Below are positions 1 to 36,605 of a stretch of DNA of 36,605 nucleotides, piece after piece. The stretch comes from Steroidobacter sp. (GTDB taxonomy: Bacteria > Pseudomonadota > Gammaproteobacteria > Steroidobacterales > Steroidobacteraceae): positions 1 through 36,605 of the forward strand of contig JAICPY010000035.1 in assembly GCA_025929585.1 (NCBI GenBank), given 5' to 3'. Under the pieces are notes generated by a model that worked only from the letters and a program-made list of their open reading frames with translations, searched no databases and was not told the DNA's origin. The position numbers and the translations under genes were made by a program. Each line of letters starts with the position of its first letter. Position 1 is the stretch's first letter.

Positions 1-338
1 CTGCACATCGCAAATCAGTGGCTTAGCTCACCTTCTTGAGGTGATGTGTAGCGACGCTGCGGGTTCGCCTGAGCTCTCCGAATGAGCAACTTGGCGAGAG
101 ACTGCGCGCCGACTGCGCAACATCGATGGCGAAATGTGGCGAAAAATCAGAAGCGATGCGCTTCTAGCCCATAAGTAACTGTATATGGTTTGCTTACAAC
201 GACTAATCCTGATGGCTTCATCGTCAAGTTTATATGAATGTTCGGGACCGTCTGGTTGTCTCACGACGGCGAGACGCTGCTCTCCGCGCAGTCCCGCGGC
301 TTTGGGTTCATGGGACATTCGCATCTTTGCTTTTTCCC
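1..338. other. Left-edge intergenic region
   Basis: No convincing gene is visible here. It holds two short hairpins: a 6-bp stem TCACCT/AGGTGA (28-33/39-44) and a perfect 7-bp stem AGAAGCG/CGCTTCT (149-155/159-165). The second, read on the minus strand, is followed by GATTTTT, so it could be a weak leftward terminator. A 98-codon minus-strand frame (28-324) has no recognisable features and looks like chance. In related genomes mraZ and the cell-division cluster often sit beside rnpB and rsmI, so this may be the upstream region of a gene beyond the left edge; that is inference only. Confidence 0.4.
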
Positions 339-367
339 TTGCGTGGATGTCCCGTAGCCCCCACCAT
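339..367 (+). promoter_or_regulatory. Candidate sigma-70 promoter of rnpB
   Basis: TTGCGT (339-344), a 17-bp spacer and CACCAT (362-367) end 8 bp before the predicted 5' end of RNase P RNA at 375. The spacing is ideal and the -35 fair; the -10 matches TATAAT at only three positions, though these include the key second A and last T. Confidence 0.4.
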
Positions 368-374
368 CCGCGCC

Positions 375-744
375 GAAGTCAGCCAGGCAGTCGCTGCGCG
401 CAAGCGTGGAGGAAAGTCCGGGCTCCTAGGGCACGGTGCCAGGTAACACCTGGGGGGCGCGAGCCCACGGAAAGTGCAACAGAAAGTAAACCGCCTAAGC
501 GCGCGTCACTTCGGTGATGTACGCCGGTAAGGGTGAAATGGTGCGGTAAGAGCGCACCGCGCCGGTGGTAACACTCGGTGGCACGGCAAACCCCGCCCGG
601 AGCAAGGCCAAATAGGGGAGCAAGCAGCTTCGAGCTGCGCGTGCGGCCCGCACGTGTTCCCGGGTAGGTCGCTAGAGGTGCGCGGCGACGCGCATCCCAG
701 ATGAATGACTGTCCAAGACAGAACCCGGCTTACCGGCTGACTTC
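375..744 (+). ncRNA. rnpB: RNase P RNA component (bacterial type A)
   Basis: This is the catalytic RNA of ribonuclease P, which matures tRNA 5' ends. The universally conserved blocks are present in order: GGAAAGTCCGGGCTCC near 411, the segment CAGAAAGTAAACCGCC near 480, GGTAAGGGTGAAATGGTGCG near 526, GAGCAAGGCCAAATAGGG near 600 and AGACAGAACCCGGCTTA near 716. The 5' end GAAGTCAGCC (375-384) pairs exactly with GGCTGACTTC (735-744), forming helix P1 and fixing both ends. The length of about 370 nt is normal for type A. A T7 run follows immediately (747-753). The neighbouring rsmI gene on the opposite strand is the usual gammaproteobacterial arrangement. Confidence 0.96.
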
Positions 745-753
745 TCTTTTTTT
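735..753 (+). terminator. rnpB 3' end with T-run
   Basis: The 3' strand of helix P1 (735-744) is followed after CTC by seven T residues (747-753), the usual arrangement for transcript termination at the end of rnpB. Confidence 0.55.
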
Positions 754-833
754 AGTCCGAAGTCTGTGGTCCGCAGTCTGTGGCCAGACGTCGAGCCTCT
801 GGCTCTGGGCTGCGGGCTGCGGGCTATGGACTC
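754..833. repeat. Intergenic inverted word-repeat, AGTCCGCAGTCCG family
   Basis: Left arm 754-785 repeats AGTCCG/AGTCTGTGG-type words; right arm 807-833 carries the imperfect reverse complement, with GGGCTGC twice and then TATGGACTC. The rsmI stop codon (TAG on the minus strand, 824-826) lies inside the right arm. Other members of this family are at 14261-14383 and 22305-22390. Confidence 0.65.
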
Positions 834-1678
834 TGCCTCTTGCCGATGCTCATCGCTCTCTCATACAACTCACTGCGCTTCTCGCCGCTGATTTTCGCCG
901 CGATCTTTGCTGCCTGAGAGGGGGGAAGGTCTTCGAGCAGCGCGCGTAGCAGACGATCGGCATCAATGTTTAGCGTCGATGCCTGGATTGAGTTGCCTGC
1001 GACAACGATGACGATTTCTCCGCGAGACATATCTGTATCTCGAGCGCTCTGCTCCTGCAAGTGAGCAAGCGCACCCGAGTAGCTGGTCTCGTGTTGTTTA
1101 GTCAACTCTCGACAGACGACCGCACGTCGGTCCCCGCCAAAGATGCTGCTCATGTCGCTCAATGAATCCACCAGGCGATGCGGAGATTCATAGAACACCA
1201 TCGTGCGCTCTTGTGTCTGCAACATCTCCAGCTGAGCGCGCCGAGCGCTGCTTTTCGCAGCCAGGAAGCCTTCGAATGTGAATCTGTCGGTCGGCAGCCC
1301 GGCAATGGAAAGGGCAGCGATTGCCGCACAAGCTCCGGGCACCGCAACCACTTGGATGCCGCGATCGCGGGCTGCGGCTACGAGATCGAATCCAGGATCA
1401 CTGATGAGGGGCGTGCCGGCATCGCTTACGAGCGCTATCGATTCGCCTGCGATCAGACGAGCGAGCAACAGCTGCGAACGGCGCTCTTCATTGTGCTCGT
1501 GTAAGGACATCATTGCGGTTTCGATGCCGAAGACTTTCAGTAGCTGCCCGGTGTGGCGCGTGTCCTCGGCCGCAATCAGACTCACGCGGCCGAGCGTTTC
1601 CTGGGCGCGGCGGCTTAGATCGCCGAGATTGCCGATCGGCGTTGCAACCACGTAAAGCGTGCCAGCGGGTTGAGTCAT
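824..1678 (-). CDS. rsmI: 16S rRNA (cytidine(1402)-2'-O)-methyltransferase RsmI
   Basis: RsmI uses S-adenosylmethionine to 2'-O-methylate C1402 of 16S rRNA in the ribosomal P site, in the cytoplasm. The 284-residue product shows the tetrapyrrole-methylase-fold signatures of the family: VATPIGNLGDLS (10-21), AEDTRHTGQLL (38-48), SDAGTPLISDPG (85-96) and FYESPHRL further on. The frame is open 14 codons upstream, but ATG at 1676-1678 is preferred because family proteins begin a few residues before LYVVATPIGNLG; GGAG lies upstream. Its 5' end faces lpoA with about 80 bp between the starts, a divergent pair seen widely in gammaproteobacteria. The stop codon lies in the adjacent word-repeat. Confidence 0.95.
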   Translation of the reverse strand: MTQPAGTLYVVATPIGNLGDLSRRAQETLGRVSLIAAEDTRHTGQLLKVFGIETAMMSLHEHNEERRSQLLLARLIAGESIALVSDAGTPLISDPGFDLVAAARDRGIQVVAVPGACAAIAALSIAGLPTDRFTFEGFLAAKSSARRAQLEMLQTQERTMVFYESPHRLVDSLSDMSSIFGGDRRAVVCRELTKQHETSYSGALAHLQEQSARDTDMSRGEIVIVVAGNSIQASTLNIDADRLLRALLEDLPPSQAAKIAAKISGEKRSELYERAMSIGKRQSP

Positions 1679-1759
1679 GCCCTGAGCTTCTCCGAAGCGG
1701 TAAACTGTGCGGCGAGTCATCTATCGATCGTGGAAGTTTACCGCCCCCGGAGCCCGTGC

Positions 1760-3637
1760 ATGTCGAATCGGCCGATTTCAATGCGATGCTGGCTGGCATT
1801 CCTGCTGGCCTGCACGCTGCTCGCTGGATGCGAAGGCACGACGCCGAGCCGTCCGCAAAGCGCAGGCGCAGAGCGCGAAATGGCACGGGCCGAGCGACTC
1901 TCGCGCGAGGGGGATGCTCGAGGCGCGGCTAAAATCTACGAAGGTATCGCGGCACAATCGCCGACCGAGCTGCGCAATCGATTGATGTTGCGTGCCGCGC
2001 GCGAATACGTTCGCGCGGGTGAAAACGCTCGAGCGAGCGACATCCTGAAACAAATCACCGGCTCGCTGCCTACCGCAGATTTCGTGCTGCGCGCCTTGGT
2101 CGGAGCCGAGCTCTCATTGCAGGCCAATCGGCCTGACGCGGCACTCGCAGAGCTGAACCGTATTCCTCAACCGGTGCAACGAGAATCGCTGGCCGATGTG
2201 CTCGAGCTTCGCGCACGTGCGCTCTTTGCGTTGAATCGACCGGCAGCCGCGATCGTGACTGCATTGGATCGAGAAGCGGCGTTACGCTCGCAAGAAGAGA
2301 TCAAGAAGAATCGACGCATGATCTGGGAAGGTCTGCAACGCAGTGCGGCTGGAAATGCAGACTTCTCCGTGCCGCCCGGGAGTACCTCGGTGCTCGCTGG
2401 CTGGCTAGAGCTCGGCAATGCGGCGCTAGTCGCCGCCCGCAATCCTTTCACTGCCGGCGAAGGCTTAGCGCAGTGGCGCGGCCGTTATCCAAATCATCCT
2501 GCAAACTCTCTATTGGAAGAAGAGGTCCTCCCACAGCTCGGCATCGGACTGAACTACCCCGCGCAGATCGCGCTCGTACTGCCGCTGTCGGGGCGACAGC
2601 AGCTTGCGGGCATAGCGGTGCGCGACGGCTTCCTCGCCGCGATCCTGCAGCAAGATTCCGCGAGTCGCCCCGCACTGAACATCTACGATTCGGCCGAGAT
2701 GGGTGCGATCACGGCCTATCGTCAGGCCATCGCGGATGGGTCCCAGTTCATCGTAGGGCCGCTGACAAAGGATGAAGTGGCAGCGATCGGCAGTTCCGGC
2801 GAGGCTTCAGTGCTGACGCTCGCCTTGAATCAACTGCCCGATGAAACCGTTCCGCCGCCGATGATGTTTCAATTCGCTTTGGACCCGGAAGAAGAAGCCC
2901 AACAAGTCGCGCAACGGGTGGTGACGGATGGACGCATGCGCGGCATCGTGCTGCTGCCGAACAACGAATGGGGGCAACGCTTGTTTCGCGCATTCGACAC
3001 GGAGCTCAAGACTCTTGGCGGCGCAATTGCGGCATTGCGCTTCTACGACCCGAATGCTCGGGATTTTTCGCAACCGATTCGCTCAGTGCTACTGATCGAT
3101 GAGAGCCGCGCGCGCGCGAATGCGTTGAGCGCTGCGTTGGGTACACGCTTTGAATTCGAGCCACGACGCCGAGGCGACGTCCAGTTCGTGTTCGTGGGCG
3201 CGCAACCCGTGCAAGGCCGCTCGATCCGACCAGCGCTTCGTTTCCATCTGGCCGAAGATCTGCCTATGTACGCAACCTCGGATATCTTCGAACCCAGCGT
3301 GGACGCGAATAACGACTTGGAAGGCGTGATTTTCCCTGATATGCCATGGGTGATCTCGCCCGATGCCGTCTCGACCGAGCTGCGCGAAGCCTTGCGTAAA
3401 CATTGGCCGGTCCGCGCACGTGGCCGGGGGCGCTTGTATGCGTTCGGCTTCGATGCCTATCGCCTCATCCCACTGCTGAAAGCAGGCCGCTTCGGCCGCG
3501 AACACGCGATTCCGGGCATGACGGGTCAACTATCGATCGATGACAAGGGACGAGTTCGACGTGAGCTGGATTGGGCCCGCGTCTCGAGTGGCAAGGCGGT
3601 ACCGGTCGATGGCGCGAAGTCGGCAGAACTGAGGTGA
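1760..3637 (+). CDS. lpoA: Penicillin-binding protein activator LpoA (outer-membrane lipoprotein)
   Basis: LpoA is an outer-membrane lipoprotein that reaches through the periplasm to stimulate the peptidoglycan synthase PBP1A. The 625-residue product has a lipoprotein signal peptide ending LLAGC with the acylated Cys at residue 24, an N-terminal helical TPR-like half, and a C-terminal half resembling a periplasmic-binding-protein fold (starting near IALVLPLSGRQQLAG). That layout and its place between rsmI and yraN match LpoA/YraM. ATG 1760 was chosen over an upstream frame opening at 1670 because GGAG (1749-1752) precedes it and the signal peptide then begins correctly; ATG 1781 is also possible. 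The TGA stop lies inside a GTGATGGAG repeat word. Confidence 0.9.
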   Translation: MSNRPISMRCWLAFLLACTLLAGCEGTTPSRPQSAGAEREMARAERLSREGDARGAAKIYEGIAAQSPTELRNRLMLRAAREYVRAGENARASDILKQITGSLPTADFVLRALVGAELSLQANRPDAALAELNRIPQPVQRESLADVLELRARALFALNRPAAAIVTALDREAALRSQEEIKKNRRMIWEGLQRSAAGNADFSVPPGSTSVLAGWLELGNAALVAARNPFTAGEGLAQWRGRYPNHPANSLLEEEVLPQLGIGLNYPAQIALVLPLSGRQQLAGIAVRDGFLAAILQQDSASRPALNIYDSAEMGAITAYRQAIADGSQFIVGPLTKDEVAAIGSSGEASVLTLALNQLPDETVPPPMMFQFALDPEEEAQQVAQRVVTDGRMRGIVLLPNNEWGQRLFRAFDTELKTLGGAIAALRFYDPNARDFSQPIRSVLLIDESRARANALSAALGTRFEFEPRRRGDVQFVFVGAQPVQGRSIRPALRFHLAEDLPMYATSDIFEPSVDANNDLEGVIFPDMPWVISPDAVSTELREALRKHWPVRARGRGRLYAFGFDAYRLIPLLKAGRFGREHAIPGMTGQLSIDDKGRVRRELDWARVSSGKAVPVDGAKSAELR

Positions 3638-3763
3638 TGGAGGTGATGGGGGCAAGATGATGCGAGGACCGCGCAACATCTGTAAAGTCTCTTACCTATC
3701 ACTTACATCACCTATAACACTCACATCACTTCTATCACCTACGTCACTTTCATCACCTCCACC
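3631..3763. repeat. Intergenic inverted word-repeat, GTGATG family
   Basis: Left arm 3631-3651 has two GAGGTGATGG words starting inside the lpoA 3' end. The right arm 3691-3763 is long and degenerate: at least eight ATCAC/GTCAC-type words (CTATCAC, ACATCACC, TCTATCACC, TTCATCACC). It stops just upstream of the yraN ribosome-binding site. There is no TCTGAC core in this copy. Confidence 0.7.
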
Positions 3764-3778
3764 ATTTCAGGATCACTC

Positions 3779-4135
3779 ATGCACCGCACGGACGCGGGCA
3801 ACGAAGCTGAGGACAGCGCGCTTGCCTATCTCAAAACAGCTGGGCTGAAACTGATTCATCGAAATTATCGATGCAAGGCCGGAGAGCTCGATTTGGTCAT
3901 GCTGGAAGGGCAGATATTGGTACTGGTCGAGGTCCGCTATCGCTCATCGGATCAGTATGGCGGTGCCGCCGCATCGATCACCATCAAGAAGCAAAGGCGG
4001 ATTATCAACGCAGCTCGCCATCTTCTGACCACGCGCCCGGAACTGCGGCGCTATCCCGCTCGCTTCGATGTCATTGCGATGTCATCGACTGGTGGCGAGC
4101 ACGTGCAATGGATCAAGGGTGCGTTCTCGATGTAG
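3779..4135 (+). CDS. yraN: UPF0102 family protein YraN (predicted endonuclease fold)
   Basis: A 118-residue member of the UPF0102/YraN family, which has a restriction-endonuclease-like fold but no firmly settled cellular function. The predicted metal-site residues are present: E36 and D38 in GELDLV (35-40) and E51 in LVLVEVRYRS, followed by the basic segment KKQRRIINAA. The length is typical. AGGA (3769-3772) six bases before ATG is a good ribosome-binding site wedged between the C-rich repeat arm and the start. The lpoA-yraN order is conserved in gammaproteobacteria, but the usual downstream diaA (SIS-domain) and dolP (BON-domain) genes are absent here. Confidence 0.9.
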   Translation: MHRTDAGNEAEDSALAYLKTAGLKLIHRNYRCKAGELDLVMLEGQILVLVEVRYRSSDQYGGAAASITIKKQRRIINAARHLLTTRPELRRYPARFDVIAMSSTGGEHVQWIKGAFSM

Positions 4136-4146
4136 CGCGTGAATGT

Positions 4147-4248
4147 CGTGTAGACGTGTAGGCGTGTGAACGTCAGAATCTCGCAGGACAAAGGCGGTAC
4201 ACCGGCTTTTCTGACCTCTACACGTCTACACCTCGATACGTTCGCACG
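4147..4248. repeat. Intergenic inverted word-repeat, GTGTAGACG family
   Basis: Left arm 4147-4178 (CGTGTAGACGTGTAGGCGTG then GTCAGA at 4172-4177). Right arm 4209-4248 begins with TCTGAC (4210-4215) and continues CTCTACACGTCTACACC. The loop is about 30 nt. The arms pair over most of their length, including the GTCAGA/TCTGAC boundary. The next gene's ATG (4258) follows CATCACC directly. Confidence 0.8.
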
Positions 4249-4257
4249 TACATCACC

Positions 4258-4443
4258 ATGCTAGAAACCACTGCCGAAATCAGCTGCCCCTACTGCGGCG
4301 AGATCATCACGCTGTTTCTGGATTTATCTATTGAATCGCAGACCTACATCGAGGATTGCAGCGTCTGCTGTCAACCGATGAATGTTAGCTATACAGTCGA
4401 GGACGGCGAGCTCAGCTCGGTCAGCGCGGAGACGGCTGGTTGA
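4258..4443 (+). CDS. CPXCG motif-containing cysteine-rich small protein
   Basis: A 61-residue protein with CPYCGE (10-15) and a second cysteine cluster, C34, C37 and C38, in the pattern of the CPXCG-type cysteine-rich family, probably a small zinc-ribbon-like domain. The function of the family is not known to me. No Shine-Dalgarno sequence is seen: ATG follows the C-rich repeat arm (CATCACC) directly. Its TGA overlaps the ATG of the next gene by one base (TGATG at 4441-4445), which predicts translational coupling with the metzincin-like protein. Confidence 0.85.
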   Translation: MLETTAEISCPYCGEIITLFLDLSIESQTYIEDCSVCCQPMNVSYTVEDGELSSVSAETAG

Positions 4444-5213
4444 TGTGGCGTAGAATTCGGATCGCCATACTGCTGTTGATCCTGCTGTTCGTGGCGCTGA
4501 ACACCTATTTCGATCGTGTGTACTCGACAGATTGGGATATTCCGTTGCGTGCCGCACTGTATCCGATCAACGGCGATGGAACAGCCGAGTCCGAGCGCTT
4601 CATTCGCGAGCTTCAGACAGATCAATTCGGCGCGATCGAACGTTTCTTCGAGAGTGAGGCTCGTGAATACGGCGTCACAATGCAGCGGCCGATCCGGCTC
4701 ACACGCGCCGAACAGATCCGGGAGTTGCCGCCCATCATCGCGCCAGGCGCTGGAGCGTTGACTGTTGCGTGGTGGAGCTTACGTACGCGCTATTGGGCCT
4801 GGCGTGTAGCGGGAGATCCGGGCGGCATTGCCCCTGATATCAAATTGTTCGTGCTCTATCACGACCCCAAGTTTTCTCCACAGTTGTCGCATTCCATCGG
4901 CCTGCAGAAAGGTTTGTTCGGCATCGTGAACGTATTCGCCGACCGGCGCATGATGGGCGCAAACGACACGGTCATCGCGCACGAGCTACTTCACACGCTG
5001 GGCGCGAGCGACAAATACGACCCGCGCACGAATCTTCCATCGCATCCAGCGGGCTATGCGGAGCCCGATCGTGAGCCGTTGCATCCGCAAGAATATGCAG
5101 AACTGATGGCTGGACGTATTCCGATCGAAGATCAACGCGCTGAAATCCCCGAGTCTCTACAGGAAGTCATTATCGGACCCCGGACGGCCGCGGAAATCGG
5201 TTGGACCGAGTGA
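4443..5213 (+). CDS. Membrane-anchored metzincin-like zinc metalloprotease (uncharacterised)
   Basis: A 256-residue protein with one N-terminal membrane segment (roughly residues 6-22, IRIAILLLILLFVALN) and a domain that should face the periplasm. It contains HELLHTLGASD (180-190), which fits HExxHxxGxxD, the metzincin zinc-binding motif with Asp as third ligand; E181 would be the catalytic base. The downstream segment has a conserved-looking AEPDREPLHPQEYAELMAGR stretch. I recognise the motif but not a named family, so proteolytic activity is inferred. ATG 4443 overlaps the stop of the CPXCG gene; a TTG one codon earlier is less likely. Its own TGA again overlaps the next ATG (5211-5215), so the three genes form a coupled operon. 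Confidence 0.75.
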   Translation: MWRRIRIAILLLILLFVALNTYFDRVYSTDWDIPLRAALYPINGDGTAESERFIRELQTDQFGAIERFFESEAREYGVTMQRPIRLTRAEQIRELPPIIAPGAGALTVAWWSLRTRYWAWRVAGDPGGIAPDIKLFVLYHDPKFSPQLSHSIGLQKGLFGIVNVFADRRMMGANDTVIAHELLHTLGASDKYDPRTNLPSHPAGYAEPDREPLHPQEYAELMAGRIPIEDQRAEIPESLQEVIIGPRTAAEIGWTE

Positions 5214-6073
5214 TGCAGGTTGCACTTGAGCGATCGACGAGTAAGCCATCGATCAGCGAGCTGAGTTGCCAGGCGCTATCCGTCAGCATTGCAGGTCGGG
5301 AGCTCGTGCGCGATCTGAACGTCAACTTCGAGCCGGGATCGGTGATCGCAATCCTGGGGAGAAACGGCGCAGGCAAGACACTCACGCTACATACGCTTGC
5401 GGGCTTGCGCTCTACGCAAGCCGGAGAAGTACGGCTTGGCACAGAGTCACTGGCCGCATGGCCTCGCCGCACACTTGCACGGTCACTGGGCTTGCTCACG
5501 CAGACAACCGAGGATGCATTTCCCTCGACAGTGCTCGATGCGGTTCTGGTCGGCCGGCATCCGCACATTGGATTCTGGGATTGGGAAAGCGATCAAGATC
5601 GCCGAATTGCACTCGAGGCGCTCGCAGCTGTTCAACTGCAAGGATTCGAGCTTCGAGAAGTGAGCACGTTGTCCGGCGGTGAACGCCGTCGCGTCGCGAT
5701 CGCCGCGCTGCTGACGCAATCGCCCGAGGTTTATCTACTCGATGAGCCCATCAATCACCTGGATCCTCATCATCAAATAGATATCTTGAATTTGCTGCGC
5801 ACTAAAGCAGCCGACGGCCACAGCGTGATCATGACTCTTCACGATGCCGCATTGGCCGCACGCTTCGCCGACTTCGCGTTGCTGCTGTTCGGCAACGGCG
5901 CTTGGCATTACGGCCCCAAGCACGAAGTCCTCACCGCAGAAATGATGACGAAGCTGTACGGTCTGCCGGTGCGCGAAGTGAAGTGGGAGGAAGGGATGAC
6001 GTTCGTGATGGGTGAAGATGGGGGAGGTGACGGGGTGACGAGGTCAGAAGAAGAACAGACGCGACCCTTCTGA
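5213..6073 (+). CDS. ABC transporter ATP-binding protein, BtuD/FecE-like
   Basis: A 286-residue nucleotide-binding subunit of an importer of the cobalamin/iron-siderophore type. All ATPase motifs are present: Walker A GRNGAGKT (49-56), signature LSGGE (153-157), Walker B VYLLDEP (173-179) and switch His210. Similarity in length and spacing to BtuD/FecE/HmuV-type ATPases, plus btuB and a B12 adenosyltransferase nearby, suggests cobalamin as substrate, but no permease or binding protein is encoded in the window, so substrate and partner are inferred. ATG 5213 overlaps the upstream stop; TTG 5201 is an alternative. The last 16 or so residues (from GDGVTRSEEE) are encoded by the downstream repeat, and the TGA is the one inside its TCTGAC core, so this tail is probably not part of the fold. 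Confidence 0.88.
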   Translation: MQVALERSTSKPSISELSCQALSVSIAGRELVRDLNVNFEPGSVIAILGRNGAGKTLTLHTLAGLRSTQAGEVRLGTESLAAWPRRTLARSLGLLTQTTEDAFPSTVLDAVLVGRHPHIGFWDWESDQDRRIALEALAAVQLQGFELREVSTLSGGERRRVAIAALLTQSPEVYLLDEPINHLDPHHQIDILNLLRTKAADGHSVIMTLHDAALAARFADFALLLFGNGAWHYGPKHEVLTAEMMTKLYGLPVREVKWEEGMTFVMGEDGGGDGVTRSEEEQTRPF

Positions 6074-6098
6074 CGCCGTCACTTCGTCACCCCGTCAC
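6026..6098. repeat. Intergenic inverted word-repeat, GTGACGG family, between convergent genes
   Basis: Left arm 6026-6050 (GGTGACGGGGTGACGAGGTC then AGAAG). Right arm 6067-6098 (CTTCTGACGCCGTCACTTCG then TCACCCCGTCAC). GTCAGA is at 6043-6048 and TCTGAC at 6069-6074, and GTCAGAAG/CTTCTGAC pair exactly across a 16-nt loop. Both convergent genes stop inside it: the ABC gene at TGA 6071-6073 and the minus-strand gene at 6095-6097. Confidence 0.85.
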
Positions 6099-6919
6099 GA
6101 CGTGCTCAGCGCACTGAGCACGTCACCATGAAGCCTCCCATTCGTCGCCAGCACGCTCGTCGTTTCTAATCCGATCGGTTGGCCGTCGAGGTCGGTGAAC
6201 TTGCCGCCGGCCGCTTCGACAATGACGGCGAGTGCAGCGATGTCGAGGATGTTGACGTCGGATTCGATCACGACGTCGATCTTGCCGGAGGCAAGCAAGT
6301 GATAGTGAAGGAAATCGCCATAGCCTCGGATGCGATTTGCCCGCGCAACAAGCCTTCCATACCGCTGCCAATGGGTGCCGCTTGCAAGTGTCTTCAAGTT
6401 TCCGGCGGAGATGGCGCAGGCTTCGATCGAGCTGATGTCGCTGACCTTGACCGAACAGTCGCCTAACACCGCTTTCAGGGCGAAGTCGGTCTGCCCCGAG
6501 CCAGCCGCAATCGAATGTGGTAGCTGCGCATAAGCAAGCTCACCGTAAACAGGCGCGGAAGAGACGCCGACGATCAAACGCCCACGATGTCGTAATGCAA
6601 TCTGCGTGGAGAAGAACGGATATTCCCGCACAAATGCCTTGGTGCCATCGATCGGATCGACCAGCCACAGATATTCGGCATCCAGCGCACTTTGACCCGT
6701 CTCTTCGCCATAGAAACCATGATGCGGGAAGCGCTCGCCGATGATCTTCCGAATCACCTGTTCAGTTTCGACATCGGCTCGAGTGACGGGCGACTTGTCT
6801 GCCTTGATCGTGACGGCCAGATTTTGCTGGTAGTACCGACGAATGACATCTGCCGCAGCACGCGCCGCATCGATCGCCACGGTAAGAAAGGGTGAGTCGG
6901 GAAAGGGTGAGTCGGACAT
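6095..6919 (-). CDS. Inositol monophosphatase family protein (HisN-like histidinol-phosphatase?)
   Basis: A 274-residue Mg2+-dependent phosphatase of the inositol-monophosphatase superfamily. Metal-binding motifs are visible: GEE (71-73), DPIDGT (88-93) and, near the C-terminus, ESDVNILDIAALAVIVEAAG with the last metal-binding Asp. The FFSTQIALRHRG segment after the active site resembles HisN-type histidinol-phosphate phosphatases more than SuhB or CysQ, but the substrate cannot be fixed from sequence. ATG 6919 was chosen over the frame opening at 6961 because GAGAAG precedes it. The first codons lie in a short direct repeat (GGGTGAGTCGG twice on the plus strand, 6889-6915). The gene is convergent with the ABC ATPase and divergent from btuB. 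Confidence 0.85.
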   Translation of the reverse strand: MSDSPFPDSPFLTVAIDAARAAADVIRRYYQQNLAVTIKADKSPVTRADVETEQVIRKIIGERFPHHGFYGEETGQSALDAEYLWLVDPIDGTKAFVREYPFFSTQIALRHRGRLIVGVSSAPVYGELAYAQLPHSIAAGSGQTDFALKAVLGDCSVKVSDISSIEACAISAGNLKTLASGTHWQRYGRLVARANRIRGYGDFLHYHLLASGKIDVVIESDVNILDIAALAVIVEAAGGKFTDLDGQPIGLETTSVLATNGRLHGDVLSALSTS

Positions 6920-7172
6920 CTTCTCGCTGAATTTCAACTGAGTAGAGCTGAACTGTGTCACCCAAAGAAGATGACGGCAAGAGCAAGAATGGAATGACAG
7001 CCTATCGAGAAGACGGAGTGCGCCAAGCGGGCCGACGGCCTCAGCAGGTCAAAACCAAGGATTCTTCGCGCAGCCATTCTGGCTTTCCGCGGCAAGCGGC
7101 CTAACTGCTTGTGCGTTGACCAGCGTACCTTCGCAGGCCTTGTGGGCCAGGCAGTCGTTCTATCACCAACTC
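6920..7172. other. Divergent intergenic region without word-repeat
   Basis: Between the monophosphatase start and the btuB promoter I see no gene and no inverted word-repeat, which makes it one of the few junctions lacking one. A short GGCCGACGGCC palindrome occurs near 7040. Presumably it carries the minus-strand gene's promoter; I could not pick one with confidence. Confidence 0.4.
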
Positions 7173-7201
7173 TTGACCTCTCTGCTCCCCTTCCCTATCT
7201 T
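7173..7201 (+). promoter_or_regulatory. Sigma-70 promoter of the btuB riboswitch transcript
   Basis: TTGACC (7173-7178), exactly 17 bp of spacer, then TATCTT (7196-7201). Transcription would start close to 7208, just before the first conserved riboswitch element. Position and match quality make this a good call. Confidence 0.7.
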
Positions 7202-7213
7202 CCCGCCACCGCC

Positions 7214-7425
7214 AGGTGATCGTGTCCGATGAGGATGCGATAAACGGGAAGCCGGTACCTCGCTGCAAAGCGACATTCCGGCGCTGCCCCCGCAACGGTA
7301 TTCGAGTCAATCCATATCGAGAGACTAAACCCTCGAACCACTGCGTCGCTGACGTGGGAAGGTGATATGGACGAGCCGCGATCGTTCGCTGCTCACTCGT
7401 AAGCCCGGAGACCGGCCTGACGGAC
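7214..7425 (+). ncRNA. Cobalamin (adenosylcobalamin) riboswitch
   Basis: A B12-sensing leader RNA upstream of btuB. The conserved blocks occur in family order: AGGTGATCG (7214-7222), AACGGGAAGCCGGTA (7243-7257), ATTCCGGCGCTGCCCCCGCA (7275-7294) with the B12-box-type CCGCAACGG, GAGTCAATCC (7304-7313), the GTGGGAAGG element (7354-7362) and the closing AGCCCGGAGACCGGCC (7402-7417). A GCGCC/GGCGC hairpin (7455-7468) between the aptamer and the start codon may belong to the expression platform. No T-run follows it, so control at translation initiation (SD GGGGAG at 7519) is more likely than termination; that part is inference. Expected effect: repression of btuB when coenzyme B12 is plentiful. Confidence 0.88.
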
Positions 7426-7531
7426 ATACCAGCATCGCGGCGGGCGATGGGTGTGCGCCGTTCGGCGCGACCTTCTGCCGCCTGCTGTTTCAACAACGAC
7501 AGCCATGCGGGCGAGCATGGGGAGTGGTGCA

Positions 7532-9388
7532 ATGAAATTCGTTCCTTCGGTCGCAGCGTTCGCTGCGGCCTCAGTTTTAGCGTGTCCTTCAATCTGTGTT
7601 GCGGCGGCCAATGAACGCGGCCGAGATGCACTCGTCGTCACAGCGACGCGAGTTGAGCAACCCATCAGCGAAGTGATCGGCGCCGTATCGGTCATCACTC
7701 GCGATGACATCGACCGGCGCGGCGCACACTCGCTGCAAGATCTGCTTCGAGGTGAAACTGGACTCAGCGTGGTCAACACCGGTGGGCTCGGAAAGCTGTC
7801 AAACGTTTTTTTGCGCGGGGCAGATTCCGAACAACTGCTCGTGCTTGTCGATGGTGTGCGCGTCGGCTCGGCGACGAGCGGTACGACGGCATTCGAGTTA
7901 CTGCCCGTCGATCAGATCGAACGCATCGAAATCATTCGTGGGCCGCGGTCGAGCATCTATGGTTCTGATGCCATCGGCGGTGTGATTCAAATTTTTACCC
8001 GCAAAGGCGGTTCGCCCACAGTGAGCGTGGGTGCAGGCTCCCACGAAACTTCCAAAGTCAGCGGTAGCTTCGGCACGGAGTCTGATTCGGCATGGGTAAA
8101 TCTCTCGGCGAGCCGGATCGAGACCGAAGGATATAACTCCTGCGCGGGAGCACCGTTTCCCATCGGCGGCGGCTGCTTCACGAGCGAACCCGATCGCGAT
8201 GGATACGACAATTCTTCGGGTTCGTTGCGAGCCGGCTACCGATGGCAATCTGTGCAGATCGAGGGCAGCGCGCTGTACGCGACCGGTACTACCGAGTACG
8301 ACGGCGACTTCGCCAACGTAACCGAATTCGTCGAGCAGGTGCTCTCCTTCGGCGCACGCATCGAACCGACCGAATATTGGACGTTATCGCTCCTTCTCGG
8401 CAGCAGTCGGGACGAGCACGACAGCTTCTTTGACGATCCGTTAAGCGATGAGCGCGAGATTTTCGCCTCTCGATTCGATACCGAGCGGCAGCATGCCTCG
8501 TTGCAATCGGATTTTCTCTTGACGAGATCGCAGACTGTGACGCTTGGCATCGACTATTTCGACGATCGAGTCGACAGCACAGTCGCTTTCGAAGAAACCT
8601 CCCGCAACAGCGTGGGCGCGTTTGCGCAGTATCAGATTCAACTCGGGGCTCATCGCTTGCTCGGCTCCGTGCGCACCGATGACAACGAGCAGTTCGGCAA
8701 CTACGAAACCGGGAGCCTTGGCTGGAAGTGGTCGTTGAGCGAACAGTGGTCTATCAACGCGGCTTGGGGAAATGCGTTCGGGGCACCGACGTTCAACGAT
8801 TTGTACTACCCGGGATTCAGCAATCCGGAATTGGATCCGGAAACCTCGAGAAGCTATGAGCTCGGGGTCGGCTGGACGATCGCGCCGATCACCGTCGCAT
8901 TGACTGCGTTCGAAAGCCGAATCGAAGACCTGATCGTTTACAACCCAGCGACATTCAGTCCCGCCAATTTGAACAGCTCACGCATTCGTGGGATCGAGGC
9001 AGATCTCGATGCATCGATCGGCAAATGGACGCTGGGACTCGGGTACAGCGCATTGGATCCACGTAATCGCACGCCGGGTGCGGACTTCGACAATTTTCTT
9101 CCGCGGCGCTCGCGTCACACAGGTCATATAGAGCTGGGCCGAGCGTTTGGTGCATTCGATACGCGTGTACGGCTCACCACCGAAGGTGCCCGTTTCGACG
9201 ACGTGAGCAACACCAACCGAGTGGGCGGTTACGCGCTCATCGATCTCACATTCGATTACGCACTTTCGGCAACTTGGACAATCCAAGGAAAGATAGGCAA
9301 TTTGCTGGATCGCGACTATCGAACCGTGCGCTTGTACAACCAAGACGATCGCACGTTCTTCGTAAACCTCAGATTCCGGCCGGAGTAA
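7532..9388 (+). CDS. btuB: TonB-dependent vitamin B12 outer-membrane receptor BtuB
   Basis: A 618-residue outer-membrane beta-barrel that imports cobalamins with energy from TonB-ExbBD. A signal peptide (about residues 1-26, ending VAA) precedes the TonB box DALVVTA (32-38). The plug domain follows (SLQDLLRGETGLSV, LVLVDGVRVG, IERIEIIRGPRSSIYGSDAI), and then the barrel, ending in alternating strands up to FFVNLRFRPE. The size matches BtuB. ATG 7532 has SD GGGGAG eight bases upstream; the longer GTG frame from 7451 would run through the riboswitch expression region. The riboswitch identifies the substrate as a corrinoid with more weight than homology alone. The inverted repeat after the stop starts 11 bp downstream. 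Confidence 0.93.
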   Translation: MKFVPSVAAFAAASVLACPSICVAAANERGRDALVVTATRVEQPISEVIGAVSVITRDDIDRRGAHSLQDLLRGETGLSVVNTGGLGKLSNVFLRGADSEQLLVLVDGVRVGSATSGTTAFELLPVDQIERIEIIRGPRSSIYGSDAIGGVIQIFTRKGGSPTVSVGAGSHETSKVSGSFGTESDSAWVNLSASRIETEGYNSCAGAPFPIGGGCFTSEPDRDGYDNSSGSLRAGYRWQSVQIEGSALYATGTTEYDGDFANVTEFVEQVLSFGARIEPTEYWTLSLLLGSSRDEHDSFFDDPLSDEREIFASRFDTERQHASLQSDFLLTRSQTVTLGIDYFDDRVDSTVAFEETSRNSVGAFAQYQIQLGAHRLLGSVRTDDNEQFGNYETGSLGWKWSLSEQWSINAAWGNAFGAPTFNDLYYPGFSNPELDPETSRSYELGVGWTIAPITVALTAFESRIEDLIVYNPATFSPANLNSSRIRGIEADLDASIGKWTLGLGYSALDPRNRTPGADFDNFLPRRSRHTGHIELGRAFGAFDTRVRLTTEGARFDDVSNTNRVGGYALIDLTFDYALSATWTIQGKIGNLLDRDYRTVRLYNQDDRTFFVNLRFRPE

Positions 9389-9398
9389 AGTGAGAGGA

Positions 9399-9529
9399 GT
9401 GACGGGGTGACGGGTGACGAAGTCAGAGTAAGGGTTGGCTAGAAGCGACCGGTGCCATCCTCTTTGTCTGACTCAAGTCTCTTACTCTGACGTCGTCACC
9501 TCGTCACCCGTCACCCGTCACCCGTCACC
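9399..9529. repeat. Intergenic inverted word-repeat, GTGACGG family
   Basis: Left arm 9399-9432 (GTGACGGG words, then GTCAGAGTAAG). Right arm 9481-9529 (CTTACTCTGAC, then six GTCACC-type words). GTCAGAGTAAG and CTTACTCTGAC are an exact 11-bp inner stem; TCTGAC is at 9486-9491 and a second copy at 9467-9472 in the loop. The arm ends 9 bp before the PduO ATG. Confidence 0.88.
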
Positions 9530-9538
9530 AGGTATTTT

Positions 9539-10099
9539 ATGGGCCACCGACTCAGCAAGATCTACACACGCACGGGCGATGACGGCACGACAGGCTTAGG
9601 TGACGGAACGCGCGTGCCGAAAACGCACGCGCGTATCGAGGCATATGGCTCGGCGGACGAGACCAATAGTGCTTTGGGAATGGTGCTAGCTGTACCGGGG
9701 ATCCCCGCCGAAATCGCCGAGGTGCTGACGCGCATTCAGCATGAGCTTTTCGATTTAGGAGGCGAGCTTGCCGTCCCGGGCCTGCGATCCATTACGGCGG
9801 ATCACATCGTTCGGTTGGAGCGAGATCTCGATCGGTTCAATGATGCTCTTCCGCCCCTGAAAGAATTCATTCTGCCGAGCGGCGGCCAGGCAACCTCTGC
9901 ATGCCATCTGACCCGTACGATCGCGCGTCGCGCGGAGCGTGCATCATGGGCGTTGGCTGAGAGCGAGGCCGTCGCCCGTGAGGTGCCGCAGTATTTGAAT
10001 CGCCTATCCGACCTACTCTTCGTGCTCGCACGCGTCCTCGTGCGTCACGAGCATGGCGCGGAAGTATTGTGGCGCCGAGCGGGGCCTGAGGGACAGTGA
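9539..10099 (+). CDS. Cob(I)alamin adenosyltransferase, PduO type
   Basis: A 186-residue enzyme that transfers the 5'-deoxyadenosyl group of ATP to cob(I)alamin, making coenzyme B12 in the cytoplasm. Family signatures are clear: IYTRTGDDGTTGLGDG (8-23) for ATP binding, the RIEAYGSADETNSALG region, RTIARRAERASW and YLNRLSDLLFVLARVL near the C-terminus. With btuB upstream it converts imported corrinoid to the active cofactor, so the two genes form a salvage unit. AGGT lies between the repeat arm and ATG as a weak ribosome-binding site. Its stop TGA is inside the first GTGATG word of the next repeat. Confidence 0.93.
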   Translation: MGHRLSKIYTRTGDDGTTGLGDGTRVPKTHARIEAYGSADETNSALGMVLAVPGIPAEIAEVLTRIQHELFDLGGELAVPGLRSITADHIVRLERDLDRFNDALPPLKEFILPSGGQATSACHLTRTIARRAERASWALAESEAVAREVPQYLNRLSDLLFVLARVLVRHEHGAEVLWRRAGPEGQ

Positions 10100-10191
10100 T
10101 GAAGTGATGAGTGATGAGGTGATAAGGACAGAAACGAGAACTCCTTTCCGGCCTCTTGCCGCATCACCTTATCACTTCATCACCACATCAC
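10094..10191. repeat. Intergenic inverted word-repeat, GTGATGAG family, between convergent genes
   Basis: Left arm 10094-10131 (CAGTGATGAAGTGATGAGTG, continuing ATGAGGTGATAAG). Right arm 10161-10191 (GCATCACCTTATCACTTCAT, then CACCACATCAC). The inner 5' boundary reads GGACAGA, a possible decayed GTCAGA; TCTGAC is absent. The loop is about 30 nt. The arm overlaps the PduO stop codon. Confidence 0.82.
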
Positions 10192-10200
10192 GGCTCCGAC

Positions 10201-11844
10201 CTACCCCACCATCAACCTACTGAGTTCTTCATCGCGATCTAGTCGGATAGTGATTTCCCTTTCGAGCTCATCGGAGATGATGAGTGAGGACTCGAAACGG
10301 TTAACCGTTACTGGCCGCACGCTCGGACCGTCGAGGGTGTGTTCGATCAGAAAGCTGTGTTGCGCGCCGCCGTGAAGGGCTGCGAACTGCACCAAGATTT
10401 TTACAGTCTGCGCATCTAGTTGATCATTGATCCGCTCGTCGCTGACGACTAGAAAGGATTGCTGCTCGCTCACGCCAGCGAACGCACCGGCCGCACGCAA
10501 ATCCATGAAGAAGGATTCAATTTGCCGGGTGATTCGTATCCACGTGCCGCGATCGCGCGACGCACCCAGGCACCAACGCGTGCCTCGCGCGATAGCATCG
10601 ATCACGAACAGAGCGAAACGCTGCTGAGAGAGATATGAGCCATCCGTCGAGGCGCTTGCGCCGCAAGCGAGCGTCCGCAGCGCGGGCTGACGTGGATCAG
10701 GACTACGCACGGTCTGGAGCACATTTGCGCCATGCGCGGCCAACCTCCAACGATCAGTTGCCTTCACCGCTGTCGCGAGCCGCACACCGCCGCGCAATAG
10801 AGGCTCAGGTTCTTTTACGGCGATCGCTGAAGAGACTGCATCGCCAGGGCGCGACAACAAGCCGGCGACGGCCCCGCCATTCGCAAAAACTTCCTGACGG
10901 CCGCGCAATCGGTCCATGGCAATGATGCGCGGATAAAACATCACTGCGTTTTCGCAACGAAAATCCAATTCGCGCAGCGCGGAGGTCGCATGAGCGGGTG
11001 TTTCCCAAGTGGCGGGAGGGTCCACGATCAGCATCGCGCGTCTGTCGCGGCAGAATCTTGCGGCGACCAACAAGGTGCTGACCCCGACGTCGTGGGTTCG
11101 CGTCAACGGCGGGATGTAGAGGAACGCGAGATCCTCGACGTTCTTGAGCGCAAACAGCCCGGTACCGCGAGTGGATGATCCGATCACATCGTAATCGGTG
11201 AGCGGCCGACCATCACCGCCATCGGGATTCGAATGAATGTAGCCAATCGGCAGATTCGTGCCCGGCATCAACGTGCGATCAGGCCTTTGACGCGGCACGT
11301 ATCCGCGCACGCGTACCAATGTGGATTCTAGTAATGCTCGCGTGACGAAGCGCGGCGATTCGGAGTCGACGGACACGCCCCGGAACGTCTCTTGCGCTTC
11401 GATTCTCTCGGAGCCCGGTGATCGCACCCGCTGCACGACTAGATTGAAACGTTCCTCATCGTCACTGGCGATGTTGTCGTAATCGATCGAGGCACGCAGA
11501 AACTCGCGCGTCCCGGGCGCCAACGCTTCGAGCGTGAGTGTCTGCTGGTCGCAGCGCAACGAAATCGAAGCGGGAGCCGCGCCGTTGACGACACGCACGA
11601 TGATCGCGCGTCGACCGCCTTGCTCGAAAAATTGCTCCACCGCGTACGAGAGTGGACTCGGCTGCCATAAGCCGCCGAACACTTGTTGGAAATCGCTGAA
11701 GCTGCGAACCGTGACGGGATGATTCACCGGACCGCGCAACGCGCGACCGACAAACGCCGTTGACTGCGCACTCGCGCGCGCAATCGGCTGTTCCGCATCC
11801 GGCGATTCAGCGATGTTGATACCGTCGAGCGAACGCTCCGGCAC
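10201..11844 (-). CDS. Orphan phage tail sheath-like protein
   Basis: A 547-residue homologue of contractile tail sheath proteins (phage, pyocin and extracellular injection systems), which normally polymerise around a tube and contract. The N-terminal block STAFVGRALRGPVNHPVTV, followed by SFSDFQQVFGG, SPLSYAVEQFFEQGGRRA and IIVRVV, is the typical sheath entry (about residues 28-86). The C-terminal third has the sheath-core pattern RFALFVIDAIARGTRW, then WIRITRQIESFFMDLRAAGA, AGVSEQQSFLVV and a late FLIEHTL strand. The GTG start is supported by a strong SD (GGGGAGG, 4-5 bases away). No tube, baseplate, spike, AAA ATPase or terminator-prophage genes flank it, and base composition looks like its neighbours. 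It could be a domesticated relic or act with a cluster elsewhere. Confidence 0.82.
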   Translation of the reverse strand: MPERSLDGINIAESPDAEQPIARASAQSTAFVGRALRGPVNHPVTVRSFSDFQQVFGGLWQPSPLSYAVEQFFEQGGRRAIIVRVVNGAAPASISLRCDQQTLTLEALAPGTREFLRASIDYDNIASDDEERFNLVVQRVRSPGSERIEAQETFRGVSVDSESPRFVTRALLESTLVRVRGYVPRQRPDRTLMPGTNLPIGYIHSNPDGGDGRPLTDYDVIGSSTRGTGLFALKNVEDLAFLYIPPLTRTHDVGVSTLLVAARFCRDRRAMLIVDPPATWETPAHATSALRELDFRCENAVMFYPRIIAMDRLRGRQEVFANGGAVAGLLSRPGDAVSSAIAVKEPEPLLRGGVRLATAVKATDRWRLAAHGANVLQTVRSPDPRQPALRTLACGASASTDGSYLSQQRFALFVIDAIARGTRWCLGASRDRGTWIRITRQIESFFMDLRAAGAFAGVSEQQSFLVVSDERINDQLDAQTVKILVQFAALHGGAQHSFLIEHTLDGPSVRPVTVNRFESSLIISDELEREITIRLDRDEELSRLMVG

Positions 11845-11895
11845 CTTGCCTCCCCTTCATTGTTATGAAGGGTAAGGTAGCACAGTGAAGGGGGA

Positions 11896-11993
11896 AAGTG
11901 ATGAGGTGATCAGGTGATGAAGTGATGACGTAAGAAAATACGAACCAGTTTTCGCTCTGTCGTCATCACCTTATCACTTCATCGCCTCATCAC
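11896..11993. repeat. Intergenic inverted word-repeat, GTGATGAG family
   Basis: Left arm 11896-11934 (AAGTGATGAGGTGATCAGGT, continuing GATGAAGTGATGACG). Right arm 11961-11993 (CGTCATCACCTTATCACTTC, then ATCGCCTCATCAC). GATGACG/CGTCATC pair at the inner end; the loop is about 30 nt. It lies between two genes read in the same (minus) direction. Confidence 0.85.
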
Positions 11994-12003
11994 TCCCGCC
12001 TTC

Positions 12004-12849
12004 TCACAACTCGCGTTGTGAGAAGGTATCGCACGCGTTCACATCGCCGCTCTCGTAGCCCCGCTTGAACCATCGCATGCGTTGTTCGGAACTGCCGTGC
12101 GTAAAAGATTCCGGCGCTACGTAGCCACGAGATTGTTGCTGCAATCGGTCATCGCCAATCGCGCTCGCGGCATTCAATCCTTCTTCGATGTCACCTGGCT
12201 CGAGTAGCTGACGCTCTCGATTTGCGTTGTGCGCCCAAACGCCGGCGAAACAATCGGCTTGCAACTCTTGGCGCACTGAAAGCGCGTTTGCTTCCTCTTG
12301 GCTGACGGCGCGACGTGCTGCCATGTTGCGTTCGGAAATGCCGAGTAGCGTTTGCACGTGATGTCCAACCTCGTGCGCAATGACATAGGCTTGCGCGAAG
12401 TCGCCCGGTGCGCCGAAACGGGTTTGCAGATCGCGATAGAACGACAAATCGATATACAGCTGGCGATCGGCTGGACAGTAAAAAGGACCGACGGCGGCTT
12501 GTGCGAAGCCGCAAGCGGACTCGACCGCGCCCGAGAACAACACGAGCGTTGGTTCTTGGTACGTGCTGCCATTCATCGCGAAGAGCGCAGCCCAGGTTTC
12601 TTCGGTGTCGGCGAGCACCACGGAGATGAATTCGCGAAGCTGCGCTTCTTCGGCTGACTCTTCATAAGGAACCTGCTCCGCCTGCTGCGTGGGCTGCACG
12701 CCCTGGAGAACGACGGAGGGATCTTGGCCGAAATATAGAGCAATGAGCGCCAGTACAATGGTGCCTAGGCCAATGCCACCCGCACCTTTGAAGCGCATGC
12801 CGCGACGATCTTCTACATTCGAGCTGCTTCGCCGACCGGCCCAACGCAT
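12004..12849 (-). CDS. YpfJ family neutral zinc metallopeptidase
   Basis: A 281-residue predicted zinc peptidase of the YpfJ (neutral zinc metallopeptidase) family. One membrane segment near residues 23-40 (GAGGIGLGTIVLALIALYFG) places the catalytic domain outside the cytoplasm. The metal site is HEVGHH (159-164), and the later RQELQADCFAGVWAH element supplies the expected third ligand and is characteristic of the family. Cys113, Cys125 and Cys214 are candidates for structural roles. SD AAGGGG lies about 7 bases before ATG. Function in vivo is poorly known for the family. The gene precedes (in transcription order) the sheath-like gene, separated by an inverted repeat. Confidence 0.9.
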   Translation of the reverse strand: MRWAGRRSSSNVEDRRGMRFKGAGGIGLGTIVLALIALYFGQDPSVVLQGVQPTQQAEQVPYEESAEEAQLREFISVVLADTEETWAALFAMNGSTYQEPTLVLFSGAVESACGFAQAAVGPFYCPADRQLYIDLSFYRDLQTRFGAPGDFAQAYVIAHEVGHHVQTLLGISERNMAARRAVSQEEANALSVRQELQADCFAGVWAHNANRERQLLEPGDIEEGLNAASAIGDDRLQQQSRGYVAPESFTHGSSEQRMRWFKRGYESGDVNACDTFSQREL

Positions 12850-12867
12850 GGCATGCCCCTTCAGTGA

Positions 12868-12993
12868 GTGTGAGTAGATACGGCTCGTAGGGGTGTAGGG
12901 TTCCTTCTGACTCTTCGCGGAGTGTGTGACGTGTAGAAGACGCCTGAAACTAACAGCGCGGCTATCTGACCCTACACGCTACACCTCTACACC
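12868..12993. repeat. Intergenic inverted word-repeat, GTGTAG family (degenerate)
   Basis: Left arm about 12868-12900 (GTGTGAGTAGATACGG, GTAGGGGTGTAGGG) with further GTGTGTGACGTGTAG at 12922-12936; right arm 12965-12993 (TCTGACCCTACACGCTACAC, then CTCTACACC). TCTGAC occurs twice, 12906-12911 and 12965-12970; the second is the arm boundary. Confidence 0.7.
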
Positions 12994-13007
12994 AGAGCAC
13001 GTTCAAG

Positions 13008-14231
13008 CTACAACGATCCGGCGGCGGCTCCGCCGGCACCCTGCGCCACGGCTTTCTTCTTGCTCTTTACCGGCGCGGCCTTCTTCGGCGTTGCCGTGCC
13101 TGCTCGAGCGGCTTCGAACTGCTCGGCGGTGAAGAATGTCTTATCGCTCCCGTTCCAGTTCGCACCCTCCGGCAAACGATTCTCGACGTGCCTTGAAGCG
13201 AAGATGAACTTGTCCATCGTGATTTTTTGGTGAGACACCGGAACCGCGATGCCACGCGCGTGCGCGACGATCTGATCGACTAGATCGAAGTCAACCGAAG
13301 CACCATGCTGTTTGACCTGCTGCCACATCTCGTTGGATATCGCCGCATTCAGTAGCTGATCGGCGGGCTCTGGATGCTCGCGAGTATCATCCTCGAGCAC
13401 CGGGAAGGCCTGCACATAGAGTGCTTCACCCTGCCAAGCAAATAGGAACGGTTGATTGACCACAGTTACTTTGGTGCCCACTGGAACTTGGTCATAGAGC
13501 TCTGCAATGTCTTCTGGATAGAAACGCACGCAGCCATGACTGGAACGCAAGCCGACACCGTAGGGCTTGTTCGTTCCGTGAATCAGATAGCTCGGCCAGC
13601 CGAGCTTCAGCATGTGCGCACCGAGCGGGTTATCCGGTCCAGGCGGTACTTTGGAAGGCAACGGATCACCGGCGGCAGCGTGCTCCTTACGCACCGAAGC
13701 AGGCGGGAACCAAGTCGGGTTCTTCGCCTTGGCCGTAACCTTCGTCGTTCCCTCCGGTGTTGACCAACCCACCTTGCCGATGCCAATCGGGTGCGTGATC
13801 ACGCGATGCGGCTCTCCCTCCGCGACTTTTGGAAAATAGAACATGCGCAGTTGCGCAAGATTGATCACCAACCCCTCTCGCGGCGCGTTCGGCAAGATGT
13901 ATTGAGTGGGCAGCACGATTTCGCGGCCCTCTCCCGGTAACCACGGGTCCACACCTGGGTTCGCGCGCACGATCTCCTCGTAACCAAGGTTGAATCGACG
14001 CGCGATATCCGAAAGCGTGTCTTCCCCTTGTACTCGCGTGACTTGCAGCTGCCCTAGGACCTTGTCGTTCTCAGGGTCGAACTCGAATTCATGCGTCGCG
14101 AGCGGCGCCTCAATCGGCGGCGGCGCAGGCGGCGCTTCCGGCTCCGGCGCGGGCTTCGGCTGGATGAGCTGACATCCCGCCAAACAGAAGGCCAGGACGA
14201 GCGGGAGGATTCGGGGCGCGTTCAAGTGCAT
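13008..14231 (-). CDS. LysM and L,D-transpeptidase (YkuD) domain lipoprotein
   Basis: A 407-residue ErfK/YbiS/YcfS-type L,D-transpeptidase that makes 3-3 crosslinks or attaches lipoproteins to peptidoglycan in the periplasm. Features in order: lipoprotein signal with LAGC (Cys20), a proline-rich linker (25-45), a LysM domain (about 63-109), and the YkuD domain with HGT (218-220) and SHGCVR (231-236, catalytic Cys234). An unusually long C-terminal extension follows (about 270-407), ending in a Lys/Ala-rich KKAAPVKSKKKAVAQ stretch and a Gly/Ala tail. ATG 14231 gives a proper signal peptide; the longer frame from 14294 only translates the adjacent repeat. No good Shine-Dalgarno sequence is seen. 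Confidence 0.9.
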   Translation of the reverse strand: MHLNAPRILPLVLAFCLAGCQLIQPKPAPEPEAPPAPPPIEAPLATHEFEFDPENDKVLGQLQVTRVQGEDTLSDIARRFNLGYEEIVRANPGVDPWLPGEGREIVLPTQYILPNAPREGLVINLAQLRMFYFPKVAEGEPHRVITHPIGIGKVGWSTPEGTTKVTAKAKNPTWFPPASVRKEHAAAGDPLPSKVPPGPDNPLGAHMLKLGWPSYLIHGTNKPYGVGLRSSHGCVRFYPEDIAELYDQVPVGTKVTVVNQPFLFAWQGEALYVQAFPVLEDDTREHPEPADQLLNAAISNEMWQQVKQHGASVDFDLVDQIVAHARGIAVPVSHQKITMDKFIFASRHVENRLPEGANWNGSDKTFFTAEQFEAARAGTATPKKAAPVKSKKKAVAQGAGGAAAGSL

Positions 14232-14260
14232 GGGGGGATTATTACCTGATCTGGGCGTGG

Positions 14261-14383
14261 GAGTCTGCAGCTGACAGTCCGCAGTCCGTAGCAAGAACTG
14301 GATTAGCCGTATCTCGCACGCTCGGTCCGCTTGACCTTTCTCTGGCTTCGGACCACAGACTGCGGTCCACGGACTCTAATCTC
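14261..14383. repeat. Intergenic inverted word-repeat, AGTCCGCAGTCCG family
   Basis: Left arm 14261-14292 (GAGTCTGCAGCTGACAGTCC, GCAGTCCGTAGC); right arm 14349-14383 (CGGACCACAGACTGCGGTCC, ACGGACTCTAATCTCC). The loop is about 56 nt. The closing ACGGACT-TAATCTCC is shared with the copy at 22362-22396. Confidence 0.75.
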
Positions 14384-14388
14384 CCGCC

Positions 14389-14880
14389 TCACATCACTAC
14401 CGGCTTATCCGGCAACTCATTCCGATCTGTCGCCGGGAAGTGACGCGCCATGATCGTGCCAACGGCTTCGATTCCTGCGACGACGGCGTCGACAGCTTGG
14501 CCACTCTTAAACAGACTCTCCATGCGGTGGCACACCTGTTCCCATTCTTCCGCAGTGACGCGGCCGTTGAAGCCGCGGTCGGCCACGATCTCGACATCGT
14601 GATCAGCCCAGAGCACGTAGATGAGCACGCCGTTGTTTGCTTCAGTGTCCCACACGCCCAGGTGCGCAAACGCTTCTACAGCGCGCTCCCGTGGCGTGAT
14701 TCCTCGGAAGACCTCGAATGGATTCAGTTGAGCTTCGATGGCGAAGCGAATCTCTCCACCATGCGTTCTCTCAGCCGCAGCAATACTGCGCTCGATCGCT
14801 TGCAACCCGGCCGCATCGAATGCACGGCGCAAGCTCCAGCCGGTGGCGAACAGATGTCGTACTGCGCGTTTGAAGGTCAT
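14389..14880 (-). CDS. TPM-domain protein (short, no signal peptide)
   Basis: A 163-residue protein made of a TPM (TLP18.3/Psb32/MOLO-1) domain: the IERSIAAAERTHGGEIRFAI entry, the TEANNGVLIYVLWADHDVEI core (about 81-100) and VADRGFNGRV. No signal peptide or C-terminal membrane segment is seen, unlike its upstream neighbour. It starts 3 bp after the stop of the larger TPM gene, so lemA, the YgcG-like gene and this gene should be one operon. Such trios are common in proteobacteria; the molecular role of the short TPM protein is unknown. Confidence 0.85.
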   Translation of the reverse strand: MTFKRAVRHLFATGWSLRRAFDAAGLQAIERSIAAAERTHGGEIRFAIEAQLNPFEVFRGITPRERAVEAFAHLGVWDTEANNGVLIYVLWADHDVEIVADRGFNGRVTAEEWEQVCHRMESLFKSGQAVDAVVAGIEAVGTIMARHFPATDRNELPDKPVVM

Positions 14881-14883
14881 TCG

Positions 14884-15741
14884 TTACCAGCGTCCGGACG
14901 CGCCGCCTCCACCGAAACCACCACCACCGCCACTCCATCCGCCTCCGCCGAAGCCTCCGCCTCCGAATCCGCCGCCCCACCCGCCGCGATTCGTCCATCC
15001 GCGGCCGCTTCCACCCATGCCGCCGAACAAGCCAAAGACGAAAGCGATTGCTGCCGCACCGATTGCGACGCCGATGATGCTGGTGAGCACCCATACGATG
15101 ACGCCGGCGATGCCTGCCGTGACCGCGGCGCCACCGAATGCACCGAACATGCGCCTCAAAACGCTGCTGCCGACAAACACGAGCATGAACAGCAGCGGCA
15201 GAATCGATCCGAAGCCATCCCCGCTCGGTGCGCGGCGCTCGGGCTCTGGGAGAGGCTCGCCCTGAAGCACGGCAATGATGCGATCAATGGCCGCGGACAA
15301 CCCTCCGAAATAATCGCCCTCTCGAAACCGCGGCACGATCACTTGATCGGTGATGCGGTTGGCAATCACATCCGGCAGCGCGCCTTCCAAGCCGTAGCCG
15401 ACTTCGATTCTGACCGCGCGATCCTGAATCGCCACCAACACTAAAACGCCATCATCCGTTCCGCGTCGCCCGATCTTCCAAGCTTCGGCAACGCGAATCG
15501 AGTACTGCTCGATCGTTTCAGGTTGAGTGGTGGGCACGAGCAGCACGGCGATTTGACTGCCCTTCTGCGCCTCGAAAGCTCGTAAACGCTGATCGAGCGC
15601 TGAGATCTGCTGCGCGCTCAATGTGCCCGTCAGGTCCGTGACAGGCGAGCTCAGCGTAGGCACTGCGACCTGCGCGGCCGCCGTGATGCAGATTAGCAGC
15701 GCAAGCCAAGCGCACGACCATCGCGCGCCGGAAGATGCCAT
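14884..15741 (-). CDS. YgcG family TPM-domain membrane protein
   Basis: A 285-residue protein: N-terminal signal peptide (ending about AAAQVA), TPM domain (about 35-165, including GSQIAVLLVPTT, TDDGVLVLVAIQDRAVRIEV and GYGLEGALPD), hydrophobic segments (ILPLLFMLVFVGSSVL and the stretch AGIAGVIVWVLTSIIGVAIG), and a Gly/Ser-rich tail ending SGRW. This matches YgcG-type proteins, usually found with LemA. ATG 15741 is used here; a TTG at 15759 overlapping the lemA stop (TTGA) would add six residues and is nearly as likely, as neither has a clear Shine-Dalgarno sequence. Confidence 0.87.
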   Translation of the reverse strand: MASSGARWSCAWLALLICITAAAQVAVPTLSSPVTDLTGTLSAQQISALDQRLRAFEAQKGSQIAVLLVPTTQPETIEQYSIRVAEAWKIGRRGTDDGVLVLVAIQDRAVRIEVGYGLEGALPDVIANRITDQVIVPRFREGDYFGGLSAAIDRIIAVLQGEPLPEPERRAPSGDGFGSILPLLFMLVFVGSSVLRRMFGAFGGAAVTAGIAGVIVWVLTSIIGVAIGAAAIAFVFGLFGGMGGSGRGWTNRGGWGGGFGGGGFGGGGWSGGGGGFGGGGASGRW

Positions 15742-15755
15742 CGCGGCTGTCTTGC

Positions 15756-16388
15756 TCAACCAGCTGTTTCCACCGGCTGATCCTGCGCAGCCGGTGCATC
15801 AGTGCTGAAGTCGACGGCGGGCGGCCGAGAAATGACCGCTTCGTTTTCGACGGTGAAGTTCTGCTTCACGTCGTGGCCAAACATCTTCGCTGTGAGGTTC
15901 GTCGGGAATGATCGAACGGTAACATTGTAGTTTTGCACGGCGTCGATGTAGCGCTTGCGAGCGACAGCGATTCGATTCTCGGTGCCCTCGAGTTGCGCGC
16001 GCAGATCGTTGAATCCGGAAATCGACTTCAAATCCGGATAACGCTCGACCACCACCATTAATCGAGACAGCGCCGAGCTCAACTCTCCCTGAGCAGCCTG
16101 CCATTGCTGAAAGGCTTGCGGATTCTCGATCAGCTCAGGCGTGGCTTGGATGGAAGTTGCGCGGGAGCGCGCCTCGATGACGCTATCCAGAATGTCCTTC
16201 TCAGCCGCGACCGCGCCCCGGACGGTGTTCACGAGGTTCGGCACTAGATCCGCACGGCGCTGATACTGGTTTAGGACTTCGGACCAGGCAGATGTCACCT
16301 GCTCATCTTGCTGTTGCAAGGTGTTGTAACCGCAGCCGCCGATCAAAGCGCTGCACAACAAGATGACGAAAACGCGCAAAGCGTACAT
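15756..16388 (-). CDS. lemA: LemA family lipoprotein
   Basis: A 210-residue LemA protein: signal ending LIGGC (Cys19), then long helices with family motifs QQQDEQVTSAWSEVLNQYQR, RADLVPNLVNTVRG, and later YNVTVRSFPTNLTAKMFG. The LemA fold is a helical bundle on the periplasmic side; its function is unsettled. ATG 16388 has SD AAGGGAG about 7 bases upstream; the frame is open back to 16619 but that stretch crosses the repeat and hairpin and is not coding. First gene of the lemA-ygcG-TPM operon. Confidence 0.92.
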   Translation of the reverse strand: MYALRVFVILLCSALIGGCGYNTLQQQDEQVTSAWSEVLNQYQRRADLVPNLVNTVRGAVAAEKDILDSVIEARSRATSIQATPELIENPQAFQQWQAAQGELSSALSRLMVVVERYPDLKSISGFNDLRAQLEGTENRIAVARKRYIDAVQNYNVTVRSFPTNLTAKMFGHDVKQNFTVENEAVISRPPAVDFSTDAPAAQDQPVETAG

Positions 16389-16476
16389 GAATCGCTCCCT
16401 TCTATCGTTCTGGTCTGTTGAACATAACCCGCTGAATGGGGTTTGCGACAGTGGAATCAACCAGAAAGGGTCAGAG

Positions 16477-16499
16477 TTCCGCCGACGGAGTCGGCGGAA
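16477..16499. repeat. Perfect 9-bp hairpin upstream of lemA
   Basis: TTCCGCCGA (16477-16485) and TCGGCGGAA (16491-16499) around a 5-nt loop. No T-run on either side, so it is not a clear terminator. It directly adjoins the following word-repeat. Confidence 0.7.
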
Positions 16500-16501
16500 T
16501 C

Positions 16502-16641
16502 GGTGACAGGTGACGGGTGACGGGTGACGGGCAAGAAGTAAGTGGATGTACTCAGCTAAGGAAGTAACGAATGGTGCTCGAGAAGCACGCCCTTTCATCC
16601 ACTGCGTCCCACCCGTCACTCGTCACTCGCCACCCGTCACC
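16502..16641. repeat. Intergenic inverted word-repeat, GTGACGG family
   Basis: Left arm 16502-16531 (GGTGACAGGTGACGGGTGAC, GGGTGACGGG, then CAAGAAG). Right arm 16609-16641 (CACCCGTCACTCGTCACTCG, CCACCCGTCACCC). The loop is about 77 nt and starts GGGCAAGA, as in the copy at 23074. Confidence 0.82.
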
Positions 16642-16646
16642 CTTTC

Positions 16647-18707
16647 TCACCAAATCTTCACCCTCTCCTGCGGTGCGCGATACATCTTGTCGCCGGGTTT
16701 GACCCCGAAGGCTTTGTGGAATTCGTCGACGTTCGCCACGACAGCGTTGGTGCGGTACTCGCTCGGGCTGTGCGGATCGGTGAGCAGGCGCTTGCGAAGC
16801 TCGTCTTCGCGATACTTGCGCGCCCAGCCTTGTGCCCAGCCGATGAAGAAGCGTTGGTCCCCGGTGAATCCGTCGATGACGGGCGCTTCTTTACCCTTGA
16901 GAGATAACTTGTAGGCGCGATACGCCATCTGCAGCCCTGCAAGATCCGCGATGTTCTCTCCCATAGTGAGATCGCCATTGACGTTGATGCCGGGGATCGG
17001 GCTGAGCGCCGAATACTGCGCCCCGAGGAGCGCCGCGCGACGCGTGAATTCCTCATTATCCGCGGGCGCCCACCAATCGTTCAGATTGCCGTCTCCATCA
17101 TAGCGACGTCCTTGGTCATCGAACCCGTGGCTGATCTCGTGACCGATCACGCCGCCGATCGCGCCGTAATTGATTGCATCATCTGCAGCTACGTTGAAGA
17201 ACGGAGGTTGCAAGATGGCGGCGGGAAAGACGATCTCGTTCGCGGGTGGATAGTAGTAGGCATTGACCGTTTGCGGCGTCATCAGCCACTCGGTTTTGTC
17301 GATCGGCCCACCGAGCTTGGCGAGATCTCGATCGAACGTGACCGCCGCAGCACGCATGTCGTTTCCGACGAGATCGCCGCGCCGAACTTCCAATGCGGAC
17401 CAATCACGCCACTTGTCGGGATAGCCGATTTTGGTCGTGAACCGCGCCAATTTCGCATGCGCCTTCTGCTTCGTTTCAGGTGTCATCCATTCCAGATCAT
17501 CGATCCCTTCGGAATACGCAGCTTTCAAATTCCCGACGAGTGCGTCCATGCGCTCCTTCGCATCGGAGCTGAAATGACGCTCCACATACACCTTGCCGAC
17601 CAGCTCGCCGATGGCGTTCTCCACAGTTTCCACACCGCGCTTCCACCGCGGCTTGATGGTCTCGACGCCTGAGACGGTGCGATCGTTGAAGTCGAAGTGC
17701 AGGTTCACGAATGCCGAGGAGAGATCCGGGGCATATGTGTTGAGCAGGCGGAAGCGGAAATATTCACGCCAGCTGTCCACTGGAGTTTGCGCGATGACTT
17801 TATCCAACGCCTCGAAATAGCTCGGCTGCGTCACCACGATGGCCTGCATTTTTGCGGCCGGAACCTGCGCGCCGGCGAGAAACGCCGTCCAATCGAATGA
17901 AGGCATCAGCTTGGCAAGCGCCGGCATGTCGTATCGATTGTAGGTTTTCTGCGCATCGCGATTTTCAACGCGAGTCCAATGCGCTTTCGCCAGGCTCAGC
18001 TCGATGTCGTAAATGCGCTTTGCGGCCTGCTCGGCGTTCGGCGTACCCGCCAAGGCAAGCATGTCTTTGACGTACACCTGGTACTTGGCGCGGATGCTCT
18101 TCAATCGCTCATCGTCGGAGAGGTAGTAATCTCGATCCGGCATACCCAACCCGCTTTGGTACAGCGTGCTGATGTACTGAGTGGAGTTTTTCTCATCGAT
18201 TGCGACGAAGAACGCGAACGGATGATTGACGAACTGTCGCTGCGCTCGCCCGATATGCTCGGCGACCTCCTTCTTCGTGGCGAGTGCATCGATACGGGCC
18301 AGCTCGGACTGCAGCGGCTGCAATCCCGCCGCCTCGATACTGGCTTCATCCATGAAGCTCGCGTAGAAGTCGCCCACTTTTTGGGTTTCCGAGCCCTTCG
18401 GTGCATTCGCCGTCGCGGACTCGTCCAAGATCTGGCGCAAGTTGTGCTCCGCACCTTCTTGCAACAGCGTGAATGCGCCGTAGTTCGAACGATCCGATGG
18501 AATCGGCGTCACTGCCAGCCACTGACCGTTCACGAAGCGATAGAAGTCGTCCTGCGGCCGAACGCTTCGATCGAAGTTCTGCAGGAATAGGCCCGATTGC
18601 TGCGGCTGCGCGGCCGCGGCAGGCGCCTCCTGGGAAGACGGCCCACCGGCACAGCCGGCGAGAACACATAGTGGAATCAGGGCAGTAAACGAAACTGGAT
18701 TTTTCAT
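16647..18707 (-). CDS. M13 family metallopeptidase (neprilysin/PepO-like) lipoprotein
   Basis: A 686-residue zinc endopeptidase of family M13. Lipoprotein signal with VLAGC (Cys19), then the family N-terminal region DFYRFVNGQWL, and the catalytic domain with NAYYYPPANEIVFPAAILQP, the zinc site HEISH (523-527, catalytic E524) followed by GFDDQGRRYD, and GENIADLAG (583-591) with the third ligand E584. The C-terminal QERVKIW matches the conserved M13 ending (usually ...W). ATG 18707 places the signal peptide correctly; no Shine-Dalgarno sequence is seen. It probably degrades peptides in the periplasm or from the outer membrane; the substrate is unknown. Confidence 0.94.
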   Translation of the reverse strand: MKNPVSFTALIPLCVLAGCAGGPSSQEAPAAAAQPQQSGLFLQNFDRSVRPQDDFYRFVNGQWLAVTPIPSDRSNYGAFTLLQEGAEHNLRQILDESATANAPKGSETQKVGDFYASFMDEASIEAAGLQPLQSELARIDALATKKEVAEHIGRAQRQFVNHPFAFFVAIDEKNSTQYISTLYQSGLGMPDRDYYLSDDERLKSIRAKYQVYVKDMLALAGTPNAEQAAKRIYDIELSLAKAHWTRVENRDAQKTYNRYDMPALAKLMPSFDWTAFLAGAQVPAAKMQAIVVTQPSYFEALDKVIAQTPVDSWREYFRFRLLNTYAPDLSSAFVNLHFDFNDRTVSGVETIKPRWKRGVETVENAIGELVGKVYVERHFSSDAKERMDALVGNLKAAYSEGIDDLEWMTPETKQKAHAKLARFTTKIGYPDKWRDWSALEVRRGDLVGNDMRAAAVTFDRDLAKLGGPIDKTEWLMTPQTVNAYYYPPANEIVFPAAILQPPFFNVAADDAINYGAIGGVIGHEISHGFDDQGRRYDGDGNLNDWWAPADNEEFTRRAALLGAQYSALSPIPGINVNGDLTMGENIADLAGLQMAYRAYKLSLKGKEAPVIDGFTGDQRFFIGWAQGWARKYREDELRKRLLTDPHSPSEYRTNAVVANVDEFHKAFGVKPGDKMYRAPQERVKIW

Positions 18708-19020
18708 AGCGAGATAGGTAACCGAATTTGCGGTAGACCGCTGATGGGAGCGAAGTATCGACCTAGAAATCCACCAGACGCAATTGCGGACGCGCGCTCG
18801 CAGCGCGATCGGACAGCACCGGACACCAGCGGACAGGGATGTATGCAGGAAGACAGGCGCCTTGGCGGGGAGTTCCCGCCGGAGCGGTGACGGGGTGACG
18901 GGGTGACGAAGTCGGAAGCCGGAGCGAGCGAAAGTGCGGATTGCATGTGCACGCATGCTCTGACGTCGTCACTTCGTCACCCGTCACCCGTCACGGCGCG
19001 CGCCGCGCGCTCCCCGCAGG
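18708..19020. other. Intergenic region upstream of the M13 gene
   Basis: No gene seen. It holds a CGGGGAGTTCCCG-type palindrome near 18867-18878 and the GTGACGG inverted repeat. The M13 promoter is presumably between 18720 and 18880 on the minus strand but I could not fix it. Confidence 0.4.
18886..18994. repeat. Intergenic inverted word-repeat, GTGACGG family
   Basis: Left arm 18886-18915 (GGTGACGGGGTGACGGGGTG, ACGAAGTCGG). Right arm 18959-18994 (TCTGACGTCGTCACTTCGTC, ACCCGTCACCCGTCAC). TCTGAC at 18959-18964; GTCGGA is the near-match on the left arm. The loop is about 43 nt. Confidence 0.85.
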
Positions 19021-19021
19021 C

Positions 19022-19050
19022 AAAAAAAACCCCGAGCTCTTAACTCGGGG
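19022..19050 (-). terminator. Rho-independent terminator of the small minus-strand gene
   Basis: On the minus strand: stem CCCCGAG/CTCGGGG (19044-19050 with 19030-19036), 7-nt loop, followed by eight T residues (plus-strand A-run 19022-19029). It is 62 bp downstream of the stop at 19113 and is a textbook terminator, which supports the small gene being expressed. Confidence 0.9.
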
Positions 19051-19112
19051 CAGAGAAGCGGACTTTCTGAAGGGTAGTAAAGCCCGCTAGGGGATCGAGA
19101 CAAAAGCGCCGA

Positions 19113-19307
19113 TCAATGCAATCGTGACCATTGAAGGACCTTGATATCCTTCGACTCGCATTCAAAATTCTTGGCTAGGACCGAGGCAGCTTCTTTCAAA
19201 TCGCCGCGATTGAGCACGCGGCTGACTTCTACGACGCCACGGAATTCGCTCATACCCTTGGGTGAGCGTTCCTGCAGAAGAAAGTGTGTGTAGTACTTGA
19301 TGCTCAT
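19113..19307 (-). CDS. Small uncharacterised protein with its own terminator
   Basis: A 64-residue protein from ATG 19307 (MSIKYYTHFLLQERSPKG...), with a charged central part and the ending IKVLQWSRLH. The frame extends upstream to ATG 19403 (96 residues), but that would leave only 26 bp to the divergent greB start and no room for promoters, so the shorter form is preferred. Neither start has a strong Shine-Dalgarno sequence. I do not recognise a family. The downstream terminator, rather than homology, is the main reason to call it. Confidence 0.55.
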   Translation of the reverse strand: MSIKYYTHFLLQERSPKGMSEFRGVVEVSRVLNRGDLKEAASVLAKNFECESKDIKVLQWSRLH

Positions 19308-19429
19308 GGAGCGTGAGATTAGTAGTGGCCCACTGTATGGACCGTGAAAGACTCCACATTTCTTCGGCGTTTTACCGTTATCAGGCGATGTCTTAGACGC
19401 CATTAGCAAACCGGATCACACCTTCGCAC

Positions 19430-19948
19430 GTGCGCTACCGACCACCCCAGCCGAAAGGTTCGAAATTTATTACACCCGAGGGAGCCAAAAGGCTTAAGGA
19501 CGAGCTCGATCACTTGTGGCGCGTATTGCGCCCGCAAGTGACGCAGGCCGTCCAAGAAGCAGCCGCGCAAGGCGACCGCTCGGAGAACGCCGAATACATT
19601 TACGGCAAGAGGCAACTGCGCGAAATAGATCGACGCGTACGTTTTCTTCGACAACGACTGGATGGAATGGTCGTGGTCGACCAGCCGCCCTCGGACCCAA
19701 GACGTGTATTTTTCGGAGCCTGGGTCACTGTCGAAGACGACAACGGCGATGAAGTCGAGTACCGCATCGTCGGTCCCGATGAATTCGACGCCGCGCCTCG
19801 CTACATCAGCATGGACTCGCCTCTCGGCCGCGCCCTCCTGCGCAAAGGCATCGACGATGAGGTGAAAGTCGAAGTACCAGGAGGCACGAAGATGTATGTG
19901 GTCGTGGACGTGAGATATGGAGGAGGAAGTGAAGGGGATAGGGGATAG
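19430..19948 (+). CDS. greB: Transcription elongation factor GreB
   Basis: A 172-residue Gre factor that rescues backtracked RNA polymerase by stimulating transcript cleavage. The coiled-coil N-terminal domain (about 12-80) carries FITPEGAKRLKDELDHLWR, GDRSENAEYIYGKRQLREID and RRVRFLRQRLDG, with the acidic tip residues D-x-x-x-E in the GDRSENAEY loop. The C-terminal domain has VFFGAWVTVEDDNGDEVEYR and YISMDSPLGRALLRK. These distinguish GreB from GreA. GTG 19430 is the only start that keeps the N-terminus whole. The last residues (SEGDRG) are encoded by the GGGGATAG repeat, and the TAG stop is a repeat word. Confidence 0.94.
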   Translation: MRYRPPQPKGSKFITPEGAKRLKDELDHLWRVLRPQVTQAVQEAAAQGDRSENAEYIYGKRQLREIDRRVRFLRQRLDGMVVVDQPPSDPRRVFFGAWVTVEDDNGDEVEYRIVGPDEFDAAPRYISMDSPLGRALLRKGIDDEVKVEVPGGTKMYVVVDVRYGGGSEGDRG

Positions 19949-20088
19949 TCAGTCGCGGGAGAATTCAACCGTAGAACGTTCCGGCTCTTTATTCTGACTA
20001 TCCCCTATCCGCCATCCGCTTCTCTCCGCGTTCCCGCTCTTATTCTTACGATCCCCTATCCCCTATCCCCTATCCCCTATCGCCTTCC
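19932..20088. repeat. Intergenic inverted word-repeat, GATAGGGG family, between convergent genes
   Basis: Left arm 19932-19952 overlaps the greB end (GAAGGGGATAGGGGATAGTC). The right arm has two parts: 19993-20022 (TCTGACTATCCCCTATCCGC, CATCCGCTTC) and 20049-20088 with CCCCTAT four times in perfect 7-bp register. TCTGAC at 19993-19998. On the minus strand the second part reads GGGGATA four times just after the stop of the next gene. Confidence 0.85.
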
Positions 20089-20091
20089 CTC

Positions 20092-20652
20092 CTACAACCC
20101 AAACAAACCGAACAACCTCCTCACCGAGCTTCCTGCGCGCTCGAGGTCTCGTCTGCGCCGCTGGTGCATCCGGTTGATGAGGATTTCGCGACGTCGATGG
20201 AGCGCTTTGTCGCGGGCAGCGGCATCTGGTTTGCTGTGCTTACCATCGTAAGATGTTCGAAAGCGCACGAAATCACGGTATGCAGCCAGATCGTGCTGTA
20301 GATCGCGGCTCATGAGCTCGATCATGATGGCCTGGTCCAGATTACTAACAGGCGTGTCGCTCTGATTGGGCACGCTGAAGCACGCCAGTGCATTCAACGT
20401 TCGCTGTTTGTCTTCTGCACTGAGCTCCCACTGCGCATCCTCGAGCATCTCGATCATGGCGCTCAGGTGCGAATAACGCTCCTTCACGAACTCCGCACCT
20501 TGCGCTTGCGTACCGCGTTCCAATACTGCGCGCGCAGCCGCGACAATTGCGTCCACAGGCTGAGTGCGGGCGATTGCCTGCGTCTGCTGCGCCACTTCCT
20601 CGAAGTGGCGCAAATCTCCATCGGCTAAATTGAAGCTGAGGCGTAGGGGCAT
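20092..20652 (-). CDS. Uncharacterised helical, basic C-terminus protein
   Basis: A 186-residue protein I cannot assign to a family. It has an acidic-to-neutral, mostly helical N-terminal two thirds and a strongly basic C-terminus (KALHRRREILINRMHQRRRR near 145-165, then RLFGLFGL), which could bind nucleic acid. No signal peptide or membrane segment. Codon use resembles the neighbours. ATG 20652 directly follows a C-rich repeat arm read on the minus strand and has no Shine-Dalgarno sequence. It lies downstream of homospermidine synthase, separated by a repeat. Confidence 0.75.
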   Translation of the reverse strand: MPLRLSFNLADGDLRHFEEVAQQTQAIARTQPVDAIVAAARAVLERGTQAQGAEFVKERYSHLSAMIEMLEDAQWELSAEDKQRTLNALACFSVPNQSDTPVSNLDQAIMIELMSRDLQHDLAAYRDFVRFRTSYDGKHSKPDAAARDKALHRRREILINRMHQRRRRDLERAGSSVRRLFGLFGL

Positions 20653-20660
20653 TAAGAAGC

Positions 20661-20798
20661 GAAGGCGATAGGGGATAGCGGATAGGGGATATTAAGAATC
20701 GAGAGGAGACAGAAACACGACGCGCTCGGCAATCTGGACAAGTAGCTGCGCGATCTTGCCGTTTCCTTCTATCCCCTATCCCCTATCGCCTTCCCTCC
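20661..20798. repeat. Intergenic inverted word-repeat, GATAGGGG family
   Basis: Left arm 20661-20692 (GAAGGCGATAGGGGATAGCG, GATAGGGGATAT). Right arm 20767-20798 (TTCTATCCCCTATCCCCTAT, CGCCTTCCCTCC). The loop is about 74 nt and lacks TCTGAC. The outer ends GAAGGCGATA/TATCGCCTTC also pair. Confidence 0.85.
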
Positions 20799-20799
20799 T

Positions 20800-22215
20800 T
20801 CAAACAATCACATTCTTGAACTGCCAGGGATCGTCCTTGTCGAGATCTTCGGGGAACAGCCGCTCTCGCTCGAACAGCGGCGTCCAGCTCGAATACTCGC
20901 CGACGACAGGCCCAAGGTAGGGCATGCAAATTTCCAAGTTGCGGCGAAAGTCGATTTCATCGGGCTCGACGATACCCGCTTCGCGATTCTCCATCGCCCA
21001 GATCATGCCGGAGAGAACGGCGACGCACACTTGCAGACTTGTTGCTGTGTTGTGCGGCACCAAGTCGCGAGCCTCGTGGATCGAGAGCTGCGAGCCATAC
21101 CAATACGCGTTCTTCTGGTGACCGGCGAGTAAAACGCCAAGCTCGTCGATGCCGTCGATGATTTCCTGGTTGAGAATTCGCTTCGTTTCTTGCAGATGCC
21201 AATTATTGCCTGCGAATTCATGCACCGAGAGCACAGCGTCGTCGCACGGGTGGTAAGCATAGTGCACGGTTGGTCGATAAATCGCCTTACCGCCCTCGCG
21301 ATGGGTGAGGAAGTCGGAAATCGAGATCGATTCGCCGTGCGTGATCAAGAAGCCATGAAAGTGGCCGGCCTTCGGTGTCCAGGTGCGCACTTGCGTGCCG
21401 GCACCTGGCTGCATCAGATAAATTGCATTCTGACGTCCGAACTCGTGACGACGTCCTTGCGCAGGCAACTCCTTCTCGTGCGTGCCCCAACCGAGCTCCG
21501 CGGGCTGCGCGCCTTCGGAGACGAACCCGTCGACGGACCACGTATTCACGAACTCGTGCAAGCGCTTCGGAGTGTTCGCGATTTGCGTGTCACGTTCGGC
21601 GATATGAACGACCTTGACTCCCAGCTTGTGTGCGAGCGCAGCCCAATCTTCGCGCGTCGTCGGATTGCCCGCTTGCACGTTGGTATCGGACGCGATGTTC
21701 AGCAATGCTTGCTTGACCATGTGCGACACCAGGCCGGGATTCGCACCGTGCGTAATCACCGCGGTTGGGCCGCGTTTGAGTTTGTTGCGCAACTCGAGCG
21801 CCTGCTCACGCAATGCGTAGTTCGTGCGGTGCGAAGGCGATAGCGAGGGATCCGTATAACCACCGGGCCACGGCTCGATGCACGTATCCAGATAGAGCGC
21901 GCCTTCCTCATGCGCGAGCTCGACCAGCGCCAAGCTCGAGACATCGACTGACAGATTCAGCAAGAAATCGCCTTGCTTCAGCAGTGGTTTGAGAACCTGG
22001 CGAAAGTTCTCGCGCGTGAGCGGGTTCACGATGAATTTGACGCCGTATTCTGCAGCTTCCTGCAAGCCAGCATTGTCTGCCGTGATGATCGTGATCCGAT
22101 CCGGCGTGATTCCAATATGACGAAAGATCAGCGGCAAAACTCCCTGCCCAATACTGCCGCAGCCGATCATGACAATGCGGCCGGAAAACTGAACGTGAAC
22201 AGGATGATCAGACAT
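20800..22215 (-). CDS. hss: Homospermidine synthase
   Basis: A 471-residue NAD-dependent enzyme of the saccharopine-dehydrogenase-like superfamily that makes sym-homospermidine from putrescine. The Rossmann motif GRIVMIGCGSIGQGVLPL (12-29) and the family segments LYLDTCIEPWPGGYTD, ITHGANPGLVSHMVKQALL, GWGTHEKELP and VHYAYHPCDDAVLS are all present. Length is typical of bacterial HSS. ATG 22215 lacks a Shine-Dalgarno sequence. With speA 2 kb away, it suggests arginine to agmatine to putrescine to homospermidine, though the agmatine-to-putrescine enzymes are not in this window. Confidence 0.93.
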   Translation of the reverse strand: MSDHPVHVQFSGRIVMIGCGSIGQGVLPLIFRHIGITPDRITIITADNAGLQEAAEYGVKFIVNPLTRENFRQVLKPLLKQGDFLLNLSVDVSSLALVELAHEEGALYLDTCIEPWPGGYTDPSLSPSHRTNYALREQALELRNKLKRGPTAVITHGANPGLVSHMVKQALLNIASDTNVQAGNPTTREDWAALAHKLGVKVVHIAERDTQIANTPKRLHEFVNTWSVDGFVSEGAQPAELGWGTHEKELPAQGRRHEFGRQNAIYLMQPGAGTQVRTWTPKAGHFHGFLITHGESISISDFLTHREGGKAIYRPTVHYAYHPCDDAVLSVHEFAGNNWHLQETKRILNQEIIDGIDELGVLLAGHQKNAYWYGSQLSIHEARDLVPHNTATSLQVCVAVLSGMIWAMENREAGIVEPDEIDFRRNLEICMPYLGPVVGEYSSWTPLFERERLFPEDLDKDDPWQFKNVIV

Positions 22216-22304
22216 GATGGAGAAAACTCGACTAAGTCAGAAATGGAGATTGGAGTTTACTGTCGTAGGCGCGTGAGCGACAGGGGACCGCTGTATGGAT
22301 TGCG

Positions 22305-22390
22305 TAGTCCGCGGTCCGCAGTCCGTAGCCGGAATCAGGCACAATCTCCGTCTCGCTGGCTGCAGACTGCGGACTGCTGGCCACGGACTT
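22305..22390. repeat. Intergenic inverted word-repeat, AGTCCGCAGTCCG family
   Basis: Left arm 22305-22329 (AGTCCGCGGTCCGCAGTCCG, TAGCC). Right arm 22362-22390 (GCAGACTGCGGACTGCTGGC, CACGGACTT), followed by AATCTCC as at 14377-14383. The loop is about 32 nt. Confidence 0.78.
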
Positions 22391-22397
22391 AATCTCC

Positions 22398-23060
22398 TCA
22401 CTCCCTCCAATGCGGCGGGTACGTCTTCTCGTAGCCTGGAATTTGCTCCACGCGCTTGAGCCACGCGGCAATCGCAGGGAAGTTCGCCTCTAGAGGTAGC
22501 AGGCGGCTGCGCAATTCTTGTGCTTCGCGCCGCTCGAGCGCGCGCAGCAACATTTGTATACCTGGGAACACGACGATATCCGCGGCGGAAAGATTTTCAC
22601 CGACGAGCCACGCCGAAGAGCTCAAACGTTTCTCGATGGTGCGTGCTTCGGCGAGCATGTGGCTCATCGCGCGTTCGATTTCTTCCATGTGGCCATCGAC
22701 GCCCTGAAATAGAATTGCGTAGATGAGTTTCTGGATGTGATCCTCCGCGTACCACTCGTATTCGCAGATGACACGATTGATCGTTCCGGTTTCTTCCGCA
22801 GAGCCGCCAAACAAGGGATGCTGCGGATACTTGCGATCCAGATACTGGAGAATCGCCAGCGATTCGAAGCACACGTATTCGCCGTCCTTGAGCACAGGAA
22901 CGCGGCCGCGCGGATTCATGCTCAGCATCTGAGCCGACTTGTGCTCCTGCTTAGCAAACTGTACTTGATGCGAAACATACGGCAGTTGTTTGTATTCGAG
23001 CGCGAGCAATGCTCGCCACGAATACGGACTACCGCTACCCCACCAGAGATCGAGTGACAT
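22398..23060 (-). CDS. Glutathione S-transferase family protein
   Basis: A 220-residue GST with the two-domain architecture: thioredoxin-like N-terminus (SPYSWRALLALEYKQLPY, with a Ser near the expected active-site position, then NPRGRVPVLKDGEYVCFESL with the cis-Pro and the Glu-Ser pair that binds glutathione) and an all-helical C-terminus containing LVGENLSAADIVVFPGIQ. Substrate is not predictable; roles in detoxification or in aromatic or haloacid metabolism are possible. ATG 23060 follows the minus-strand reading of the GTGACGAG arm (GTCACC), without a Shine-Dalgarno sequence. Confidence 0.92.
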   Translation of the reverse strand: MSLDLWWGSGSPYSWRALLALEYKQLPYVSHQVQFAKQEHKSAQMLSMNPRGRVPVLKDGEYVCFESLAILQYLDRKYPQHPLFGGSAEETGTINRVICEYEWYAEDHIQKLIYAILFQGVDGHMEEIERAMSHMLAEARTIEKRLSSSAWLVGENLSAADIVVFPGIQMLLRALERREAQELRSRLLPLEANFPAIAAWLKRVEQIPGYEKTYPPHWRE

Positions 23061-23073
23061 GGTCTGATTGTAA

Positions 23074-23199
23074 GGTGACGAGTGACGAGTGACGAGTGAC
23101 GGGCAAGAGATAGCGACAAAGTGCCACCTCTACAGCCTACACTTTACACTTCACACGCTCCGTCTGACTCGTCACCGGTCACCCCTCACTCCTCACCCC
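23074..23199. repeat. Composite intergenic repeat: GTGACGAG unit with nested GTGTAG-family right arm
   Basis: Left arm 23074-23105 has four GTGACGAG/GTGACGGG words; right arm 23163-23199 begins with TCTGAC (23163-23168) and continues CTCGTCACCGGTCACCCC. Inside the loop, 23126-23157 reads like a right arm of a different family (CCTCTACAGCCTACACTTTA, CACTTCACAC) with no matching left arm. The junction therefore appears to be a mosaic of two families. Confidence 0.75.
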
Positions 23200-23208
23200 T
23201 AAAAAGCC

Positions 23209-24057
23209 ATGTATTCCACCCTGATCAGTGCGGACGAATTCGCCCAGCATCTAACCGACCCAGACTTCCTGCCCATCGACTGCCGGTTCGATCTTGCGAA
23301 CCCCACAGCGGGCGAAGAAGCTTATCGACTCGAACACGTTCCCGGAGCGGTGTACGCGCATTTGGATCGGGATCTTTCAGCACCGATCACCGCAACTTCC
23401 GGCCGTCATCCGCTGCCGGATCCGGATCGATTCGCAGACACATTGTCGCGCTGGGGAATTACATCCATGACACAGGTAATCGCCTACGACGCCGACAACA
23501 GCGCGCACGCGGCACGCTTGTGGTGGATGCTGCGCTGGATGGGACATCGGAAGGTCGCAGTGCTCGACGGTGGTCTGAAAGCATGGAAGCAGGCAGGACT
23601 CCCGCTGACTGCCGAGATTCCCCGTCGCTCGGCATCGAAGTTCGAAGCGAACCCCGACAGACACATGTGGCTGGATGCAGATCAGCTCACCTCGAAACTC
23701 GCCGATGGATGGCGGCTGTTGGATGCGCGAGCATCGGAGAGATTCGCGGGCAAGGTCGAACCGATCGATGCAGTGGCTGGACACGTTCCCGGCGCCGTGA
23801 ATCATCCTCTGTCGAGTAATCTCGATACCAACGCGCGTTTTCTGTCGGCGGATGAGCTGCGAAGAAGATACGAAGCTTCGCAGGGCGGAGTCGATGACGC
23901 GCGCACCGTCGCAATGTGCGGTTCCGGCGTCACCGCCTGTCATCTGCTTCTGGCGATGGAAATAGCAGGCAAGAGCGGCGCCCGACTGTATGCGGGCTCG
24001 TGGAGTGAATGGATCAGGGATCCGGCAAGACCGAAGGCGATAGGCGATAGCGGATAG
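23209..24057 (+). CDS. sseA: Thiosulfate/3-mercaptopyruvate sulfurtransferase (two rhodanese domains)
   Basis: A 282-residue tandem-rhodanese enzyme that transfers sulfane sulfur. The N-terminal domain lacks the catalytic Cys (YDADNSAHAARLWW, 93-106), as is normal; the C-terminal domain has MCGSGVTACH (236-245) with catalytic Cys237. The CGSGVT loop fits 3-mercaptopyruvate sulfurtransferases at least as well as thiosulfate enzymes, so the donor is uncertain. ATG 23209 follows a C-rich arm and AAAAAGCC; no clear Shine-Dalgarno sequence. The final residues (KAIGDSG) are encoded by GATAGGCGATAGCGGATAG repeat words and the TAG stop lies within them. Confidence 0.92.
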   Translation: MYSTLISADEFAQHLTDPDFLPIDCRFDLANPTAGEEAYRLEHVPGAVYAHLDRDLSAPITATSGRHPLPDPDRFADTLSRWGITSMTQVIAYDADNSAHAARLWWMLRWMGHRKVAVLDGGLKAWKQAGLPLTAEIPRRSASKFEANPDRHMWLDADQLTSKLADGWRLLDARASERFAGKVEPIDAVAGHVPGAVNHPLSSNLDTNARFLSADELRRRYEASQGGVDDARTVAMCGSGVTACHLLLAMEIAGKSGARLYAGSWSEWIRDPARPKAIGDSG

Positions 24058-24204
24058 GCGATGGGAAGAGATGCAGGCGATCTGCAAATTGCGGATGTGC
24101 GTTACGAAGCACCAGCTACAATCAAGCTCACCACCTGATGGGAACACTAGCTCCACTCAGGTTCTTCTCTGACTATCCCCTATCGCCCATCCCCTATCGC
24201 CTTC
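24033..24204. repeat. Intergenic inverted word-repeat, GATAGGCG family member
   Basis: Left arm 24033-24067 (GAAGGCGATAGGCGATAGCG, GATAGGCGATGGGAAG) overlaps the sseA 3' end. Right arm 24168-24204 begins with TCTGAC (24168-24173), then TATCCCCTATCGCCCATCCC. The loop is about 100 nt. Confidence 0.83.
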
Positions 24205-24221
24205 TCTCTTAGGATTTCCTC

Positions 24222-26174
24222 GTGGAGCACGACGCCAAGAAATTTTCACCGCCCGGCCAATGGAAGATCGAAGACTCGCTCGATCTGTATCAAGTGCCGA
24301 AATGGGGTCAGGGCTACTTCAGCATCAACGAAGCCGGGCATGTAGTCGTGCGCCCCGATGGCTTGCCCGAGCATGAGATCGATCTGCTGGAGGTCGTGCA
24401 GGGCTTGCACGCTCGCGATCTCACTACCCCGGTAGTAGTGCGCTTCTCGGACATCTTGCGTCACCGCCTTGCCCGCTTGCACAAGGCATTCGCGCAAGCG
24501 ATTGCAGAAAACGACTACAAGAATCGCTACGTTGCGGTGTTCCCGATCAAGGTGAACCAGCAGCGACTGGTCGTGGAAGAGGTATATCGATATGGGAAGG
24601 AATTCGGCTTCGGGCTCGAGGCCGGCTCCAAGCCCGAGCTGCTCGCCGTCATGGCCCTAACCGAGGATTCACCCGATCGAATGATCGTGTGCAACGGCTT
24701 CAAAGACGATAGTTACATCGAGGCCGTCATTCTGGCGACGAAGCTCGGCCGTACGATCGTGCCGGTGATCGAGAATTTCGATGAGCTCAGACTGGTGTTA
24801 CGTCACGCCGAGAAATATCAAGTTCGTCCGCGCATCGGCGTGCGCGTGAAGCTCGCGAGTGAAGGTGCGGGCAGATGGCGCGATTCGGCTGGAGAGAAAT
24901 CGAAGTTCGGTCTTTTCGTAAGCGAGATTTTGGATCTCGTGCAAACACTCAAGTCTCACGACATGCTCGATTGTCTAGAGCTCGTGCATTGTCACCCTGG
25001 CAGTCAGCTGCATGACATCCGGCGCGTCAAGGATGCGATCAATGAACTTGCGCACGTGTATGCGGAGCTCAAGCTCATGGGTGCCGGACTCAAATACATC
25101 GACGTCGGTGGCGGCTTGGGCGTCGACTACGACGGCAGCGGTACCAACTTCGAATCCTCGATGAACTACACCATCAACGAGTACGCGAGCGACGTTGTCT
25201 ATCGCATCGGCAGCGTATGCAACGCGCGCGAGATCGAGCATCCAATAATCATCAGCGAATCTGGCCGCGCGACCGCGGCGCACCACAGCGTGCTGATCTT
25301 CAACACCCTCGGCTCATCGGCACTCGATCAATTTCGCGTCGCCGGACGCATCGAGGAAGACTACAGCGGCGACGAAGAGTTGCCGCAGCCGGTACTCGAT
25401 CTGTTCGAAGCCTATCGATCTGTTTCCTCGCGACGACTCGTTGAGTGCTATCACGATGCATTGCAGGCACGCGAACAAGTCTTGCAGATGTTCAACTTGG
25501 GCCTTCTGAGCCTGGAATTCCGCGGCTTGGCAGAAAGAGTGTATTGGGCCACCTGCGCCAAGATCCGCGATCACTGCCGCAAGCTCGAAACGGTACCCGA
25601 GGAGCTCGAAGGACTAGAGTTGATCCTTTCGGATACTTACTTCTGTAACTTCTCGGTGTTTCAATCACTGCCCGACAGCTGGGCGATTGGACAATTGTTT
25701 CCGATCATGCCGATTCATCGTCTGGAGGAGAAGCCGACACGCAATGGCGTGCTTGCGGATATCACCTGCGACTCGGATGGCAAGATCGACCGCTTCGTCA
25801 GCCAGCGAGACGTGAAACGAACGCTCGAACTGCATGAGTTACGGCCGGGCGAGGAGTATTACTTAGCGACTTTTCTCGTCGGCGCGTACCAAGAAACGCT
25901 GGGCGATCTGCACAACCTCTTCGGCGATACTCATGTGGTGCACATCCGATTGCACGATCAGGGCGGCTGGTGGATCGAAGAGATCGTCAAAGGAGATACA
26001 GCAGGCAAAGTCCTCAGCTATATGCAGTACGACGTCGATCGCCTATTCCCGCAATTCGCACGGGATTGCGAGCGGGCTGTCCGCGAAGGCCGCATGACGT
26101 TGGCCGAGAGCCAGGCGTTGCGCCGCTTCTATGAATGGGAATTGGCGGGATATACGTATTTAGAACAAGACTAA
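24222..26174 (+). CDS. speA: Biosynthetic arginine decarboxylase SpeA
   Basis: A 650-residue PLP enzyme (alanine-racemase fold) that decarboxylates L-arginine to agmatine, the first step of the ADC route to putrescine. The PLP lysine lies in VAVFPIKVNQQ (K110); further family segments are GLEAGSKPELLAVMAL, the VHCHPGSQLHDIR type element, YIDVGGGLGVDYDGS and, near the C-terminus, CDSDGKIDRF and LGDLHNLFGDTHVV with the catalytic C. The length fits SpeA. The GTG start has AGGA about 8 bases upstream, sitting between the C-rich arm and the codon. Polyamine neighbours: homospermidine synthase on the other strand. Confidence 0.95.
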   Translation: MEHDAKKFSPPGQWKIEDSLDLYQVPKWGQGYFSINEAGHVVVRPDGLPEHEIDLLEVVQGLHARDLTTPVVVRFSDILRHRLARLHKAFAQAIAENDYKNRYVAVFPIKVNQQRLVVEEVYRYGKEFGFGLEAGSKPELLAVMALTEDSPDRMIVCNGFKDDSYIEAVILATKLGRTIVPVIENFDELRLVLRHAEKYQVRPRIGVRVKLASEGAGRWRDSAGEKSKFGLFVSEILDLVQTLKSHDMLDCLELVHCHPGSQLHDIRRVKDAINELAHVYAELKLMGAGLKYIDVGGGLGVDYDGSGTNFESSMNYTINEYASDVVYRIGSVCNAREIEHPIIISESGRATAAHHSVLIFNTLGSSALDQFRVAGRIEEDYSGDEELPQPVLDLFEAYRSVSSRRLVECYHDALQAREQVLQMFNLGLLSLEFRGLAERVYWATCAKIRDHCRKLETVPEELEGLELILSDTYFCNFSVFQSLPDSWAIGQLFPIMPIHRLEEKPTRNGVLADITCDSDGKIDRFVSQRDVKRTLELHELRPGEEYYLATFLVGAYQETLGDLHNLFGDTHVVHIRLHDQGGWWIEEIVKGDTAGKVLSYMQYDVDRLFPQFARDCERAVREGRMTLAESQALRRFYEWELAGYTYLEQD

Positions 26175-26175
26175 G

Positions 26176-26384
26176 AGATAGAAGGCGATAGGGGATAGCG
26201 GATAGGGGATAGTCAGAGGGAGGGACTCACTGCCCGCTTCTATCGAGACTGAGATAGGCATTTGGATCGCCTACACTTTAGCCGCATCCATCTATTCGCA
26301 GCGCGTCTACCGCTGCTTACCTATGCCTATCGCGCCTCTTCATCTGACTATCCCCTATCGCCCATCCCCTATCGCCTTCTATCC
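26176..26384. repeat. Intergenic inverted word-repeat, GATAGGGG family
   Basis: Left arm 26176-26217 (GATAGAAGGCGATAGGGGAT, AGCGGATAGGGGATAGTCAGA) with GTCAGA at 26212-26217. Right arm 26343-26384 starts with TCTGAC (26343-26348), then TATCCCCTATCGCCCATCCC, CTATCGCCTTCTATC. The arms pair nearly end to end over about 40 bp, the longest match in the window. The loop is about 125 nt with no gene. Confidence 0.9.
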
Positions 26385-26407
26385 GACCGTCTTCCTTCCG
26401 TACACCG

Positions 26408-26436
26408 TTGCAAGGTCAAGGGGGCTGACGTAGTAT
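26408..26436 (+). promoter_or_regulatory. Candidate promoter of the first RRM gene
   Basis: TTGCAA (26408-26413), 17-bp spacer, TAGTAT (26431-26436). This would give a leader of about 210 nt before ATG 26656, with a GCGCC/GGCGC hairpin (26585-26598). Long leaders are typical of cold-shock-type genes; that link is inference. Confidence 0.55.
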
Positions 26437-26655
26437 CGAAACGGGTCCGCAAAACGTAATCAACTTTAACGAGCGACCACGTCGGAATTCTCAGTTCCTT
26501 CATCGCCTCCGGAAAATAAACTTTCCTTTCCTACCGGATAGTTGATTGCAAGCGACCAAACCGCATCACGAGTCTTTACGCCCGGCGCCTTGCGGCGCAT
26601 CCGGCTTTGAGATCCGTGTTGCTACTCCTGTCTGGCCTCAAGAGTGATGACATCG

Positions 26656-26940
26656 ATGACGACGATCTATGTTGGGAATCTTCCATTCAGCGCAACCGAA
26701 GCAGAAGTGCGGGGGTTGTTCGAAAAACATGGGGCGGTGCAATCCGTCAAGTTGGTCAATGACCGGGAAACTGGCCGTCCTCGCGGTTTCGGGTTCGTGG
26801 AAATGACCTCTTCGGAAGCGCAAACAGCCATTCAGCACATGAACGGCTTCCAAATGGGCGGCCGTCCGTTACGTGTGAACGAAGCACGCGAACGTGAGGC
26901 TCGTCCGCCGCGCCAAAACGGCGGCGGCGCTCGCTGGTAA
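26656..26940 (+). CDS. RNA-recognition-motif RNA-binding protein (RRM 1)
   Basis: A 94-residue single-RRM protein. RNP2 IYVGNL (residues 4-9) and RNP1 RGFGFVEM are intact, followed by a short tail rich in Arg, Pro and Gly (about 78-94). Bacterial RRM proteins of this sort bind single-stranded RNA and are often cold-regulated. ATG 26656 was chosen because it gives the same N-terminus as the paralogue at 32843-33169 (MT-IYVGNLPFSA); ATG 26647 and GTG 26644 are in frame upstream. It has its own promoter candidate and a strong hairpin downstream. Confidence 0.92.
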   Translation: MTTIYVGNLPFSATEAEVRGLFEKHGAVQSVKLVNDRETGRPRGFGFVEMTSSEAQTAIQHMNGFQMGGRPLRVNEAREREARPPRQNGGGARW

Positions 26941-26959
26941 TCCGTTTCGCGCCTTGACC

Positions 26960-26985
26960 AAGGGCCTCTGCAGTCAGAGGCCCTT
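26960..26985 (+). terminator. Hairpin terminator after RRM 1
   Basis: AAGGGCCTCTG and CAGAGGCCCTT form a perfect 11-bp stem with a 4-nt loop, 20 bp after the stop. Only a weak T-rich tail (GAATTT) follows, so termination may be partial or Rho-independent only in part. Confidence 0.75.
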
Positions 26986-27113
26986 GAATTTACATGCAGC
27001 CTGCTTGCTGATTGGCTGCGTGCGCAACTTCCGAGGGAAGCATTCCTTCCCTCGCTGGCTCCTGTTGCTCGATTCCTCTATCTTGCTGCCCTTCAAGTGG
27101 TTGAGGGCTGCAC

Positions 27114-27935
27114 ATGCGTTTTGGGCTTCTGTTGGGATGCGTCTTTGTACTAGCCGCCGGATGTGCCGTATCGCCGTCTGGGAATGACGAGTCCGCTAGT
27201 GCGGTCGAGCCCATTCTGAGCTCCGCGCATCGTTCCGCGGCGAATCGCGCCAGGGACGTCTACCGGCATCCTAAAGAGACCCTACAGTTCTTCGATATAC
27301 GACCCGACATGACCGTCGTGGAAGTCTGGCCTGGCTCTGGCTGGTACACGGAAATTCTCGCGCCGCTCGTTCGCGAGCGTGGCCAACTCTATGCAGCGCA
27401 ATTGGATCCGGCCGCAAGCGATTACGCCCGGACGCTCGTCGAGGGGTATCGCACCAAGCTGGCGAGTCGGCCCGACTTGTACGACAAAGTGATCGTCACC
27501 ACGCTCGCAGCCCGAGGCGGTGCACCAATTGCCCCACCAAATTCAGCGGATGTCGTCGTCTCGTTTCGAAACTTACACAACTGGATGATGTTCGGCTGGG
27601 AACGACCGGCGCTCGAAGCGATGCACGCGGCACTCAAGCCCGACGGCATTCTTGGAATCGTCGAACATCGAGGTGATCCAAAAGTGGAGCAAGACCCGAA
27701 AGCCCTGTCCGGCTATGTCAACGAAGAATTTGCGATCGAGCTGATCGAAAGTGCGGGCTTCGAATTGGTGAATCGCTCGGAAGTCAACGCGAACCCCAAA
27801 GACATCAAGAACTACGAGAAGGGTGTGTGGACATTACCGCCCACTTTCGCCGCAGGCGATGTCGACCGAGAACGTTATGCAGCGATTGGCGAAAGCGATC
27901 GATTCACGCTCAAGTTTAGAAAGATTTCGAAATGA
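27114..27935 (+). CDS. SAM-dependent methyltransferase with lipoprotein signal (COG4798-like)
   Basis: A 273-residue protein with a Rossmann-type methyltransferase core: VVEVWPGSGWYTEILAPL (about 68-85, motif I), the acidic end of strand 2 near QLDPAA, and DGILGIVEHRGDP (motif III-like region). Unusually, it starts with a lipoprotein signal ending LAAGC (Cys17), so it would be exported and membrane-anchored, where SAM supply is unclear. Proteins of this predicted-methyltransferase type with export signals do occur. No clear Shine-Dalgarno sequence (GGTTGAGG is the nearest candidate). Its stop overlaps the next start by ATGA (27932-27935), so the two products probably act together. Confidence 0.85.
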   Translation: MRFGLLLGCVFVLAAGCAVSPSGNDESASAVEPILSSAHRSAANRARDVYRHPKETLQFFDIRPDMTVVEVWPGSGWYTEILAPLVRERGQLYAAQLDPAASDYARTLVEGYRTKLASRPDLYDKVIVTTLAARGGAPIAPPNSADVVVSFRNLHNWMMFGWERPALEAMHAALKPDGILGIVEHRGDPKVEQDPKALSGYVNEEFAIELIESAGFELVNRSEVNANPKDIKNYEKGVWTLPPTFAAGDVDRERYAAIGESDRFTLKFRKISK

Positions 27936-29107
27936 TCCGCCGAGTGCATGGATGTTCAAGCGCGAAGTGTTTGCCGCGCGGTCTGCTTGCGGCATTCTTG
28001 AGCTTATTTGTGTCTGCACATGCGCAAAGCCCTACGCCGGAAACTGCGCCCACCGAGCTAAAACCGAAAGCGAAAATTCGCCTACTCGGCAGCGAGGTGC
28101 CGCCGAGTACACGCAAACGTCTACTTTGGACGAGTGGAACGGCAATCGAGGGATTCGCCTCTCCCGTGCCTGTCATCGTTCTGAATGGCAGCGGTCCTGG
28201 ACCGGTATTGTGTTTGACTGCGGCAGTGCATGGCGATGAGCTGAACGGCATCGAGGTCGTGCGACGTGTACTCGATGACGTGGACGTCGAAGAATTGAAT
28301 GGCGCCATCATCGGCGTGCCGATCGTGAACATCCAAGGCTTTTATCGCGGCACACGCTACTTGCCGGATCGTCGCGACTTGAATCGTCACTTCCCGGGCA
28401 ATGCGCGCGGCAGTGCGGCCACCCGCATGGCGCACTCCTTTTTCACTGAAGTCGTGCGCCACTGCTCGGCACTCATCGATTTGCATACCGGTTCATTGAA
28501 TCGCACCAACCTGCCTCAGGTTCGCGCCAATTTGAACATTCCTTCCGTCGCGCGCATGACGCAGGCATTCGGCGCAACGGTCGTTCTGCATAGCATTGGC
28601 GATAAGAGCTCGTTGCGCCGCGCGGCGACAGAGGCCGGCATTCCATCGGTGACATTTGAAATGGGTGAGCCGATGCGAGTGCAACCCGAGCAAGTCGAAC
28701 ACGGTGCAAAGGCCATTGAAACACTGATGTACTCGCTTGGCATGACGCGGCAACGCCGCTATTGGGGCGACCCCGAACCCGTGTACTACGCATCGAAGTG
28801 GGTTCGTGTGGATCACGGCGGCATTTTGTTTTCCGACGTTGCACTCGGCGAGCGAGTGAGCGAGGGAGAGTTACTCGGCGTCGTTACTGATCCAATTTCC
28901 AACAAGCAACACCGAATCTACGCCCCGACCAGCGGACGCATCCTCGGCATGGCGCTCAATCAAGTCGTGCTGCCCGGATTCGCCGCCTACCGCATCGGCA
29001 CCGAGACATCGAAGTCCACCGCCATCCGCGACTCTGCCGAAGAGTCAGAAGAAACTGCTGATGAAGAAGAACCCATGGCGGATGAAGAGGGAGAGCCGAG
29101 AGGATAG
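27932..29107 (+). CDS. Succinylglutamate desuccinylase/aspartoacylase family (AstE-like), exported
   Basis: A 391-residue zinc carboxypeptidase-fold deacylase. Zinc ligands are seen in AAVHGDELNG (the H-x-x-E motif) and the downstream DLHTG element; RDLNRHFPG resembles the substrate-binding Arg-Asn-Phe-Pro segment. A signal peptide (about residues 17-31, LLAAFLSLFVSAHA) precedes the domain, which is unlike cytosolic AstE. A C-terminal domain (HGGILFSDVALGERVSEGEL, IYAPTSGRILG) and a Glu/Asp-rich tail (AEESEETADEEEPMADEEG) follow. Coupled to the methyltransferase by a 4-bp overlap. The biological substrate is unknown. The TAG stop abuts the first GTGACGG word. Confidence 0.88.
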   Translation: MIRRVHGCSSAKCLPRGLLAAFLSLFVSAHAQSPTPETAPTELKPKAKIRLLGSEVPPSTRKRLLWTSGTAIEGFASPVPVIVLNGSGPGPVLCLTAAVHGDELNGIEVVRRVLDDVDVEELNGAIIGVPIVNIQGFYRGTRYLPDRRDLNRHFPGNARGSAATRMAHSFFTEVVRHCSALIDLHTGSLNRTNLPQVRANLNIPSVARMTQAFGATVVLHSIGDKSSLRRAATEAGIPSVTFEMGEPMRVQPEQVEHGAKAIETLMYSLGMTRQRRYWGDPEPVYYASKWVRVDHGGILFSDVALGERVSEGELLGVVTDPISNKQHRIYAPTSGRILGMALNQVVLPGFAAYRIGTETSKSTAIRDSAEESEETADEEEPMADEEGEPRG

Positions 29108-29364
29108 TGACGGGGTGACGGGTGACGGGTGACGGGTGACGGGTGACGGGTGACGGGTGACGGGTGACGGGTGACGGGTGACGGCAAAATGTCGACTCAC
29201 TCGTAACTACGTCAACTGATATCTAAGATTGCGAACGCCCAAAGGTTGGATATGAGGCGCATTAAACAGGCCGCTTACGCGACCGTTTGGATTCACGACC
29301 GATACACTTCACGACCTTACGTTCGCTGACTCTTTCTCATCACCCGTCACCCGTCACTCATCAC
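29107..29364. repeat. Large GTGACGG inverted repeat with an 11-copy heptamer array
   Basis: Left arm 29107-29184: one GTGACGG, one extra G, then ten perfect GTGACGG heptamers (29115-29184). Right arm about 29338-29364 (CATCACCCGTCACCCGTCAC, TCATCACC). The loop is about 150 nt and resembles the loop at 30709-30831. The NUDIX ATG (29366) begins one base after the arm. Confidence 0.92.
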
Positions 29365-29365
29365 C

Positions 29366-29905
29366 ATGCCTCTTATCTCCCTCACGTCCATCTACTCCGG
29401 CCGTGTCATTCAAGTAAACATCGAGCGAGTACAGTTGCCGAACGGCAATGTGGCGGACCTCGAGATCATTCATCATCCCGGCGGTGCGGCGGTCGTGGCG
29501 ATCGACGAGCACGATCGGGTGTGTTTGTTGCGGCAATTTCGTCATGCAGCGAATGGGTGGCTGTGGGAGCTTCCGGCTGGAAAGATCGACAATCGCGAAC
29601 CGCCATTCGATACCGTGCAACGAGAGCTCGAAGAAGAAGCGGGTCGCAAAGCAGGATCGTGGCGAAATCTCGGGCCTTACTACAGCTCACCCGGCGTGTT
29701 CACCGAGGTCGTGCATCTCTTTATGGCAACTGAGCTCACCTCAGTAGACATAAGCCCGGAGGAGCACGAAGTAATCGAGGTTCATTGGAAGCCTTTCGAG
29801 GAAGCGCTCGCGATGGCACACTCAGGCGAGATCCAAGACGGCAAATCTCTCGTCGGCCTCTTCCGCGCCGCGCCGCTCAGAACTACCGCCCAGAGCTCAG
29901 CGTGA
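29366..29905 (+). CDS. NUDIX hydrolase (ADP-ribose pyrophosphatase-like)
   Basis: A 179-residue NUDIX protein. The nudix box fits GX5EX7REUXEEXGU: G77-K-I-D-N-R-E, then PPFDTVQ, then RELEEEAG, in the GKIDNREPPFDTVQRELEEE region. The preceding CLLRQFRHAANGWLWELPAG and the later GVFTEVVHLFMATEL match ADP-ribose/sugar-nucleotide pyrophosphatases (NudF type), but substrate specificity is inferred. ATG comes immediately after the C-rich CATCACC arm with no Shine-Dalgarno sequence, an unusual initiation context. MPLISLTSIYSGRV is a normal N-terminus for the group. Confidence 0.92.
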   Translation: MPLISLTSIYSGRVIQVNIERVQLPNGNVADLEIIHHPGGAAVVAIDEHDRVCLLRQFRHAANGWLWELPAGKIDNREPPFDTVQRELEEEAGRKAGSWRNLGPYYSSPGVFTEVVHLFMATELTSVDISPEEHEVIEVHWKPFEEALAMAHSGEIQDGKSLVGLFRAAPLRTTAQSSA

Positions 29906-29960
29906 TGATTAAAGAACGACCACAAGTCACAGGTGCGCGTTATCCCTGACCCACCCACCC

Positions 29961-30013
29961 TCTGACCTCTACACGCCTACACATCCTCACCTCCACACGT
30001 CCACACCCTACTC
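29961..30013. repeat. Half-unit: right arm of the GTGTAG family without a left arm
   Basis: TCTGAC (29961-29966) followed by CTCTACACGCCTACACATCC and further CACCTCCACACGTCCACACC. No GTGTAG left arm precedes it between the NUDIX stop and 29960. It is the only clear unpaired unit in the window. Confidence 0.7.
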
Positions 30014-30292
30014 TCCGCTATTTCAAACTGTGAAATAGTGCGTCAAATCCGATCGAACGCCATCACGCAACGGCGTTCAAATCATCATGACATTGCAAAT
30101 CGATCGCGCTGCTGTCGGAGTGTTTTACGGTGTCTACTCGAGCTTACGTTTTCGCGAGCTCCGTCACACTTTTCGTTCTTGTCTGATTGGTCGGTGACGC
30201 ACTTCAATACAGACAAGGCTTTATTGTGTGAGGGACGCACGATGCGTCGAGCCGGCACTTAGAGTCGATAACCAAGGATATAAATTGAATCG
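30014..30292. other. Intergenic region with two inverted repeats
   Basis: Holds no gene. A perfect 8-bp palindrome CTATTTCA/TGAAATAG with 5-nt loop lies at 30018-30038 and an 8-bp CTTGTCTG/CAGACAAG inverted repeat spans 30178-30217 (24-nt loop). Either could be an operator or structured leader for the gene at 30293; the role is not known. Confidence 0.45.
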
Positions 30293-30688
30293 GTGAGAGC
30301 GTTGAACGAAGACGACTTGAGAAAACTGGGACTGCGGCTACGCCCGCGTTCCATTGCGAAAAAGCAAGAGGACAAACCTGGGCACATCGCTTTCGACGAC
30401 CGCGGTAACGCCGTGTATGAGTGGAGCGACCAGCGTTTAGAGGAAGACAGTGACGACGGCGAACGCGCCCGCAGGCGCGCGCTGTCACATCCTGGTTTGT
30501 CGATAGTCGAGGACGACCCGAATCCGAACGAGCCCATCCGCACTAACCCGAAGGGTTTACGAATTGGCTACAACCCGTACGAGAGCGGATTATTGAAGAA
30601 GAAGGGATCGAAGACGAAGCGCGACCTTCGCGAGTTGTCGAAGTGGATCGAGATGAGAAAGAAGGCGGATGGCAATAGCGGTCAGTGA
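30293..30688 (+). CDS. Conserved hypothetical protein (131 aa)
   Basis: A 131-residue basic-acidic protein without recognised domain. Segments that look conserved from memory of similar beta/gammaproteobacterial hypotheticals: GHIAFDDRGNAVYEWSDQRL (29-48), NPKGLRIGYNPYESGLL (about 84-100) and RDLRELSKWIEMRKK near the end. No signal peptide or membrane segment, so probably cytoplasmic. GTG 30293 is the start; AAGGAT lies rather far upstream. The TGA stop is inside the first GTGACGG word of the next repeat. Confidence 0.8.
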   Translation: MRALNEDDLRKLGLRLRPRSIAKKQEDKPGHIAFDDRGNAVYEWSDQRLEEDSDDGERARRRALSHPGLSIVEDDPNPNEPIRTNPKGLRIGYNPYESGLLKKKGSKTKRDLRELSKWIEMRKKADGNSGQ

Positions 30689-30859
30689 CGGGTGACGGGT
30701 AACGGGCCAAAAGTGTGGAGTGCCTGCGACTGTGTCAACTCGTATTCAACAAGTAGATGACTCTCTTAGCGACGGCCTGAACCCACGAGCGACACTCTTC
30801 ACGACGTTACCGTCGCTGATTTCCCGTCCCCGGTCACTCGTCACCCGTCACCCGTCACT
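30683..30859. repeat. Intergenic inverted word-repeat, GTGACGG family, between convergent genes
   Basis: Left arm 30683-30708 (CAGTGACGGGTGACGGGTAA, CGGGCC). Right arm 30832-30859 (GGTCACTCGTCACCCGTCAC, CCGTCACT). The loop (about 123 nt) contains CACTCTTCACGACGTTAC (30793-30810), similar to the loop at 29295-29340. Both flanking stop codons lie in or next to the arms. Confidence 0.82.
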
Positions 30860-31516
30860 TCAGACCGCGAGCTGTCTAATCTTCTCCTGATGCCCGCACC
30901 GAAAGAATCGGCGCAACTCCGCGAGCCATTTTTCGGGTCTCGAGCGGCGCGGATTGAGGAAGCGCTCTTGGAGAGAACGGCAGAAGCGAGCGGCATGGCG
31001 GTTTGCCGCTTCGTATCGCTCGCGGGATGCTCGGTCTAGATGTGGCAAAAAGCTCACCGCAGAAAATAGTCGGGAGTGAAGCGCTGGAGGAACTCGCCCA
31101 TCTCGCTGACGAGTGAACAGCGCCACCGCACTTGCATACTTGTCGACCTCCGCCTGCAGCTCCAGCTCCAGCAGCGAGACGTTACGCCGCCGAGTCAGGC
31201 TCCACATCAAATAGTGAAAATGACTGACTCCTTCGAGCGCCGTGCAGTAATCAGACAAGTTGTCATCGTCTAAGGAGCGCAGAGGATCCGATCTTTGCAA
31301 ACGTGCCAACACTGCGCTGTCGATAAAGACACCGACCCGCACGCTGTCTTCGTGTTGCACGAGAAACACCTGCTCGTCGGTCATCTCATCGCTGGGCTCG
31401 TGCACGAGATCTTCGAGCGTCCTACGCTGGGTAACCAGAAAATCTCGCACATCATGCTCCACCGGAGCGTCGTAGAGCTGGGTCAACAACTCCTGCATGT
31501 GCCGCAGGATCATCAT
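30860..31516 (-). CDS. Uncharacterised protein, second gene of a two-gene operon
   Basis: A 218-residue protein of unknown function, soluble-looking, with a basic C-terminal half (FCRSLQERFLNPRRSRPEKW, RRFFRCGHQEKIRQLAV). The N-terminal part contains MTDEQVFLVQHEDSVRVGVF and FIDSAVLARLQRSDPL. I do not recognise a family. ATG 31516 begins 3 bp after the upstream stop, so the two genes should be co-transcribed and coupled. Its stop (TGA, 30860-30862) abuts a GTGACGG arm. A second ATG immediately downstream (31513) is equally possible. Confidence 0.78.
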   Translation of the reverse strand: MMILRHMQELLTQLYDAPVEHDVRDFLVTQRRTLEDLVHEPSDEMTDEQVFLVQHEDSVRVGVFIDSAVLARLQRSDPLRSLDDDNLSDYCTALEGVSHFHYLMWSLTRRRNVSLLELELQAEVDKYASAVALFTRQRDGRVPPALHSRLFSAVSFLPHLDRASRERYEAANRHAARFCRSLQERFLNPRRSRPEKWLAELRRFFRCGHQEKIRQLAV

Positions 31517-31519
31517 GCG

Positions 31520-32152
31520 TCAATGCTCACTGCGAACGCCGTCCGCGGTAACCGGCGCCACGCCCAATCGCCGCAGGATGCCGTATGCACGCGGGCTGCC
31601 TGTTTTGAGCCAGATCTCGTATAGACGCAGAATGTCTTTGTCGCTGTGCTGATGAGCCATCTCGGCGACTTCGTTCAGGACGTCCACGAGCCTTTGAAAT
31701 TTTTGAGCAAGCTCCATGAAAACGGCGGAAAACACTTGGCCACGCACGCTCCCGCGCATGCTTTCAGCCAACGTGCCGTAAGCGCGCCCGCCCATGGCGA
31801 TGTGATAATCCACATCGACGAGCTTGCGCGCAAAGCTTTGTGCGAAGAACCCTGCTATGAAAAGTGAAACGTCGCCGAGGCGGCGTAGTGTCTCATCGCG
31901 CTTCTGCGAGGTCGGCGCCTCGGAAGCCTCCGCCAACATGTGAGCGAGCGGGCGCAGCCGCACACCTTCCGGGGTTTGCTCATACAGTTCTTCGGAGCGG
32001 GAAAACATCGTCAGGACGTTGACGACGTAATGTTCGGTGTGTTCATCCACCGCGACACGCTGCTGACGCAGCGCCGTTTGAACGGAATCGTGAAAAAACT
32101 CGCGTAAGTTGGTGACCGCGAGCAAAGACTTATTCTCTACCGCATCCTCCAT
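31520..32152 (-). CDS. Uncharacterised protein, first gene of a two-gene operon
   Basis: A 210-residue protein of unknown function. It looks all-helical, with segments FHDSVQTALRQQRVAVDEHT, YVVNVLTMFSRSEELY, GDVSLFIAGFFAQSFARKLV (no obvious membrane anchor), YHIAMGGRAYGTLAESMRG and LRLYEIWLKTGSPRAYGILR. GAGGTG seven bases before ATG 32152 is a good ribosome-binding site. The operon with the next gene is well supported by spacing. Similar short operons are, to my memory, present in other proteobacteria, but I cannot name a function. Confidence 0.8.
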   Translation of the reverse strand: MEDAVENKSLLAVTNLREFFHDSVQTALRQQRVAVDEHTEHYVVNVLTMFSRSEELYEQTPEGVRLRPLAHMLAEASEAPTSQKRDETLRRLGDVSLFIAGFFAQSFARKLVDVDYHIAMGGRAYGTLAESMRGSVRGQVFSAVFMELAQKFQRLVDVLNEVAEMAHQHSDKDILRLYEIWLKTGSPRAYGILRRLGVAPVTADGVRSEH

Positions 32153-32371
32153 TACTCGACACCTCGTTCATTGCTGTTCCAACGACTATCATCCTTAGGC
32201 TTTACTTCCTTTGATCGTCACAGACTTCCAAAACTGAATTCGTATTTGCACTGTGCGGTTCCAGACTGCTCCTTACCAAACGCTCATGCAACGGGTGAGC
32301 TGTGAGATGCATCGCGGTTTTAGGTATTGGCTGCGATTGGCAGCATGGCATACCGAGTGCTAACGCATTCG
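32153..32371. other. Intergenic region upstream of the unknown operon
   Basis: No gene or clear promoter identified; presumably carries the promoter of the minus-strand operon. Local base composition is more AT-rich than the flanks. Confidence 0.35.
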
Positions 32372-32520
32372 GTGGTGATGAAAGTGATGGAGGTAAGAAG
32401 CGATACCGGGACTCACGCCAGCGCCCGGAGCGGTGGAAGCGTGAACGCAAGTCCGGTCCTGAGGTTTCCCGAGAAAATTCAGAGTGGCGAATAAGATGGA
32501 AATTCTTCTGTTTCCGTTCG

Positions 32521-32540
32521 CCCTGAGCCCGGTCGAAGGG
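32521..32540 (+). repeat. REP-like interspersed element
   Basis: CCCTGAGCCCGGTCGAAGGG resembles the widespread proteobacterial intergenic palindrome family with core CCCTGAG-CC-TCGAAGGG. This is recall of the family, not a database result. Confidence 0.5.
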
Positions 32541-32565
32541 TTCCGAAGATTCAGAATGCTTCGAC

Positions 32566-32599
32566 TCTTCTAGAAGGCTCTGTCTTCTAGAAGGCTCTG
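32566..32599. repeat. Perfect tandem duplication of 17 bp
   Basis: TCTTCTAGAAGGCTCTG is repeated twice head to tail (32566-32582, 32583-32599). Each copy contains the palindrome CTTCTAGAAG. Confidence 0.85.
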
Positions 32600-32774
32600 A
32601 AGTCAGCACGAAGGGAGCCGTGAGATCACAAGCTGCTGATTCCGGCGCCTGTCTCTGGAGAAACCTCAGGGTCCCACCGTCTTACGTTCATCACTTTCAT
32701 CACGGTCACGCTCATCACCTTCATCACCTTCATCACTTCGCGCTCCTGCGCGTCCCTGCGCACTTCGCGCAGGT

Positions 32775-32813
32775 AAAAGAAAACCCCGCGGCACTTGCGC
32801 ACCGCGGGGTTCT
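32775..32813 (-). terminator. Rho-independent terminator of RRM 2
   Basis: On the minus strand, AACCCCGCGG (plus 32802-32811) pairs with CCGCGGGGTT (plus 32782-32791), followed by a TTCTTTT-type tail. It is about 30 bp downstream of the RRM 2 stop. Confidence 0.88.
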
Positions 32814-32842
32814 CTAATCGACTGGTTTGTCGACTCGGTGTG

Positions 32843-33169
32843 TTACCAGCGACCACCGCCGCCGCCACCGCCCCCACCACCACCACCGCCGCCGCCACGA
32901 GGACCGCGACCACCACCGCCGCCACCCTGACGTTCCTGAGCTTCATTGACACGCAGCGGACGTCCGCCCATGTCTTTGCCGTTCAGGGACTGAATGGCAC
33001 GCTGCGCGTCGGCGCGTGGCATCTCCACGAAGCCGAAGCCACGCGGACGGCCCGTTTCGCGATCGTTGATCAGCGCAACGGACTCGACCGTTCCGTGTTG
33101 CTCGAACAACTGGCGAACCTGAGCTTCATCCGCCGAGAACGGCAGGTTACCCACATAGATCTTCGTCAT
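32843..33169 (-). CDS. RNA-recognition-motif RNA-binding protein with Gly-rich tail (RRM 2)
   Basis: A 108-residue single-RRM protein, paralogue of the one at 26656-26940. RNP2 IYVGNL (4-9) and RNP1 RGFGFVEM are intact; the linker NEAQERQGG leads to a tail of almost only glycine with two GRGPRGG interruptions, ending GGRW. Such Gly/Arg tails resemble cyanobacterial and proteobacterial cold-induced RRM proteins and may aid RNA binding or condensation; that is inference. ATG 33169 has only a weak AGAGAGA upstream. A long leader and own terminator suggest independent, perhaps temperature-responsive, expression. Confidence 0.93.
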   Translation of the reverse strand: MTKIYVGNLPFSADEAQVRQLFEQHGTVESVALINDRETGRPRGFGFVEMPRADAQRAIQSLNGKDMGGRPLRVNEAQERQGGGGGGRGPRGGGGGGGGGGGGGGGRW

Positions 33170-33328
33170 AACGATACAGTCTCTCTCTGAAAAAAGCCTC
33201 GAGTGCGATCATACGAACGTCACAACGAGGCCTGGTTACTAACGGGCTCCAGCCGCCGCATCACAATAGAGTCACGCATCGGTAGGTCCCAGGCCTAACG
33301 TTCGCGGTCTCGTCGGATTTTTCAGAAG

Positions 33329-33368
33329 TTGGCCGGGAAGGTGGGTCATCAATGACCCGGCTGGCCAA
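33329..33368. other. Nested hairpin in the RRM 2 leader
   Basis: Inner stem GGGTCAT/ATGACCC (33343-33349, 33352-33358) within an outer TTGGCC/GGCCAA pairing (33329-33334, 33363-33368). It lies about 165-200 nt upstream of the RRM 2 start, inside the inferred leader. It is not followed by a T-run in the minus direction. Confidence 0.6.
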
Positions 33369-33408
33369 GCCAGAGAAAAAAGCGGGCAAAGGCACAACGA
33401 ACGGCGCG

Positions 33409-33437
33409 AATGTACGCCAAACCAAAAGCCAAGGCAA
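33409..33437 (-). promoter_or_regulatory. Candidate promoter of RRM 2
   Basis: On the minus strand TTGCCT (33432-33437), 17-bp spacer, TACATT (33409-33414). The leader would be about 230 nt, like the leader of RRM 1. Confidence 0.5.
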
Positions 33438-33503
33438 TTAGCCCGCGGTCGAAGTCAACCCCGTACTAACGTAGGCATTGGGGCAGGCATCATCAAGGTG
33501 CAG

Positions 33504-34214
33504 TCACTGTTGACTTAACCCCGTCTGCTCTAGCCAAGCAGCCAACTCCATCACGGAGCTGACGGTATGCAACGGCGGCGCAATGTCCTGAGGCCAAGCT
33601 AGGCCGTCCCTGACGATCCATACCGGCTGCATACCTGCAACGCGGGCGCCGACTACGTCTATAGCGGGATCGTCGCCGACGTAGATGACCTCCTCAGGTG
33701 ATAGATCGGTGCCCTCGATCGCTTTGTGAAAGATTCGTGGGTCCGGCTTCAGCGCGCCGACGTGCCGAGCCGCGATGCTGCGCTCGAAATAAGATGCCAG
33801 GCCGATCTGCACCAGATCGGCATTCCCGTTACTCACTGTGAACAACCTATAGTTGCGCTTCAGGCGATCCAAGGCGGGTAAGACGTCTTCATAGAGCTCA
33901 ACCTGATTGCGTGCCTGAATGAAAATCTCGAATGCTTCCTCGACCATGCACTCCGCATAGCCAAACTCCTCGGCATGTTCGCGGAGCGTTTGCTTCCTCA
34001 GGAATGTGAAGTCGTGCTTCATCTGCGGGTACTTGGCGGCCGTTTGTTCACGCGCGTCCCGCATTGCTTCCACCGTAAGCGCAGCGACGACGCGCGGGTA
34101 GCGCTCAGCAAGAAATTCGTACATGGCCTGCTCGGCTTTTTTGATGACCGGCCAGACGTCCCAAAGGGTGTTATCGAGATCGAAGCAGATCGCGCGGATA
34201 GAGCGGATAGACAT
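33504..34214 (-). CDS. HAD family hydrolase (haloacid dehalogenase-like phosphatase)
   Basis: A 236-residue HAD-superfamily phosphatase. Motif I FDLDNT (residues about 10-15, nucleophile Asp), motif II in FTVSNG, motif III Lys in GALKPDP, motif IV YVGDDPAIDVVGARVAG. A helical cap between motifs I and II puts it in subfamily I. The substrate is not predictable from sequence. ATG 34214 is chosen (MSIRSIRAICFDLDNT); the frame is open further upstream, through a weak GTGTG-type repeat region, but the extra residues are not HAD-like. Confidence 0.92.
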   Translation of the reverse strand: MSIRSIRAICFDLDNTLWDVWPVIKKAEQAMYEFLAERYPRVVAALTVEAMRDAREQTAAKYPQMKHDFTFLRKQTLREHAEEFGYAECMVEEAFEIFIQARNQVELYEDVLPALDRLKRNYRLFTVSNGNADLVQIGLASYFERSIAARHVGALKPDPRIFHKAIEGTDLSPEEVIYVGDDPAIDVVGARVAGMQPVWIVRDGLAWPQDIAPPLHTVSSVMELAAWLEQTGLSQQ

Positions 34215-34289
34215 ACAGCGGGTGCGAAGTGTTTGGTGTGAAGTGCGAGCTATTGGGCGGCTTCCGGCTTGCACCCTACACATCGCGCC

Positions 34290-35459
34290 TCACGCGGCCG
34301 CGAGGCCTTTCGCGAGGTCCTCTTTCAGATCCTCGAGCGCTTCCAAACCGATCGACAATCGCAGCATGCCTTCTGTAATGCCGGCGCGTTCGCGCTCCTG
34401 CGCAGTGATACGCGAATGTGTTGTCGTCGCAGGATGAGTGATTGTCGTTTTTACATCCCCAAGGTTCGCGGTGATCGAGACCAATCGCGTGGCGTCGATG
34501 AACGACCAGGCACCGGCGCGAGCATTTTCTATCTCGAACGTGACGATACTGCCGAAGGCGGATTGCTGGCGTTTTGCCAATGCGTATTGAGGATGCGAAG
34601 TGAGCCCAGCATAGTGAACCTTGCGAACCTTGGGATGCGCCTCGAGCCATTGCGCAATGTCCAATGCGGCCGCGGATTGAGCGCGCATTCTCAACTCCAA
34701 AGTCTCCAAACCCTTCAAGAATACCCATGCGTTGAACGGACTCATGCTGGGGCCCGCCGTGCGGATGAAACCGAACACATCCTTGCCCACGATCTGGGCG
34801 TCACCGAGCACTGCGCCGCCGATGCACCGACCCTGACCATCCAGGAACTTCGTCGCTGAGTGGATCACCAAATCGGCCCCAAGCTCGAACGGCTTCTGCA
34901 AAGCCGGCGTACAGAAACAATTATCGACTACCAGCAGCACACCTCTTTCATGCGCGATGTCCGCAAGCGCGCGGATGTCCGCGATCACGGAGAGCGGATT
35001 GGACGGCGTCTCGAGATAGAACATCCGCGTGTTGGGCTTGATCGCCTCACGCCACGCATCGTTATCATCGAGACGCACGTACGTGACCTCGACACCAAAC
35101 TTGAGCAGATAGCGGTTGATCAGTGCGATGGTCGAGCCGAACACGCTTTCCGAGCACACGATGTGGTCGCCCGCTTTCAGAACGCTCATGCAGGTTGCCA
35201 GGATCGCAGCCATCCCGGATGAAGTCGCAACACAGCTCGCACCCCCCTCCATCGCGGCAAGCCGCTCCTCGAAGCAACGCACGGTTGGATTGGTAAAGCG
35301 TGAGTAGATGTTGCCTTTCTCGGTTTCATCGAACCTCGCCGCCGCCTCGGCAGCGTTGCGGAACACATAGCTCGAAGTGGTGAAGATCGGTTCGCAGTGC
35401 TCGCCCTCTTGAGTGCGAACCTGGCCGGCGCGGACTGCGAGTGTCGAAAGTTGAGTCAT
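34290..35459 (-). CDS. metZ: O-succinylhomoserine sulfhydrylase MetZ
   Basis: A 389-residue PLP enzyme of the Cys/Met metabolism family that converts O-succinylhomoserine plus sulfide to homocysteine. The PLP lysine is in SATKFLDGQG; other family motifs are NPTVRCFEERLAAMEGG, ATSSGMAAI, YLETPSNPLSVIADI and VVDNCFCTPALQKP. FDETEKGNIYSRFTNPTV near the N-terminus is typical for MetZ; cystathionine gamma-synthase or MetY cannot be excluded without a tree. ATG 35459 follows TATCCCCTTCGTTCCT, the minus-strand reading of the C-rich arm; no Shine-Dalgarno sequence. The HAD gene lies downstream on the same strand, 75 bp away. Confidence 0.92.
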   Translation of the reverse strand: MTQLSTLAVRAGQVRTQEGEHCEPIFTTSSYVFRNAAEAAARFDETEKGNIYSRFTNPTVRCFEERLAAMEGGASCVATSSGMAAILATCMSVLKAGDHIVCSESVFGSTIALINRYLLKFGVEVTYVRLDDNDAWREAIKPNTRMFYLETPSNPLSVIADIRALADIAHERGVLLVVDNCFCTPALQKPFELGADLVIHSATKFLDGQGRCIGGAVLGDAQIVGKDVFGFIRTAGPSMSPFNAWVFLKGLETLELRMRAQSAAALDIAQWLEAHPKVRKVHYAGLTSHPQYALAKRQQSAFGSIVTFEIENARAGAWSFIDATRLVSITANLGDVKTTITHPATTTHSRITAQERERAGITEGMLRLSIGLEALEDLKEDLAKGLAAA

Positions 35460-35465
35460 AGGAAC

Positions 35466-35615
35466 GAAGGGGATAGCGGATAGGGGATAGGGGATAGTGT
35501 AAGAAAAAAGAAGCGGCAGCGCGTGCTGTTTAGCCTCGGATGAGAGGTGATGTAAGTAAAAGTGCGCGATAACCCGGCTTTCCTATCCGCCATCCGCTAT
35601 CCGCTATCCCCTTCC
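35466..35615. repeat. Intergenic inverted word-repeat, GATAGGGG family, between divergent genes
   Basis: Left arm 35466-35498 (GAAGGGGATAGCGGATAGGG, GATAGGGGATAGT). Right arm 35580-35615 (TTCCTATCCGCCATCCGCTA, TCCGCTATCCCCTTCC). The loop is about 80 nt. The right arm lies about 45 bp upstream of the FIST gene start. Confidence 0.85.
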
Positions 35616-35660
35616 TTCATACTAGAATCGATTCGAACTCGCACCTACAGGGAATAGCGC

Positions 35661-36605
35661 ATGCGTTGGTCGTCCGCCGTCGATACCGATCGTTCGTTGC
35701 AGTCCGCCGTCGAGCGCGCAGCCGAAAGCGTGTTTCTTGGTTTAGGGCGCAAACACCCGGATCTGCTGATCGCGTTCGTGAGTGCGGAGCACGCGGCTCG
35801 CTTCGATACCCTCCCGGAGCTGATCCGTCGTGAGTTCGAAGGGACTCTGCTGTTTGGATGCTGTGCTCGAGGTGTGATTGGGGGCGGCCAGGAAGTCGAA
35901 GATCACCCCTCGGTGTCTCTGACCGGCGCGCTATTGCCGGGAGTCAGACTGAAGGCGGCACATTTCGATGCTGCGCAAATTCCCCCCGTGTATGCCGAGC
36001 CTCGCGTGTGGGAAGACACACTGCGGCTCACCGCCGATCAGCAGCCTTCGTTTCTGGTGCTCGCCGACCCGTATAGCTTCGAGACAGAAACCTTCTTGAA
36101 AGGACTCGATCGCGTATACCCGCTGGCGCCGAAGATCGGGGGGCTTGCCAGCGGCGCAAGGCAAGCCGGAAGCGCGGCGCTCTACGTCGGCGACAAAATC
36201 CATCGATCAGGATGTGCGCTGCTATCGATGACAGGCAACATCGAGCTCGATGCCGTCGTCGCGCAAGGATGCCGTCCGATCGGCGATCCCATGTTCGTCA
36301 CCACCGCGCATGAGAATTTGATCCGCGAGCTCGATGGGCATTCTCCGCGAGACGTGCTTGCCGATTTATTCGAACGATTGCCGCCATCCGACCGCGAAGC
36401 GTTCAGCCAGTCTTTGTTCCTTGGACTCGCAATGCGAAGCGACGCGAGCCAATACGTTCCGGGCGACTTCTTGATTCGCAACATCCTCGGCATGGATCCG
36501 CAAAGCGGCGCGTTATGGGTGAATGAGCACGTGCCGAGCAACAGCGTGGTGCAATTTCATCTGCGCGACGCCGCGACCTCGGCGCACGATCTCGAACGTA
36601 TCCTC
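35661..36605 (+). CDS. FIST-domain protein, truncated at the window edge
   Basis: An open frame of 315 residues running off the window, so the 3' end is missing. It matches FIST (N and C) sensor proteins: FCLLIAFVSAEHA-like first strand region near residue 40, the LLFGCCARGVIGGGQEVED loop (about 71-89), PSFLVLADPYSF, KIGGLASGARQAGSAALYVG and, in the C part, QGCRPIGDPMFVTTAHENLI. FIST domains are proposed to sense small molecules, often amino acids, in signalling proteins. ATG 35661 has AGGGA seven bases upstream. The gene is divergent from metZ across a repeat. Confidence 0.88.
   Translation, partial: MRWSSAVDTDRSLQSAVERAAESVFLGLGRKHPDLLIAFVSAEHAARFDTLPELIRREFEGTLLFGCCARGVIGGGQEVEDHPSVSLTGALLPGVRLKAAHFDAAQIPPVYAEPRVWEDTLRLTADQQPSFLVLADPYSFETETFLKGLDRVYPLAPKIGGLASGARQAGSAALYVGDKIHRSGCALLSMTGNIELDAVVAQGCRPIGDPMFVTTAHENLIRELDGHSPRDVLADLFERLPPSDREAFSQSLFLGLAMRSDASQYVPGDFLIRNILGMDPQSGALWVNEHVPSNSVVQFHLRDAATSAHDLERIL

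Follow-up and report, generated by a model that had tools for sequence, protein, structure and literature searches.

The window, a 36,605-nucleotide stretch of contig JAICPY010000035.1 of a Steroidobacter species, carries the RNase P RNA gene, an lpoA-like gene next to a UPF0102 gene and an ABC-transporter frame, among other genes. In the window, Rfam at gathering scores recognised RNase P and a cobalamin riboswitch only and gave no match for the word elements described here. It had been predicted from the letters of this stretch that 22 intergenic spaces hold inverted repeats built from short tandem words, which fall into five families of one design. Each of the 22 sites was scored against 200 first-order Markov shuffles with equal search steps, and at 18 of them the inverted repeat lay beyond every shuffle, which confirms that the arms pair better than shuffled words. 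Pairing at 754, 12868, 14261 and 29961 was not significant against the 200 shuffles (p 0.29, 0.06, 0.055 and 0.13); the last of these had already been called a half unit, in agreement with the lone C-rich array seen there. The tandem words were also picked up independently by TRF, and the loops of the 18 significant sites range from 30 to 281 nt. A listed site, weak ones counted, is contained in 20/26 gene-gene spacers of at least 40 nt (Table 1).

Table 1. Word elements and arrays in the window (IR, inverted-repeat score).
Position	Element	First arm	Second arm	IR	Remarks
755..825	AGTCTG + GGGCTGC arrays				3' of RNase P RNA gene; pairing not significant, p 0.29
3629..3770	GTGATG words	3629-3648	3751-3770	12.5	lpoA-like / UPF0102 gene junction
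4147..4240	GTGTAGACG words	4147-4178	4209-4240		GTTGAC words at same junction in sister genome G007
6027..6098	GTGACG, 8-nt spacing	6027-6044	6081-6098		ABC-transporter frame runs on through first arm
9399..9514	GTGACG, inner tail GTCAGA	9399-9432	9481-9514		C-arm words extend to 9529
10096..10191	GTGATGA	10096-10123	10163-10191		convergent junction
11897..11994	GTGATGAG	11897-11930	11961-11994		GTGYGGACG words at this junction in G007, CTGGAGA words in G013
12887..12990	weak GTGTAGG / CTACACC pair				p 0.06, not significant
14275..14362	weak AGTCCG pair, inner tail GCAAGA / TCTGGC				p 0.055, not significant
16502..16641	GTGACGG, tail GCAAGAA	16502-16548	16596-16641
18884..18997	GTGACGG	18884-18912	18971-18997		canonical terminator nearby, minus strand, 19051-19029
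19936..20085	GATAGGG	19936-19952	19994-20010		third array, C-rich, 20051-20085
20655..20799	GATAGGG	20655-20685	20769-20799		GCGGTTAG words there in G008
22306..22389	AGTCCGC	22306-22328	22367-22389	13
23074..23197	GTGACGA	23074-23101	23170-23197		divergent gene pair
24033..24204	GATAGGC	24033-24071	24166-24204		same word family in G008
26177..26383	GATAGGG	26177-26217	26343-26383	33.5	IR maximum of window
29107..29365	GTGACGG	29107-29184 (~11 words)	29340-29365
29961..30006	half element, lone C-rich array, GTGTAG-like family				minus strand; any pair p 0.13
30684..30859	GTGACGG	30684-30704	30839-30859		loop similar to loop of 29107
32375..32703	GTGATG	32375-32398	32680-32703		loop 281 nt
35466..35614	GATAGGG	35466-35497	35583-35614		divergent gene pair

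The survey was extended to a 548,632-base sample of this genome that takes in the window (contigs C1-C41 without contig 39), with gene calls from a home-made hexamer model. Because the window had been chosen by the reader who made the original prediction and is therefore biased, counts without it are also given. Outside it, 48/261 spacers (512 kb) hold a word element; the elements belong to a genome-wide class, and the junction placement extends beyond the window. The whole sample contains 66 family-defined elements in 66/287 spacers, one of which, L036 (4442), is probably no word element. A control of 547 spacers from 73 named loci returned six detector matches, one judged genuine. Spacers contain 344 word dimers and called genes, at 86% of the sample, contain 47; array pairs are inverted in 60 cases and direct in 12 (1 and 0 in the Markov control). 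Two GTGACGG words in tandem were matched 446 times in this genome.

At least ten word families share one common architecture. Besides the five families of the window, which proved real, the 548,632 bases contain AGCGGGTCG, AGGGGGTAATGATTA, GTTGACGG, GCGGTTAG and AACAGGAT. An element consists, in order, of an arm of words with a period of 7-9 nt, the inner tail G[TC][CA]AGA, a mostly unique loop and the complementary arm, and both arms belong to one family in 60/66 elements. The tail is found in 72/128 arms (6.3 expected) and 9/10 families, or in 54/98 arms with the window excluded, and is missing from 56/128. It had also been claimed that the G-rich arm always stands 5' on both strands. The polarity holds, in part as a truism of inverted repeats, with G exceeding C in the first arm of 62/66 family-defined elements, falling below it in 3 and matching it in 1; "always" does not, since three elements of the AGTCYG family, which is not G-rich and in which G and C are roughly balanced, depart from it, as does one C-first AACAGGAT element.

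Within an element, the 7- or 8-nt spacing of GTGACG words is correlated between first and second arm (rho 0.82, n=17). Only this correlation is relied on, because coupling of the arms beyond family, with an overall p of 0.0002, is significant in only 3/8 families (not in GATAG, p 0.30; GTGTAG, 0.96; GCGGGTCG, 0.83; GTTGAC, 0.17; GGGGGTA, 0.50) and matching arms are more readily detected. Copy numbers are unequal between arms, as at 29107 with about 11 words vs 4. Loops are alike in 2/120 same-family pairs, which is also the extent of the common internal sequence that marks MITEs; recent copying of whole elements would not lead one to expect this, and as a general rule such copying was rejected, with two exceptions. 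The elements might instead be mutational by-products without function, grown by replication slippage, corrected by hairpin template switching between the arms and cleared from genes by selection. Spacing variants common to both arms, freely varying copy numbers, unique loops and the restriction to spacers agree with such an origin, which nevertheless appears unlikely, as it leaves unexplained the same word at many loci (the 446 GTGACGG dimers), the inner tail across families, the fixed polarity and the differing words at sister junctions.

The elements lie close behind stop codons. From the stop codon to the stop-side edge the median distance is 4 nt, and it is at most 25 nt in 67/74 cases (54/58 with the window excluded); at tandem junctions the upstream stop is closer than the next start for 40/42 elements. 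Divergent junctions are depleted, with elements in 8/67 of them vs 58/220 other junctions (p 0.013), so that divergent gene pairs flank 8/66 elements. A terminator is not needed in divergent-gene spacers. Among the 62 of 66 elements that measure at most 260 nt, 53 fold with z < -3. The C arm contains 44% C and 13% G, and its YC density is 0.28 vs 0.13 in other spacers.

These features invite a reading of the elements as primary bidirectional terminators, in which a long hairpin and the weak RNA-DNA hybrid of the pyrimidine-rich distal arm would release RNA polymerase without a T-run. The elements abut stop codons, fold strongly, avoid divergent genes, and by their polarity set the pyrimidine-rich arm last in either direction. 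Their presence in 8/67 divergent junctions and their absence from many orthologous junctions of sister species speak against this role, and since they occupy only 66/287 spacers, most gene ends must end otherwise. The intrinsic-terminator pattern, a hairpin followed by a T-run, was found at 14/74 element-side gene ends and 37/202 other ends; in relatives it was found at 6/35 (G001) and 7/39 (G003) gene ends, with no word-like repeat in the sequence read of G001 and one in that of G003. Canonical terminators are thus neither replaced nor avoided at the elements, and replacement was rejected. The observation that a T-run hairpin is missing from the majority of these gene ends was accurate, but it is no evidence for a terminator role, because such hairpins are equally rare without elements. 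Position and folding keep the earlier idea of terminators or 3' stabilisers plausible, to which the T-run argument adds nothing; as the primary function, termination is considered doubtful.

All-three-frame stop codons occur on the outward-reading strand of 75/132 arms and on the other strand of 4/132, as expected of traps that would stop ribosomes entering from either side in any frame. By inspection, the sister-species words CACGGAG, CACAGAG and CACGGGG have no stop codon within the same architecture, so the trap was rejected as a general rule and is rated very improbable.

Dispersed, intergenic heptamer arrays, the STRR, are known from cyanobacteria. Drosophila fold-back transposons have a variable middle flanked by inverted ends of short tandem repeats; by that description they resemble the present elements, and they differ in being eukaryotic and far larger. 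The Nostoc GGGGATT-type arrays are likewise dispersed intergenic heptamers, few of them paired as far as the consulted part of the source goes (PMC4692102). The TAACTGA repeats of Beggiatoaceae are also intergenic, patchily distributed heptamer arrays; according to the portion of PMC4679880 consulted, they comprise 169 direct sets and one indirect repeat, mostly just upstream of start codons, whereas the elements here are inverted and stand on the stop side. In a search of open-licence papers for the class, PMC4692102 was the only close match among the matches listed, and by word letters nothing related, judged by title, was among the matches listed.

The closest relatives are the intergenic GGGAATC heptamer arrays of Xanthomonas, many of which lie near stop codons (Rehm et al., 2015; PMC4692102, in excerpt). 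Convergent inverted GGGAATC pairs number 70 in X. campestris (Xcc) and 75 in X. axonopodis (Xac), few repeats (7-8%) lie between divergent genes, and gene context is retained in Xac for 83% of Xcc repeats (PMC4692102, same excerpt). The original prediction was thus right about heptamer-type arrays in Xanthomonadaceae; its statement that no such system was known to be described does not stand, as paired heptamers had been published. The two systems have in common 7-nt G-rich words, intergenic position, coding-strand proximity to stop codons, scarcity between divergent genes and convergent inverted pairs. Even the word recurs, for GGGAATC arrays occur on three contigs of this genome, with an inverted GACTCCC (GGGAGTC) partner on two, though most elements use words other than GGGAATC / GGGANTN. 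They differ in that the excerpt describes one word family vs at least ten here, makes no mention that we found of an inner tail, and reports 83% of gene context kept, whereas words here usually change at common junctions. G-quadruplexes or R-loops, as proposed for the Xanthomonas repeats, would fit the G runs of the GGGGATA, GGGTGAC and GGGAATC words, and quadruplexes of Xanthomonas and Nostoc repeats form in vitro (Rehm et al., PMC4692102, in excerpt). By inspection, the GTGATGAG, GTGTAGACG, AGTCCGC and GTTGACGG words have no regular runs of at least three G within the same architecture, and this explanation of the class is highly improbable.

REPINs, or REP doublets, are likewise oriented, extragenic, hairpin-forming and lineage-specific inverted pairs, with spacers that vary in some families and a tag-like motif at one end (PMC3116915, PMC3733652, in the parts consulted). 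As in REPINs, the inverted doublet forms one hairpin; the arms here are tandem words and not palindromes (mean z -0.59 for single arms, n=124, with some fold below -4 kcal in 58/124), and no linked transposase was found. If the elements were REPINs moved by a REP-associated Y1 tyrosine transposase, their inverted pairing, fixed orientation, hairpin, extragenic position and variable spacer would be accounted for, and it is in line with this that G001, G003, G009, G011 and G012, which have no Y1 match, contain no more than one word-like repeat per genome across the 20-120 kb read. The arms argue otherwise, and so does the distribution of Y1 genes. This genome has one Y1_Tnp match, and its 4285-base contig carries no word element; word elements without a Y1 match are present in G004, G013 and G007 (75% complete), and G005, G006 and G010 show the reverse in the 17-34 kb read. 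Linkage to RAYT genes was not seen, and this explanation is improbable. A reverse transcriptase was also rejected as a candidate, as the occurrence of RVT_1 matches (10/14 genomes; none in the word-rich G008, nor in G005, G010 and G013) does not follow word content.

Comparison with sister genomes points to rapid turnover. At junctions occupied in two species, different words were seen by eye in 11/13 pairs (G008 5, G002 3, G007 4, G013 1; non-significant sites of this genome excluded), where two of the four G007 elements were missed by the detector, one of them mostly a C-rich array, the G007 word CGTGATC/CGTGACT and its counterpart in this genome both contain the letters GTGAC, and at 11896 the G008 interval is longer and includes an additional gene. 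In G008, a word element was found by eye at 5/10 junctions occupied here vs 9/98 background spacers (p 0.003), the G007 contigs being excluded as a background rate as they were partly picked by word similarity; such joint occupancy may mean that the spacers are permissive. Sister species lack an element at many orthologous junctions. The words CACGGAG, CACAGAG and CACGGGG of sister species stand in the same architecture, and in G002 elements are nested, with CACGGGG arms enclosed by CACAGAG arms.

The GTGACGG dimer occurs in 8/60 relatives, this genome included, with 58 matches in G008 and one each in six others. Three copies in tandem occur in 3/398 genomes of the phylum, this one included, TTCACACGGAGNNCACGGAG in 0/398 (a set without G008), and GGGAATC x3 in 1/114 genomes of the class, namely this one. 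A Gemmatimonadetes case (L139) suggests that the class reaches beyond Pseudomonadota. On viral contigs, GTGACGG x3 was found in 10 stretches, and a search within 200 nt around each gave no inverted repeat that resembles the present elements. In L219 and L223, GTGACAAGTGAC and GTCACTTGTCAC form a short facing pair that stays within the shuffles, and L214, L215, L220 and L222 have other inverted repeats above them. Phage carriage was thus rejected.

The word elements belong to a kind already known and extend it to a lexicon of many words with fast turnover. They are best read, with a probability of about 0.5, as dispersed, non-coding, REPIN-like inverted repeats of the Xanthomonas paired-heptamer kind that are either tolerated or retained as 3'-end hairpins acting in both directions. 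The spread and turnover of the paired arms would resemble those of REPINs or fold-back elements, and the arms would persist because a hairpin right behind a stop codon is harmless or useful. A transcript from either side would run through the G-rich arm, the loop and then the C-rich arm and form a long hairpin, which could shield the mRNA 3' end; the C-rich distal arm could aid Rho-dependent termination in both directions, though locked in the hairpin it may be out of reach for Rho. The REPIN-like side of this reading is weakened by the lack of a mobilising enzyme tied to the elements (the single Y1 contig has none), the 2/120 alike loops and the tail missing from 56/128 arms, and the 3'-end side by the 8/66 elements between divergent genes and the canonical terminators that are not replaced.

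A quite improbable alternative is a templated DNA-end process, in which, once a spacer had been opened, the G-strand word and the constant tail would be added telomere-fashion at each of its 3' ends and the ends rejoined around filler DNA. This one rule would explain the fixed polarity, the equal words on both arms, the common tail and the unique loops, as well as the nested G002 elements and the exchange of whole words at one junction between sister species; if it were true, the lexicon would change whenever the template changes.

The published heptamer arrays found, in the parts of the sources consulted, were handled word by word and explained via the word, for instance by quadruplexes for GGGAATC. 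With at least ten words in one architecture and other words at the same sister junction, the architecture is separable from the sequence, which argues against a quadruplex-only role. What recurs is a paired, oriented, often tailed hairpin behind the stop codon, while its letters vary; repeat surveys built on consensus sequences will overlook a large part of such elements. The status of these repeats, as 3'-end elements, as parasites or as both, thereby becomes directly testable.

Eighteen of the 22 inverted-repeat sites with reverse-complement arms claimed by the original prediction were matched by none of the 200 shuffles that a Markov model generated from the same stretch, and the same 18 were recovered with 100 shuffles, whereas pairing at sites 754, 12868, 14261 and 29961 (window start positions) was not significant against the 200 shuffles. 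Each strong site consists of two oppositely oriented word arrays 30-281 nt apart. A listed site, weak in 3 cases, lies in 20 of the window's 26 gene-gene spacers that are 40 nt or longer. A word-built inverted repeat scoring at least 14 was detected in 14 of the 26 window spacers of 40-700 nt. The window genes look ordinary by Pfam, including rsmI-like, lpoA-like (LppC), UPF0102, ABC transporter, inositol monophosphatase, TonB-dependent receptor, cobalamin adenosyltransferase, LemA, M13 peptidase, GreA/GreB-type factor and arginine decarboxylase genes, among others.

The window is contig C197 of an assembly of 5.13 Mb in 297 contigs. The proposed scan for paired arrays was extended to 512,027 bases outside it, and word-built inverted repeats scoring at least 14 were found in 48 of 261 spacers (40-700 nt). 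In a further 122,484-base sample 9/78 spacers carried elements, all nine with the G-rich arm first. Score 14 was reached by 70/239 spacers, word-built or otherwise, compared with 0.14% of shuffles, and inverted array pairs outnumbered direct ones 60 to 12 (Markov control: 1 and 0). Several contigs end in or beside long word arrays (L231 end, L233 end, L038 start, and ends of C10, C12 and C35 of this genome), so the arrays probably interrupt the assembly, making their copy numbers lower bounds. A separate large inverted repeat family also recurs in this genome (see table).

Ten word families were defined by patterns in this genome, and both arms belong to the same family in 60 of 66 elements. 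By eye, the remaining six comprise three missed by the patterns, two mixtures (L014, L026) and L036, which is probably not a word element. The motif G[TC][CA]AGA lies inward of the last word in 72/128 arms against 6.3 expected (54/98 with the window excluded), and this inner tail is present in 9/10 families. The prediction that the G-rich arm is always 5' held for 62/66 elements and failed for three AGTCYG elements, whose arms are about balanced, and one AACAGGAT element. Word spacing, 7 or 8 nt, is concordant between arms (rho 0.82, n=17 GTGACG elements). Of 120 loop comparisons within families, 118 showed no relationship; similarity was confined to the adjacent elements 29107 and 30683 and to one pair of GGGAATC elements. 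Nesting was found in the related genome G002, where CACAGAG arms enclose CACGGGG arms.

Spacers contained 344 word dimers and called genes, which make up 86% of the sample, contained 47. Median distances between the gene and the outer edge of the element are 4 nt at stop codons (67/74 within 25 nt) and 23 nt at start codons (30/58 within 25 nt), and the upstream stop is the nearer gene end in 40/42 tandem junctions. Divergent junctions are depleted (8/67 with elements versus 58/220, p 0.013). T-run terminator-like hairpins occur at 14/74 element-side gene ends versus 37/202 others. The ABC-transporter frame continues across the G-rich arm of element 6026 and terminates at the TGA of its inner TTCTGAC tail, so this arm may be translated.

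Features and word content by position
Feature	Sequence	Position	Words or context
RNase P RNA gene, complete (Rfam RF00010)	window	375-748	immediately ahead of first word array
ABC-transporter frame	window	5213-6073	
Cobalamin riboswitch (RF00174)	window	7197-7434	ahead of TonB-dependent receptor gene; cobalamin adenosyltransferase gene next
Junction	window	4147	here GTGTAGACG; G007 GTTGAC words
Junction	window	11896	here GTGATGAG; G007 GTGYGGACG words; G013 CTGGAGA words
Junction	window	19932	G002 CACAGAG words, unlike here
Junction	window	20661	here GATAGGG; G008 GCGGTTAG; G002 CTACAGG-type word
Concentric, mirror-symmetric elements	L112 (G002)	9083-9291; 19177-19384	one word family inside another's arms
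G-first word element	L139, contig titled Gemmatimonadetes (another phylum)	2300-2404	GTGAGTTG words
Short facing pair	viral contigs L219; L223	~10578; ~1844	GTGACAAGTGAC / GTCACTTGTCAC, CCGTCAC words between
Large inverted repeats	L012	12563-12989	CCCCCTCCCTACCCTCCCCCGTAAACGGGGG type
Large inverted repeats	L015	7070-7613; 7928-8361	CCCCCTCCCTACCCTCCCCCGTAAACGGGGG type

Gene order is conserved within the genus over much of the window, and many orthologous junctions in relatives have a short spacer without an element. For instance, the spacer between genes g18 and g19 measures 143 nt here versus 20-25 nt in G001, G003, G011 and G012. Counted by eye, words were unlike in 11/13 junction pairs occupied in two species; the family was retained at 24033 in G008 and at 23074 in G002. 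G008 is occupied at 5/10 junctions occupied here versus 9/98 background spacers (p 0.003), indicating that occupancy is common to species more than words are, and by eye G002 is occupied at 3/8 and G007 at 4/5 such junctions. Alternatively, permissive spacers could be the source of this shared occupancy.

Occupied spacers in sister genomes were 15/116 (G008), 4/31 (G002), 2/20 (G004) and 1/15 (G013). G007 was word-rich in the contigs examined, which were partly selected by word similarity; G003 and G009 each carry one AT-rich word-like repeat, and no word element was found in the 17-80 kb examined per genome of G001, G005, G006, G010, G011 and G012. The detector used on this genome was also run on 547 spacers from 73 named loci of other genera, where one of its six matches was judged genuine (L139). 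The facing pair in the two viral contigs was within shuffle range. Spacers of L044-L050 (G008) and L112 (G002) additionally contain palindromic REP-like doublets of the GTCATTCCCGCGAAAGCGGGAATCC and GGCCGGCTTCAGCCGGCC types.

The original prediction knew of no description of such a system, but the closest one found, Rehm et al. 2015 (PMC4692102), reports GGGAATC arrays in Xanthomonas, in line with the heptamer-type arrays that the prediction mentioned for Xanthomonadaceae. Those arrays are intergenic, lie near stop codons and seldom separate divergent genes; the two genomes have 70 and 75 convergently oriented inverted pairs (Rehm et al. 2015). GGGAATC arrays are also present in this genome, two with an inverted GACTCCC partner. 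The elements are therefore classed as a variant of the Xanthomonas paired kind, new in having many words, an inner tail common to the families and a rapid turnover of words. REPINs behave alike, but assignment to that class was rejected because the arms here are not palindromes.

Whole-element folding gave z below -3 against shuffles in 53 of 62 elements (those up to 260 nt). The second arm is C-rich and G-poor (44% C, 13% G), and its YC density is double that of other spacers. RNA transcribed from either side may carry a long hairpin near the stop codon. Such a hairpin could act as a barrier to 3' exonucleases and could favour Rho-dependent release downstream. Y1 transposases and reverse transcriptases were sought, and neither clearly tracks the word content of genomes. 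The elements may spread as pairs and be replaced over time.
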